The notes beneath the pieces are model-generated. The model did no database searches. It was not told where the DNA came from and saw nothing but the letters and a program-made list of their open reading frames with translations. A stretch of 64,000 nucleotides of DNA, taken from positions 1 through 64,000 of the forward strand of contig CAUYUJ010019374.1 of the NCBI GenBank assembly GCA_963575745.1, read 5' to 3'. Both the position numbers and the translations under genes were made by a program. Shown in pieces: positions 1 through 64,000 of the stretch; position 1 is the first letter of the stretch; each line of letters begins with the position of its first letter. Source of the DNA: Prorocentrum cordatum (lineage: Eukaryota; Sar; Dinophyceae; Prorocentrales; Prorocentraceae).

Positions 1-1039
1 CAAGAATCCCGTGCCAGTCTCTGGAGACCCAAGCGGAGGCCCGATGGGGACGCCGGGGGCTCACGAGGACCTCCATAGCCTCGGGCCGCGACCCTCGATC
101 TTAGCTGCCCTGATAAGCCCGCTTTGCAACGCAGCGCGCGCCGTGTTCACAACGCCCGTGATGACACGCTGCGTGTTGACTCACCGTGTTGGCCCACGCT
201 TCGGCGGGCGAACTTATCGCGCCAGACCTGCGTGCTCAGTCTACGTGTTGAGCTGCGTGCCAACGCGCTACCGGATGCGTGTGGCGTACCGGGGCAGCGA
301 AGCCCTCGATCGATCGATCGATCGGCGGCGGCGACGGCTCGAAGAAGGATCAAAGGCACGAGCACGGCTTTCTGGAGCTCCGCGCAGAGTTCTTGGATCG
401 GCGCCGGGCCCCCCTTGGCCGCGCAGCGCGCGAATAATTTCCGAGAACCTCCGCGGAGAAGACCGCCCAGCCGTCGCTTGCGCCCGCAGAGGGACAGAGT
501 TTGGAGTGCATAAACTTCCGGAGGTCCGCGCGGAGTTCCTGGATCGGCGCTGGTCGCCGTGGTCGCCGTGGCTGTCGTGGTCGCCAGCGCCGCCCGCGCG
601 CGCCAGTCAGCCCTCGAAGAAGAAGCATCGGCGCAAGCCGAACCTCTCTGAGCTCCTCGCGGATCTCGCTCGGATCGGCGCTTGGGCCTCCCTGGCGGCG
701 CCTGGGCGCTGGACCCACCCCTGGCGGCGCCTCCGGGGACGCCCCTGACGCGCTCCGCACGCCACGGAAAGGGAGGAGTCCGGCACCGATCCGAGGAATT
801 CTCGCGGACCTCCGGCAGCTCATCTTCCTGCGGTGGTGTCTTTCGTCTGACTGTGGCGGCGGCCTTGCGGGAGGGTCGGGGCCCTCACCCCCCCTTGCTT
901 GGCTGGTGCGAGGCACCGACGTGGTCTGCTGCGCGATCTTCGTCCCCTTCCTGGGCGCCTTCGCCTACGTGGCCTGGTGGGGCTCACAGAACGGCGACCT
1001 GAGGCGAGGGGGGGAGGTCTTGGTCGGGAAGGGCGCTCG
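1..1039. repeat. GC-rich mosaic of dispersed repeats, no gene
   Basis: No open frame here looks like a real protein; the long frames are Arg/Pro/Ala-rich products of high GC. Bases 121-305 are a diverged copy of 7405-7590 (shared words include cgcgccagacct and gtgtggcgta). Bases 556-820 are closely repeated at about 5165-5425, with the same order of GC-rich words around a foldback element (648-820). Single arms of the same foldback family occur at 381-415 and 521-560. Confidence 0.6.
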
Positions 1040-1890
1040 AGGGGGAGGGAGAAGGATGATGCGAGCCGTAGGGCGGAGGCGGAGGAGGCGGAAGGGCAGG
1101 AGGCAGGAGAAGGAGGGGGACGAAAGGCTGGCGAGAGAGGGAGGGAGGAGCCATCCATGCACGGCACCGCCCTGCAGGGCGGAAGCCACCCCGTGTCGTG
1201 TGCAGTCCCGCGCAGGGACTAGATGGAGGATGCAGACGGGAGGCAGGAGGAGCGTAGAAGGAGGAGGAGGAGGAGGAGGAGGAGGAGGAGGAAGGAGAAA
1301 CGTAGGAAGAGGAAGAGGGGAAGCAAGAGGCAAGAGGGGCAGGAGGCAGGAGGAGGAGGAGGAGGAGGAGGAGGAGGGACGAAAGGAGGAGAGGGAGAAG
1401 GGAGGCAGGCAGGATGCAAGGTAATGAACGCGTGAGGAGGAGGAGGAGGAGGAGGAGGAGAAGCAGGAAGAGAAGGAGGAGGAAGAGGAAGGGCAGTGAG
1501 GGGGAAGATGAGGAGGAGAAGGAGGAGGAGGCGGAGGAGGAAGAGGAGAAGGAGGATGCGCAGGAAGATTACGGGGCGAGGAGAAAGCGCAGGAGGCAGC
1601 GGGAGGAGACGGAGGAGGAGGAGGAGGAGCCAGGATGCCAGATAATGACTGCGGTAGGAGGAGGAGCGATAGAGGAAGGGAGGGCGCTATAATGATCAAG
1701 GAGAGTGATGCGCAGGAAAAGAGGTGGAGGAGGAGGAGAAAAACGCGGGAGAAGGATGCAGCCGCGGAGGAGATGAGGAGGATGACCAGGAGGACCAGGA
1801 GGACCAGGAGGACCAGGAGGATGAGAGGGAGGATGAAAAGGAAGGAGGAGGAAGAGGAGGAGGAGGAGGAGGAAATTATCCCGGCAAAGC
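1040..1890. repeat. (GGA)n-type polypurine tract
   Basis: About 850 bases are almost entirely purine on the plus strand, built on GGA and GAG with scattered interruptions. Frames through it encode only Arg/Glu/Gly runs on plus and Ser/Pro/Leu runs on minus, so no gene is called. Confidence 0.9.
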
Positions 1891-1984
1891 AACCTAACAG
1901 CGGTGTGTAGGAGCATATATGGAAGCATTCCCCTTACTATTCAGATGATAATCCAGTTGTAGAATTCTGCTGTTCTCGCAGTCG

Positions 1985-2654
1985 TAGTCGCATTCGCGAT
2001 GACAGTCGCAGTGGCAACGGCAGTCGCAGTCACAGCCTCAGCCTCAGCCTGCCTCAGCCTCAGCCTCAGCCTGCCTCAGCCTCAGCCTGCCTCAGCCTCA
2101 GCCTCAGCCTGCTTCAGCCTCAACATCAGTCTGCCTTCAGCCTCGGCCTCAGCCTCAGCCTGCCTCAGCCTAACCCTGCATCAGCCTCAGCCTCAGCCTC
2201 AGCCTGCCTCAGCATCAGCCTGCCTCAGCCTCAGCCTCAGCCTGCCTCAGCCTCAGACTATGACTCAGCATCTGCCGGCTCAGCCTCAGCCTATGCTGCC
2301 TCAGCCTCAGCCTCAGCCTGCTTCAGCCTCAGCCTCTGTCTGCTTCAGAATCGGCCTCAGCCTCAGGATGCACTCTGGCAGCTCTGCATTCAGCATCAGC
2401 ATCAGCATCACAGCCTCTGCCTCAGCCTCAGCCTGCCTCGGCTTGCCTCGGCCTCAGCCTCAGCCTGCCTCGGCCTCAGCCTCAGCCGCAGCCTGCCTCA
2501 GCCTCAGCCTCAGCCTGCCTCAGCCTCAGCCTGCCTCAGCCTCAGCCTCAGCCTCAGCCTCAGCCTCAGTCGCCTTCAGCCTCGGCCTCAGCCTCAGCCT
2601 GCCTCAGCCTCTGCCTGCATCAGCCTCAGCCTCAGCCTCAATCAGCCTGCCTCA
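1985..2654. repeat. CAGCCT hexanucleotide array
   Basis: The block is made of CAGCCT repeats with CTGCCT, CGGCCT and CATCAG variants, often grouped as two or three CAGCCT units followed by GCCT. The frame across it would encode only Ser/Ala/Leu or Gln/Pro repeats. Confidence 0.9.
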
Positions 2655-2978
2655 GTTCTGGGAACTCGAAGAAACGAAGTGGCCTGAGTTGGCTCCGGGC
2701 ATTCAAAGTGGCCCGGGAATTGAGTTCTGGGAACTCGAAGAGAACGAAGTGGCCTACAGTTGGCTCCGGGCATTCAAAATGTGGCCCGGGAATGGAGTTC
2801 TGGGAACTCGAAGAGCACGAAGTGGCCTACAGTTGGCTCCGGGCATTCAGAGTGTGGCCCAGGAATGGAGTTCTGGGAATTCGAAGACCACGAAGTGGCT
2901 TACAGTTGGCTCCGGGCATTCAAAATCATGCCCGGGAATGGAGTTCTGGGACCTCGAAGACCACGAAGTGTGTAACTG
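2655..2978. repeat. 73-bp minisatellite, about 4.5 copies
   Basis: Copies begin with GTTCTGGGA at 2655, 2724, 2797, 2870 and 2943. The first is 69 bp, the next three are 73 bp and the last is cut short. Each contains a gaag-cacgaagtggc word followed by ttggctccgggcattca. The copies differ mostly by single substitutions. Because 73 is not a multiple of three, the repeat is read in a different frame in each copy, which argues against coding. Confidence 0.9.
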
Positions 2979-3831
2979 TTTGCTTAAAACGACTTCCGCG
3001 GGTTCTCCCCGGCACCCGCCCAGACCCCCTTGGGGAGTCAAGATGTTCACTTTTAACACTACTAGAAACCTATCAGTCTTCGCTGTCAGGTACAAACGGA
3101 GGGAACGGAGGAGGAGGAGGAGGAGGAGGACGACGACGTGGCCGACGACGACGACGACGACGACGACGAAGATGAGGGATTGCAGCAGCCGCAGGGGAAG
3201 AAAGACCCCTCCCGCCTCATGCCTTCCTCGCTCTTTGGGCTCTTCTCAATCCGAGTCGGAGAATTGCTACGGGGCTCTCCTGAAGTTTCCGGAGGATCCC
3301 CAGGGGCCTCCGCTGAGGCCCAGTCACCGCCAAGAATTCCAGAACATCTCAATCATCCTCCGCCCGCAGCCGAGACATCGGCCCTCTCCTCCTCCACCTG
3401 TCACTCCTCACCTCTGGAGAGGAGGGACCAGGAAGGGGAGGAGGAGGGGGAGGACAAGGAGGAGGGGAGGAGTGGGAAGATGTGGAGGACGAGGAGGGAG
3501 GGGAGGGCGGAAGAGGTGAGGAGGAGGGAGGAGGAGGGGAAGGAGAAGGATGAGGAGCAGGAGGAGGAGGAGGAGGTGGAGGAGCAGGAGGAGGAGGCCA
3601 GAAGCTCGGGCGTCAGGTGGAGGGTTCGAAGGCAGAGGGGGAGGGAGGGAAGGAGGGGAAAGGAGGGAGGGAGGGCTCGAGGATCTGGATGCGCCCTAGC
3701 TGCGTTCAAGCTAGGAGGAGGAGGAGGGGAGGAGGAGGAGAAGGAGAGGCGGAGGAGGAGGAGGAGGAGGAGGTGGGCCAGGGTCCCGTTTCTCGGAGAC
3801 GAAAGCAACAAGATAAACATGAGATTCCAGG
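2979..3831. repeat. Spacer with two polypurine blocks
   Basis: GGA/CGA trinucleotide runs lie at 3099-3172 and a longer GGA-rich polypurine block at about 3420-3785. The sequence between them is unique-looking but has no frame with recognisable protein character. Confidence 0.6.
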
Positions 3832-3932
3832 GGTCCCCGCGGATTTCTTGGGTCAGCGTTGGGCCCCCCCTGGCGGCGCCCCCAGCGACGCCCCTGGCGA
3901 GCTCCGCGCGCCAGGGAGGGGGGTCCGAGAGC
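3832..3932. mobile_element. Foldback MITE family 1, copy
   Basis: The arm at the left (cgcggatttcttgg, then cctggcggcgcc) is mirrored at the right (gcgcgccagggaggg). This is the same family as the best-preserved copy at 8359-8471. It is small, has no coding capacity and is probably non-autonomous. Confidence 0.6.
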
Positions 3933-4753
3933 CATTAACCCTCCGCGTCGTAAAACATCAGGATGGAAGTTTTTCGCCGTTCTCAGCCTCTGGAAGCCCT
4001 CGCCGGGCCCTGGGACCGCCCAAAAGCGGCTCAGGATGAAACGCTGGTCCCGGAGAAAGGTTCGGGACTTCTGGGGACCGCGTGTTGGAAAAATCGGGGC
4101 TTCGCATGTCTGGGGAGAGATCCGCGCGGACCTCCGAGATCAGATGGTTGTGTGTTTCTAGTTCGTTTGTTTCAGCGCCACCAGTCTGCTCCCTCGAGGT
4201 GGGGCTGGATGCCGCGAAGCCTAGAGGATCAACAGCGGGGACCCGTGCCAAGAAACACCCTCCTTGCCTCCAGGGTGCCCTGGCTTTCTTGGGTTTCGAT
4301 AGTGTTCCTGTGGAAAGGGTGACTTCCCCACGCCCAAAAACAAGGGACGTCCTGGTTTCTCGTGGAAGGTTTATTGTGGTCGGGCCTCCACTGTACCACC
4401 TTTAGGGGTTAGGTCAGACAGCGGGTCCAAGGGTGTCCCTGTGGGGACGGGGTTTGGTCTTCGGTCGGAGCGAGGCGTAAGAACATGCTCGGCCGGGGGA
4501 GGGTGCCTGCTGCTCCCTGTGCGTTCGCATGTTCTCGTTCGACCTGGGAACGGGGCCCCTCGAATGTTTTTGCGTTTGACAGCTGAGCTCGTTCATTCCC
4601 GCAAGGCTGGGGTTCCCTGCCGTGCCTTTCTGTGCGCACCACGGCTTCCACTATAGGCCAGGCAGGTGAGGTCGGGTAACTCCTCGGGAGGGACCCTCCG
4701 TGACCTTACGTTTTGGGGTGTTTTGGCCGGCGGAAGGGCTCGTGCTGTTGCAT
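3933..4753. other. Intergenic, fragments of dispersed repeats only
   Basis: About 3965-4065 is a reverse-orientation fragment of a repeat also seen at 9398-9520, 10196-10310, 14752-14870, 31360-31470, 40450-40580 and 46335-46480. About 4246-4300 matches a short repeat that recurs at 63263-63330 and, inverted, at about 9765-9830 (shared word gcctccagggtgccc). I see no gene. Confidence 0.5.
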
Positions 4754-4973
4754 TACGGTCGGGAACTTTTCGATAGCGTGTCGCTCCGTCGGTTCTGGCC
4801 CAGCATGTGTCGATGCGACACGCTATCCACTTCGAAGTCTCCAGGCGTCCACTTGCCGAGCCTTTCCCAGCTTCCCGCCCCGCGGAGCGGAGCGAAACGC
4901 TGTCCGCGTGCAAGGCATATCGTGTCGCCGGGGCCGCCCCCGCGACACGCTAAGCAAAAGTTCCCGGCCGACT
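4754..4973. mobile_element. Inverted-repeat element related to the intron 1 element at 55692
   Basis: The left end (gggaacttttcgatagcgtg) is the inverse of the right end (cacgctaagcaaaagttccc), giving terminal inverted repeats of about 30 bases with few mismatches. The interior shares ccccgcggagcggagcga and other blocks, in order, with 55692-55921, which lies inside an intron of the cyclic-nucleotide-binding gene. A further partial end-like word (gttccgaccgta) lies at about 4986-5000. The element has no coding capacity. Confidence 0.75.
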
Positions 4974-5164
4974 GTTCGTCTGTCCTTGTTCCGACCGTAC
5001 GATGGTGAGGACAGTGAGTGAGGGGGAGTTGCCAGGCGGCTGCACGGATTCCCGAACAGCGATGGCCACCTCTGCGGCGTCAGCCACGACGTTAGCGACA
5101 CGTCGCTGCTCTACTTCTGCCAGGCCGCCGCGCAGTGCGGGAAGCTACCCTCGCCGTCGCTGCC

Positions 5165-5425
5165 GCCGCCATGGTCGTCGTGGTCGCCAGCGCCGTCCGC
5201 GCGCGCCAGTCAGCCCTCGAAGCATCAACATCGGCGCAAGCAGAACCTCCCGGAGCTCCTCGCGGAGTTCGCTCGGATCGGCGCTTGGGCCCCCCTGGCG
5301 GCGCCTGGGCGCTGGACCCACCCCTGGCGGCGCCTCCGGGGACGCCACTGACGCGCTCCGATCGCCAGAGCTGGGGGGGCCCAGCGCCGATCCGAGGCCT
5401 CCGCGCGGACCTCCGAAGTCTGTGC
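5165..5425. mobile_element. Foldback MITE family 1 with flanks duplicated from 556-820
   Basis: Left arm gctcggatcggcgcttgggc and right arm gcccagcgccgatccgag are inverted repeats around two cctggcggcgcct blocks. The surrounding 260 bp repeats 556-820 nearly word for word, so the flanks were copied along with the element. Confidence 0.65.
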
Positions 5426-5591
5426 TTATGCCGTGGACTCGCTCCTCGGAGTCGGTGCGCCGCCCGCCCGGGCCGCCTCGCGCCGTGAGGACGAACCAAA
5501 ACGGCGAGAAGGGGGGCTTTCCGGGCAGTGTCGGGCGTCTGCCGGTCCCGGCTCGGGGCCGTGGTCCGTCAAAAGCTTGTTCGGGGACTCT

Positions 5592-5798
5592 GGACGCCCG
5601 AAATGGGTACTGAAAGAATGGGTACAATGCCCAACAACAATTCCTGTTCAATTTGGACAGGATTCGCTGTCCACGCCGCCGCGGCCTGTGTCCATTTGAG
5701 ACAGAGGGCCACCTGCCCAACAGCGACCGCTGTTGGTTTGGGGCAACATTTGCTGTTGGGCATTGTGCCCATTTTTTCGGTACCCATTTCGGGCGTCC
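5592..5798. mobile_element. MITE family 2, best-preserved copy
   Basis: A perfect 19-bp terminal inverted repeat (ggacgcccgaaatgggtac at 5592-5610, its inverse at 5780-5798) extends with few mismatches to about 49 bases per arm (5592-5640 and 5750-5798; tacaatgcccaacaacaa against ttgctgttgggcattgtg). The total is about 207 bp with no coding capacity. Diverged copies sit in the array at 20969-21171 and 36175-36376. Confidence 0.85.
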
Positions 5799-5939
5799 AA
5801 AGGGACCGAGCGAGAGCCTGGGGGAGGGGGTCGAGACCTCCGGGGTGGCCACGTTGTTGGGGGGGCGAGAAGACAACCACCAACAAACACAAACACTCGA
5901 CGCAGTGATCCCCCAATCTGTGTTTCTGACCCCTTCCTG

Positions 5940-6760
5940 AACGAGTGTCCGGGCATGAGCGAGGTATGAGTAGGAGTGAGCTTGGGCACGAATGGCGGAG
6001 CAAGAGTGAGTCTGACTGAGAATGAGTCTGTGCACGAGCGACCAAGTATTAGCGGGTCTGAGCTTGAATCGGCTCGAACAGAGTAGGTCTCATTACATAT
6101 GAATCTGGGCATGGGGTCTGAGTGGGCCTGAGGACCACTGGGTCTGAGTGGGAGTGGCTCAGCATGAGTGGCTGAGTACGAAAGAGTATCCTTCGGCCTC
6201 CTGGGGTCCCTGGGCTCTCCTGGGGTCTCCTGCAGCCCCCCCGGGCTTCCTTGGATGGAGCCTCTTGAAACATTTGGAAAGGCGACAACAGAAGCATCGG
6301 CGAAGCCAAAACCATCGTTTCGCTTGAGACGTCCCCCGAATCTGGGCGCGAGCGGGCAAGCGCAAACTCCATGGGCGGCCCCCCCTCGGGGAGCCCAAGT
6401 GTCATGCCTGCTGCATCACGGTGATCACGGGGCGTTGCTGGGAGGCGTCGGGGGGGGGGAAGGGGGGTGGGCAAACGAACGCCGCGCTCGCGACATTCCA
6501 AAAATCTGGGTGCGAACAGGCAAGCGTGATACCCCGCCCAGGCAAGTGTAGTACCCCGTCGGGGTGCCCAAGTGCCATGCTTGCTACGTCCCAGTGGTCA
6601 TGGGCTTTCGGGGGGGAAAAAAAGCCCTGGGGAGCCAGACGCGCGCCTCGCTTCGGGCATCTCCAACATCTGAGCGCGAACGGGCAAGCATAGTACCCCC
6701 TGGCGGCTTTCACTTTTGGTGCCCAAGTGCCACGCCTGCTGCGTCTGACTATGAGCGAGT
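5940..6760. repeat. Degenerate tandem repeats
   Basis: About 5940-6180 consists of degenerate GAGTCTGAGTG-like words. About 6330-6760 holds three diverged copies of a unit of roughly 150 bp marked by gggcaagc, then a C-rich run, then cccaagtgccatgc. There is no gene. Confidence 0.6.
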
Positions 6761-7699
6761 GAGCTCTGGGTGTGTGGGGTCTGAGTGTGAGGAAGTCTGA
6801 GCAGGAGTGAGTCCGTCTGTGAGCGAGAAGGCACACGGCGGGAGTGAGTGGGGGCGAGGCGGATGCGCCCAACTCATGACAAGAACCCCATTCTAAGAAC
6901 ATTGTGCAAACTCAACGTCGAGGGTCTGGGTCGCGCCTGCCTGCTGATCGCATGCGCGTCGTCGTCGTCGTTCTCGTCATCTTCGATCGCAGGCGAGGTC
7001 TCGCCCCACATCCCCGACCCCTCCCCCCAAAAGTCAGGCCGCTCAGAAACGAAGGGGAACTCAGGGATACACCCCCAGGGTGCTGTCCGCACGTGCCGCT
7101 ATCGAGGATGGACCTCCCCCCCCCGATCGAACACAGCAGGCACATCACATAAAAGAACGGCCTGCCAGCAGATGCCCCATTGAAATGTATGATCCCCCCT
7201 TGCCCAGAAGCTCTGAGCTACCTCAGGGCCCTCACAGATCGACGAAGAATGTGCCCCAAGCCTTCTTGCGGTAATCTTTCTTCTCGTATGTGTGTGTGTG
7301 TGTGTGTGTGTCTCTTGTATCCCCAAGCTGGGCCCCTAAACAACGTGCCTCGGAGATGGGGGTCGCCACGCCCCCCCCCCGCCCTGGCTCAGACACTCTG
7401 ACACGCCCGCGCTGAAGCGCAGCACGCAGCGTGCTCAAAAACGTCCGTGCGAACGCGCTGCGCGTCGGCTCGGCATGCGTTGGCCCACCCCTCGGCGAAC
7501 GCATCGCGCCAGACCTATAGGTGCCCAGTCTGCGGGCGGAGCTCCGTGTCCGCACGCCACGTGCTGCGTGTGGCGTAACCAGGGCAGCTGAGACCGTCGG
7601 GTTCTCGGGCGGGTGGTCATGGGGGGGGTGACCGAAACAGGGGGTGAAGACAAGGGCCCCACAGGGGCCCTTTAGGGCCCCTTTGGAGCCCAAAAAGGG
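6761..7699. other. Intergenic; short TG tract and a repeat shared with the left end
   Basis: A (TG)n tract occupies 7289-7311. Bases 7405-7590 are the second copy of the 121-305 repeat. About 7640-7700 is dense in GGGCCC and AGGGCC palindromic words. I see no credible coding region. Confidence 0.5.
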
Positions 7700-8035
7700 C
7701 CCTAAAGGGCCAGCATTATTATCGTTCGTATGTTTGTTCTTCTTGTTCTTCTTATTATTCGTATTATTATCATTCGTATGTTTATGCTACTTATTATTGC
7801 TATTCATATCAGTATTAGCATTCGTATTCTTACTAATTCCCTATTCGTATGTTTGTTATTATTATCACCAGTATTGTCATTATCATCATTATTATCATTA
7901 ACAGTATCATTATTATATATTACTATTATTAGTATTAGTAGTCTTATTGTTATTCTTTATTATTATTAATATTACATTATTTTTGTTATTATTATTATTA
8001 TTAGTAGTAGTAGTAGTAGTCTCATTATTATGTCA
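7700..8035. repeat. AT-rich TTA/ATT trinucleotide island
   Basis: About 330 bases are built from TTATTA, TTC and CATTA words, in strong contrast to the GC-rich surroundings. Frames encode only Ile/Leu/Val runs. Confidence 0.85.
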
Positions 8036-8244
8036 CTGCCTTCCCTGCCCCCCCCCCTCGTCCGCGCACGTGCCTCCGGTAATGACTCCCGACCCCCCCT
8101 CTGGGACGCCCCCGGTGCAGCCGAGGGGCCGCCCCCGGAGGCTCCGGAGTGCGCCTCTGCCTCGGGGGCAGCACGGGCGGGCGCCTCCTGCTCCGGCCGA
8201 GCCGAGAGACGCACCTCCCGCGCCTGCCCAAGCTCTGGATCGGG

Positions 8245-8350
8245 CCTCTTCCTCCTCCTCCTCCTCCTCCTCCTCCTCCTCCTCCTCCTCCTCCTCCTCA
8301 CTCATCCTCCTCCTCCTCCTCCTCCTCTCTCCTCCTCCTCCTCCCCCTCC
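8245..8350. repeat. (TCC)n microsatellite
   Basis: Nearly uninterrupted TCC repeats end right at the left arm of the foldback element at 8359. Confidence 0.9.
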
Positions 8351-8358
8351 TTCCTCCA

Positions 8359-8471
8359 GGTCCGCGCGGATTTCTTGAATCGGCGCTGGGGCCCCCGCGC
8401 CGCCCCTGGCGCGCTCCGCGCGCCAGGGAGGGGGGGGGGCCCAGCGCCGATGCGAGGAGTCCGCGCGGGCC
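8359..8471. mobile_element. Foldback MITE family 1, clearest copy
   Basis: The left arm begins ggtccgcgcggatttcttga and continues tcggcgctggg; the right arm reads cccagcgccgatgcgagga and ends ccgcgcgggcc. The two arms pair over about 45 bases around a small centre that carries the inverted words cctggcgcgc and gcgcgccagg. Length is 113 bp and there is no coding capacity. Confidence 0.8.
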
Positions 8472-8474
8472 TCC

Positions 8475-8706
8475 GAGTTTTCATGCTTGCGGGTCGCTGT
8501 GTTTGTTCCCCTGGCTCTGTGGCAGGCCGCCCTGGTCTCTCTTCCCCGAAGTGCTCTGGTGCTGAGGACGGCACAACATACGCTCACTCCGAGTTTTCAT
8601 GCTTGCGGGTCGTTGTGTTTGTTCCCCCAGCTCTGTGGCAGGCCGCCCTCGTCTCTCTTCCTCGAGGTGCTCTGGTGCTGAGGGCGGCACAGCATACGCT
8701 CACCCC
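8475..8706. repeat. 116-bp tandem duplication
   Basis: Two copies (8475-8590 and 8591-8706) both start with gagttttcatgcttgcgggt and differ by a handful of substitutions. The duplication abuts two mobile elements, one on each side. Confidence 0.9.
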
Positions 8707-8719
8707 GAGCCAGAACAGA

Positions 8720-8875
8720 GTCGGGCATGTCCCTCTGCAGGAGGAATGCTCAGGAAAAGCTTGAAAATAGTCTGGGGACGGTCTTTCTGTTCTTTTTTCC
8801 ATTTAGTTCTTGATTATTTGTTGCGTATTTGTAATTGTTCGTCCCAAATCCGCGTGTAGTGTAACACGCCCGACC
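8720..8875. mobile_element. MITE family 3, copy
   Basis: The ends are inverted repeats (gtcgggcatgt at the left, acacgcccgac at the right). The interior is AT-rich and resembles the copies at 11934-12085, 15392-15549 and 46990-47131, sharing a block that reads caaatccgc or caaaatcc followed by ctgtag near the right end. Confidence 0.7.
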
Positions 8876-10735
8876 TAAAGCCAGGACTCCCGCTCCCGTC
8901 CTGGCGGCCCTGGATTGGTGCAAGCGCCCTCCTCGCCAGGCGAGGAGGCGAGGGTGTGCACCGCTCCTGGGGCCAGGGCGGGCTTGGCCAGGATGTCTCG
9001 AGTTGGGGATCGTCTACAGAGATGGTTTACCGCACAATCTTGATTTGTTCGTCGAATCCATGAGATATTCGTAGAATGTTCGTAGACCTACGATCATTCT
9101 ACGCATGACTCGACGAGAAAAAAACATTATGGGGTAAATCAGTTATGTGGGCGATCCCCTACTCGACCGGTCGAGCATCTGATGAAGACGCCTCCTCGCG
9201 AAAAGCTGGGCCACCCTTCCTTGCCCAACTTGCTGCACAGCTGGCCCAGCCTCTTGACCACCTGCGCCCCTCCAGCATCAACAGTAGAAGCTGCCCCCCA
9301 GGGCTGTTTTAGGAAACTTCGGAAAGCTGGCCCAGGTATCTTAGATGATGAATTTCTTGACCGTAATTTCGGCTGCAGACGGCCCCCAGCGGCCCCCAGC
9401 GGTCTGGACCCATCCCCCGGGGACCGATTCTTCATCCTGGGTCGTTTTTGACGGTCCCGAGGGCCGGTCAGGTCCCCCAGAGGCCGAATAGGCAGAGAAA
9501 CCTTCCGTCGTTTTTTATGTCAGGACTCGAGGGGGTCTGGGAATGTTGAAGGTAGAGGTGCGTCGTCGGCGCCCTCCGAGAGTGGCCGGCGGGCGTCGTC
9601 CCAGCAGAGGACGTGCACGGCCACATCCGCCACACCACGTGCGGTCTTCGTCGGCGAGAGCGAGGGAGGGGGTACAGAAGGGACTCGACCACACGAAACC
9701 CAACCCTGAGACCCCAGGGCGTCGACTGATTTTCGCTGTGGGAACGTCACGCTTTCCGCAGCAAAACCCTCGACACCCCAGAAACCCAGGGCAACCTAGA
9801 GGAAATCGGGGTGTTTCTGTTGGCATGGGCCCCCACTGTGTGAACCGATCCTGGGCCCCGGGTGGAATTGGTTGGGATGCCGGAGTGGACCCCAGACCCC
9901 CGACGCCATACAGTCGGGGCCCTGAAGAAGGAACCCTTTTCGTTGGGGAGGGGCTCCGCGTTCCTTAAGTGTTTCGCAGCTTGCCTCAGGTTTTCCTTAC
10001 GTTTTCGATCGGAAATCGAAGGTTAACTTATGAAGAAAAGGGGCCTCGTTCCTTCTTTAGGGTTCCTTAGGTCAACGCCCCCATTGTATGAATTTCTCAT
10101 GACGTGGACCCCCAGCGGTCTGGACACGGTGGGCTTGGTTTGGGACGTCGGAGCAGACCCCAGACCCTCGACGCCATGCATTGTTCGTGGCGTGGACCCC
10201 CAGCGGTCTGGACCCCTTCCCCGGGATCGGTTGCTCGTCCCGAGTCGTTTGTTGACGGCCCCGAGAACTGGCCACCGCCCCCAGAGGCCGAAGGTAGGCG
10301 AGAAACTGCCCGCCGTGATTGTTGCATGGCCCGAGGGGGGCTCTGGGGGCGTGCGCGGTCGGCGCCCTCCGAGAGTCGTCGAGCAGTGGCGGTGCGTCCC
10401 GGCTTGCCTCTTGGCCCGCCCAAGAATGTTGCAAGAATCTCTTGTGCTTCGCACGAAGTGTTCTAGGAACATTTCTGGCTGAGGCCGTCCTGTTTTAACA
10501 CATCGGGCCTATGTTCTACGAAGATGGTTTCTGTTCTTCGAATATGCTTGGGTTCTAAGACATGGTCGTGGCAGGCCTGTAGGAATGCCGGGGCGGTCGG
10601 TCCCTGCTCGGAGTGGCGGGCGGGCGTCGCCCCGGCAGAGGACGTGCACGGCAACTTCAGCCGCACCATGTCGGTCTGCGTCAGCGGGTGCCCGGTGCAG
10701 GAGCGGCGCTTGGAAGGCGCCGGGGGGACACCGCC
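8876..10735. other. Intergenic, palindromes and dispersed repeats
   Basis: A near-perfect palindrome (cctcctcgccaggcgaggagg) lies at about 8928-8948. An AT-rich inverted repeat around cgtagaatg lies at about 9060-9105. Two forward copies of a dispersed repeat (ccccagcggtctggaccc) lie at 9398-9520 and 10196-10310. A segment with gtcgccccggcagaggacgt at about 10615-10670 is a diverged duplicate of about 9580-9645. No frame shows convincing protein features. Confidence 0.5.
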
Positions 10736-10805
10736 GCCGCCGCCGCCGCCGCCGCCTCGAGCGTTGCTCGTGGCTCGAGGCTCACTCAGAAATCAATCAA
10801 CAAAG

Positions 10806-10856
<51 letters not shown>

Positions 10857-10990
10857 GCAACAACAAGATAACCAACAACAACAACAACAACAATAACAAC
10901 AGCAGCAACAACAACATTTACATCATCAACACCAAACACCACAACGGCAACAACAACAACAACAGCAGCAGCAACAACAACCACACACAT
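10736..10990. repeat. (CCG)n then (CAA)n microsatellites
   Basis: CCG repeats at about 10730-10757 are followed by CAA/ACA repeats at about 10803-10983, interrupted by a short mixed stretch. Frames encode poly-Gln, poly-Asn or poly-Thr only. Confidence 0.9.
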
Positions 10991-11933
10991 GAGCAAACTA
11001 ACACATGGATATATGATATATCTCTGTTCATCGAAAATCACAAGGTGGCATCTTTCGCTCGCCAGATGCGGTACCCAAATCAGTGATTACCAGGTCCCAT
11101 TGCAACGAAAGCGCCCATTCGAGTTCCTGGGGAGGCGTCTGTGAGCTTTCGGGGGCGTTCTGGAGCGGCCCCTGCGGCACGGCTGGGTCCACCCTCGCAC
11201 TTCTGGCCGGAATGCCAGGTCCAACACAGGGCCACCGCCGCGCAGCCGCGGCCTGCGCCGGGCCTCTGGCGGCGCAGAGGGCGCGCCGCCGCGCGGGGGG
11301 GCGCACGGCGCGCTCGTGGGCGCGGGCTGCGCACGGGGGCGCGGGCAGCCAGGCGCTTTCGCACGGAGAGCGGCACCTCGCCTTCCTGTCGGCGGGGAAG
11401 CGCAAGACTCGGGCGAGCCCGAACTCGGTTTAGCCGACGTTTTTTGACGAGCGCGTCCTGGATTTTGGCAGTCTGGTTTTCGTGGGATGTTTGCAGCGGG
11501 GGCGCACGTATTGGATCTCGTCATTTTCATTGATGGCCCCGTGAGGCCAACCCGAGTCCCCCGAGCCCCAGTCTTACGTCTCCCCGACTGTCGGCGGTTC
11601 AGAGGTGGGGTCCTGAGGGATGGGGTCCTAAAGGGCGAGGTGCCTCGCACAGTGCAGATCCACCCCTGGACCTCGTCCTTTCCTCGGGACCCCATCCATC
11701 AGGACCCCATCTTTGAAGCACCAGCAGGTGGGCGACGCAAGAAAGCGGGGGCGTCTGCGCCGACGTTGGCGCGTACGCGTCCCGCGTAAGACCGCGCGCA
11801 AGCGTCCTCGTCGCCAATGCAGCTTGCCGCTCTGGCGGCCCGCGCGAGCCGCCGCGTGAGGTCGCTGTGCCACCTCGCGCAAGACCCGTGCTTGATCGTC
11901 GCTCGAGTGGGCGAGGGGGCTCGCTAGCATTAA

Positions 11934-12085
11934 GTCGGGCCTGTCCCACTACAAGGGGAATATTCAAAAATAGTCGAAAAATAGTCCCGGGATTATTTTT
12001 GGAGTACGTTTTGACTAATTTAGAATATTTGTTGATTGTTTTTTATCCTTCGTCCAAAATCCCCCTGTAGGGTAACAGGCCCGAC
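11934..12085. mobile_element. MITE family 3 in unit 1, block B/C junction
   Basis: Inverted ends gtcgggcctgt and acaggcccgac flank an AT-rich interior with caaaaatagtcgaaaaatag. It sits between blocks B and C, where other units run through without it, so it is an insertion specific to this unit. Confidence 0.75.
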
Positions 12086-12333
12086 CTAACGCCAGCAGCA
12101 GAGCTCGGCCGAGCTCAGGCGCGAGCCAGGTCCCACCGGCCCCTGGCCACGGCCAGGAGCACCAGGGCCTCGGACCGGGACCACAAATTCTTGCGCGCAA
12201 CGGGCCCGGGGGCAGCCCCCCCAGGGGGACCGCGCGGCGCGCCGCCGAACCGACGCCGGCGCGATCGAGGATCCCAGAGCGGAAAAACTAAAATTGCTTC
12301 CCCAAAAGGAAAAAACAACTCAGGAGGGGAAAA

Positions 12334-12474
12334 AACACACAGACACAAACAAACGCCGATTCCCAGGAAAATATAGGAAGGAAATATGGAAAGTGGGAGC
12401 GAAGACGAAAACAAAAAACATGGGAATCCTGGGGTTCGTGTCAAGTCATTTGTGTGTCCCTGGGCCCCTTCAAA
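12334..12474. mobile_element. Dispersed element D, copy 1
   Basis: It starts with cacacagacacaaac and ends with tgtgtgtccctgggcccctt. Other copies are at 16922, 29062, 33421 and, outside the array, 62526. Units at 22.9 kb, 37.9 kb, 43.8 kb and 48.3 kb lack it, which gives presence/absence evidence of mobility. Confidence 0.7.
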
Positions 12475-13130
12475 AACGTCGATACGAGTGTAAATGTCCC
12501 CCCGCGTTTGCAACATCATGCCCCCGCGCACCCTCCGCGGAGCGGCGCCACGCCGTCGCGCGAGCCCGCGCGGCCCGGCTCATCGGATGCCGGTTTCTTT
12601 CGGTCGCGATCGGCAGCGACCGATCGGCACTCCAAATCGGTCGCGACCGATCGCACACGACCGATCGACCGCGACCGAGTCTGAAGCACATCGGTCGCGA
12701 CCGGTACCAGAATTTGATGGCCTTCGTCTTATCCCGAAACCCTGCCTTGGGTCGTGGCCAGAGTTCTCTTGGAGTCTCGTTGAGGCCTCCTAGTGGCCTC
12801 TCGGGGGGCCTCTTGGGAGGCTCCTGGGTGCTTTTATTGGGAGCACCTGGGGGTATCTTGGGCGCCTCTGCACCTCGAGAACATATTGTTGGTCACAACG
12901 GCGATGGTTAAGTGCGTACTTGCGAAAGGTAAACCTTGTCAGGGCCGCTCTCTTCAACACCTGTCGGGGCGGGTGGTAAAGGAATATGCAGTCAACGTCG
13001 GAGTCTGCCCTACCACGCGCCTCTCTTCTGCGCTCGTCTAAGAGGCCCCGTATGGCATCGCCTGGTTTTGAGGCTCCCGCGTTCTCTTCACAACACCCCA
13101 AAGTTGCTGCACAGCTAGTGACTGCCACTG

Positions 13131-13179
13131 CGTAACCTTTTGGCTGAAGCCAGATTGGCCTAAGCCACCTTGGACCGAG
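13131..13179 (+). other. Spliced-leader relic cluster, unit 1
   Basis: Bases 13131-13149 resemble the dinoflagellate SL core CGTAGCCATTTTGGCTCAAG with one base missing and a few substitutions. Two 15-base blocks follow without a gap (13150-13164 ccagattggcctaag and 13165-13179 ccaccttggaccgag), each a decayed copy of the SL 3' part CCATTTTGGCTCAAG. Confidence 0.75.
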
Positions 13180-13246
13180 GAGCTTGCTGAGGTGCTACGC
13201 GTTGCTTCCATGATCTGCGATTTATTTGAGACCAGGGCTGCGCTGT

Positions 13247-14430
13247 ATGTTCCTGCCCTGTGTGAGAGTGCTCCGTGGTTATGGTCTTGCCGGCTCGAGT
13301 CCCTGCGTATTTTACCCCCGGCGTTTCTATACGTCCTCGACGGGGGCGGCTGTGGTCAGTTCCCACGGTCGCATTCGAAGCAAGAATGGAATCATCACTT
13401 TTGGCTGTTTGAGCGATTCAGGATACTACACTACCGAGGTTGGTGGAAGCAGAAATTATGTGCATCGGTTGGTGGCACATGCTTTCTTGGGGCCACCGCC
13501 TTCGACGCAGCATTGCGATGTGAATCACAAGGACCGTGATCGTGGCAACAATCATGTTGAAATTTGGAGTTCGTCACACGTTCCGAGAACATCCTCCATT
13601 CATATGCAGCGAACAGTACCCGCAGAGCTTGCGCAAATGCACTCTCCAAACCGGTCCTCAGCAGATGGGCTGGACAATTTGGTCGCTGGACCAATCACTC
13701 CTCTGGGCGCCTAGCGTCCCTCGAAACTGGTGTTGACCAGGGTACCATATGTAAGTGTTGCAAGGGTAAGATAATTTCACCAAAAGGGTATGAGTTCAAA
13801 TATGGAGCACCCATCGTCCCGCCATGTTTGCTAGGCGAGGAGTGGCGTCCTGCCTTACACCCATGCACAGGCACAGAGCTATCGACCTGGGAGGTCAGCT
13901 CCCACGGACGAATGAAAACCACTCGCGGGTTAGTCTCGTATGGCTCGCAGACTTTAGCTGGCTATCGCTCTGTACTAATTACCACCGACGGTCGGAAAAC
14001 AAATCATTTGCTGCATCGACTCGTCGCCCGGGCCTTTTTATGGCAACCATCTGATTCAGAAGATCTAGTGGTCAATCACATCGACGGCAATAGAGGAAAT
14101 AATTCCAAAAGTAATTTAGAATATGTGACCCGTTCGCAGAACTCGCTCGTTTCAAAGAAATGGTGGCTTGGACGCGCAAGTGCCGGAGTAACAAAGTCGA
14201 AACCTGTATGGGGACGGATAGTTGGATCGGAGTCATGGAAGTGGTACGCATCGATGACCGAAGCCGCGCGCCTTTTGGGCTTGGCGGCCGGCAGTATATC
14301 GTACTGTTGCAATGGGATCCAGCGACGCGCCGGTAATTACGAGTTCAAGTTTGCAGATTCGACCGTCCCCAGTGTGTTGCCAGGAGAGGTGTGGCGCGAG
14401 ATCCCGCAGTGCTTGTTAACGAAAAAGCCG
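13247..14430 (+). pseudogene. HNH-1: frameshifted double NUMOD4-HNH-NUMOD1 gene
   Basis: Colinear with the intact copies, but one base is missing near 13560, where siblings read gttgataatttgg and this copy reads gttgaaatttgg. The loss falls inside the first HNH motif, so one frame (from ATG 13247) carries the N-terminal region up to the NNH residues and another frame (from about 13564 onward) carries the rest: the linker, the second NUMOD4 (EEWRPALH), the second HNH (VVNHIDGN) and the last NUMOD1. The second frame runs open through the GC-rich tail to 14991. An SL relic cluster lies 68 bases upstream of the start. It is probably inactive, unless the missing base is a sequencing error. The neighbouring segment is duplicated at 45.1 kb, where the copy is broken at different places. 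Confidence 0.8.
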
Positions 14431-15391
14431 CGAGTACCCTTCGCCACTCGCTGCTTCACATACTCAGATAGTGCTACAGTACGCTTCTTCCAGACCTCCT
14501 GGGAGCTGCCTCCGGATATTTGTTGCAGCTCTCCTCGCCGCCGCCGCCGTCCCCTCCCCCGCCTGGGCCCATCCGCTCGCCAGCCCTGCGCTTCAGTCCG
14601 TCGGCGTGTGCTGCTTCGCGCTCTCCGGTGTGGGCGCCGCCCCAAAGGGGGGCCTCCCAAAGGGGGGGGCGGTCTGCGCAGGGGGGAGCGGTGGCCACAG
14701 CGGAGCGATGCCGAAGCTCAGAGCCCCGAGCCATCGGGGCTGGGCCCAGACCCCCGCTTTTCGCTGTTTTCGTCCGCTGGAGGCCCTCACTGGGCCTCGG
14801 GGCCGTCAAAAAACGACTCGGGGCGAAAAACCAGTCCAGGGGAAGGGGTCCAGACCTCTGAGGGCTCACGTCTTAAAAAGTTCATGACGTCGGGGGTCTC
14901 GGGGGTGAGGGGCAGCTCCTGGTTCGTACCTCGGGGGCCCAAAGCGGAGTTGCCCCAGACCAGAGTGATCCCGGATCACTCGGGCATCTAACTGTTTCCG
15001 AAACATGGGGGTTGGGGATGCGGTCAGGGGGTAACTCTTGGTTCGTGCGTCGGGGGCCCGAACCAGAGCTACCCCGGGCCAGAGGTATCCTGGATATCTC
15101 GGGCGTCCAAGAATCTCGAAGACAACCAAAATCTTGAGGACAACAAAAGTTGCATACAGGTTATTTGGGCTCCGCGCGGATTTCTTGGATCTCTTAAAGC
15201 AGAGCCGTGAAGGGGGAGGGCCACGAAACGAAAGAGCTCTAAAGCTGTGACACCGCGCACGTCTCTCTGCCTGGCCTCCGCCCGCGCCACGAAGACCTGC
15301 AGTCGGATCCGAGCCTCGACAACCACGGAAAGGCGCGTGCTTGCACGCGCGCGCAATTGCCTGCGGCACGCCGTTCGGTAACTAATTGCAC

Positions 15392-15549
15392 TGCAGTCCC
15401 TCTACAGGAGGAATATTCAAAAATAATCAAAAAAAAAAAAAAAAAAAAAACATGGAGGCGATTTTCTATGTTTTTTGACTATGTTCGAATGCTTGTTTAT
15501 TATTTTCTTTTTCGTTCAAAATCCGCCTGTAGGAGGACATGCCCCGCCT
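15392..15549. mobile_element. MITE family 3, unit 1 tail
   Basis: It begins near gtccctctacaggaggaata and ends near cctgtaggaggacatgcccc, which are inverted relatives of each other. The AT-rich interior includes a run of 21 As. It is near-identical to 46990-47131 except for the length of the A run. Confidence 0.75.
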
Positions 15550-15725
15550 AAACGTACCCTCCTCCTTCCCCCACACGCATCAGACTTTTTCCTGTGCGCA
15601 GCCCCCATGCGGGCAATGTTTCTCGCCCTGGTGGATCCAGCTCCGATGGTCCCAGGGGGAGTGAGGGGGGGAGGGGGGGGGGCGATTCACGAGAGCCCCC
15701 GATCGGCGGCGATCCCCGGGGGGGG

Positions 15726-15900
15726 GGGGGGAAGTGAGAAGGAGCAGGCCTCCTCAGAAGGCTCGGAGGTCCCCTGGCCTCTTGAGAAGTTTCTCCTGAG
15801 CCATGGCCCGGAGACGCAGAGAACCTTTTGGAAGGCGCGAGGGCATCCGAGAAGCCCGCCGCCTTCTGAGAAGGCCTTCTCCTTCTCACTTCCCCCCGCC
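15726..15900. mobile_element. Foldback element family 4, copy in unit 1
   Basis: The left arm (ggggggaagtgagaaggagc, then aggcctcctcagaagg) is mirrored by the right arm (ccttctgagaaggccttctc, then cttctcacttcccccc) over about 37 bases. Other copies lie at 21481, 27894, 36568 and 47305; halves are at 32121 (left arm) and about 41320 (right arm). Confidence 0.8.
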
Positions 15901-16921
15901 GCCCGCGCCGCCGAATTCGGTTTTGGGGTCACAACTCCAATCTTTCTGGCGGCCGTTCGAGACGATCCGGGCACACCCGGAACGCCCTCGGCGAGGCGCA
16001 GCTGCTGAGCTGGCAAGCATCCTGGGGCTGGAAAACCGCCGAGAACTGACGAAAGCGCCCGCAAAACCTCGAACCTCGAACCGCCGACCAGAGGCCGAAA
16101 CGAAGGAGGACACGCAGGGGTTCAAAGCATCTGCCCCCCCTCCGACGTCGCAGAACTTCACGGGACGGGCCCGGTCACCAGAGGGCACACCGCCGCGCAG
16201 CCGTGGCCTGCGTTGGCCTCTGGCGGCAGAGAGGGCGCGCCGCCGCGCGGGGGGCGCACGGCGCGCTCGTGGGCGCGGGCTGCGCACAGCGGCGCGGGCA
16301 GCCAGGCGCTTCGCACTGGAAGCGGCACCTCGCCCACTTGTCGGCGGTTCAGAGGTGGGGTCTTGCGGGATGGGGTCTCCTAAAGGACGAGGTGCCTCGC
16401 ACAGTGCAGATCCACCCCTGGACCTCGGCCTGTCCTTGGGGCCCCATCCCTCAGGCCCCCCTCTTTGGACCACCGGCACAAGTGGGCGACGCAAGAAAGC
16501 GGGGGCCGACGTTGGCGCGTAAGTTGCCCGCGGAAGGCCGCGCGCAAGCGCCCTCGTCTCCGCTGTGGCGTGCCGCGCGCGGGCGGCCCGCGTGAGCCGC
16601 CGCGTGCGGTCGCTGTACCACCTCGCGCAAGGCCCGTGTCTTGACCGTCGCTCCAGTGGGCGAGGGGACCCGCCGGCGGCAGAGCTCGGCCGAGCTCAGG
16701 CGCGAGCCAGGTCCCACCCGGCCCCTGGCCACCGCCAGGAGCACCAGGGCCTCGGACCGGGACCACAAATCTTCTTGCGCGCGGCCGGCCCCGGGGGCAG
16801 CCCCCCCATGGGGGACCGCGCGGCGCGCCGCCGAACCGAAGTCGGCGCGATCGAGGATCCCAGAGCGGAAAAACGAAAATTGCCCCCCAAAGCGGACAAA
16901 CGAAATTCGTGCGGGGAAAAA

Positions 16922-17058
16922 TCACACAGACACAAATAAACGTCGATCCCCGGGAAGATATGGCAAGTGGGAGGGAAGACGAAAATCCATAAAATAGTCA
17001 AAAATATGGGGAATCCTGGGATTGGTGTATAGCTATTTGTGTGTCCCTGGGCCCCTTC
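16922..17058. mobile_element. Dispersed element D, copy 2
   Basis: It has the same ends as the other copies (cacacagacacaaataaacg and tgtgtgtccctgggcccctt), with an interior that includes gaagatatggcaagtgggag. Confidence 0.7.
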
Positions 17059-17740
17059 AAACACGTCGATTTCGAAAACGAATCAAAATGTTCGCCCGCG
17101 TTTGCAACATCATGCCCCCGCGCACCCTCCGCGGAGGGGCGCCACGCCGTCGCGCGAGCCCGCGCAGCCCGGCTCATCGGATGCCGGACTCGTTCGGTCG
17201 CGATCGGCAACGACCGATCGGCACTCCAAATCGGTCGTCGGGACCGATCGCACACGACCGATCGGCCGCAACCGAGTTTGAAGCACATCGGTCGCGACCG
17301 GTACCGGAATCTAGTGGCCTTCGTCCTATCCCGAGACCCTGCCCTGGGTCGTGGCCAGAGGTCTTTTGGAGTCTCGTTGAGGCCTCCTTGTGGCCTCTCG
17401 GGGGGCCTGTTCGGAGACTCCTAGGGGCTTATTGGGAGCATATTGGGGTATCTTGGGCGCCTCCTCGTGACTTACACCTCGAAAACATATTGTTGGTCAC
17501 AACGGCGAGGGTATACCCTGTCAGGCAGCGGCTCTGGGCCGACCAGGCCTTCCCAGGCCACACTCGTCAACACCGGTCGGGGAGGTCGGTAAAGGAATAG
17601 GCGGTCACTGCATGCCCTGCCACGCGCCTCTGGTCTGCGCTCGTCTAAACAGGAGGCCCCGTATGGCATCGCCTGGTTTTGAGGCCCCGGATTCTCTTCA
17701 CAACACCCCAAAGTTGTTGCACATCTAGTGATTGCCACTG

Positions 17741-17790
17741 CGTAACCTTTTTGGCTCAAGCCAGCTTGGCTTAAGCCACCTTAGGCCGAG
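17741..17790 (+). other. Spliced-leader relic cluster, unit 2
   Basis: Bases 17741-17760 match the SL core CGTAGCCATTTTGGCTCAAG at 18 of 20 positions. Bases 17761-17775 (ccagcttggcttaag) match the SL 3' part CCATTTTGGCTCAAG at 12 of 15, and 17776-17790 (ccaccttaggccgag) at 9 of 15. The decay increases toward the gene, as expected if the 5'-most relic is the youngest. Confidence 0.85.
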
Positions 17791-17857
17791 GAGCTTGCTG
17801 AAGTGCTACGCGTTACTTCAATGATCTCCGATTCATTTGGGGCTGGGGCTGCGCTGT

Positions 17858-19204
17858 ATGCTCCTGCCCTTTGTGAAAGCACGCCTTGGTTATGGTATTG
17901 CCTGCACGAGTGCCTGCTCGTTTTACCCCCAGCGTTTCTTTATATCGTCGACGAGGACGGCTGCGGTCAGTTGCCACGGTCGCATTCGAAGCAAGAATGG
18001 AATCATCACTTGGGGCTGTTTGAACGATTCAGGATACTACACTACCAAGATCGGTGGGAGCAGTAATTATGTGCATCGACTGGTGGCCCATGCTTTCTTG
18101 GGGCCACCGCCTTCGACGCAGCATTGCGATGTGAATCACAAGGACCGTGATCGTGGCAATAATCATCTTGATAATTTGGAGTTCGTCACACGTTCCGAGA
18201 ATATCTTACATTCATACGCAGCGAACAGTACTCGCAGAATTTCCGCAGATGCACTCTCCCGACCGGTCCTCAGCAGATGGGCTGGACAAGGTCGCTGGAC
18301 CGATTACTCCTCTGTGCGCCGAGCGTCCCTCGAAACGGGTGTTGATCGCAGTGCTATCTGCATGTGTTGCAAGGGCAGGATGATTTCAGCAAAGGGGTAT
18401 GAGTTTAGATTTGGAGCACCCATCGGTCCGCCATGTTTACCTGGCGAGGAGTGGCGTCCTGCTCTACACCCATGCACAGGCAGAGAGCTATCGACCTGGG
18501 AGGTCAGCTCCCACGGCCGAATGAAATCCACTCGCGGATTGGTTTCTTACGGCTCGCGGACTTTAGCTGGCTATCGTGCTACAGGAATTTCAACCGACGG
18601 TCGGCAAACAAAACATCTCGTACATCGACTCGTCGCCCGAGCCTTTCTATGGCAACCATCTTACGCAGAAGATCTCGTTGTCAATCACATCGACGGCAAT
18701 AAAGAAAATAATTCCATTGGTAATTTAGAATATGTGAATCGGTCGCAGAAGGCGCTCCTTTCAAAGAAATTGTGGTTTGGATGCTCAAGTTCCGGAGTCA
18801 CAAGGTCGAAACCTGTATGGGCACGGATAGTAGGATCGGAGTCATGGAATTGGTACGCATCGATGACCGAAGCCGCGCGCCTTTTGCGTTTGACCGTTGG
18901 CAATATATCGCTATGTTGCCGTGGGATCACGCGACGCGCCAGTAGTTACGAGTTCAAGTTTGCAGATTCGACAGTCCCCAGTGTGTTGCCAGGAGAGGTG
19001 TGGCGCGAGATCCCGCAGTGCCTGTTCACGAAAAAGCCGCGAGTACCCTTCGCCACTCGCTGCTTCACACGTTCAGATAGTGCTACAGTACGCTTCTTCC
19101 AGACCTCCCAGGAGCTGCCTCCTGATACTAATTGCAGCTCTCCTCGCCGCCGCCGCCGTCCCCTCCCCCGCCTGGGCCCATCCGCTCGCCAGCCGCGCGC
19201 GTAA
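17858..19204 (+). CDS. HNH-2: intact double NUMOD4-HNH-NUMOD1 endonuclease-like protein
   Basis: The predicted protein has 448 residues from the ATG at 17858 and reads as two homing-endonuclease modules in tandem. Module 1 has a NUMOD4-like strand (VSCHGRIRS, about residues 37-45), an HNH motif (VHRLVAHAFL, then DVNHKDRDRGNN, about 72-102) and a NUMOD1-like DNA-binding stretch (about 134-186, with CCKGR). Module 2 repeats this: EEWRPALH and EVSSHGR (about 197-221), VHRLVARAFL and VVNHIDGN (about 255-281), then SKPVW to YEFKFADS (about 318-370). The His and Asn residues typical of the HNH metal site are present in both modules. Proteins of this type occur in phages, bacteria and organelle introns and nick or cut DNA. 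Residues after about 394 come from repeat-derived GC-rich DNA and may not be natural. An earlier ATG after the SL relics (17821) opens a different, overlapping frame, so the start is uncertain. Confidence 0.75.
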   Translation: MLLPFVKARLGYGIACTSACSFYPQRFFISSTRTAAVSCHGRIRSKNGIITWGCLNDSGYYTTKIGGSSNYVHRLVAHAFLGPPPSTQHCDVNHKDRDRGNNHLDNLEFVTRSENILHSYAANSTRRISADALSRPVLSRWAGQGRWTDYSSVRRASLETGVDRSAICMCCKGRMISAKGYEFRFGAPIGPPCLPGEEWRPALHPCTGRELSTWEVSSHGRMKSTRGLVSYGSRTLAGYRATGISTDGRQTKHLVHRLVARAFLWQPSYAEDLVVNHIDGNKENNSIGNLEYVNRSQKALLSKKLWFGCSSSGVTRSKPVWARIVGSESWNWYASMTEAARLLRLTVGNISLCCRGITRRASSYEFKFADSTVPSVLPGEVWREIPQCLFTKKPRVPFATRCFTRSDSATVRFFQTSQELPPDTNCSSPRRRRRPLPRLGPSARQPRA

Positions 19205-20044
19205 GTCCGTCGGCGCGTGCCGCCTCGCGCGCTCCGGTGTGGGCGCCGCCCCAGAGGGGGGCGCCCAAAGAGGGGGGGCGGGGCGGCCTGCGCAGGGGGC
19301 GGAGGCCACAGCGGAGCGACGCCGCAGTTCGGAGCCCCGAGTCATCGGGGCTGGGGATGGTGAGGGGTACGGCCAGACCGAGGTAGAAGATCGAGGTCGG
19401 TTCGGGGAGGGCACCCCAGTGTTCTTCGTGCTTGCTGGATGCCCTTGTGCACCCTGGGGAGGGTACCCTTGGATGTTCTGTTTGTTTTGGCCGGCGGAGG
19501 GTCTCGTGTTCTTGAAGGATATGCTTGGTGGTCTATGTCCGACTGTAGCTCCTGGTTCGTACTTCGGGGGCCCAAAGCGGAGTTACCCCAGACCAGAGCT
19601 ATCCCGGATATTTCGGGCATCCAACCACACTCCCGAATCATCGGGGTTCGGGGATGTGGTCAGGAGTGACTCCTGGTTCGTGCGTCGGGGGCCCGAACCA
19701 GAGTTAACCCAGGCCAGAGTTACCCCAGATATCTCGGGCGTCTTAGGAATCTCGGAGACACCAAATTTTGCATCTCGAAGACAACAAAACTTGCATGCAG
19801 GTAGCATCTCGGGGTTCTGCGCAGATTGCGTGGATCCCTAAACGCGGAGCCGTGAAGGGAGAGGGCCCTCGAAATAAAAAAGAGCTCTGAAGCTGTGACA
19901 GCGCGTTTCGTAATGCCTGGCCCTCGCCCGCACCACAAACTTGTATTCAGATCCGAGCCTCGACAACCACGGAACGCGCGTGCTTGCACATGCATGCGCA
20001 TTTGCCTGCAGCAGGCCGTGCGGTACTTGCCCTCCTGCTTCCCC

Positions 20045-20650
20045 TGCGTACACCCATGCACAGGCACAGAGCTATCGACCTGGGAGGTCAGCTCCCACGG
20101 ACGAATGAAATCCTTTCGCGGATTAGTCTCTTACGGCTCGCAGACTTTAGTTGGCTATCGTCTTACAGGAATTACAACCGACGGTCGGCGAACAAATCAT
20201 CTCGTACATCGACTCGTCGCCCGGGCTTTTTTATGGCAACCATCTCATTCAGAAGATCTCGTGGTCAATCACATCGACGGCAATAAAGGAAATAATTCCA
20301 CCAGTAATTTAGAATATGTGACTCGGTCGCAGAACTCGCTCCTTTCCAAGAAATGGTGGCTTGGACGCTCAAGTTCTGGAGCAACAAGGTCGAAACCTGT
20401 AAGGGGACGGATAGTTTGATCGGAGTCATGGAAGTGGTACGCATCGATGACCGAAGCCGCGCGCCTTTTGCGTTTGACCGTTGGCAATATATATATATAT
20501 ATATATATGTGTATCGCTTTGCTGCCGTGGGATCACACGACGCGCCGGTAATTACGAGTTCAAGTTTGCAGATTCGACCGTCCCCAGCGTGCTGCCAGGA
20601 GAGGTGTGGCGCGGGATCCCGCAGTGCTTGTTCACGAAAAAGCCGCGAGT
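20045..20650 (+). pseudogene. HNH-3: truncated second module only
   Basis: Sequence homologous to the other copies starts abruptly within the second NUMOD4 (HPCTGTELSTWEV) and continues through the second HNH (VVNHIDGNKGNN) and NUMOD1. The first module is missing, replaced by spacer DNA that ordinarily lies downstream of an HNH gene. A G-to-T change makes a stop near 20417 (gatagtttgatc, where siblings have gatagttggatc), and an (AT)n expansion at about 20488-20508 disrupts the NUMOD1 region. It is clearly non-functional and most likely came from unequal recombination between two units. Confidence 0.85.
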
Positions 20651-20968
20651 ACCCTTCGCCACTCGCTGCTTCACACGCGCAGATAGTGCTACAGTACGCT
20701 TCTTCCAGACCTCCCAGGAGCTGCCTCCTGATATGTTTTGCAGCTCTCCTCGCCGCCGCCGCCCCCTCCCCCGCCTGGGCCCATCCGCTCGCCAGCCGCG
20801 CGCTTTAATTCCGTCGGCGCGTGCCGCCTCGCGCGCTCCGGAGTGGGCGCCGCCCAAGGGGGGGGGGGGGGGGGCGGTGGCCACAGCGGAGGGATGCCGC
20901 AGGTCGGAGGCCCGAGTCACCGGGGCTGGGGGTGGTGAGGGGTAGCTCCTGGTTCGTGTCTCGGGTCG

Positions 20969-21171
20969 GGACGACCGACACGGGCACGGAAAGAGTGGGC
21001 GCGTTGCCCAAGGGCAGTTCCTGTCCTATTTGAGCAGGACTCCCTGTCCGCGCCGCCGCGGATGCTGTTCTTTGAAGACAACAAGCCGCCTGCCCAGCAG
21101 CGGCCGCTGCACGTTTTGGAGAACATGTGTTGTTGGGCATTGTGCAAGGTTGTTTCCGAATTCGGGCGTCC
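20969..21171. mobile_element. MITE family 2, array copy
   Basis: A diverged relative of 5592-5798. Shared words include the central cgccgccgcgg and tgttgttgggcattgtgc near the right arm, ending gggcgtcc. The left arm has decayed to ggacgaccgacacgggcac. Confidence 0.65.
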
Positions 21172-21480
21172 AGATCGGGGACCCAAAGCGGAATTACCCC
21201 GGACCGGGGTTATCTGAAATGTTTTGGCATCCAACCGTTCCCGAAACATGGGGGTTGGGGACGTGGTCAGGGGGTAGCTCCTGGTTCGTGCGTCGGGGGC
21301 CCGAACCAGAGCTACCCCTGGCCAGAGTTATCCCTGGATATCTCGGGCGTTTAAGAATCCCGAAGATAAAAAAAAATGCAGATAGTATATCGGGGTTCCG
21401 CGCGAATCTCCTGGATCTCTAGCTCCGATGGTCTCGGGGGGGGTTGCGACTTACGAGCCCCAGATCGGCGGCGGCCCTTA

Positions 21481-21660
21481 GGGGGGGAAGTGAGAAGGAG
21501 TAGGCCTCCTCAGAAGGCTCGGAAGTCCCCCGGCCTTCTGACAAGTTTCTCCTAGGAAGCCATGCCCCGAAGATGTGGAGAACCTCTCGGATGGCGCGAG
21601 GGCTTCCGAGAAGCCCCGCCGCCTTCTGAGAAGGCCTTCTTCTTCTCACTCCCCCCCGCC
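21481..21660. mobile_element. Foldback element family 4, copy
   Basis: The arms gggggggaagtgagaaggag and cttctcactcccccccgcc are inverted repeats. The middle has gatggcgcgagggcttccga, like the other copies. Confidence 0.75.
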
Positions 21661-24196
21661 GGGCGCGCCGCCGAATTCGGTTTTGGTGTCATAACTCGGG
21701 TCTCTGGCGGCCGTTCGGGACGATCCGGGCACCCCCGGAACGCCCTCGGCGAGGCGCAGCTGCTGGCAAGCATCCTGGGGCTGGAAAACCGCCGAGAACT
21801 GACGAAAACGCCCGACGAAAACCTCGAGCCTCGAGCCGCCGACCAGAGGCCGACCACGAAGGAGGACACGCCGGGGCTGCAAAAGCGTCGGGGCGTCGGA
21901 GATCTCGTGAGCCCCCTCCGACGTCGCAGAGCACAACACGGGACGGGCCTGGGCACCAGGGGGCACACCGCCGCACAGCCCCGGCTTGCGCCGGGCCTCT
22001 GGCGGCGCAGAGGGCGCGCCGCCGCGCGCGGGGCGCAACGGCGCGCTCGTGGGCGCGGGCTGCGCACGGGGGCGCGGGCAGCCAGGCGCCTTCGCACAGG
22101 GGAGCGGCACCTCGCCCACCTGTCGGCGGTGCAGAGGTGGGGTCCTGAGGGATGGGGTCCTGAGGACGAAGTGCCTCGCACAGTGCAGATCCACCCCTGG
22201 AGAGAGGTTAAAGTATCAGATGACACAGTTCAATGGGTGTTGGTATGAAGTCGCGAATGGTGGAGGACATGTGGTCTACCTCCAAGTGGTGGCGGCAGGC
22301 ATATGGTGCCCACCATGTCCCGTCCACAGGGACATATGGTGTACCTGTCCCGGGGAAGCGTGAGACTCGAGCAAGCCGGAACTCGGTTGTGCCGACGTTT
22401 TTTGACGAGCGCGTCTTGGAGTTTGGCGGTCCGGTGTTCGTGGGATGTGTGCAGCGGGAGCGCGCGTCAAATTTCAGATTGGGTCTCGCCATGTTCATTG
22501 ATGGCCCCGTCGGGCCAACCCGAGTCCCCCGAGCCCCAGTCTTACGTCTCCCCGATTGTCGGCGGTTCAGAGTTGGGGTCCTGAGGGATGGGGTCCTAAA
22601 GGACGAGGTGCCTCGCACAGTGCAGGTCCACCCCTGGACCTCGGCCTGTCCTCGGGACCCCATCCCTCAGGCCATCATCTTTGAACCACCGGCACAAGTG
22701 GGCGACGCAAGAAGACGGGGTCGTCTGCGCCGACATTGGCGCGTACGTTGCCCGTGTAAGGCCGCGCGCAGGCGTCCTCGTCTCCACTGGCGCGCCGCGC
22801 GGGCGGCCCGCGTGAGCCGCCGCGTGAGGTCGCTGTGCCACCTTTCGCAAGACCCGTGTGTTGACCGTCGGGCGAGGGGGGGGGCCGCCGGCGGCAGAGC
22901 TCGGCCGAGCTCAGGCGCGAGCCAGTTCCCACTCGGACCCCTGGCCACGGCCACGAGCACCAGGTCCTCGGACCGGGACCGCAAACTCTTGCGCGCAACC
23001 GGCCCCGGGGGCAGCCCCCCCAGGGGGACCGCGCGGCGCGCCGCCGAACAGACGTCTGCACGATCGAGGATCTCAGAGCGGAAAAACCAAAATTGACCCC
23101 CAAACGGAGAGCAAAACGTCGAGGTCGAAAATGTATAACAATGTCCCCCCGCGTTTGCAACATCATGCCCCCCGCGCACCCGCCGCGGAGGGGCGCCACG
23201 CCGTCGCGCGAACTCGCGCGGCCTGGATCATCAGATCCCGGACTCTTTCGGTCGCGATCGGCAGCGACCGATCGGCATTCCAAATCGGTCGCGGCCGATC
23301 GCACGCGACCTGTCGAACGCAACCGAGTTTGAAGCACATCGGTCGCGACTGGTACCAGAATCTAGTGGCCTTCGTCCTATCCCGAGACCCTGCCCTGGGT
23401 CGTGGCCAGAGGTCTCCTGGAGTCTCGTTGAGGCCTCCTAGTGGCCTCTCGGGGAGCCTCTTGGGAGGCTCCTGGGGGCGTATTTGGGAGCATCTGGGGG
23501 TACCTTGGGCGCCTCTTCGTGACCTACACCTCGAGAACACATTTCTGGTCACGATGGCGAGGGTTGAGTGTGCACTTGCGCAAGGTATAGCTTGTCGGGC
23601 AGCGGCTCTGGGCCGACCGGGCCTTCCCAGGCCACACTCCTCAACACCGGTCGGGGAGGGTGGCGGCCGCTGTCTGCCCAGCAAGACGCCTCATTTCTGC
23701 GCTCATCTGAACATGAGGCACGTCGGTCGCGACCAGTATTCGAATCCAGTGGCCTTCGCCCAATCCCGCCACCCTGCCTTGGGTCGTGGTCAGAGGTCTC
23801 CTGGAGTCTCGGCCTTCTAGTGGCCTCTCGGGGGGCCTGTTTGGAGGCTCCTGGGGGTGTATTGGGAGCATCCGGGGGCATCTTGGGCGCCCCTTCTTGA
23901 TCTACACCTCGAAAACAAATTATTGGTCACAACGGCGAAGGTTAAGTGTGTAATGGCGCAAGGTATACCTTGTTAGGCAGCGGCTCTGGGCCGACTGGGC
24001 CTTCCCAGGCCACACTCTTAAACACTGGTCGGCAAGGGTGGTTAAGGAATGGGGGGTCACTACTGTCTGCCCAGCAACGCGCCTCTGTTCTGCACTCATC
24101 TGAACATGAGGCCCCGTATGACATCGCATGGTTTTGAGGCTCCCGAATTTTCTCTACAGCACCGCAGAGCTGTTGCACATCTAGTGATTGCCACCG

Positions 24197-24246
24197 CGTA
24201 GCCTTTTTGGCTCAAGCCAGCTTGGCCTGAGCCACCTTGGGCCGAG
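24197..24246 (+). other. Spliced-leader relic cluster, unit 4
   Basis: Bases 24197-24216 match the 20-base SL core at 19 of 20 positions, the single difference being T for A at position 8. They are followed without a gap by ccagcttggcctgag (24217-24231, 10 of 15) and ccaccttgggccgag (24232-24246, 10 of 15). There is no GT after the relic, so this is not an SL RNA gene. Confidence 0.9.
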
Positions 24247-24320
24247 GAGCTTGCTGAAGTGCAAAGTGCTACGCGTTGCTTCCATGATCTCCGAATCATT
24301 TGGGGCCAGGGCTGCGCTGT

Positions 24321-25505
24321 ATGCGCCTGCCCTGTGTGAGAGCGCGCCTTGGTTATGGTCTTGCCTGCTCGAGCGCCTGCTCATTTCACCCCCGGCGTTT
24401 CTCTACGTCGTCGACGGGGGCGGCTGCGGTTAGTTCCCACGGTCGGACTCGAAGCAAGAATGGAATCATCACTTGGGGCTGTTTGAGCGATTCAGGATAT
24501 TATACTACCAGGATTGGTGGCCGCAAGAATTACGTGCATCGATTGGTGGCCCATGCTTTCTTGGGGCCACCGCCTTCGACGCAGCATTGCGATGTGAATC
24601 ACAAGGACCGCGATCGTGGCAACAACCATGTTGATAATTTGGAGTTCGTCACACGTTCCGAGAACATCTTCCATTCATATGTAGCGAACCGTACTCGTAG
24701 ATCTTCCGCACATGCACACTCCAAACCAGTCCTGAGCAGACGGTCTGGACAAGGTCGCTGGGTCGATCACTCCTCTGGGGTCCTAGCGTCCCTCGAAACG
24801 GGCGTTGATGCCAGTCTCATCTACTTGTGCTGCAAGGGCAGGAGAACTTCAGCAAAGGGCTATGAGTTTAGATATCAACCACCCATCGTTCCGCCATGTT
24901 TGCCAGGCGAGGAATGGCGTCCTGCCTTACACCCATGCACAGGCGCACAGCTATCGAATTGGGAGGTCAGCTCCCACGGACGAATGAAATCCTCTCGCGG
25001 ATTGGTCTCCTACGGCTCGCAGACTTTAGCTGGTTATCATGCTACAGGAATTTCAATCGACGGTCAGCTAACAAATCATCTCGTACATCGACTCGTCGCC
25101 CGAGCTTTTTTATGGCAACCATCTTACTCAGAAGATCTCGTGGTCAATCACATCGACGGCAATAAAGGAAATAATGCCAAAAGTAACTTAGAATACGTGA
25201 CTCGGTCGCAGAACGCGCTCCTTTCAAACAAGTGGTGGCTTGGACGCTCCAGTGCCATAGTAAAATGGTCGAAACCTGTTTTGGGACGCACATTTGGATC
25301 GGAGTCATGGAAGTGGTACGCATCGATGGCCGAAGCCGAGCGCCTATTGGGACTGGCGATTGGCAGTATATCGCATTGCTGTCGTGGGATCGCGCGACGC
25401 GTTGGTAGTTACGAGTTCAAGCTTGCAGATTCGACAGTCCCCAGTGTGTTGCCAGGTGAGGTGTGGCGCGAGATACCGCAGTGCTTGTTAACGAAAAAGC
25501 CGTGA
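24321..25505 (+). CDS. HNH-4: intact, short form ending after module 2
   Basis: 394 residues from ATG 24321. Both modules are present: SSHGRTRSKNG, DVNHKDRDRGNNHVDN, then EEWRPALH, VSSHGRMKS, VVNHIDGNKGNN and a NUMOD1 stretch ending YEFKLADS. Unlike HNH-2, 6 and 7 the frame stops immediately after KKP, because the codon is TGA where those siblings have CGA (a C-to-T change at a CpG). That end fits the domain boundary, so the short form may be the authentic length and the extensions elsewhere read-through into repeat DNA. The SL relic lies 74 bases upstream of the start. An overlapping frame begins at ATG 24284. I infer it is the parent or copy of HNH-9, which shares its stop and its 3' tail. 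Confidence 0.75.
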   Translation: MRLPCVRARLGYGLACSSACSFHPRRFSTSSTGAAAVSSHGRTRSKNGIITWGCLSDSGYYTTRIGGRKNYVHRLVAHAFLGPPPSTQHCDVNHKDRDRGNNHVDNLEFVTRSENIFHSYVANRTRRSSAHAHSKPVLSRRSGQGRWVDHSSGVLASLETGVDASLIYLCCKGRRTSAKGYEFRYQPPIVPPCLPGEEWRPALHPCTGAQLSNWEVSSHGRMKSSRGLVSYGSQTLAGYHATGISIDGQLTNHLVHRLVARAFLWQPSYSEDLVVNHIDGNKGNNAKSNLEYVTRSQNALLSNKWWLGRSSAIVKWSKPVLGRTFGSESWKWYASMAEAERLLGLAIGSISHCCRGIARRVGSYEFKLADSTVPSVLPGEVWREIPQCLLTKKP

Positions 25506-25944
25506 ATACATTTCGCCACCCGCTTCTTCACACATTCAGATTGCTACAGTATTCCACATTGCTCGGAACTCTGCGCACAAATGCGGGACGATGGTGGCGC
25601 ATCGCCGCACCTTGAGCATTGCGTTCCACAGCTGTTCCCTTGTGGGTATGTTGATGCTCGACACGGTGCTTGCACCGTGTTCCGCATTTGCTCCTCCCAC
25701 TCCCCCTCCGCCTCGTCATCCTTCTCCTCCGCCTCCGCCTCCTCTCCCATATTTCCGACTCCTCCGCCGCACATTCGTTTTCCGTGTTCTATTATTGCCC
25801 ACGTTTGCGTTATGTTGGTTGCCAGTCGCCCATTTGTTTGCGGCAAGTCCCGCGACCGTTCCAGCCCAGCATTTAGGGTGGCGAGTGGTCGAGGGGGCAC
25901 GGGAAACCATCACATGTGACACTTTTTGTTTCCACGCTTGAGGG
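25506..25944. other. Tail shared only by HNH-4 and HNH-9 units
   Basis: Repeated, with substitutions, at about 50907-51347. It contains a pyrimidine-rich stretch (cctccgcctcc) and no recognisable gene. It replaces the GC-rich tail that follows the other HNH copies. Confidence 0.6.
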
Positions 25945-27077
25945 AGCCGTGATGAGGATTATGCGGATTATGAAGATGATGGCGGTGATGACGATGATGA
26001 AAGTGATGATGATGATGATGGTATTTATGATGATGATGATGATGATGATGGTGATTGTGATGGCGATGGCGATGGTGATGATGGGGTACTGACGACGATG
26101 ATGTTGATGATGCGAATTTCTGATGGCGATGTCGATGGCGATGACGATGACGTGATGATGATGTTGATGATGGTGGTAGTGGTAGTGGTGGTAGTGGTGA
26201 TAATGATGCTCATGGTGATGTTTATGATTACGATTGTGATGACGATGATGATGATTCTGGTGATGATGGTAATGGTGGTGATGATGGTTTCGATGTTGCG
26301 GATGGTGATGACGATGATGGTGATGATGATGGTGGTGGTGATGGTAACAATGATGGTGATCATGATGTGGATGATGATGACCCTGATGATAGATATATGA
26401 TAATTTTAATGGTGATGATGTTGGCAATGACGATGGTGATGATGATATTGATGATGGTGGTGATGGTGACGATGGTGATGGTGGTTGTACTGATGCTAGT
26501 GGTGATGATGATGCTGATGGTGATAGTGTTCATGATGATGCTGATGATGCTGATGATGGTGCTGATGCGGATGATGTTGATGATGATGTTGATGATGAAG
26601 TTGATGATGGTGATGATGATAATGATGATGATGTTGATGATGATAATGCTGATGATGAAGATGTTGCTGATGATGATGCTGTTGTTGATGATGAAGATGA
26701 CACCAACTCTACTGTTGTTGTTGATGCTGCTGGTGATGATGCTCATGCTGATGCTGTTGATGGTGATGATGCTGATGATGACGCCGATGATGATGCTGTT
26801 GATGGTGACGTTGCTGATGATGATGCTGGTGATGATGCTGATGATGATGATAATGATGATGATGACGATGCTGATTATGATGCTGATGATGCTGATTATG
26901 TTGCTGTTGATGATACTGATGATGCTGGTGATCATGATGAATATGTTGATGATGATGCTGATTATGATGATGATGATGCCTCTGATGATGATGAGCATGA
27001 TGCTGATGATGCTGATGATGATGCTGATGCTGCTGATGATAAGGATGACGATGAAGATGATGATGATGATGATGATC

Positions 27078-27148
<71 letters not shown>

Positions 27149-27170
27149 AATGAGATGAGATGAGATGAGA
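25945..27170. repeat. GAT-type microsatellite, 1.2 kb
   Basis: Nearly pure GATGAT/GATGGT/GCTGAT trinucleotides, perfect at about 27056-27147. Frames give Asp, Met or Ile/Ser/His runs on either strand. The same arrangement follows HNH-9 at 51350-52678. Confidence 0.95.
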
Positions 27171-27893
27171 ATGATGATGAAGACCAGAGCGGAGTCACCC
27201 TGGACCAGAGCTATCCTGGATCATTCGGACATCCAACCATTCCCGAATCATCGGGGTGGGGGGTGGTGAGGGGTAGTTCCTTGTTCGTGCCCCAGGGGTG
27301 CAAAGCGGGACTACCCCGGACCAGAGCTATCCCGGATCATTCGGACAAACAACCATTCCCGAATCATCGGGGTGGGGGGATGTGGTCAGGGGGTAGCTCC
27401 TGGTTCGTGCGTCGGGGGCCCGAACCGGAGTTACCCCTGGCCAGAGTTATCCTGGATATCTCGGGCGTTCAAGAATCCGGAAGGCAAAACAAATACAGAT
27501 AGTATCTGCGGGTTCCGCGCGAACTTCGTGGATCTGTAAAGCCGAGCCGTGAAGGGGGAGGGCCACGAAACGAAAGAGCTCTCAAGCTGTGACCACGCAC
27601 GTTGCTCTGCCTGGCCTCCGCCCGCGCCACGAAGACCTGCAGTCGGATCCGGGCTTCTCGACAACCACGGGAACGCGCGTGCTTGCACATGCACGCGCAA
27701 TTGCCTACAGCAGGCCGTGCGGTACTTGCCCTCCTCCTTCCGCTGCGCACATCCGACCGTTTTCCCGTGCGCAGCCCCAGGGGTGCCGACCCCGCCCCTG
27801 CGGGCAATGTGTATCGCCCTGGATCCAGCTCCGATGGTCCTGGGGGGGGGCCCGATTTACGAGAGCCCCAGATAGGCGGCGATCCCCGGGGGG

Positions 27894-28072
27894 GGGGGGA
27901 AGTGAGAAGGAGCAGGCCTCCTCAGAAAGCTTGGAAGTTCCCCCGTCTTCTGACAAGTTTCTCCTAGGATGCCATGTCCCGGAGACGCAGAGAACCTCTC
28001 GGAAGGCGCGAAGGCTTCCGAGAAGCCCCGCCGCCTTCTGAGAAGGCCTTCTCCTTCTCACTTACCCCCGCC
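27894..28072. mobile_element. Foldback element family 4, copy
   Basis: The left arm (gaagtgagaaggagcaggcc) and right arm (aaggccttctccttctcact) are inverted repeats; the middle matches the copies at 15726 and 47305. Confidence 0.75.
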
Positions 28073-29061
28073 GGGCGCGCCGCCGAATGTGGTTTTTGGG
28101 TCACAACTAGGATCTCTGGCGGCCGTTCGAGACGATCCGGGTACCCCCGGAACGCCCTCGGCGAGGCGCAGCTGCTGAGCTGGCAAGCATCCCGGGGCTG
28201 GAAAACCGCCGAGGACCGACGAAAACGCCCGACAAAATCCTCGAGCCTCGAGCCGCCGACCAGAGGCCGACCCCCACGAAGGAGGACACGCCGGGGCTGC
28301 AAAAGCGTCGGGGCGTCGGAGATCTCGTGGGCCAGTCACCAGAGGGCACAGCGCCGCGCAGCCGCGGCCTGCGCGGGGCCTCTGGCGGCGCAGAGGGCGC
28401 GCCGCCGCGCGGGGGGCGCACGCCGCGCTCGTGGGCGCGGGCTGCGCACAGCGGCGCGGGCAGCCAGGCGCTTTCGCACAGGGGAGCGGCACCTCGCCCA
28501 CCTGTCGGCGGTGCAAAGGTGGGGCCCTGAGGGATGGGGTCCTCAAGGACGAGGTGCCTCGCACAGTGCAGATCCACCCCTGGACCTCGGCCTATCCTTG
28601 GGGCCCCATCCCTCAGGCCCCCCTCTTTGAACCACCGGCACAAGTGGGCGACGCAAGAAAGCGGGGGCGTCTGCGCCGACACTGGCGCGTCCTCGTCTCC
28701 ACTGTGGCGTGCCGCGCGCGCGGCCCGCGTGAGCCGCCGCGTGAGGTCGCTGTGCCACCTCGCGCAAGACCCGTGTCTTGACCGTCGCTGCAGTGGGCGA
28801 GGGAGGGGCCCGCGCCGGCGGCAGAGCCCGGCCGAGCTCGGGCGCGAGCCAGCTCCCACTCGGCCCCTGGCCACGGCCAGGCGCACCAGGGCCTCGGACC
28901 AGGAAAACAAATCTTTTTGCGCGCAGCCGGCCCGGGGACAGCCCCCCCGAGGGGGCCCGCGCGGCGCGCCGCCGAACCGACGTCGGCGCGATCGAGGATC
29001 CCAGAGCGGGAAAATGAAAATGGGCCCCCAAAACGATAAAACAAAATTCAGGGGGGGAAAA

Positions 29062-29170
29062 TCACACAGACACAAATAAGCGTCGATTCTTGGGAAGATA
29101 TGGCAAGTATAGCAAGTGGGAGGGACTCTGGGGATGTGTGAATAGTTCTTCGCGTGTCTCTGGGCCCTTT
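29062..29170. mobile_element. Dispersed element D, copy 3
   Basis: Shorter than the other copies. It has cacacagacacaaataagcg at the left and the tctctgggccc end at the right, and lacks part of the interior. Confidence 0.6.
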
Positions 29171-29692
29171 CAAAACGTCGATACGAATGAAATTGTCCCC
29201 CCGCATTTGCAACATCATGCCCCCGCGCACCCTCCGCGGAGGGCCGCCACGCCGTCGCGCGAGCTCCCGCGGCCCAGCTCATCGGATACCGGACTCTTTC
29301 GGTCGCGATCGGCAGCGACCGATCGGCACTGCACGTCGGTCGCGACCGTTCGCACACGACCGCTCGGCCGCAACCGGGTCTGAAGCACATCGGTCGCGAC
29401 CGGTACCAGAATTGAATTGCCTTCGTCCCATCCCAAGACCTTGCCCTGGGTCGTGGCCAGAGGTCTTTTTGGAGTCTCGTTGAAGCCTCCTAGTGGCCTC
29501 TCGGGGGTCTCTTGGGAGGCTCCTGGGGGCGTATTTGGGAGCACCTGGGGGTATCTTGGGTGCCTCTTCGTGACCTACACCTCGAGAACATCTTGCTGGT
29601 CATGAGGCCCAGTATGGCATCGCCTGGTTTTGAGGCTCCCGAGTTCTCGTCACAACACAGCACAGCTGTTGCACGTCTAGTGATTGCCACTG

Positions 29693-29741
29693 CGTACCCT
29701 TTGGGCTCAAGCTGGCATGGCCTAAGGCACCTTGGGCCGAG
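29693..29741 (+). other. Spliced-leader relic cluster, unit 5
   Basis: Bases 29693-29711 (cgtaccctttgggctcaag) are a 19-base variant of the SL core. The next two 15-base blocks are ctggcatggcctaag and gcaccttgggccgag. This unit and unit 7 share the same core variant, and both share the second block with unit 9, so those units form a subfamily. Confidence 0.75.
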
Positions 29742-29809
29742 GAGCTTGCTGAAGTGCTACGCGTTGCTTCCATGATCTGCGATGAATTTGGTGGCCGGGG
29801 CTGCGCTGT

Positions 29810-31078
29810 ATGCTCCTGCCTTGTGTGAGAGCACGCCTTGGTTATGGTCTTGCCTGCTTGAGTGCCTGCTCATTTTACCCCCGGCATTTCTCTATATCTT
29901 CGACGGGGGCAGCTGCGGTCAGTTGCCACGGTCGCATTCGAAGCAAGAATGGAATCATCACTTGGGGCTGTTTGAGCGATTCAGGATATTACTTTACCAA
30001 GATCGGTGGAAGCAGGAATTATGTGCATCGATTGGTGGCCCATGCGTTCTTGGGGCCACCGCCTTCGACGCAGCATTGTGATGTGAATCACAAGGACCGT
30101 GATCGTGGCAACAATCATATTGATAATTTGGAGTTCGTCACACGTTCCGAGAATATCTGCCATTCATACGCAGCGAACAGTATTCGCAGAACTTCCGCAG
30201 ATGCACTCTCCCAACCGGTCCTGAGCAGATGGGCTGGACAAGGTCGCTGGACCGATTACTCTTCTTTGCGCCTAGCGTCCCTCGAAACGGGTGTTGATCC
30301 CAGTGCCATCTGCATGTGTTGCAAGGGCAGGATGATTTCAGCAAAGGGGTATGAGTTTAGATATGGAGCACCCATCGATCCGCCATGTTTACCCGGCGAG
30401 GAGTGGCGTCCTGCCCTACACCCATGCACTGGCAGAGAGCTATCGACCTGGGAGGTCAGCTCCCACGGCCGAATGAAATCCACTCGCGGATTGGTGTCTT
30501 ACGGCTCGCGGACTTTAGCTGGCTATCGTGCTACAGGAATTTCAACCGACGGTCGGCTAACAAAACATCTCGTACATCGATTCGTCGCCCGAGCCTTCTT
30601 ATGGCAACCATCTTACTCAGAAGATCTCGTGGTCAATCACATCGACGGCAACAAAGGAAATAATGCTAAAAGTAATTTAGAATATGTGACTCGGTCGCAG
30701 AACTCGCTCCTTTCCAAGAAATGGTGGCTTGGACGCGCAAGTGCCGGAGTAACATTGTCGAAACCTGTGTGGGGACGGATAGTTGGATCGGGGTCATGGA
30801 AGTGGTACGCATCGATGGCGGAGGCCGCGCGCCTTTTGGACTTGAAGGGTGGCAGTATATCGGCTTGCTGCCGTGGGATCACACGACGCGCAGGCAGTTA
30901 CGAGTTCAAGTTTGCAGATTCGACCGTCCCCAGCGTGTTGCCAGGCGAGGTGTGGCGCGAGGTCCCGCAGTGCTTGTTAACGAAAAAGCCCGCGAGTACC
31001 CTTCGCCACTCGCTGCTTCACACGTTCAGATCGTGCTACAGTACGCTTCTTCCAGACCTCCCAGGAGCTGCCTCCTGA
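29810..31078 (+). CDS. HNH-5: intact double HNH protein with shifted C-terminus
   Basis: 422 residues from ATG 29810 (MLLPCVRARLG). Module 1 has the first HNH (DVNHKDRDRGNNHIDN) and its NUMOD1-like stretch; module 2 has EEWRPALH, VVNHIDGNKGNNAKSN and SKPVWGRIVGS through YEFKFADS. An extra C after the KKP codons (aaaaagcccgcgag) shifts the tail into another frame, but only beyond the conserved domains, so the catalytic part is unaffected. In this copy the usual upstream ATG of the overlapping frame is changed by local substitutions (catgatctgcgatgaatttg), leaving a shorter competing frame. The SL relic lies 98 bases upstream of the start. Confidence 0.72.
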   Translation: MLLPCVRARLGYGLACLSACSFYPRHFSISSTGAAAVSCHGRIRSKNGIITWGCLSDSGYYFTKIGGSRNYVHRLVAHAFLGPPPSTQHCDVNHKDRDRGNNHIDNLEFVTRSENICHSYAANSIRRTSADALSQPVLSRWAGQGRWTDYSSLRLASLETGVDPSAICMCCKGRMISAKGYEFRYGAPIDPPCLPGEEWRPALHPCTGRELSTWEVSSHGRMKSTRGLVSYGSRTLAGYRATGISTDGRLTKHLVHRFVARAFLWQPSYSEDLVVNHIDGNKGNNAKSNLEYVTRSQNSLLSKKWWLGRASAGVTLSKPVWGRIVGSGSWKWYASMAEAARLLDLKGGSISACCRGITRRAGSYEFKFADSTVPSVLPGEVWREVPQCLLTKKPASTLRHSLLHTFRSCYSTLLPDLPGAAS

Positions 31079-32831
31079 TATGATTGCAGCTCTCCTCGCC
31101 GCCGCCGCCGTCCCCTCCCCCGCCCGGGCCCATCCGCTGGCCAGCCCTGCGCTCAAGTCCGTCGGCGCGGGCCGCCTCGCGCTCTCCGGTGTGGGCGCCG
31201 CCCCAACGGGGGGCCTCCCAAAGGGGGGGGGGCGGCCTGCGCGGGGGGGGCGGAGGCCACAGCGGAGCGATGCCAAAGCTCGGAGCCCCGAGCCATCGGG
31301 GCTGGGCCCAGAGCCCCGCGGGTTATGACAGAATCAGGACGGGCCGTGTTGCGCTGTTTTCGGCCGCTGGAGGCCCTCACCGGGCCTCGGGACCTTCAGG
31401 AAACGACTCGGGGTGAGAAACCGGTCCAAGGGAAGGGGTCCAGACCTCTGAGGGCTCGCGTCATGAAAAAATCATGACGTCGGGAGTGTGAGGGGGGGTG
31501 AGGGGCAGCTCCTAGTGCGTACCTCGGGGGCCCAAAGCGGAGTTACACCGGACTGGGGCTATCCTGAATAATTCGGGCATCCAACCATTCCCGAATCATT
31601 GGGGTTGGGGATGCGGTCAGGGGGTAATTATTGGTTCGTGCGCGGGGGGGCCCGAACCAGAGTTACCCCGGACCAGAGTTATCCCCGATATCTCCAGCGT
31701 CTAAGAAGACAACACAAGTTGCATCTCGAAGACAACAAAAATTGCATGCAGGTCGTATCTCGGGGCTCCGCGCGGATCTCTTGGATCTCGAAAAGCGGAG
31801 CCGTGAAGGGGGAGGGCCACGAAACGAAAGAGTTCTCAAGCTGTGACCGCGCGCCTTTTTCTGCCTGGCCTCCGCCCGCACCACGAAGACCTGCAGTTAG
31901 ATCCGAGCCTCTCGACAACCGCCGAGCGCGCGTGTGCGCGCACATGTGCGCGCAATTGCTTGCAGCAGGCCATGCACATCCGACTTTTTCCAATGCGCAG
32001 CCCCAGAGGTGCCGACCCCGCGACCCCGCCTCTGCGGCTGCGGGCAATATTTCGCCCGGTGGATCCAGCTCTGATGGTCCTGGGGGGGCCGATTTACGAG
32101 CCCCAGATCGGCGGCGAGCTTGGGGGGGAAGTGAGAAAGAGAAGGCCTTCTCAGAAAGCTTGGAAGTCCCCCGGCGTTCTGAGAAGTTTTTAGTTTTTGC
32201 GCGGGGCGCACGGCGCGCTCGTGCGCGTGGGCTGCGCACAGCGGCGCGGGCAGCCAGGCGCTTCACACTGGAAGCGGCACCTCGCCCACCTGTCGGCGGT
32301 TCAGCAGTGGGGTCCTGAGGGATGGGGTCTCCTAAAGGAAGAGGTGCCTCGCACAGTGCAGATCCACCCCTGGACCTCGGCCTGCCCTCGGGACCCCATC
32401 CCTCAGGCCCCCCTCTTTGGACCACCGGCACAAGTGGGCGACGCAAGAAAGCGGGGGCGTCTGCGCCGACGTTGGCGCGTGAGCGTCCCGCGGAAGGCCG
32501 CGCGCAAGCGCCCTCGTCTCCACTGCAGCTTGCCGCGCGGGCGGCCCGCGTGAGCCGCCGCGTGAGGTCGCTGTGCCACCTCGCGTGAGACCCGTGTTTC
32601 ATCGTCGCTCCAGTGGGCGAGGGGGCCCGCCAGCAGCAGAGCTCGGCCGAGCTCAGGCGCGAGCCAGGTCCCACCCGGACCCTGGCCACGGCCAGGAGTG
32701 CAAACTCTTGCGCGCTGGGGGCCCCGGGGTCAGTCCCCCCAGGGGGGCCCGCGCGGCACGCCGCCGAACCGAAGTCGGCGCGATCGAGGATCCCAGAGCG
32801 GAAAAACGAAAAACAAAATATCCCAGTGCGA

Positions 32832-33370
32832 CCCTACCTAGGAGTTGGAACCCCTAGGAAAGCAGCATTAGTAGTAACAGTAACGCTAAGCTAAAGCTAA
32901 GCTAAAGCTAAGCCACAGCTAAGCTAAAGCTAAGCTAAAGCTAAGCTAAAGCTAAGCTAAAGCTGAGCAGCAGCTAAGCTAAAGCTAAGCTGCAGCTAAG
33001 CTATATATAAGCTAAAGCTAAGCGAAAAGCTAAGCTAAAGCTCAGCTAAGGCTAAGCTACAGCTAAGCTACAGCTAAGCTCAAGCTAAGCTCAAGCTAAG
33101 CTAAAGCTAAGCTAAAGCTATGCTAAACGCTAAGCGAAAAGCTAAGCGAAACGCTAAGCTAAAGCTAAGCTACAGCTAAGCTAAAGCTAAGCTAAAGCTA
33201 AGCTAAAGCTAAGCTAAAGCTAAGCTAAAGCTAAAGCTAAAGCTAAAGCTCCCAGGGGACTGGGGGGAACCGCGGGGCGGGGACTGGGGGAACCGCCCGG
33301 GGCGCTTTGCACTGCCCGGCCCCTTTAAGCTAAGAGAGTAAGAACCCTTCTAGGCAGAGCCTAGGTAGGG
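32832..33370. mobile_element. TIR-bounded element carrying an 11-bp satellite
   Basis: Perfect 11-bp inverted ends (ccctacctagg at 32832-32842, cctaggtaggg at 33360-33370) enclose about 370 bases of a GCTAAGCTAAA satellite (about 32884-33250) and a GC-rich segment (about 33251-33330). It interrupts the A-rich sequence between blocks C and D that is continuous in units 1, 2 and 5, so it is an insertion in this unit only. There is no coding capacity. Whether it moved as a transposon or arose by satellite expansion inside a small element is not settled. Confidence 0.7.
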
Positions 33371-33420
33371 AAAAATGCCCCTCAAAAGGAAAAGCAAAAC
33401 TCAGGAGGGGAATCAAAAAC

Positions 33421-33563
33421 GCACAGACACAAACAAACGTCGATTCCTAGGAAACTATTTCAACTATAGCAAGTGGGAGGGAAGACGAAGACCAAGCAAA
33501 TATTCAAAAATATGGGGGATCCTGGATTCTTGTCTAGTCATTTATGTGTTCCTGGGCCCCTGC
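33421..33563. mobile_element. Dispersed element D, copy 4
   Basis: gcacagacacaaacaaacg at the left and ttcctgggcccctgcag at the right. The interior has caagtgggagggaagacgaa as in copy 2. Confidence 0.7.
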
Positions 33564-34558
33564 AGAAAAGTCTATTTCGAAAACGAATGCAAATGTCCCC
33601 CCTCGTTTGCAACATCATGCCCCCGCGCACCGTCGCGCGAGCTCGCGCGGCCTGGCTCATCGGATGCCGGACTTGTTCGGTCGCGATCGGCAGCGACCGA
33701 TCGGCACTGCAAGTCGGTCGCGACAGATCGGGCACGACCGATCGGCCGCAACCGAGTCTGAAGCACATCGGTCGCGACTGGTACTGGGATCTTGTGGCCT
33801 TCGTCCCATCCCAGCACCTTGCCCTGGGTCGTGGCCAGAGGTCTCTTGGAGTCTCGTTGAGGCCTCACAGTGGCCTCTCGGGGGGCCCGTTCGGAGGCTC
33901 CTGGGGGCTTATTGGGAGCATCTGGGGGTATCTTGGGCGCCTCTTCGTGACCTACACCTCGAGGACATGTTACTGGTCAATTGCGCAAGGTATAATTACT
34001 CTGTCGGGCAGCTGCTCTGGGCCGACCGGGCCTTCCCAGGCCGCACTCTTAAACAGTGGTCGGGGAGGGTTGTTCAGGAATTGGAGGTCACTGTCTGCCC
34101 CGCAACGCGCCTCTATTCTGCGCTCATCTGAACATGAGCACATCGGTCGCGGCCAGTACCCGAATCAAGTGGCCTTCGCCCCATCCCGCCACCCTCCTAG
34201 TGGCCTCTCGGGGGGTCTGTTTGGAGGCTCCTGGGGGCGTATTGTGAGCATCTGGGGGTATCTTGGGCGCCTCTTCGTGACCTACTTCTCGAGAACAGAT
34301 TGCTCGTTAAGTGTGTAATTGCGTAAGGTATAGCTTGTCAGGCAGCGGCTCAGGGCCGACCGGGCCTTCCCAGGCCACACTCTTCAACACCGGTCGGGGA
34401 GGGTGGTATAGGACTAGGCGTTCACTGTCTGCCCCGCAACATGCCTCTGGTCTGCGCGCATCTGAACGTGAGGCCCCGTATGGCATCGCCTGGTTTTGAG
34501 GCTCCCGCGTTCTCTTCACAACACCGCACAACTGTTGCACATCTAGTGATTGCCACCG

Positions 34559-34607
34559 CGTAACTTTTTGGCTCAAGCCAGATTAGCCTAAGCCACCTTG
34601 GGCCGAA
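34559..34607 (+). other. Spliced-leader relic cluster, unit 6
   Basis: Bases 34559-34577 (cgtaactttttggctcaag) are a 19-base variant of the SL core, followed by ccagattagcctaag and ccaccttgggccgaa, the two older relic blocks. Confidence 0.78.
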
Positions 34608-34674
34608 GAGCTTGCTGAAGTGCTACGCGTTGCTTCCATGATCTCCGATTCATTTGGGGACGGGGCTGCGCTGT

Positions 34675-36144
34675 ATGCGCCTGCCCTGTGTGAGAGCACG
34701 CCCTGGATATGGTCTTGCCTACGCGAGCGCCTGCTCATTTTACCCCCGGCGTTTCTCTACATCATCGACGGGGGCGGCTGCGGTAAGTTGCCACGGTCGC
34801 ATTCGAAGCAATAATGGAATCATCACTTGGGGTTGTTTGAACGATGCAGGATACTACACTACCCGGATTGGTGGAAGCCCTAATCTTGTGCATCGATTGG
34901 TGGCCCATGCTTTCTTGGGGCCACCGCCCTCGACGCAGCATTGCGATGTTAATCACAAGGACCGTGATCGTGGCAACAACCATGTTAATAATTTGGAGTT
35001 CGTCACCCGTTCCGAGAATGTCTTGCATTCATACGCAGCGAACAGCACTCGCAGAACTTCCAGAGATGCACTCTCCAAACCGGTCCTCAGCAGATGGGCT
35101 GGACAAGGTCGTTGGACCGATCATTCCTCTGGGATCCTAGCATCCCTCGAAACGGGCGTTAATCGCGGACACATCTGGATGTGTTGCCAGGGCAGGACAA
35201 TTTCAGCAAAAGGGTATGAGTTCAAATATGGAACACCAATCGTTCCTCCATATTTGCCAGGCGAGGAGTGGCGTCCTGCCTTACACCCATGCACAGCCAG
35301 AGAGCTATCGACCTGGGAGGTCAGCTCCCACGGACGACTAAAATCCTCTCGCGGAGTGGTCTCCTACGGCTCGCAGACTTTAGCTGGTTATCGTGTTGCA
35401 GGAATTACAACCGACGGTCGGCAAACAACTCATTACGTACATCGACTCGTCGCCCGAGCGTTTTTATGGCAACCATTTTCCTCAGAAAATCTCGTGGTCA
35501 ATCACATCGACGGCAATAAAGGAAATAATTCCAAAAGTAATTTAGAATATGTGACTCGTTCGCAGAACTCGCTCGTTTCAAAGAAATGGTGGCTTGGACG
35601 CGCAAGTGCTGGAGTAACAAAGTCGAAACCTGTATGGGGACGGCTAGTTGGATCGGAGTCATGGGAGTGGTACGCATCGATGGCCGAAGCCGCGCGCCTT
35701 TTGGGCTTGAATGGTGGCAATATATCGCGTTGCTGCCGTGGGATCGCGCGACGCGCTGGTCGTTACGAGTTCAAGTTTGCAGATTCGACAGTCCCCAGTG
35801 TGTTGCCAGGCGAGGTGTGGCGCGAGATCCCGCAGTGCTTGTTAACGAGAAAGCCGCGAGTACCCTTCGCCACTCGCTGCTTCACACGTGCAGATCGTGC
35901 TACACCATGCTTCTTCCAGACCTCCCAGGAGCTGCCTCCTGATATTTGTTGCAGCTCTCCTCGCCGCCGCCGCCGCCCCCTCCCCCGCCCGGGCCCATCC
36001 GCTCGCCAGCCGTGCGCTTTAATTCCGTCGGCGCGTGCCGCCGCGCGCGCTCCGGAGTGGGCGCCGCCCAAGGGGGGGGGCGGTGGCCACAGCGGAGGGA
36101 TGCCGCAGGTCGGAGGCCCGAGTCACCGGGGCTGGGGGTGGTGA
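34675..36144 (+). CDS. HNH-6: intact double HNH protein, long C-terminal read-through
   Basis: 489 residues from ATG 34675. Module 1: VSCHGRIRS, VHRLVAHAFL, DVNHKDRDRGNNHVNN. Module 2: EEWRPALH, VSSHGRLKS, VVNHIDGNKGNN, and a NUMOD1 stretch with EAARLLGL and YEFKFADS. Compared with siblings, several changes are silent (gatgttaatcac for gatgtgaatcac; ccgccctcg for ccgccttcg), which hints at past selection on the protein. Beyond about residue 394 the frame continues through Arg/Pro-rich repeat DNA to 36144, which is unlikely to be a natural domain. The downstream block is shared with unit 3. Confidence 0.75.
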   Translation: MRLPCVRARPGYGLAYASACSFYPRRFSTSSTGAAAVSCHGRIRSNNGIITWGCLNDAGYYTTRIGGSPNLVHRLVAHAFLGPPPSTQHCDVNHKDRDRGNNHVNNLEFVTRSENVLHSYAANSTRRTSRDALSKPVLSRWAGQGRWTDHSSGILASLETGVNRGHIWMCCQGRTISAKGYEFKYGTPIVPPYLPGEEWRPALHPCTARELSTWEVSSHGRLKSSRGVVSYGSQTLAGYRVAGITTDGRQTTHYVHRLVARAFLWQPFSSENLVVNHIDGNKGNNSKSNLEYVTRSQNSLVSKKWWLGRASAGVTKSKPVWGRLVGSESWEWYASMAEAARLLGLNGGNISRCCRGIARRAGRYEFKFADSTVPSVLPGEVWREIPQCLLTRKPRVPFATRCFTRADRATPCFFQTSQELPPDICCSSPRRRRRPLPRPGPSARQPCALIPSARAAARAPEWAPPKGGGGGHSGGMPQVGGPSHRGWGW

Positions 36145-36174
36145 GGGGTAGCTCCTGGTTCGTGCCTCGGGTCG

Positions 36175-36376
36175 GGACGACCGACATGGGCACGGAAAGA
36201 GTGGGCGCGTTGCCCAAGGGCAGTTCCTGCTCTATTTGAGCAGGACTCCCTGTCCGCGCCGCCGCGGATGCTGTTCTTTGAAGACAGCAAGCCGCCTGCC
36301 CAGCAGCGGCCGCTGCATGTCTTGGAGAGCATGTGTTGTTGGGCATTGTACAATGTTGTTTCCGAATTCGGCGTCC
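36175..36376. mobile_element. MITE family 2, array copy
   Basis: Nearly the same as 20969-21171 and more diverged from 5592-5798. It includes tgttgttgggcattgtacaa and ends ggcgtcc. Confidence 0.65.
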
Positions 36377-36567
36377 AAATCGGGGACCCAACGCGAAATT
36401 ACCCTGGACTGGGGTTATCTGAGATATTCGGGCATCAAACCGTTCCCGAAACATGGGGGTTGGGGACGTGGTCAGGGGGTAGCTCCTGGTTCGTGCGTCG
36501 GGGGCCCGAACCAGAGCTAGTCTCGGGGGGGGGGCCGACTTACGAGCCCCAGATCGGCGGAGAGCCC

Positions 36568-36740
36568 GGGGGGGAAGTGACAAGGAGCAAGCCTTCCCAG
36601 AAGGCTCGGACGTCCCCTGGCCTTCCGAGAAGTTTCTCCTAAGCCACCCGGAGACGTAGAGAGCCTCTCGGAAGGCGCGAGGGCGTCCGAGAAGCCCCGC
36701 CGCCTTCGAGAAGGCCTTTTCCTTCTCACTTCCCCCCGCC
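36568..36740. mobile_element. Foldback element family 4, copy
   Basis: The left arm (ggggggaagtgacaaggag) and right arm (ccttctcacttccccccgcc) are inverted repeats with a few mismatches. Confidence 0.72.
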
Positions 36741-38804
36741 GGGCGTGCCGCCAAATTTGGTTTTGGGTCAAAACTCGGGTCTCTGGCCGCCGTTCGGGAC
36801 GATCCGGGCACCCCCAGAACGCCCTCGGCGAGGCGCAGCTGCTGGCAAGCATCCCAGGGCTTAAAATTCGCAGACGAAAACGCAAGAAAAAACCCTAACC
36901 TCGAACCGCCGACCAGAGGCCGACCACGAAGGAGGACACGCCGGGGCTGCAAAAGCATCGGGGCGTCGGAGATGTGGGCCCCCCTCCGACGTCGCAGAGC
37001 ACAGCACGGGACGGGCCCGGGCACCAGGGGGCACACCGCCGCGCAGCCGCGGCCTGCGCCGGGCCTCTGGCGGCGCAGAGGGCGCGCCGCCGCGCGGGGG
37101 GCGCAACGGCGCGCTCGTGGGCGCGGGCTGCGCACGGCGGCGCGGGCAGCCAGGCGCTTTCGCACAGGGCAGCGGCACCTCGCCCACCTGTCGGCGGTTC
37201 AGAGGTGGAGTCCTGAGGGATGGGGTCCTGAGGACGAGGTGCCTCGCACAGTGCAGATCCACCCCTGGAGAGAGGTTGAAGCATTCGATGACAAAGTTCA
37301 ATGGGTGTTGGTATGAAGTCGCGAATGGTGGAGGACATATGGTGTACCTCCAATTGGTGGCGGCAGGCATATGGTGCCCACCATGTCCCGTCCACAGGGA
37401 CATATGGTGTACCTGTCCCGGGGAAGCGTGAGACTCGAGCAAGCCGGAACTCGGTTGTGCCGACGTTTTTTGATGAGCGCGTCTTGGAGTTTGGCGGTCC
37501 GGTGTCCGTGGAATGTGTGCAGCGGGAGCGCGCGTCAAGTTTCAGATTGGGTCTCGCCATTTTCGTTGATGGCCCCGTCGGGCCCGAGCCCTAGTCTTAC
37601 GTCTCCCCGATCGATTGTCGGCGGTTCAGAGGTGGGGTCCTGAGGGATGGGGTCCTAAAGGACGAGGTGCCTCGCACAGTGCAGATCCACCCCTGGACCT
37701 CGGCCTGTCCTCGGGACCCCATCCCTCAGGCCATCATCTCTGAACCACCGGCACAAGTGGGCGACGCAAGAAAGCGGGGTCGTCTGCGCCGACATTGGCG
37801 CGCAAACTGCCCGCGGAAGGCCGCGCGACGGCGCCCTCGTCTCCACTGCAGCGCGCCGCGCGGGCGGCCCGCGTGAGCCGCCGCGTGAGGTCGCTGTGCC
37901 ACCTCGCGCAAGGCCCGTGCCTTGATCGTCGCTCCAGTGGGCGAGGGAGGGGCCCGCTCCGGCGGCAGAGCTCGGCCGAGCTCGGGCACGAGCCAGGTCC
38001 CACTCGGCCCCTGGCCACGGCCAGGAGCACCAGGGCCTCGGACCGGGACCACAAACTCTTGCGCGCAGCCGGCCCCGGGGGCAGCCCCTCCAGGGGAACC
38101 GCGCGGCGCGCCGCCGAACCGACGTCTGCGCGATCGAAGATTTGCAACATCATGCCCCCCGCGCACCCTCCGCGGAGGGGCGCCACGCCGTCGCGCGAGC
38201 TCGCGCGGCCCGGCTCATCGGATGCCGGACTCTGTCGGTCGCGATCGGCAGCGACCGATCGGCATTCCAAATCGGTCGCGGCCGATCGCACGCGACCTGT
38301 CGAACGCAACCGAGTTTGAAGCACATCGGTCGCGACTGGTACCAGAATCTAGTGGCCTTCGTCCTATCCCGAGACCCTGCCCTGGGTCGTGGCCAGAGGT
38401 CTCCTGGAGTCTCGTTGAGGCCTCCTAGTGGCCTCTCGGGGAGCCTCTTGGGAGGCTCCTGGGGGCGTATTTGGGAGCATCTGGGGGTACCTTGGGCGCC
38501 TCTTCGCGACCTACACCTCGAGAACAGATTGCTGGTCACGACGGCGAGGGTCAAGTGTGTGCTTGCGCAAGGTATAGCTTGTCAGGCAGCGGCCCTGGGC
38601 CGGCCCGGCCTTCCCAGGCCACATTCTCAAACACCGGCCGGGGAGGGTGGTGAGGAATAGGCGGTCACTACTGTCTGCCCTGCCACGCGCCGCCGTTCTG
38701 CGTTCATCTACACAGACGGCCCCGTATGGCATCGCCTGGTTTTGAGGCTCCCGCGTTCTCGTCACAACACCGCACAGCTGTTGCACGTCTAGTGATTGCC
38801 ACTG

Positions 38805-38853
38805 CGTACCCTTTGGGCTCAAGCTGGCATGGCCTAAGCCACCTTGGGCCGAA
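38805..38853 (+). other. Spliced-leader relic cluster, unit 7
   Basis: cgtaccctttgggctcaag (38805-38823), then ctggcatggcctaag (38824-38838) and ccaccttgggccgaa (38839-38853), almost the same as the unit 5 cluster. Confidence 0.75.
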
Positions 38854-38920
38854 GAGCTTGCTGAAGTGCTACGAATTGCTTCCATGATCTCCGAATCAAT
38901 TGGGGCCGGGGCTGCGCTGT

Positions 38921-40585
38921 ATGCGCCTGCCCTGTGTGAGAGCACGCCCTGGTTCTGGTCTTGCCTGCTCGAGTGCCTGCTCATTTTACCCCCGGCGTTT
39001 CTCTATACCGTCGACGGGGGCGGCTGCCGTCAGTTCCCACGGTCGCATTCGAAGCAAGAATGGAATCATCACTTGGGGTTGTTTGACCGATGCAGGATAC
39101 TACGTTACCCGGGTTGGTGGAAGCCCTAATCTTGTGCATCGATTGGTGGCCCATGCTTTCTTGGGGCCACCGCCTTCGACGCAGCATTGCGATGTGAATC
39201 ACAAGGACCGTGATCGTGGCAACAACCATGTTGATAATTTGGAGTTCGTCACACGTTCCGAGAACATCTTCCATTCATATGCAGCGAACCGCACTCGCAG
39301 AACTTCCGGAGATGCACTCTCCAAACCGGTCCTTAGCAGATGGGGTGGACAAGGTCGCTGGATCGATCACTCCTCTGGGCGCCTAGCGTCCCTCGAAACG
39401 GGCGTTGATCCTAGACAAATCCACAGCTGTTGCAAGGGCAGGATCATGTCAGCAAAGGGGTATGAGTTCAAATATGGAGCACCCATCGTTCCGCCATGTT
39501 TGCCAGGCGAGGAGTGGCGTCCTGCCTTACACCCATGCACAGGCTCAGAGCTTTCGACCTGGGAGGTCAGCTCCCATGGACGAGTGAAAACTGCTCGCGG
39601 ATTGGTTTCCTACGGCTCGCAGAATTTAGCCGGCTATCGTCTTACAGGAATTTCAATCGACGGTCAGCAAACAAATCATCTCGTGCATCGACTCGTCGCC
39701 CGAGCTTTTTTATGGCAACCATTTTACTCAGAAGATCTCGTGGTCAATCACATCGACGGCAATAGAGGAAATAATGTCAAAAGTAATTTAGAATATGTGA
39801 CTCGGTCGCAGAACTCGCTCCTTTCAAAGAAATGGTGGCTTGGACGCTCAAGTTCCGGAGTAGTAAGGTCGAAACCTATATGGGGACGGATAGTTGGATC
39901 GGAGTCATGGAAGTGGTACGCATCGATGACCGAAGCCGCGCGCCTTTTGGGCCTGACGGTTGGCAGTATATCGCGTTGCTGCAATGGGATCACGCGACGC
40001 GACGGTAGTTACGAGTTCAAGTTTGCAGATTCGGCAGTCCCCAGTGTGTTGCCAGGAGAGGTGTGGCGCGAGATGCCGCAGTGCTTGTTAACGGAAAAGC
40101 CCCGCGTACCCTTCGCCACTCGCTGCTTCACACGCGCAGATGGTGCCACAGTGCTCTGCTTCCAGACCTCCCAGGAGCTGCCTCCTGATATGTTTTGCAG
40201 CTCTCCTCGCCGCCGCCGCCCCCTCCCCCGCCCGGGCCCATCCGCTCGCCAGCCCTGCGCTTCAGTCCGTCGGCACGTGTCGCCTCGCGCGCTCCGGTGT
40301 GGGCGCCGCCCCAACGGGGGGCCTCCCAAAGGGGGGGGGGCGGCCTGCGCGGGGGGGGCGGAGGCCACAGCGGAGCGGTGCCAAAGCTCGGAGCCCCGAG
40401 CCATCGGGGCTGGGCCCCGACCCCCGCGGGTCATGACAGAATCAGGCCGGGCCGTGTTGCGCTGTTTTCGGCCGCTGGAGGCCTTCACCAGGCCTCGGGA
40501 CCGTCAGGAAACGACTCGGGGCGAACAACCGGTCCAGGGGAAGGGGTCCAGGCCTCTGAGGGCGCACGTCATGAGTAATGTATGA
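38921..40585 (+). CDS. HNH-7: intact double HNH protein, longest read-through
   Basis: 554 residues from ATG 38921. Module 1: VSSHGRIRSKNG, VHRLVAHAFL, DVNHKDRDRGNNHVDN, LSKPVLSRW. Module 2: EEWRPALH, VSSHGRVKT, VVNHIDGNRGNN, SKPIWGRIVGS, CCNGITRRDGSYEFKF. The conserved part ends at about residue 394; the remaining 160 residues are translated GC-rich tail and dispersed repeat, so they are probably not functional. The SL relic is 98 bases upstream of the start. The overlapping frame from ATG 38884 is also open. The retrogene described at 41785 lies 1.2 kb downstream in the same orientation. Confidence 0.74.
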   Translation: MRLPCVRARPGSGLACSSACSFYPRRFSIPSTGAAAVSSHGRIRSKNGIITWGCLTDAGYYVTRVGGSPNLVHRLVAHAFLGPPPSTQHCDVNHKDRDRGNNHVDNLEFVTRSENIFHSYAANRTRRTSGDALSKPVLSRWGGQGRWIDHSSGRLASLETGVDPRQIHSCCKGRIMSAKGYEFKYGAPIVPPCLPGEEWRPALHPCTGSELSTWEVSSHGRVKTARGLVSYGSQNLAGYRLTGISIDGQQTNHLVHRLVARAFLWQPFYSEDLVVNHIDGNRGNNVKSNLEYVTRSQNSLLSKKWWLGRSSSGVVRSKPIWGRIVGSESWKWYASMTEAARLLGLTVGSISRCCNGITRRDGSYEFKFADSAVPSVLPGEVWREMPQCLLTEKPRVPFATRCFTRADGATVLCFQTSQELPPDMFCSSPRRRRPLPRPGPSARQPCASVRRHVSPRALRCGRRPNGGPPKGGGAACAGGAEATAERCQSSEPRAIGAGPRPPRVMTESGRAVLRCFRPLEAFTRPRDRQETTRGEQPVQGKGSRPLRAHVMSNV

Positions 40586-41712
40586 CGTCTGGGGTCTGGC
40601 GGGGTGGTGAGGGGCAGCTCCTGGTTCGTGCCTCGGGGGCCCAAAGCAGAGTTACCTCGGGCCAGGGCTATTCCGAAGAAATCGGGCATCCAACCATTCC
40701 CGGGTCATGGGAGTTGGGGATGCGGTCAAGGGGTAATTCTTGGCTCGTGCGCGGGGGGCCCGAATTGGAGTTATCCCGGGCCAGAGTCATCCTGGATATC
40801 TCGAGCGTCTAAGAATCTCGAAGACATGAATCATTGAATTTCAAGGACGACAAAAATTGCATGCAGGTCGTATTTGTGGGCACCGCGCGGATTTCTTGGC
40901 TCTCGAAAAGCGGAGCCGTGAATGGGGAGGGCCACGAAACGAAAGAGTACTCAAGCTGTGACCGCGCGCTCCTTTCTGCCTGGCCTCCGCCCGCGCCACA
41001 AAGACCTGTAGTCAGATCCGAGCCTCGACAACTTCGGAGCGCGCGTGCTTGCACATGCACGCGCAATGGCCTGCGGCAGGCCGTGCGGTAGTTACCCTTC
41101 TCTTTCCCCCCCACATATCCAACTTCTTCCGATGCGCAGCCCCGGAGGTGTCGACCCCTTCCCTGCGGGTAATCTTTCGCCCTGGATCCATCTCCGATGG
41201 TCCCGGGGGGCCCGTTTCACGAGCCTCTCCGAGGGCTCGGAAGTCCCTTGGCCTTCGGAGAAGCTTCCTGAGCCTTTTCCGAAGACAGAAACCTCTCAGA
41301 AGGTGCGAGGGCTTCTGAGAAGCCCCGCCGCCTTCTGAGAAGGCCTTCTAGTTCTCACTTCCCCCCCGGGCGCACCGCCGGGCCGTTCTAGACGATCTGG
41401 GCACCCTGGGACCGCCATCGGCGAGGCGCAGCTGCTGGCAAGCATCCCGGGGCTGGGAAACCACCGAGAGCCGACGAAAACGCTTGAGAACACCTCGAGC
41501 CTCGAACCGCCGGCCAGAGGCCGAACACGAAGGGAGACACGCCGGGCCTGAAAAAATATCGGGCCGTCGGAGATCTGGGCCCGTGGTCGGTTTTTTATTC
41601 GTTGTTTAGCCGATCGGCGCGGGCCCTCGCACCCTCCTCTCCCCACCCTCCCCTGGCTGGAGTAGATCTTGGCTGTTTTTGGCGCCTGCTTCGAGCAGGT
41701 AAAGCCTCCCCC

Positions 41713-41731
41713 ATAATGGACGCACTGCTGC
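41713..41731. repeat. Target-site duplication, left copy
   Basis: ataatggacgcactgctgc, identical to 43167-43185. It ends exactly one base before the SL relic of the retrogene begins. Confidence 0.88.
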
Positions 41732-41752
41732 CTGTAGCCATTTTGGCTCAAG
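41732..41752 (+). other. Spliced-leader relic of the SGNH retrogene
   Basis: ctgtagccattttggctcaa followed by g, matching the dinoflagellate SL 3' 21 bases at 20 positions. No second relic follows, unlike the HNH family, suggesting a single round of recycling. Confidence 0.92.
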
Positions 41753-41784
41753 GCCCAATAATTTAGATTCACAATCGAGATCAT

Positions 41785-42732
41785 ATGCTTGCGTCTTCCA
41801 TGGTCTGCACGACGATGATTCGCGTGGGATGTTTGGTGGTCTGTGCCGCTGTGGCGAGCGGGCTCCATGCCGACACGGGCGCCCTGACCCAGCTCCGGGG
41901 TTCCAATCATTCGGTCCTCATCCTGGGATGCTCTGTAGACAGGAACGCCGTGGAGAGGTTCTGCGGCAAGGTCGACAGGTTTTACCGCGTGGGGTGCTAC
42001 GACGAGGAGCGCCAGCTCAACATCGGCTTCGTCTTCCACCCCGGGGTGGGCATCAACGGTGACCTGCAGCCGCCCTTTTACAACCGCACCCAGTGGGGCT
42101 CCAACATAGGGCAGCCTATATCCGACGACAAGGTCCTGCGCAAGTGGTCCTCGAGCATGGTGGGAGAGCTGTTCCCCGACATGGTCGTGGTGGACAGCTC
42201 CCTGTGGGACCTGTCGACCTGGGCCTCGTGGGGCATGAGAAACGTGACGGCAGACCGGCTGCGCCAGTGGGGCATGCGTGATCTGAGGAATGAATTGGCC
42301 CGCGTGTCCGAGGCATACAACAAGAGCCGCATCGTCTTCAGGACTGCGCCCGCAGTGTACAAGACAAAGTGGGTCGTTGGTGACGCAGGACAAGTGTACA
42401 AGGATGTGGCGGCAATCTCGAATGATGGAATCCGCATGATGCAGAGGGAGCTGAGGAAGCACATCAAGGGTGGCAAGCTGTACGGCAAGTACGAGGTGAT
42501 CGACTACAGCCAGATCATGGACGATCTTATCCAGGAGCGCGGGGCCGACGATCCGTCCCTGTGGCTGAAGGACGGGTACCATCCCAGTGCGGAGCCCTCC
42601 CGACGCTACCTCAACGAGATCTTCCGCCTCATGGACCTGGCGACGGTGGAGAAGAAGGTGGAGGTGGACGGCTTCCGGCGGCGGTGGGCGGCGGCCGCTG
42701 GCGACAGGGACGAGGCGGGCGATCTGCCGTGA
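41785..42732 (+). CDS. Secreted SGNH/PC-esterase-like hydrolase, intronless retrogene
   Basis: 315 residues. Residues 1-28 form a signal peptide (hydrophobic GCLVVCAAVASG). Block I is VLILGCSVDRN with the candidate nucleophile Ser50; the usual GDS is GCS here. VVVDSSLWDLSTW (about 134-146) resembles the NSGLWDL block of PC-esterase and Pmr5/Cas1-type SGNH proteins. KDGYHPS supplies a DxxH pair (Asp263, His266), the usual catalytic Asp and His. Four N-glycosylation sequons (Asn41, 100, 153, 179) agree with passage through the secretory route. Substrate is unknown; relatives remove or transfer acetyl groups on glycans. The first ATG after the SL relic was taken as start. The frame is fully open, so the copy may be active or recent. 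Whether a promoter was captured is unknown. Confidence 0.82.
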   Translation: MLASSMVCTTMIRVGCLVVCAAVASGLHADTGALTQLRGSNHSVLILGCSVDRNAVERFCGKVDRFYRVGCYDEERQLNIGFVFHPGVGINGDLQPPFYNRTQWGSNIGQPISDDKVLRKWSSSMVGELFPDMVVVDSSLWDLSTWASWGMRNVTADRLRQWGMRDLRNELARVSEAYNKSRIVFRTAPAVYKTKWVVGDAGQVYKDVAAISNDGIRMMQRELRKHIKGGKLYGKYEVIDYSQIMDDLIQERGADDPSLWLKDGYHPSAEPSRRYLNEIFRLMDLATVEKKVEVDGFRRRWAAAAGDRDEAGDLP

Positions 42733-43166
42733 GCGCTGCGGCAATTCCCTCGCCAGCCCGATTGCCCGAATTGTGAAGATGGGCCCGGTGGTTCTCACTT
42801 CACTGGAAATAAACAGCTTCTCGGATCGGCGCCGAGCTCCCTTCCCCGGAGGCGCGCCCCCGCGCCAGGGGCGGCGCTGAGGGTGCATAAACCTACACTG
42901 TTTCATGTTGTCCCAGCTTGTTAGTGCATGCAGCGGTTCACCTATTCCAGGTTGGCTATAGTAGGCTCTTGGGTTTGGATGTGTGTCTCCCGCCTCCTCG
43001 GCCTCCTCCTTCGTCGTCGTCGTCGTCCTCCTCCTCCTCCTCCGGCGGATGTGGAAGCAATCTGTTTTAGCAGTTTGAACGCCAGTTTGGGCGCACACTG
43101 CTTTATTAACAGTTTTAACGCCGGCTGCGCGGCAACTGCTGGCCAGGTGTTGGTTCCGTGAAAAAA

Positions 43167-43185
43167 ATAATGGACGCACTGCTGC
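43167..43185. repeat. Target-site duplication, right copy
   Basis: ataatggacgcactgctgc directly after the oligo(A) run, identical to 41713-41731. Confidence 0.88.
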
Positions 43186-44722
43186 AAACAGTCGCACTAA
43201 GCAGAGGTCCGGAGCTAGACCCCCCCCCCTCCCCCCCAGTCCTCCCAATGTCGAAACGCCGAATAGTAAAACGTCGCAGGGCAGCACGGGACGGGCCCGG
43301 TCACCAGAGGGCACACTGCCGCGCAGCCGCGGCCTACGCCGGGCCTCTGGCGGCGCAGGGGGCGCGCCGCCGCGCGGGGGGCGCACGGGGCGCTCGTGGG
43401 CGCGGGCTGCGCACGAGGGCGCGCGCAGCCAGACGCTTCGCACGGGAAGCGACACCTCGCCCAGCTGTCGGCGGTTCAGAGGTGGGGTCCTAAGGGATGG
43501 GGTCCTAAAGGACGAGGTGCCTCGCACAGTGCAGATCCACCCCTGGACCTCGGCCTGTCCTCGGGACCCCATCCCTCAGGCCATCATCTCTGAACCACCG
43601 GCACAAGTGGGCGACGCAAGAAGACGGGGTCGTCTGCGCCGACGTTGGCGCGTAAACTGCCCGCGGAAGGCCGCGCGACGGCGCCCTCGTCTCCACTGCA
43701 GCGCGCCGCGCGGGCGGCCCGCGTGAGCCGCCGCGTGAGGTCGCTGTGCCACCTTTCGCAAGACCCGTGTGTTGACCGTCGGGCGAGGGGGGGGCCCGCC
43801 GGCGGCAGAGCTCGGCCGAGCTCAGGCGCGAGCCAGTTCCCAGGGGCCACGGTCACGAGCACCAGGTCCTCGGACCGGGACCGCAAACTCTTGCGCGCAA
43901 CCGGCCCCGGGGGCAGCCCCCCCAGGGGGACCGCGCGGCGCGCCGCCGAACAGACGTCTGCACGATCGAGGATCTCAGAGCGGAAAAAACAAAATTGACC
44001 CCCAAACGGAGAGCAAAACGTCGATGTCGAATATGTATAACAATGTCCCCCCGCATTTGCAACATCATGCCCCCCGCGCACCCGCCGCGGAGGGGCGCCA
44101 CGCCGTCGCGCGAACTCGCGCGGCCCGGATCATCAGATTCTGGACTCTTTCGGTCGCGATCGGCAGCGACCGATCGGCATTCCAAATCGGTCGCGGCCGA
44201 TCGCACGCGACCTGTCGAACGCAACCGAGTTTGAAGCACATCGGTCGCGACTGGTACCAGAATCTAGTGGCCTTCGTCCTATCCCGAGACCCTGCCCTGG
44301 GTCGTGGCCAGAGGTCTCCTGGAGTCTCGTTGAGGCCTCCTAGTGGCCTCTCGGGGGGCCTCTTGGGAGGCTCCTGGGAGCTTATTGGGAGCATCTGGGG
44401 GTATCTTGGGCGCCTCTTCGTGACTTAATGACACCTGGAGAACATGTTGTTGGTCACAACGGCGATGGTTAAGTGAGTAATTGCGCAAGGTATACCTTGT
44501 CAGGCAGCGGCTTTGGGCCGACCGGATCTTCCCAGGCCACTCTCTTAAACATTTGTCGGGGAGGGTGGTAAAGGACTAGGCGGTCACTGCATGCCCTGCC
44601 ACGCGCCTCTGCTCAGCGCTCATATGAGCATGAGGCCCCGTATGGCACCGCCTGGTGTTAAGGCTTCCGCGTTCTCTCCACAACAAACCCCACAGTTGTT
44701 GCACATCTAATGACTGCCACTG

Positions 44723-44771
44723 CGTAATCTTTCGGTTCAAGCCAGATTGGCCTAAGCCACCTTGGGCCGAG
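44723..44771 (+). other. Spliced-leader relic cluster, unit 8
   Basis: cgtaatctttcggttcaag (44723-44741) is the most decayed SL core of the array. It is followed by ccagattggcctaag and ccaccttgggccgag, the first identical to the block in unit 1. Confidence 0.68.
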
Positions 44772-44838
44772 GAGCTTGCTGAAGTGCTACGCGTTGCTGC
44801 CATGATCTCCGATTCATTTGGGGCCGGGGCTGCGCTGT

Positions 44839-46019
44839 ATGCGCCTGCCCTGTGTGAGAGCGCGCCTTGGTTATGGTCTTGCCTGCTCGAGCGCCTGCTC
44901 ATTTTACCCCCGGCGTTTCTCTACATCGTCGACGGGGGCAGCTGCGGTTAGTTGCCACGGTCGCATTCGAAGCAAGAATGGAATCATCACTTGGGGCAGT
45001 TTGAACGATGCAGGATACTACACTACCCGGATTGGTGGAAGCCCTAATCTTGTGCATCGATTGGTTGCCCATGCTTTCTTGGGGCCACCGCCTTCGACGC
45101 AGCATTGCGATGTAAATCACAAGGACCGTGATCGTGGCAACAATCATGTCGATAATTTGGAGTTCGTCACACGTTCCGAGAACATCTTCCATTCATACGA
45201 ACAGCACTCGCAGAACCTGCGGAGATGCACTCTCCAAACCAGTCCTCAGCAGATGGGCTGCGCAAGGTGGTCGCTGGACCAATCACTCCTCTGGGCGCCT
45301 AGCGTCCCTCGAAACTGGTGTTGACCTGGGTACCATATGTAAGTGTTGCAAGGGCAAGATGATTTCAGCAAAAGGGTATGAGTTCAAATATGGAGCACCC
45401 ATCGTTTCGCCATGTTTGCCAGGCGAGGAGTGGCGTCCTGCCTTACACCCATGCACAGGCACAGAGCTATCGACCTGGGAGGTCAGCTCCCACGGACGAA
45501 TGAAATCCTCTCGCGGATTAGTCTCTTACGGCTCGCAGACTTTAGCTGGCTATCGTCTTACAGGAATTCGAACCCACGGTCGGCTAACAAATCATCTCGT
45601 ACATCGACTCGTGGCCCGGGCTTTTTTTATGGCAACCATCTTATTCAGAAGATCTCGTGGTCAATCACATCGACGGCAATAGAGGAAATAATTCCACCAG
45701 TAATTTAGAATATGTGACTCGTTCGCAGAACTCGCTCGTTTCAAAGAAATGGTGGCTTGGACGCGCAAGTTCCGGAGTAGTAAGGTCGAAACCTGTGTGG
45801 GGACGGATAGTTGCATCGGAGTCATGGGAGTGGTACGCATCGATGACCGAAGCCGCGCGCCTTTTGGACTTAAAGCGTGGCAGCATATCGTATTGCTGCC
45901 GTGGGATCACACGACGCGCAGGCAGTTACGAGTTCAAGTTTGCAGATTCGACCGTCCCCAGCGTGTTGCCAGGCGAGGTGTGGCGCGAGATCCCGCAGTG
46001 CTTGTTAAAGAAAAAGCCG
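44839..46019 (+). pseudogene. HNH-8: double HNH gene with two frameshifts
   Basis: Colinear with the intact copies but broken twice. Near 45199 five bases are missing (cattcatacgaacagc, where siblings read cattcatacgcagcgaacag), ending the first frame inside the linker after the first HNH. Near 45628 an extra T in a T run (gggctttttttatggc) breaks the second HNH module. The three partial frames together still encode every conserved block: DVNHKDRDRGNNHVDN, EEWRPALH and NHIDGNRGNN. The breaks differ from that of HNH-1, although the flanking DNA is nearly identical, so each was damaged after the segment was copied, or the conversion tract did not cover these sites. Confidence 0.85.
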
Positions 46020-46989
46020 CGAGTACCCTTCGCCACTCGCTGCTTCACATACTCAGATAGTGCTACAGTACGCTTCTTCCAGACCTCCTGGGAGCTGCCT
46101 CCGGATATTTGTTGCAGCTCTCCTCGCCGCCGCCGCCGTCCCCTCCCCCGCCTGGGCCCATCCGCTCGCCAGCCGTGCGCTGTAAGTCCGTCGGCGCGTG
46201 CTGCTTCGCGCTCTCCGGTGTGGGCGCCGCCCCAAAGGGGGGCCTCCCAAAGGGGGGGGCGGTCTGCGCAGGGGGGAGCGGTGGCCACAGCGGAGCGATG
46301 CCGAAGCTCAGGGCCCCGAGCCATCGGGGCTGGGCCCAGACCCCCGCTTTTCGCTGTTTTCGTCCGCTGGAGGCCCTCACTGGGCCTCGGGGCCGTCAAA
46401 AAACGACTCGGGGCGAAAAAACAGTCCAGGGGAAGGGGTCCAGACCTCTGAGGGCTCACGTCTTAAAAAGTTCATGACGTCGGGGGTCTCGGGGGTGAGG
46501 GGCAGCTCCTGGTTCGTACCTCGGGGGCCCAAAGCGGAGTTGCCCCAGACCAGAGTGATCCCGGATCACTCGGGCATCTACTTGTTTCCGAAACATGGGG
46601 GTTGGGGATGCGGTCAGGGGGTAACTCTTGGTTCGTGCGTCGGGGGCCCGAACCAGAGCTACCCCGGGCCAGAGTAATCCTAGATTTTTCGAGCGTCCAG
46701 GAATCTCGAAGACAACAAAATAGCAGCTCGAAGACAACACAACTTGCATGCAGGTCGTATCTCGGGGCTCCGCGCGGATTGCTTGGATCTCTAAAATCAG
46801 AGCCGTGAAGGGGGAGGGCCACGAAACGAAAGAGTTGTCAAGCTGTGACACCGCGCACGTCTCTCTGCCTGGCCTCCGCCCGCGCCACGAAGACCTGCAG
46901 TCGGATCCGAGCCTCGACAACCACGGAAAGGCGCGTGCTTGCACGCGCGCGCAATTGCCTGCGGCACGCCGTTCGGTAACTAATTGCAC

Positions 46990-47131
46990 TGCAGTCCCTC
47001 TACAGGAGGAATATTCAAAAATATTCAAAAAAACATGGAGGCGATTTTCTATGTTTTTTGACTATGTTCGAATGCTTGTTTATTATTTTCTTCTTCGTTC
47101 AAAATCCGCCTGTAGGAGGACATGCCCCGCC
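46990..47131. mobile_element. MITE family 3, unit 8 tail
   Basis: The same element as 15392-15549 but without the long A run; the ends gtccctctacaggaggaata and tgtaggaggacatgcccc are retained. Confidence 0.75.
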
Positions 47132-47304
47132 TAAACATACCCTCCTCCTTCCCCCACACGCATCAGACTTTTTCCTGTGCGCAGCCCACATGCGGGCAAT
47201 GTTTCTCGCCCTGGTGGATCCAGCTCCGATGGTCCCAGGGGGAGTGAAGGGGGGAGGGGGGGGGGGCGATTCACGAGAGCCCCCGATCGGCGGCGATCCC
47301 CGGG

Positions 47305-47481
47305 GGGGGGGGAAGTGAGAAGGAGCAGGCCTCCTCAGAAGGCTCGGAGGTCCCCTGGCCTCTTGAGAAGTTTCTCCTGAGCCATGCCCCGGAGACGCAG
47401 AGAACCTTTTGGAAGGCGCGAGGGCATCCGAGAAGCCCGCCGCCTTCTGAGAAGGCCTTCTCCTTCTCACTTCCCCCCGCC
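47305..47481. mobile_element. Foldback element family 4, copy
   Basis: gggaagtgagaaggagcagg at the left and ccttctccttctcacttccc at the right are inverted repeats. It is near-identical to 15726-15900. Confidence 0.78.
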
Positions 47482-49601
47482 GCCCGCGCCGCCGAATTCG
47501 GTTTTGGGGTCACAACTCCAATCTCTCTGGCGGCCGTTCGAGACGATCCGGGCACACCCGGAACGCCCTCGGCGAGGCGCAGCTGCTGAGCTGGCAAGCA
47601 TCCTGGGGCTGGAAAACCGCCCAGAACTGACGAAAGCGCCCGCAAAACCTCGAACCTCGAACCGCCGACCAGAGGCCGAAACGAAGGAGGACACGCAGGG
47701 GTTCAAAGCATCTGCCCCCCCTCCGACGTCGCAGAACTTCACGGGACGGGCCCGGTCACCAGAGGGCACACCGCCGCGCAGCCGTGGCCTGCGTTGGCTT
47801 CTGGCGGCAGAGGGGGCGCGCCGCCGCGCGGGGGGCGCACGGCGCGCTCGTGGGCGCGGGCTGCGCACAGCGGCGCGGGCAGCCAGGCGCTTCGCACTGG
47901 AAGCGGCACCTCGCCCACTTGTCGGCGGTTCAGAGGTGGGGTCTTGCGGGATGGGGTCCTCAAGGACGAGGTGCCTCGCACAGTGCAGATCCACCCCTGG
48001 ACCTCGGCCTGTCCTTGGGGCCCCATCCCTCAGGCCCCCCCTCTCTGAACCACCGGCACAAGTGGGCGACGCAAGAAAGCCGGGGCGTCTGCGCCGACGT
48101 TGGCGCGCAAGCGTCCCGCGTAAGGCCGCGCGCAAGCGCCCTCGTCTCCACTGTGGCGTGCCGCGCGGGCAGCCCGCGTGAGCCGCCGCGTGAGGTCGCT
48201 GTGCCACCTCGCGTGAGACCCGTGTATTGATCGTCGCTCCAGTGGGCGAGGGGGCCCGCCAGCAGCAGAGCTCGGCCGAGCTCAAGCGCGAGCCAGGTCC
48301 CATTCGGACCCGTGTCTTGACCGTCGCTCCAGTGGGCGAGGGGGCCCGCCGGCGTCAGAGCTCGGCCGAGCTCAGGCGCGAGCCAGGTCCCACTCGGACC
48401 CCTGGCCACGGCCACGAGCACCAGGGCCTCGGACCGGGACCACAAACTCTTGCGCGCAACCGGCCCGGGGGCAGCCAGGGGGACCGCCCGGCGCGCCGCC
48501 GAACCGACGTCTGCGCGATCGAGGATCTCAGAACGGAAGAACCAAAACTGACCCCCAAACGGAGAGCAAAACGTCGATGTCGAAAATGAATAACAATGTC
48601 CCCCCGCGTTTGCAACATCATGCCCCGTGCGCACCCGCCGCGGAGGGGCGCCACGCCGTCGCGCGAGCTCGCGCGGCCCGGCTCATCGGATGCCGGACTC
48701 TGTCGGTCGCGATCGGCAGCGACCGATCGGCACTGCAAGTCAGTCGCGACCGATCGCACACGACCGATCGGCCGCAACCGAATCTGAAGCACATCGGTCG
48801 CGACCGATACCACAATCAAGTGGCCTTCGTCCCATCCCGCCATCCTGCCCTTGGTCGTGGCCAGAGGTCTCCTGGAGTCTAGGCCTCCTGGGGGCTTATT
48901 GGGAGCATCTTTGGGTGTCTTGGGCGCCTCTTCGTGACCTACACCTCGAGAACACATTGCTGGTCACGACGGCGAGGGTTGAGTGTGCACTTGCGCAAGG
49001 TATAGCTTGTCGGGCAGCGGCTCTGGGCCGACCAGGCCTTCCCAGGCCACACTCCTCAACACCGGTCGGGGAGGGTGGCGGCCGCTGTCTGCCCAGCAAG
49101 ACGCCTCTGTTCTGCGCTCATCTGAACATGAGGCACATCGGTCGCGACCGGAACTCGAATCCAGTGGCCTTCGCCCCATCCCGCCACCCTGCCGTTGGTC
49201 GTGGTCAGAGGTCTCGGCCTTCTAGTGGCCTCTCGGGGGGCCTGTTTGGAGTCTCCTGGGGGTGTATTGGGAGCATCCGGGGGTATCTTGGGCGCCCCTT
49301 CTTGATCTACACCTCGAAAACAGGTTACTGGTCACAACGGCGAAGGTTAAGTGTGTAATGGTGCAAGGTATACCTTGTTAGGCAGCGGCTCTGGGCCGAC
49401 TGGGCCTTCCCAGGTCACACTCTTCAACACTGGTCGGGGAGGGTGGTTAAGGAATAGGCGGTCATTAATGTCTGCCCAGCAACGCGCCTCTGTTCTGCAC
49501 TCATCTGAACATGAGGCCCCGTATGACATCGCCTGGTTTTGAGGCTCCCGCGTTCTCTCTACAGCACCGCAGAGCTGTTGCACATCTAGTGACTGCCACC
49601 G

Positions 49602-49651
49602 CGTAGCCTTTTTGGCTCAAGCTGGCATGGCCTAAGCCACCTTGGGCCGAG
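49602..49651 (+). other. Spliced-leader relic cluster, unit 9
   Basis: Bases 49602-49621 match the SL core at 19 of 20 positions, the same single difference as unit 4. The following blocks are ctggcatggcctaag and ccaccttgggccgag. Confidence 0.9.
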
Positions 49652-49718
49652 GAGCTTGCTGAAGTGCTACGCGTTGCTTCCATGATCTCCGATTCATTTG
49701 GGGCTGGGGCTGCGCTGT

Positions 49719-50906
49719 ATGCTCCTGCCCTGTGCGAGAGAACGCCTTGGTTATGGTCTTGCCTGCTTGAGCGCCTGCTCGTTTTACCCCCGGCGTTTCT
49801 CTACGTCGTCGACGGGGGCAGCTGCGGTCAGTTCCCACGGTCGCATTCGAAGAAAAAACGGAATCATCACTTGGGGTTGTTTGAACGATTCAGGGTACTA
49901 CACTACCAGGATTGGTGGAAGCAATAATTATGTGCATCGGTTGGTGGCCCATGCTTTCTTGGGGCCACCGCCTTCGACGCAGCATTGCGATGTGAATCAC
50001 AAGGACCGTGATCGTGGCAACAATCATATTAATAATTTGGAGTTCGTGACACGTTCCGAGAACGTCCTCCATTCGTATACAGCGAACAGTACTCGCAGAA
50101 CTTCCGCAGATGCTTTCTCCAAACCGGTCCTCAGCAGATGGGCTGGACAAGGTGGTCGTTGGACCAATCACTCCTCTGGGCGCCTAGCGTCCCTCGAAAC
50201 GGGTGTTGATCGCAGTGCCATCTGCAAGTGTTGCAAGGGCAGGATAATTTCAGCAAAGGGGTATGAGTTTAAATATGGAGCATCCACCGGTCCGCCATGT
50301 TTACCCGGCGAGGAGTGGCGTCTTGCTTTGCACCCATGCACAGGCAGAGAGCTATCGACCTGGGAGGTCAGCTCCCACGGACGACTAAAATCCTCTCGCG
50401 GAGTGGTCTCCTACGGCTCGCAGACTTTAGCTGGTTATCGTATTGCAGGAATAACAGCCGACGGCCAGAAAACAGATCATTACGTACATCGACTCGTCGC
50501 CCGAGCCTTTTTATGGCAACCATCTTTTTCAGAAGATCTCGTGGTCAATCACATCGACGGCAATAGAGGAAATAATTCCTCAAGTAATTTAGAATATGTG
50601 ACTCGGTCGCAGAACGCGCGCATTTCAAAGAAATGGTGGATTGGACGCGCAAGTGCTGGAGTAACACAGTCGAAACCTGTGTGGGGACGGGTACTTGGAT
50701 CTTTGTCATGGAAGTGGTACGCATCGATGGCGGAGGCCGCGCGCCTTTTGGATTTGAGGAGTGGCAATATATCGTCTTGCTGCAATGGGATCACACGACG
50801 CGCTGGTAGTTACGAGTTCAAGTTTGCAGATTCGAAAGTCCCCAGTGTGTTGCCTGGAGAGGTGTGGCGCGAGATCCCGCAGTGTGCGTTAAAGAAAAAG
50901 CCGTGA
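49719..50906 (+). CDS. HNH-9: intact, short form ending after module 2
   Basis: 395 residues from ATG 49719, one longer than HNH-4 because of an extra Gly in the linker (GQGGRW). Module 1: VSSHGRIRRKNG, VHRLVAHAFL, DVNHKDRDRGNNHINN. Module 2: EEWRLALH, VSSHGRLKS, VVNHIDGNRGNN, SKPVWGRVLGS, ending YEFKFADS. The frame stops directly after KKP, as in HNH-4. The linker Gly is shared with HNH-8 (AAQGGRW), so the copies have exchanged sequence. The SL relic is 98 bases upstream of the start; an overlapping frame begins at ATG 49682. Confidence 0.75.
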   Translation: MLLPCARERLGYGLACLSACSFYPRRFSTSSTGAAAVSSHGRIRRKNGIITWGCLNDSGYYTTRIGGSNNYVHRLVAHAFLGPPPSTQHCDVNHKDRDRGNNHINNLEFVTRSENVLHSYTANSTRRTSADAFSKPVLSRWAGQGGRWTNHSSGRLASLETGVDRSAICKCCKGRIISAKGYEFKYGASTGPPCLPGEEWRLALHPCTGRELSTWEVSSHGRLKSSRGVVSYGSQTLAGYRIAGITADGQKTDHYVHRLVARAFLWQPSFSEDLVVNHIDGNRGNNSSSNLEYVTRSQNARISKKWWIGRASAGVTQSKPVWGRVLGSLSWKWYASMAEAARLLDLRSGNISSCCNGITRRAGSYEFKFADSKVPSVLPGEVWREIPQCALKKKP

Positions 50907-51349
50907 GTACACTTCGCCACTCGCTGCTTCACACATTCGGATTGCTACAGCACTCCACATTGCTCAGCACCCTGCGCACAGATGCGAGACGATGGATGGC
51001 GCATCGCCGCATCTTGAGCATTGCGTTCCACATCTGTTTCCCTGTGCGTATGTTGATGCTCGACACTGGTGCTTGCACCTTGTTCCGCACTTGCTCCTCC
51101 CACTCCCCCTTCGCCTCGTCATCTTTCTCCTCCGCCTCCTCCGCCTCTCCCATATTTCCGACTCCTCCGCCGCACATTCGTTTGCCGTGTTCTCCCATTG
51201 CCCACACTTGCGTTATCTTGGTTGCCAGTCATCCAGCCGCTTGCGGCAAGTCCCGCCACCGTTCCAGCCCATCATTCTGGGTGGCGAGTGCTCGAGGGGG
51301 CACGGAAGACCATCACGTTTGACCTTTCTTGCCTCCAGGCTTGGGAGAG
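50907..51349. other. Tail shared with the HNH-4 unit
   Basis: Corresponds to 25506-25944 with moderate divergence. The pyrimidine-rich centre (cctccgcctcc) has no recognisable coding content. Confidence 0.6.
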
Positions 51350-51602
51350 CCGTGATGAAGATAATGAGGATTATGAGGATGTTGGTGGTGATGACGATGA
51401 TGATGATGATGATGATGGTGATGGTGATGGTGATGGTGATGGTGATGGTAATGATGCTCATGATGGTGATGGTGATGGTGATGGTTTTGGTGGTGATGAT
51501 GGGGTCTTGACGACGATGATGATGTTGATGATGTGTATGTGTGATGACGATGCCGATGTCGATGACGATTCCGTGATGATGTTGTGGATGATGATGATGT
51601 TC

Positions 51603-51671
<69 letters not shown>

Positions 51672-52548
51672 GTGACGGTGGGGATGATGTTTGTGACGAT
51701 GATGAGGATGGTGTTGACGATGATGGTGATGATGGTGGTGATGATGATGTTGACAATGATGTCGATGATGTTTATCATGATGATGCATATGATGATGTCG
51801 ATGGCGATGATGCTGGCAATGACGATGCCGATGACGGTGATGATGATGGTGATGGTGGTGATGATGATGATGATGATGTTCGTGACGATGTTGACCGTGA
51901 TGGTGGTGATGATGATGTTGATTGTGATGTTGCTGACGATGGTGATGCCGATGATGTTGATGATCTTGATGCTGATGATGATGCAGATGACGCTGATGCC
52001 GACGATGTTGATGATGATGATGCTGTTGCTGATGATGATGCTGATGATGGTGATGATGATGCTGCTGATGCTGATGGCTAACATGATGCTGAGAATAATG
52101 TTTCATGATGCTGATGTTGATGATGATGATGATGCTGATGACGATGACGTTGACTATTCTGATGATGCCGATGCTGATTATGATGGTGCTTATGATGATG
52201 ATGCTGCTGCTGCTGCTGACGCTGTTGAGGCTGCTGATAGTGATACTGATGATGCTGCTGATGATGAAGATGCCGATGATGATGCTGATGACGATGTTGA
52301 TGATGATGCTGGTGCTGATGATGATGCTGATGATGATGGTGATTAGCTGATGATGATGTTGATGACGATGATGATGTTGGTGATGATGGTGATGATGATG
52401 ATGATGCTGATGATGATGATGATGATGATGAGGCTGATGATGCTGCTGCTGATGATGATGAATATGATGATGACGATGATGATGATGATGATGAAACTGA
52501 TGATGCTCATGATGATGCTGATGCTGACGCTGATGCTGATGCTGATGC

Positions 52549-52597
<49 letters not shown>

Positions 52598-52598
52598 A

Positions 52599-52674
<76 letters not shown>

Positions 52675-52678
52675 GTAT
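51350..52678. repeat. GAT-type microsatellite, 1.3 kb
   Basis: GATGAT/GGTGAT/GCTGAT repeats, purest at about 51602-51670 and 52548-52672. The long frames on both strands (poly-Asp, poly-Met, poly-His) are products of the repeat. Confidence 0.95.
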
Positions 52679-52689
52679 TATACAACTCG

Positions 52690-52980
52690 TTTGGGCCGTC
52701 TTGGGGCTGTCGTCGCCGCAGCCCGGGAGGCATTCTCGGGGGACCCGGGCCCTCTTGGCCGTCTCGGCGCCCTCTTGCGCCAGTTTGGGGCTCTCTTCGG
52801 CCCTCTTGGGCTTGGCCGTCGTATGCTGGGTTTTCGGAGGCCTTCGTGGGGCCGTCTTGGCGCCGTCGAAGGGCCGTCGAAGGGCCCTCTAAGACCGTCT
52901 TGGGTCCCACGGGAGGCCGTCTTGGAGCCGGTCTGCTTGCCTCTTGGGCCATCGTGGAGTCTTCTTGGGCCGTCTTGAGC
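52690..52980. repeat. Diverged GCCGTCTTGG-type minisatellite
   Basis: Repeats of the kind gccgtcttgg / ggccctcttgg spaced 10-30 bases apart, translating as LG-PSWGRLGAV-like words. Such words are common in dinoflagellate genomes from what I know of them, but here they look like repeat, not gene. Confidence 0.55.
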
Positions 52981-53608
52981 TGACAGCAGCTCGAAAGGCG
53001 AGAATGCGAGAATCATCCAACAAAAAACCAATGGGAATACAGGCCTCCTCCTCTCAGTGGGCAGCTCTCTCCCCGATGACCTGGAAGGGAATACTATGTG
53101 ACAGTTCCGCCCACGCTCGCAGGACAGCAGTGCGGCCGCGCCATTCTGGGTGTACCCAACGAGTCCAGAGGCTCTTCCAGTGGCGCTGCCTGCGGGGGTG
53201 TTCTCGGCGGATCAAAAACATTCAGCTGCAGCCAATCTTGATCACAAGGATGAGTAGCTTTCCAGGAGCACCCTTTCATCCCTGCATCTTCAGCCCATCC
53301 TTGGCCCGTATCGCTGGCCATGGTTGCTCAAAAGGTTCCAACTTGGGCGTCCAACGTTCAAGAGCCCTGCGTCCTTACTGCGCATTCCTACAAGCCTCGC
53401 CAAAAATAAATTGAGACGCCGTTCAGCACCGAAGCGCCCGATAGTTCGGGCACTCTTCAGAAAATGCGTTTTTCAATGCTGTGAGGGATCTGTCGGGTTT
53501 CGGACACCCCTGCGTGTTGGGCCAAACACTTCATGTCAGCATTTAAATAGTGCCGACCGCGCAAGCGCCGAAAACAAAAACCGACAATGTATGTTTGACG
53601 AGTTTTGA
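52981..53608. other. Unique-looking upstream region of the cyclic-nucleotide-binding gene
   Basis: Moderate GC, no repeats that I recognise and no convincing coding frame. The 5' end, promoter and trans-splice site of the next gene should lie here or further left. No SL relic is visible. Confidence 0.4.
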
Positions 53609-55618
53609 ATGACACTGTTGCGCTGTATTCTCCCCTGGGCCCCAGGGGCAGAGACTGCGTTGCCTTTCGGCTCTGCCCTGAAGCTGCATGTCGCTGCTCA
53701 GGTCCGCACGCTAGGAAGAAAGAAGGCCATGGCTGTGGTTGCGCCCGGACCATCAGCTGCTGCCAGAGGGGTGCCACTGCCGCCACTGCTGGGCGCCGTT
53801 CAAAAGACGCGCCAGGATGCCAGGATGGCTCTTGAGAGGGGGCTCGGGGCCGATTCTGACTGCTTGCGTTTGGGGGAAGAGCAAGCTTGTTGTTCGGAGG
53901 CTCCTGCGCTCAGCAGCGCGTGTTCTCGTGCCCCCGCTGTGACAGCACAGAGAGCAAGCGAAAGGCCCACAGCTTGGCTCGAGTCGTCATCACAGCGGCG
54001 GGCGCGCGTGATGCCCCCGCCGGCCGCGCCACCCCGAGTGCAGGTCATCGCCGAGTGCTCCCCCGACGGCGCGCCGCCAGGGCGCACCAGGGCCCCCCGC
54101 CACGGCAGCCACGAGGCCATCGCCGAGGGCCCCTCCGACTGCGCGCCGCTGGGGCGCGCAAGGGCCCCGCGCCCCCTCCGCCATGGCAGCCAGGAGCGGC
54201 GGATCAGCGACGAGGCGCGGGGAGGCCCGCCGCTGCCTGCGTGCCGAGGCAGCCACGAGCGGCGGATCAGCGACGAGGCGCGGGGAGGCCCGCCGCTGCC
54301 CGCGTGCCGACAGGGCGCCCGCCAGGCGCCCGGCAGCGCGGAGAGCCACCCCCGCGGCAGCGGCGGCCACCGCGGGAGCGTCCTGGGCGGCGCCCGCCGC
54401 GCGGGCAGGCACGCCAGCCTGGAGCGGCCCCCGCAGCAGCCCGCGAGGCGCGCCTCTGCGCGCGGCAGCTTGCTGCGGGCGGAGCTGGCGCGAGGCGCCG
54501 CGGAGGCCGACGCCCGCGCAGCCGGCGCAGAGGGCGAGGTGGACCGCGAGGAGCTCGCAGAGGGCATCGGCATCCACAGGCCGAGCGAAGGGCCGCGGGC
54601 GCGCGAGGCGGAGCGGTCCGCGCCGGCCCCGGAGATGGCAGCGGCGGCCCGGCTTCTGCGGTGCGGGCCCGTGTTTTCGGGCTTCAGCGAGAAGGCTCTG
54701 GCCGACGTGGCGGGGGCCATGGAGGCGCGCACGTTCAGGGCCGGCGAGCCGATCTACCGGGAGGGGGAGCGTCAGCACTGGCTGGGCGTCTTGGAGTCGG
54801 GAACGGCGAGCGTCCACGTCGCTCTCGGTGCCTCCGACCAGGCTAGCGCCGAGCAGCCGCTTGCCGTGCGCGCGGGGAGTCACATCGCAGACATTCCAGA
54901 AGGCGGCCTCTTCGGGGAACTGGCGGCGCTGGGCATCCGGGAGCACCGCACCTCCACCGCCACTGCGGCTAGCGCCGAGTGCCGCGTCCTCGTGCTGCAG
55001 GCCGACGCGCTGGCCAGAGCTCTGCAGGCGCACCCCGACGAGGAGGTGCTGCTGACGCGGGCGGCGGACCGATGGCGCGCCTTCCTCGACTGGAGGCTGG
55101 CGGCACAGTGCCACCCTGAGCTCGCCTACCAGCTGCGCCGCGGCGCAACCGCGCGCGTCCTGGAGCCCGGCGAGTGTCTTGCCCTTGGCGCAGGCGGCGC
55201 CGAGCCTGGCGCCCTCACCGGCGACGGGCCAAGCCTGAGCGGGAGCACGGCGGTGGTGGAGTGCGGGCGCGCCGCCTCCATGGGCGAGCACGCGGAGGCC
55301 TACGGCCCCGGCGCCGCGATCTGCGACGAGGCCGTGCTCGGCGTGAGGGGCGCGGCGACCGTCGTGGCTGGCGACAGGCCGTGCCACCTGGCCCTGGTCT
55401 CCCGTGGCGCGTTCTGGGCCCTCGCCGCCCGCTTCGCCCGCGAGCGGGAGGCCTTCGTGCGGCTCGCGCTGGACCGCCTGCCGCTCGTGACCTTCGACGT
55501 GCTCTCCTGCCGCATGCTGGCGCACCTGCAGGGCTCCCCCGGCTTCTGGCGGGTGGTGCAGAGCTCCGTGCGGCAGCGCGTCGTGCACCCGGGGGCGGAC
55601 GTCTGCGGCCCGGGGGAG
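53609..55618 (+). CDS. Multi cyclic-nucleotide-binding-domain protein, exon 1
   Basis: 670 codons up to a proposed GA-AG intron; the start is uncertain (another ATG lies in frame at 53729). Residues 1-340 are low-complexity, with a 21-residue duplicated segment carrying RRIS at 197-200 and 218-221, a protein kinase A-type phosphosite. About 345-500 is a cyclic-nucleotide-binding domain: FRAGEPIYREGE (about 375), FGELAAL (435-441, the phosphate-binding cassette Glu) and a following Arg. About 505-635 is a degenerate second domain (ICDEAVLG and AATVVAG words). A third begins with VVHPGADVCGPGE and is completed by exon 2. The domains bind cAMP or cGMP in kinase regulatory subunits and channels, but no kinase or channel domain is visible in this window. 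Confidence 0.72.
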
Positions 55619-56061
55619 GAGGGCGGCGACGCTGCAAGGGGTGTGGCTGCTTACGCCGGGGTGTGGTGTGCGAGCGGCGCCGTCGGGGGCTCACGGTCAA
55701 GAGCTTGGGCTCAGCGCGCGTCGCTCCGCCGGTGCTGGCCCACCGCCCGCTGCAGGGCGGCACGCTGTCCGCGTCGCAGTGCCCGGGCGTCCATGTGCCG
55801 AGCTTTGTCGGTCCTCCCGCCCCGCGGAGCGGAGCGACGCGCTGTAACTGCCCGCTTGCACGACACAGCGTGCCGCCGGGGCCGCCGCGGCGACACGCTA
55901 TCCAACAGTTCCCGACCGTATGGGCACCGCGCTGCGCCAAAGGTTTGAGGAGCCCTCGTCGGGGCGCTGCGGAGGTCCACGTCGAGGTCCTCGCTCGCCC
56001 TCCTGGGCGCGAGCTGCAGGCCACACCCTGAAGCCAACCGCACCCTTCGGAGTCGCCGGAG
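55619..56061 (+). other. Intron 1, GA-AG, bounded by 14-bp direct repeats
   Basis: ggaggagggcggcg occurs at both edges (55615-55628 and 56058-56071). Within that repeat only one register gives a plausible splice pair: GA at 55619 and AG at 56060-56061. It keeps phase 0 and joins the halves of a binding domain (CGPGE to EGGVLTFF). GA donors are known in dinoflagellates. The direct repeats resemble a target-site duplication, so the intron may have arisen by insertion. Confidence 0.72.
55692..55921. mobile_element. Inverted-repeat element inside intron 1
   Basis: The left end (cacggtcaagagcttgggct) and right end (tccaacagttcccgaccgta) are imperfect inverted repeats. The interior shares ccccgcggagcggagcga, gccggggccgcc and gctggccca words, in order, with 4754-4973. 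It lies 73 bases from the donor and 140 from the acceptor, so either it is nested in a larger inserted intron or the outer parts have diverged. Confidence 0.7.
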
Positions 56062-56349
56062 GAGGGCGGCGTGCTGACGTTCTTCCAGGAGGGGCTCGCG
56101 GAGGTTGTCATCGGCGGGCGCCGGGTGCGGCGGCTCGGGGCGGGCGACTCGTTCAACGAGCTCGGCTTCCTGTGCGGGGTGGGCCGGCGCGGTGCGACGG
56201 TGCGGGCGCTGGAGCTGTGCGTGCTGCAGGAGCTGCGCCGCGCCGACATCGAGTACCACCTGACCCGCCACCACGCCATCCGCGCCTGCTTCCGGGAGCT
56301 GACGAGGCTGCGCCCCCACTTCAAGAGGGACCTGTCGATCGCGGACCAG
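56062..56349 (+). CDS. Multi cyclic-nucleotide-binding-domain protein, exon 2
   Basis: Exactly 96 codons in phase 0. It completes the third binding domain: GVLTFFQEGLAEVVIGG, then LGAGDSFNELGFL (phosphate-binding cassette with the Glu), GATVRA and a C-terminal helical part (LRRADIEYHLTRH). The ATVRA word is closer to the Thr-containing cassette of cGMP-type domains than is domain 1. The exon ends GCGGACCAG before a GC donor at 56350. If the intron were not removed, the frame would run on to a stop at 56442 without adding domain sequence. Confidence 0.75.
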
Positions 56350-57681
56350 GCGAGCGGCGCTGCAACGAGAACAGTGAACAGCAAGCGTGAGCCAGCTGCA
56401 CAGGCCGTCGCGCGTGGGCCGCCCGCGAGCGGTCGCGCGTGAGCGCTCTCTTCTCGGCGCGGCGTGCCGCGCTAGCTGCCTGGGTAGGCCACCGCGTAGG
56501 TCACCGTCAAGGATAGAGGGAACGGGTCTTGGGCCACGGGGCTTTCCCCAGGAGCAGCTCATCGCCCTGAGCCGTTTTTGTCATGGTCGCGAAGCCCGAG
56601 AAGGAGGGGGAGGAGGAGGAGGAGGAGGAGGAGGAGGAGGAGGAGGAGGAGGAGGAGGAGAGGAGGAGAGGGGAAGGGGAAGGAGGGGGTGGAGGAGGAG
56701 GAGGAGGAGGAGGAGGAGGAGGAGGAGGAGGGGAGGGGGAGGGGAGGAGGAGGAGGAGGAGGAGAGGAGGAGGAGGAGGAGGAGGAGGAGGAGGAGGAGG
56801 AGGGAGGAGGAGGAGGAGGAGGGAGGGAGGGGAGGAGGGAGGAGGGAGGAGGGAGGAGGGAGGAGGGGAGGAGGAGGAGGGAGGAGGAGGAGGAGGAGGA
56901 GGAGGAGGAGGAGGAGGAGGAGGCGAGGGGAGGAGGAGGGAGGGGGAGGGGAGCAGGAGGAGGAGGGAGAGGAGGAGGAGGAGGGGAGGTGGAGGAGGGG
57001 GAGCAGGAGGAGGGGGAGGAGGAGGAGGAGGAGGAGGTGGAGGAGGGGGAGGTGGAGCAGGGGGAGGAGAAGGAGGTCGTGGAGGAGGAGGAGGAGGTGG
57101 AGGAGGGAGGAGGTGGAGGAGGGAGGAGGCGGAGCAGGAGGAGGGGGAGGAGGAGGGGGAGGAGGAGGGAGGAGGAGGACCCCCAAAGCGCCGAACACGT
57201 TCCGGGGCCCCCTTCCTCCAGGACACGCCTCCTTCATGGTGCGTGGGTGATGCTGCCCCACCGTCGCGCGCAGCACTCCTCTCGTCGCCCGGGTGGGCGT
57301 CCTCACCGACACTGGCGCGCAAGCTGCCCGCGTAAGGTTGCGCGTGAGCGCCCGCGCTTCAGTGTAGCTCAGCATCGGTTAACCGACCCCCGTCCCCCCA
57401 TCCACATCCCCCATCCCCCCATCCCCCCATCCACATCCCCTTCGAGACCCCCACCAGATGACCACCCCACTCGGGGATGCACCCCTCGAAACCCGAAGGG
57501 AACGACCTATATCCCCATCCAGGGGGGTCAATCGGCCAGTGGAGCGAGCCCAGCCCACGCCGCTGGGGATGGGGATCGGTTCAACGATGCTCAGTAGCGA
57601 TCCGCCCGTGCGGCCCGCATAAGCCGCCGCGTAGGGTCGCTATGCCATCCCGCGTAAGGCCCGTTTCTTGTCGCCGCTCAG
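56350..57681 (+). other. Intron 2, GC-AG, with polypurine tract and array-repeat remnant
   Basis: Donor CAG|GCGAGC and acceptor CGCTCAG|GTG, phase 0. The interior holds a GGA tract (56598-57178). The last part (about 57290-57380 and 57600-57681) consists of block B/C sequence of the HNH array (cactggcgcgcaagctgccc; taagccgccgcgtagggtcg). The acceptor itself falls where the array block reads cgtcgctccag, so the splice site seems to be supplied by the repeat. Confidence 0.65.
56598..57178. repeat. (GGA)n polypurine tract in intron 2
   Basis: About 580 bases of GGA/GAG with GGGGA interruptions, pure purine on the coding strand apart from a few bases. Frames encode only Glu/Gly/Arg on plus or Pro/Ser/Leu on minus. 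Confidence 0.92.
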
Positions 57682-57860
57682 GTGAGGCTGCTTGAGGGCG
57701 TGCACTTCTTCGCTGGCCTGCCGCACCCCTTCCTGGAGGACGTCACCTGCCAGCTCGAGGACAGGGTCTTCCTCCCAGGGCAGGCCATCCTTCGAGCCGC
57801 CGAAACTGGCGAGGTCCTCGCGCTGCCCTTTGTTGATGAGTGGGCTTGCTTCAGGTGTTC
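57682..57860 (+). CDS. Multi cyclic-nucleotide-binding-domain protein, exon 3 (end not resolved)
   Basis: Phase 0 continuation starting VRLLEGVHFFAGLPHPFL, which is the N-terminal helix of a fourth binding domain, followed by EDRVFLPGQAIL, the usual first strand pair (FxxGxxI). Resemblance then fades: RAAETGEVLALPF could be the next strand or intron. The frame stays open to 57939. The rest of the gene is either far downstream or lost; I found no later exon in the window. Confidence 0.5.
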
Positions 57861-57944
57861 TGTATTCTGCTCTGGGCGACTGGCCTGTGTCGTCGTAGTC
57901 GACCGTCGACGCGCTTGGATGAATGGTCTGCGTCGGTGAACTGT

Positions 57945-58165
57945 GTCGTGGCAGTCGGCCGTCGGCTCGCTTGGATCGGCATGGCTCTGGTCGGTGAGCT
58001 GCGTCGTCGCAGTCGGCCGTCGGCTCGCTTGGGTCGGCATGACTCTGGTCGGCGACATGGGTCGTCGCAGTCGGCCGTCGGCTCGCCTGGGTCGGCATCG
58101 CTCTGGTCGGTGGGCTGGCAGTCGGCCGCCGGCTCGCTCGCTTCGGCACGGCCCTCGGCCGCGGC
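57945..58165. repeat. Minisatellite, about 58-bp unit, four copies
   Basis: The words cagtcggccgtcggctcgct and tcggcatggctctggtcggt recur at about 57950, 58010, 58068 and 58120. The last copy is shortened. Confidence 0.8.
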
Positions 58166-59040
58166 GCGTCCTTCCCCTCTCTCCTCTCTTGCAGTGCACC
58201 CAGGCTGCTGCGCAGCAGCGCTGTGGCCGCCCGACCGCTCTCCGTGAGCGCCACCTCCGCGCCGAAAGACAAGGCTTCGGCATGGCTCGCGTCCGCACGC
58301 GTGGCGTCGGCACGGCCGGGGTCGGCGCAGCCTCGCGCGCTCCACCGGCGCCGTGCGTCGCAGAGGCGGCCGTCGGCGCGCCAGGGTTTCTGCGTGGGGC
58401 CGGTGCGGGCCCTGTCAGCTGCACCTCTCGGATTGCACCCCATGCTCCTGGCTCGCACAGACTGTTGCCACGCGTACCCCCGTTTCTCTCGAGCAGTTTC
58501 GATTCGGTTCCCCCGTGCCGAGGCCAGGCTTCTACGCCCCTTCTCTGCGTAGTGGCAGGTGTGATGCACGAGCGCTCGTCCCGGATAGGAGTTCTCTCAC
58601 CATGCCCCCTGTACCCTTCGAGCCTGGCAAGTACTGTGCGGAGCACTCGCTTTGATCTTATAGGGGCATGTTCAAGGAAGCTGTGACAAGTCGTACCGTA
58701 CGGGCCACACATGCGCACATGTCAAGCTCATTGCAACCGACATCATGCGCTGTAACGTGCGAACAAGCGGATTGCGACATCGAACATTACACATGCGCCC
58801 TAAGTCACAAGATGGGTCAGAATTGTGTGCGCGCTGGCTGGAATCATACGAACACGCGGGCGCACGTCGAGTTCATTCAACTGTCGTCGCCCCCATCGCC
58901 CACTCCGCCAGATGACACCATGCGGGCCACGCGCGCGCGTCCCCCTGCGCGCGCACTGTCGGAGGCATTGCCAACCCATGTCGAAGTGATTTGCAGGCGA
59001 AGGTGTGCCAGAGTTCCTGCGTTCTTGCGTGCTTGCACTC
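58166..59040. other. No recognisable gene
   Basis: GC-rich to mixed composition. A pair of related words (cacatgcgcacatgtcaag at about 58709, cacgcgggcgcacgtcgag at about 58853) recur in other forms at about 59868 and 61265, so part of this is dispersed repeat. No convincing frame was found. Confidence 0.4.
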
Positions 59041-59370
59041 TCGCCATCCTCAGCACCACCATCAGCAACATCAGCAGCATCAGCACCACCATCGCCATCA
59101 GCATCATCATCGTCGCCAGCGTCACCAGCACCGTCGTCATCGTCGTTACCGTCATTCTCAGCAGCGCCGTCGCATCAGCACCACCGTCGTGCGCCGCAGC
59201 GGTAGCATCCTCGTCGTCGTCATCATTATCATTATCACCGTCACCGTCGGCATCGTCACCAACATCGTCGTCGGCGCCGTCGTCCTCATCGTTAGCGCAA
59301 CCACCATCAGCATCGCCGTCGTCGCCGACGTCGTCGTCGTCAGCATCATCACTCGCAAACCCGAGCTGTG
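59041..59370. repeat. CATCAG/CGTCGT trinucleotide-rich block
   Basis: Degenerate ATC/GTC trinucleotides. Frames give Ser, Ile or His runs depending on phase. Confidence 0.8.
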
Positions 59371-60299
59371 GATCTGAATGAGCTGTGCAGCTATTTGAGC
59401 TGTGCACAGTTGAGTTTTGCAAAATCCACTGCGCCATTTGAGGTTTGAACGGAATTGCTGGTGGATGGGTGGGATGTTTGCTTGCGCATTGGATGTTAAG
59501 AATTCAAGGCTTTCAATGTCAATTGTACTTGCACCCCGTATGGTGGATCTCACAAGATGCACCCAGTGTACAGCCACACACCGACTGCACTCCACACAAA
59601 GGTTCCTTATCCGACAAGAGTATGAAAGAGATCAGACTTCTACCACAACCCCACCCCACCCAACCCCACCCCGACCGAGGCCGGATTTACTTCACCCACT
59701 CCGCGGGCCGTTCGTGTTGTCAAAGGTTACGATGGACATCCTACGTTCCAAGTCAGGCCTTGCCCCTCCCACCGACACTTCTGGCCACAACTATTGTATG
59801 GTGCACACGCGGGGATCTAAGAAGTTCTGGTTCCGAAAACCCATCGAGAAATAGACGATGTGGGGCACATGCGCACGCCACCGCGGGCGCATGTCAAAAT
59901 CATTCAAAACCGCAGGAATTCGAACACTGTCAAGACATATCGCTTCAGAGTTTATCAGAAGCCAGTAGTTATCCAACATAGTTTTGTTCCACCGTTCTGT
60001 ACGCGCACTCCGTGACATCAAAATAAAACCAAGGTTTGTGAGCCACTTTGTCAAATCTGACCATTCGGGCCATTCGCGCGAGCTCATATCGAAAACGTGC
60101 AACCACCATCGCGCGCCCGCCAACTCTGGCATACCATACGGGCGCCACGCGTGTGTATCCGCAGGTGAACGTCGAGACTCTTCCAAAAGCATTGACTCTA
60201 TCATGACGTCAGCACAGGCAGACGCGTTAAACACGTACAGTTACGAATGCCAGATTCTGTTCCGTCAGAGTACTTCAGTGCCCCCGATGTTTTACCAGC
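59371..60299. other. No recognisable gene; one short shared motif
   Basis: ggatgggtgggatgtttgc at about 59464 recurs as gtgggtgggatgtttgcgcg at about 62318 and, diverged, at about 60760. The sequence is otherwise moderate in GC with short frames only. Confidence 0.4.
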
Positions 60300-60620
60300 G
60301 CGCACTTCCTCATCGTCCTCCTGATCATCACAATCGTTATTGTCATCGTCTGTCAGCGTCATCATCCGTATTATCATGATCGTCACCGACGCCATCACCA
60401 CCGTCATCGTCAATGCCGGCCGTCGCCTGTGTCGAATCGTTGCGCGCTGCATCATCATCACAAACACCATCGCCATCATCATTGCCAGCGGCATCGTTGC
60501 CATCGTCATCATCATCACCATCAGCTTCATCACAATCACGGACGTCGTCGACATCGCATCGTCCCCATTTCCCGGGCCATCACCATCGACATCAGCTCAT
60601 CACCTTTGTCACCGCCATCG
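60300..60620. repeat. CATCGT trinucleotide-rich block
   Basis: Degenerate ATC/GTC repeats similar to 59041-59370, on a moderate-GC background. Confidence 0.75.
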
Positions 60621-61039
60621 TTGTTGGCGTCGCGGTCGTCTCAATCGCCACCAACATTCCGCGACCTGCAGGACGGATCTGTCAGCGCGATTCGGTTCCG
60701 CGCGCCCGTACGCTCGTTGAGATATTGGCAGTGGTCTGCCAAAAAATAGCAGTTGGGAGGGTGGGGTGTTTGCACGAGCATGGGAAGTGGTCACGCGTGG
60801 ATGTTGCGGGGTGGGTGGATTCTCCTTTCTAAAAACAAAAATAGACTCTACCCCCCCCCCGCGGAGTTGTCGCTACCCCTTTCGGATATGTAAATCACAT
60901 ATGATTCTGACCACATGTCCATCCTAAATATGAAATCACAATGTCCCAGGCCAACCGGGTTCCCCCCCCTGAGGTTCCCTTGTAAAAAACACTATGCGGT
61001 GACATTTTCTGTTCTAAGATACAACTTTTTCGCGAATCC

Positions 61040-61500
61040 CTTGCAACAACAATTGGACGAAGTGCACACGCGCGCGTCGTCGCGCGCGCATGCCGAAATC
61101 CTTAGAAAACCTTCGGTGCCGGAAGGATTTCGCAATCGAGTTTCCAAAAAACATACAAAAACACAGGGTTTCGCAACACTGATTTGCTAAACAAGCTTCC
61201 GCGCGAGCTCTTGCGAAATCTTCAGAAAACCATAGGATTTTCACAAAATGCCACCTAACGGGCTTCGCGCGCGCGCATGTCGAAATCTGTCGAACGCCCT
61301 TGCGCGTGTGCCGTCGCGAGAATCCTCTGCAAAAAATAGGACGAAGTGCAGACGCTCGCGTCGTCGCGAGCGTATGCCGAAAACCTTCAAAACCCATAGG
61401 TTTCGGAAGGATTTCAACATCGTGTGTCCGAAAAACCTACAAAAACACAAGGTTTCGCAACACGGATTTTCAACAAAAGCGTGCGCGCGCGCTCTTGCGT
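61040..61500. repeat. Tandem duplication with about 293-base spacing
   Basis: About 61048-61210 is repeated at about 61341-61500. Both copies have gacgaagtgca, then a CG-rich run, aaaaccttc, ggaaggatttc and acaaaaacacagg or acaaaaacacaagg followed by tttcgcaaca. Divergence is around one base in eight by eye. Confidence 0.75.
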
Positions 61501-62081
61501 CGTCGTCGTCGTCGTCGTCGCCGTCCTCCCTCCTCCCGCGTCGTCGTCGTCGTCGCCTAATTACGTCGTCCTCTGTGTTTCCTCGTGTTCGTCGTCGTCG
61601 TCCTCTTTGGCGTCGTGGTCGTTTCCGTCGTCGTTGTCGCCGTGGTCGTCCTTCCTCCTCCGTCGTCGTCGTCGTCGTCGTCCGTCGTCGTCGTCCCTCC
61701 TATTTCGTCGCCGTCGTCATCGTCGTCGTCGTCGTTGTCGTCGTCGTCGTCTTCCCTCCTCCCTCGTCGTTGTCGTCGTCGGCGTCGCCGTCCTTCCTCC
61801 TTCTTCGTCGTTCGCGTCGTCGCCGTCCTCCCTCCTCCCTCGTCGTTGTCGTCGTTGTCGCCGTAGTCGTCCTCCCTCCTCCCTCGTCGTTGTCGTCGTC
61901 TTCGTTCGCGTTGTCGTCGTCCTCCCTCCTCCCTCGTCATTGTCGTCGTTGTCGCCGTAGTCGTCCTCCCTCCTCCCTCGTCGTTTTCGTCGTCTTCGTT
62001 GGCGACGTCGTCGTCGTCGTCGGCGGCGTCGGCGTCGTCGTCGTCCTCGTCGTCGTCGACGTCGGCGCCGTCGTCGTCGCC

Positions 62082-62120
<39 letters not shown>

Positions 62121-62285
62121 GTCGTCGGCGCCGGCGTCGTCGACGTCGTCGTCGTCGGCGTCGTCGTCGGTGTCGTCGTCGTTGTCGTTTTCGTCGTCGT
62201 CGTCGTCGTTGTCGTCGTCGTGGAAGTCGTCGGAGACGTCATCGGTGTCGTCGTAGTCGTTGTCGCTGGTGTCGCCGTAGTCGGT
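61495..62285. repeat. (CGT)n / GTCGTC microsatellite, 0.8 kb
   Basis: CGTCGT repeats are interrupted in the left half by a recurring cctccctcctccctcgtcgt spacer, seen at least four times. Frames yield Val/Ser/Arg on plus and Asp/Thr/Glu on minus. Confidence 0.92.
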
Positions 62286-62525
62286 CTTAAGAGGTTTTGC
62301 AAACCAAGTTGCGGGTGGGTGGGTGGGATGTTTGCGCGAGCAGTGGAGTCGACAACTCATGGGTAAAAATCAGTTGCAGCCCATAGATTGGACCACGCAG
62401 GGTGAAGTTTATGGGTTGCACAGAGCCGTTGTTTGGCGCCCACACGCTGACATCGTTCCCCAATCAGTGCTTGCACTGGGGGGGTCCCACTTCGTTCCTG
62501 GGTAATTCCACGAGGAGAAAAAAAA

Positions 62526-62669
62526 GCACAGACGCAACGAATCGTCGATTTCCCTGGAAATATGGGAAAATATGGGAAGTGTGGGGGAGACAAGAACCCA
62601 GAAAATATGGGAAAATATGGAGAATGTTGTTATTTGTGTGTGTATTTATTTGTGTGTCCCAGGGCCCCT
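62526..62669. mobile_element. Dispersed element D, copy outside the array
   Basis: gcacagacgcaacgaatcg at the left and tgtgtgtcccagggcccctc at the right. The interior has an internally repeated gaaaatatgggaaaatatgg. It is 10 kb away from the array, so the element is mobile or dispersed independently of HNH units. Confidence 0.7.
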
Positions 62670-62769
62670 CCATCATTGGCCTGCTCTTGCGGGCTCGGGC
62701 CCCGCGCCCGCCCCGGGCCCGTGCCGTGCCCGCTACTTACGCGCCTTGGCCGCGTGGCCCGAGCCTTGC

Positions 62770-62999
62770 GCCCGTGCCCGCCTCGCGCGCGCGTTGTGCA
62801 CTGGCTGGCTTGCTTTTGCCAGGGGACTTCGCCCAGAGCCGGCCCATGCCGAGCTAGGACGAGGACGAGCCCGTTCCAGAGCCTTCCGGAACGCCCAGGT
62901 TTTCGCCCGTGCCCGCCTCGCGCGCGCGTTGTGCACTGGCTGGCTTGCTTTTGCGAGGGGACGTCGCCCAGAGCCGGCTCATGCCGAGCGGGGCTAGGA
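62770..62999. repeat. Tandem duplication, 135-base period
   Basis: gcccgtgcccgcctcgcgcg starts both copies (62770 and 62905). Each runs for about 90 bases through gcactggctggcttgctttt to gcccatgccgagc or gctcatgccgagc. Confidence 0.88.
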
Positions 63000-63000
63000 A

Positions 63001-63869
63001 ACGGTAGCTCTTAACCGTGAGAAAATAAATTACCGTGAAAAAAAAAACAATACAAACATGTAAAATCAACACGTAAACGTGAGACAAAAAAACACGTAAA
63101 AACAACACCTATAAACAACACGTAAAAAACCTTCTTGGACGAGGATGAGTCCGGTCCAGAGCCTTTCCGGAACGCCCTCAGAGCGTCCCGGAGCGCTCTG
63201 CGAAGGCCGCGAGACGCCCGATGCATCCTCCAGAGCCGCCGGATCCCAGAGACTCTCGATTTGCAGTGGAGGCCCATGCCAAGAGACACCCTGCTTGCCT
63301 CCAGGGTGCCCAGGGTGTCTTGGGCTTGGGTGGCTCTGCGACGGAGAGTGCGACGCCCCCCGCACCGAACATCAGTGGATGTCCCGGGGTCTCAGGGCTG
63401 GGCTTCTTGTGGAAGCTTTCTTGTGGACTGGCCTCCAGTTCGAAGATCTTTCAAGAGCTCGTTAAAAAAGAAAAGGACATAAGCTCAGGAATCACAGCAT
63501 CATGACTTTCCTCTTTCTTTTTCATATGAAAATTTAGATGCAAACATGATTTCAATCATTTATTGTTTGCTTTATTTAATTTTAATTATGAAAAGAAAGA
63601 CCCGAAGTTGTCCTCGTCCTGGATCTTGGCATCGCTCGGACGTGTGCACTTTTTTCCCAGCGAGAACCACCGAGGACCATCCTGGACCATCGAGCAAACA
63701 AAAGCACGCACGAAGCCGAAAAAAAATGCACGGGACATGGACGTCCGAGCGGCGGCAGGGGTTTCGTCCTGCCAGGCGCGCCGCGTGCCCGCCCCGTGCG
63801 CTGCGGCGGGCTCCTCCAGAATCGTTGGCCCGGTGCCCGGCCGCGCCCGCCTCTCCCTTCTGGCCTGTG
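63001..63869. other. No recognisable gene
   Basis: A C/A-rich stretch with several aacacgtaaa words (about 63053-63130) is followed by about 63263-63330, a copy of the short repeat seen at 4246-4300 (gcctccagggtgccc). The remaining frames are short and lack domain features. Confidence 0.4.
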
Positions 63870-64000
63870 CACGTTGGGCGGCGATTTCGATGGCGACGAC
63901 GATGGCGACGACGATGACGACGACGAGGATGATGACGCGGATGGTGACGATGACGATGATGACGATGATGCTGATGCTGATGCCGATGACGGTAACGATG
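63870..64000. repeat. GAC/GAT microsatellite running off the window
   Basis: GACGAT and GATGAC trinucleotides continue to the last base. The repeat is cut by the window edge. Confidence 0.88.

Follow-up and report, generated by a model that had tools for sequence, protein, structure and literature searches.

Probable stack of spliced-leader relics in front of a tandem array of HNH-endonuclease-like genes in the dinoflagellate Prorocentrum cordatum

The window, i.e., the whole 64,000-nucleotide stretch of Prorocentrum cordatum DNA that was analyzed, harbors eight tandem HNH-endonuclease-like genes, each with a spliced leader (SL)-like string just upstream. The units differ on average by 0.115 in their open reading frame (ORF); six of the eight genes are open from a shared ATG and two (units 1 and 7) are frameshifted. 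By tblastn, eight copies possess the N-terminus and one additional copy is 5′-truncated:

13247-14430, +, HNH gene of unit 1, frameshifted (extent of tblastn match)
17858-19204, +, HNH gene of unit 2, open, with HNH_3 twice and an I-HmuI NUMOD-like domain twice
20042-20645, +, 5′-truncated, frameshifted HNH copy without SL match (tblastn match begins at residue 201)
24321-25505, +, HNH gene of unit 3, open
29810-31078, +, HNH gene of unit 4, open
34675-36144, +, HNH gene of unit 5, open
38921-40585, +, HNH gene of unit 6, open
44839-46019, +, HNH gene of unit 7, frameshifted (extent of tblastn match)
49719-50906, +, HNH gene of unit 8, open

HNH_3 and NUMOD-like domains scored above the Pfam cut-offs in four ORF translations (units 1, 2, 5, and 6). 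Judged by sequence, these domains appear to be common to the array genes and the phage I-HmuI-like/NUMOD HNH homing endonucleases, whereas the array genes are eukaryotic and carry the HNH-NUMOD pair doubled in complete ORFs. Phage matches to the HNH protein showed 31-34% identity among the ten listed of 862 records, and neither these relatives nor the viral loci (80 kept of 570 confirmed) indicated more than membership in the general HNH family. HNH relatives totaled 680, 15 of which were examined among the matches listed (at least 120). A literature term search retrieved nothing joining Prorocentrum cordatum, genome, and HNH, and the term "endonuclease" occurs 0 times in the searchable portion of the P. 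cordatum genome paper (PMC10666404).

The initial annotation had placed a 19-20 nt SL match at the same site in all eight units, which was borne out, the best match being 19/20. The SL precedes all eight copies that bear the N-terminus, as had been proposed for every full-length HNH copy; the truncated one yielded no SL match in the edit-distance scan:

13131-13149, +, SL relic of unit 1, 19 nt, SL tail 12/15, internal AG absent
17741-17760, +, SL relic of unit 2, 18/20, SL tail 14/15, internal AG absent
24197-24216, +, SL relic of unit 3, 19/20, SL tail 14/15, internal GTAG kept
29693-29711, +, SL relic of unit 4, 19 nt, SL tail 13/15, internal AG absent
34559-34577, +, SL relic of unit 5, 19 nt, SL tail 13/15, internal AG absent
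38805-38823, +, SL relic of unit 6, 19 nt, SL tail 13/15, internal AG absent
44723-44741, +, SL relic of unit 7, 19 nt, most decayed, SL tail 10/15, internal AG absent
49602-49621, +, SL relic of unit 8, 19/20, SL tail 14/15, internal GTAG kept

Since the SL version measures 19 nt in units 1 and 4-7, the fixed 20-base string used originally takes in the first base of the following block in these units. A scan by edit distance to the 21-nt SL (cut-off 5) recovered seven of the eight unit SLs (edit 2 in units 3 and 8, 3 in unit 2, and 4 in units 1, 4, 5, and 6) as well as one extra locus at 41732 (edit 1); the SL of unit 7 was missed and is recognized through alignment only. No match was found on the minus strand at this cut-off. 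In twenty Markov-simulated 64-kb sequences, scanned on one strand, edit 4 was seen at 2 positions and edit 5 at 28; no position had an edit distance of 3 or below. In SL RNA genes, the SL is followed by a GT splice donor; here, CC or CT follows in all eight units and GT in none, ruling out an SL RNA gene array. The AG at the SL end is retained throughout (8/8), and the AG inside the SL is retained in units 3 and 8 and absent from the other six.

Directly adjoining the 3′ end of the SL are two contiguous 15-nt blocks that resemble CCATTTTGGCTCAAG:

13150-13179, +, relic blocks 1 (11/15) and 2 (10/15) of unit 1
17761-17790, +, relic blocks 1 (12/15) and 2 (9/15) of unit 2
24217-24246, +, relic blocks 1 (10/15) and 2 (10/15) of unit 3
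29712-29741, +, relic blocks 1 (8/15) and 2 (9/15) of unit 4
34578-34607, +, relic blocks 1 (10/15) and 2 (9/15) of unit 5
38824-38853, +, relic blocks 1 (8/15) and 2 (9/15) of unit 6
44742-44771, +, relic blocks 1 (11/15) and 2 (10/15) of unit 7
49622-49651, +, relic blocks 1 (8/15) and 2 (10/15) of unit 8

The scores given earlier for unit 2 (12 and 9 of 15) are correct, but the "10 and 10" ascribed to unit 4 belong to the third unit (24197), the unit at 29693 scoring 8 and 9. In the consensus of the eight units, the SL tail matches CCATTTTGGCTCAAG at 13/15, block 1 at 11/15, and block 2 at 10/15; both consensus blocks are 15 nt long, begin with CC, end with AG, and follow one another without a gap. 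The blocks lie upstream of the shared ATG and outside the gene models, so that a location within a conserved protein exon, which had been named as a potential refutation, is ruled out. Among eight close P. cordatum models, P0005-P0010 start at the shared ATG, P0019 starts at an upstream, out-of-frame ATG that is still 3′ of the blocks, and P0015 starts inside the gene.

The modest single-unit scores (8-12 and 9-10 of 15) raise the question of whether only the SL is genuine, deriving from one insertion, and both blocks are plain 5′ UTR that resembles it by chance. A single score of 10, as in block 2, indeed recurs at one other of 1,615 places in the unit consensus. However, none of 124,898 control pairs (adjacent 15-mers from both strands of the remaining window, with the SL loci masked) reached both 11 and 10, the best sum being 20 (one pair) as compared to 21. 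The block sum was furthermore reached by only 6 of 200,000 permuted queries (0.0039 with CC...AG held fixed) and in no case when the blocks themselves were shuffled (200,000 times). The register, moreover, is fixed beforehand by the relic model: the blocks, at offsets 0 and 15 from the SL end, score 11/15 and 10/15, no other offset in the range 0-28 scores above 8, and among adjacent pairs in the 1,629-nt unit consensus, SL tail plus block 1 reaches 24, block 1 plus block 2 reaches 21, and the next best pair 16. We therefore regard a chance resemblance as very improbable. Because all eight units descend from a single ancestor, the relic evidence counts as one event rather than eight.

This common ancestry is evident from the DNA upstream of the SL, where the other seven units all match unit 2 (query cut at 17000). 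The alignment with unit 2 reaches 640-741 bases in units 1, 6, and 7, 358-462 bases in units 3, 5, and 8, and 91 bases in unit 4, and additional homologous pieces lie farther upstream, beyond the through-running alignment. Because of this homology, eight independent insertions are ruled out, and an amplification of the DNA after the last insertion is supported.

Slamovits and Keeling reportedly described relic DinoSL retrogenes of dinoflagellates in 2008. According to four papers (PMC3229502, PMC7245778, PMC12014239, PMC6050394), the SL in such genes is truncated after its seventh base, leaving 15-nt relics directly behind a fuller SL, and multiple relics occur in a minority of genes; the formation of relics and their decay in the 3′ direction are treated in PMC3229502 and PMC7245778. 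Under its earlier name, Prorocentrum minimum, P. cordatum is credited with 477 retrogenes in the relic-SL literature on dinoflagellates. Relic SLs are already well documented, and the HNH array is a new example of a known process: as in these retrogenes, an SL lies directly upstream together with contiguous 15-nt relics, here as decayed copies. In contrast to them, the stack is much decayed, was multiplied to at least eight copies by DNA amplification, precedes an HNH-endonuclease family, and lacks the internal acceptor AG in six of eight units.

We consider it probable that the 5′ leader of the array ancestor was a stack of three SL fossils, built by repeated mRNA reinsertion and subsequently multiplied by DNA amplification. 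An SL-carrying mRNA of the HNH gene would have been reverse-transcribed and inserted into the genome. Trans-splicing of the new transcript would have used the AG within the old SL, so that a fresh SL was followed by a 15-nt remnant of the previous one. Reinsertion of the re-spliced transcript and one more such cycle would yield the order SL, relic, relic, gene, that is, at least three insertions in all. The locus would then have been amplified as DNA, together with its upstream flank, into the tandem array, after which the SL would have diverged between units like the flank and the internal AG would have been lost in six of them. The contiguous 15-nt CC...AG register and the place before the ATG are what repeated mRNA reinsertion predicts and, together with the homology upstream of the SL, they support the earlier proposal of at least three RNA rounds before DNA amplification. 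In addition, the SL tail outscores block 1 in 7/8 units (in unit 7, the tail scores 10 and does not surpass the blocks), which is the direction of decay described for relic SLs in PMC3229502. Weak points of the stack are the shortness of each block (15 nt) and the score of block 1 in units 4, 6, and 8, only 8/15. Re-splicing at the AG within the first SL is not supported as a general rule: that AG survives in only 2/8 units, and the six without it can no longer be re-spliced there for a further round of the cycle.

The number of blocks would not count RNA rounds, however, if a single SL-mRNA insertion had been followed by slippage duplication of the 15-nt SL tail. This would fit with the likeness of the two consensus blocks, which agree mutually at 11/15 and depart from the SL in the same way at two positions (5 and 11), as well as with their about equal decay, block 1 scoring better than block 2 in only 4/8 units, equally in one, and worse in three; consequently, it is not shown which of these two blocks is the older. 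In unit 2, TRF finds a 15-nt tandem repeat (period 15) at 17751-17782. Sharing of identical changes is nevertheless within chance if the blocks are independent (P 0.06-0.12), and slippage offers no reason why the duplicated length should be exactly that from the AG to the SL end, twice. Moreover, at position 3 of the relic, the consensus blocks retain the A of the SL: CCA is kept in block 1 of 5/8 units and block 2 of 7/8, but at that place in none of the eight SL tails, so that the SL in its present state is an unlikely template for the blocks. On this evidence, slippage appears quite unlikely, and repeated reinsertion remains our preferred reading.

That reading would be compatible with a present function of the SL-like stretch, which would add to its RNA origin, with the TTTT motif serving as a promoter or the stretch providing the splice acceptor of current transcripts. 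A promoter role of SL relics is proposed in passages of PMC6050394, the SL-end AG is present in all eight units, and the divergence between units drops from block 2 on (0.079 in block 2, 0.019 in the next 13 nt, and 0.087 in the rest of the UTR, as compared to 0.155 in the flank). The SL itself, however, diverges like the flank (0.152), the internal AG is mostly gone, and a change-point test on the UTR was not significant (P 0.079), with the best break at offset 105 rather than at the SL. These results speak against selection on the SL, and conservation for a present function seems unlikely. A still older relic had also been suggested in "gagcttgctgaag", but is not established, as this candidate third relic matches at 7/13 ungapped (permutation 0.02) and reaches only 0.087 with gaps allowed, or 0.064 with ends fixed.

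The extra SL locus of the edit scan belongs to another gene within the array:

41713-41731, +, 19-bp target-site duplication, left copy
41732-43166, +, younger-looking SL-bearing retrocopy of an SGNH/GDSL-hydrolase-like gene, with A-run at the 3′ end
41732-41752, +, SL of the retrocopy, 20/21; its ORF spans 41785-42732 (315 aa)
43167-43185, +, 19-bp target-site duplication, right copy

The two copies of the duplication, at 41713 and 43167, are identical, and seven A stand at the right junction, the last one common to the repeat. LINE-mediated processed genes arise by target-primed insertion. They likewise have long duplications of the target site and an A-run at the 3′ end, whereas the retrocopy at 41732-43166 starts with a spliced leader; its duplications and A-run point to a LINE-like insertion. 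A clean empty site was sought in the other units and not found; these lack a larger stretch (~41583-43270), placing the insertion in unit 6-specific sequence. The retrocopy indicates that insertion of SL-bearing mRNA happens in this genome. In the review PMC6050394, the element class behind dinoflagellate retroposition is called unknown and an LTR-element route is thought more likely. The retrocopy bears on this matter, as one case that is not decisive. Tentatively, and with more doubt than confidence, we suggest that the Prorocentrum HNH family spread first via RNA, by three SL-tagged reinsertions, and then via DNA, and that SL-tagged cDNA insertion here is LINE-like and target-primed, with long target-site duplications, rather than following an LTR route. 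If this is true, the SL tag would allow tracing of cDNA capture by dinoflagellate viruses.

Unidirectional tandem copies are likewise seen in dinoflagellate tandem single-exon gene arrays, and SL-like genomic sequence before the start codon in a few Amphidinium genes, according to PMC7245778 and PMC2488372; the present array differs from those in that it is made up of HNH genes and carries two relic blocks. SL relics allow counting of the RNA rounds in a gene's past, and in the HNH array of P. cordatum this count may be read from units that are open to mutual comparison.

An SL-like string (SL, the dinoflagellate spliced leader) lies at 8/8 unit positions of the tandem HNH-gene array, as the initial annotation had stated for the SL core with up to 19 of 20 matching bases: the match is 19/20 in units 3 and 8 and 18/20 in unit 2, and five units carry a 19-nt version. 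An edit-distance scan of the window with the SL recovered seven of the eight unit loci plus one extra site at 41732, the SL of unit 7 being beyond the scan cut-off and recognised by alignment only. In simulations (20 sequences of 64 kb, one strand), there were no SL matches at an edit distance of ≤3 and two positions at edit 4, a level that is also that of the SLs of units 1, 4, 5, and 6. Long TGATGA-type repeat arrays occur at 51353-52674 (after unit 8) and 25950-27180 (after unit 3), that is, behind the two units with the best SL.

Directly 3' of the SL, the unit consensus reads CCAGCTTGGCCTAAG (block 1), which matches the SL tail (the 15-nt 3' part after the internal AG) at 11/15 positions, followed by CCACCTTGGGCCGAG (block 2) with 10/15; scores in individual units range from 8 to 12 and from 9 to 10, respectively. 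The values of 12 and 9 reported for unit 2 are correct; those of 10 and 10 assigned to unit 4 belong to the third unit. As for chance resemblance, 0/124,898 adjacent 15-mer pairs elsewhere in the window reached 11 and 10, and 6/200,000 permuted queries attained the summed score (a fraction of 0.0039 with ends fixed). Scores of at least 10 were restricted to offsets 0 and 15 within offsets 0-28 after the SL. Across the 1,615 positions of the unit consensus, the SL tail plus block 1 gave 24, blocks 1 plus 2 gave 21, and the next best pair reached 16; taken singly, a score of 10 occurs at one further place, offset 1119. The still older relic that had tentatively been proposed in the following bases is a weak candidate.

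In the published SL-relic model, as outlined in passages of PMC3229502, PMC7245778, and PMC12014239, SL-bearing mRNAs are reinserted and re-spliced at the AG of SL position 7, leaving 15-nt relics that decay 3'-ward. The array fits this model in register, length, and place, and two relics plus a fuller SL would correspond to three insertions. The SL is the youngest layer, because its tail outscores block 1 in 7/8 units (the exception is unit 7, 10 vs. 11). Block 1 outscores block 2 in units 1, 2, 5, and 7, ties with it in unit 3, and falls behind it in units 4, 6, and 8; the relative age of the two blocks we infer from position via the model, the decay scores giving no order. This missing order shifts the balance slightly away from the main explanation and towards local duplication. 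Local duplication of the SL tail is an unlikely, minor rival that persists because the consensus blocks carry the same change at positions 5 and 11, and simulated independent decay yields at least two common changes in 6-12% of cases, depending on the transition share. However, CCA is kept in block 1 of 5/8 and block 2 of 7/8 units and in 0/8 SL tails, and the block length equals the AG-to-end length twice over. Repeated reinsertion of SL-bearing mRNA, then DNA amplification, is probably the main explanation.

For the upstream comparison, unit 2 served as reference with the query cut at 17000. Single alignments to it extend upstream of the SL by 741, 681, and 640 bases in units 1, 7, and 6, by 462, 462, and 358 bases in units 3, 8, and 5, and by 91 bases in unit 4, with additional matching pieces further upstream. 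All seven other units therefore match unit 2 upstream of the SL, which places DNA amplification after the last insertion, as previously suggested; eight separate insertions are ruled out by the same matching sequence. In unit 2 (window about 17650-17740) and at the corresponding place in the other units, divergence between units falls from ~0.3 to ~0.1 roughly 90 bases before the SL; the conserved block marked by this drop may represent the promoter, or flanking sequence of the last insertion.

Mean pairwise differences among units are 0.155 for the 70-nt flank, 0.152 for the SL, 0.193 for block 1, 0.079 for block 2, 0.019 for the 13 nt thereafter, 0.087 for the remaining UTR, and 0.115 for the ORF, 15-nt bins scattering widely. 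With the SL at the level of the flank, no selection on the SL is thus visible in this between-unit comparison. Trans-splicing at the AG inside the SL, as originally envisaged, agrees with the internal GTAG in units 3 and 8, where alone it is intact, and not with the other six units; the SL-end AG is kept in 8/8. Splicing at some other AG is plausible, since the Amphidinium acceptor is described, in the portion of PMC2488372 concerned, as an AG without fixed position.

The ATG common to the units is located 117 bases downstream of the SL start in unit 2; from it, 6/8 HNH copies are open and 2/8 frameshifted, and the six open ones give dN/dS values of 0.37-0.70 (15 pairs). The ORFs of units 2, 5, and 6 each encode two HNH_3 stretches and two NUMOD-like stretches of the I-HmuI type; in unit 1, where a frameshift delays the ORF start, there are two NUMOD-like stretches and a single HNH_3. 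The best four protein matches of the unit-5 ORF are unnamed P. cordatum proteins (93, 92, 81, and 80% identity), 3/4 of them carried on one 181,385-base contig; one of the four (P0008) is 99.2% identical to unit 2 over 394 residues.

The extra SL site belongs to another gene copy in the same array:

41732-43166 (41713-43185 with repeats), flanked by the unit-6 and unit-7 HNH genes: SL-bearing retrocopy of an SGNH/GDSL-hydrolase-like gene

It starts with an SL (20/21), which is followed by a short leader, an ORF of 315 aa, and a 3' A-run; identical 19-bp repeats, that is, target-site duplications, enclose all of it. Its closest relative, a P. cordatum protein bearing the name SGNH/GDSL hydrolase family protein (292/318 aligned positions identical), is listed for a contig of 368,631 bases; the ORF itself matches Pfam GDSL below the cut-off. 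The other units are missing about 41583-43270, a stretch larger than the retrocopy, so that an exact empty site was not seen. The copy is a younger-looking event than the SL stack of the array. A 3' A-run together with long target-site duplications is the mark of LINE-type insertion, and this single case points to such a route. The relevant part of a review (PMC6050394) regards the mediating element in dinoflagellates as unknown and LTR elements as more likely.

A search for the exact 21-nt SL returned a single IMG/VR contig (L081; 7157 bp, 22% GC, with a family-41 glycosyltransferase ORF), with these features:

about 1780-2766, minus strand: bounded island of ~50% GC, beginning at an SL and ending near an A-run
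2893-2913, minus strand: a further exact SL, 147 bases 5' of the one at the island start

The island, whose 254-aa ORF matched only itself in the protein search and had one sub-threshold Pfam match, looks like a cDNA of dinoflagellate origin that an AT-rich, giant-virus-like genome has captured, viral origin being taken from the IMG/VR label. No flanking duplication was found around it beyond short AT-rich repeats. The second SL is without a gene of its own, and 5' of it lies a stretch resembling an SL interrupted by a short palindrome.

Overall, the original observation is sound and its interpretation mostly right, with the corrections described, and the array is a multi-round example of an already known process.
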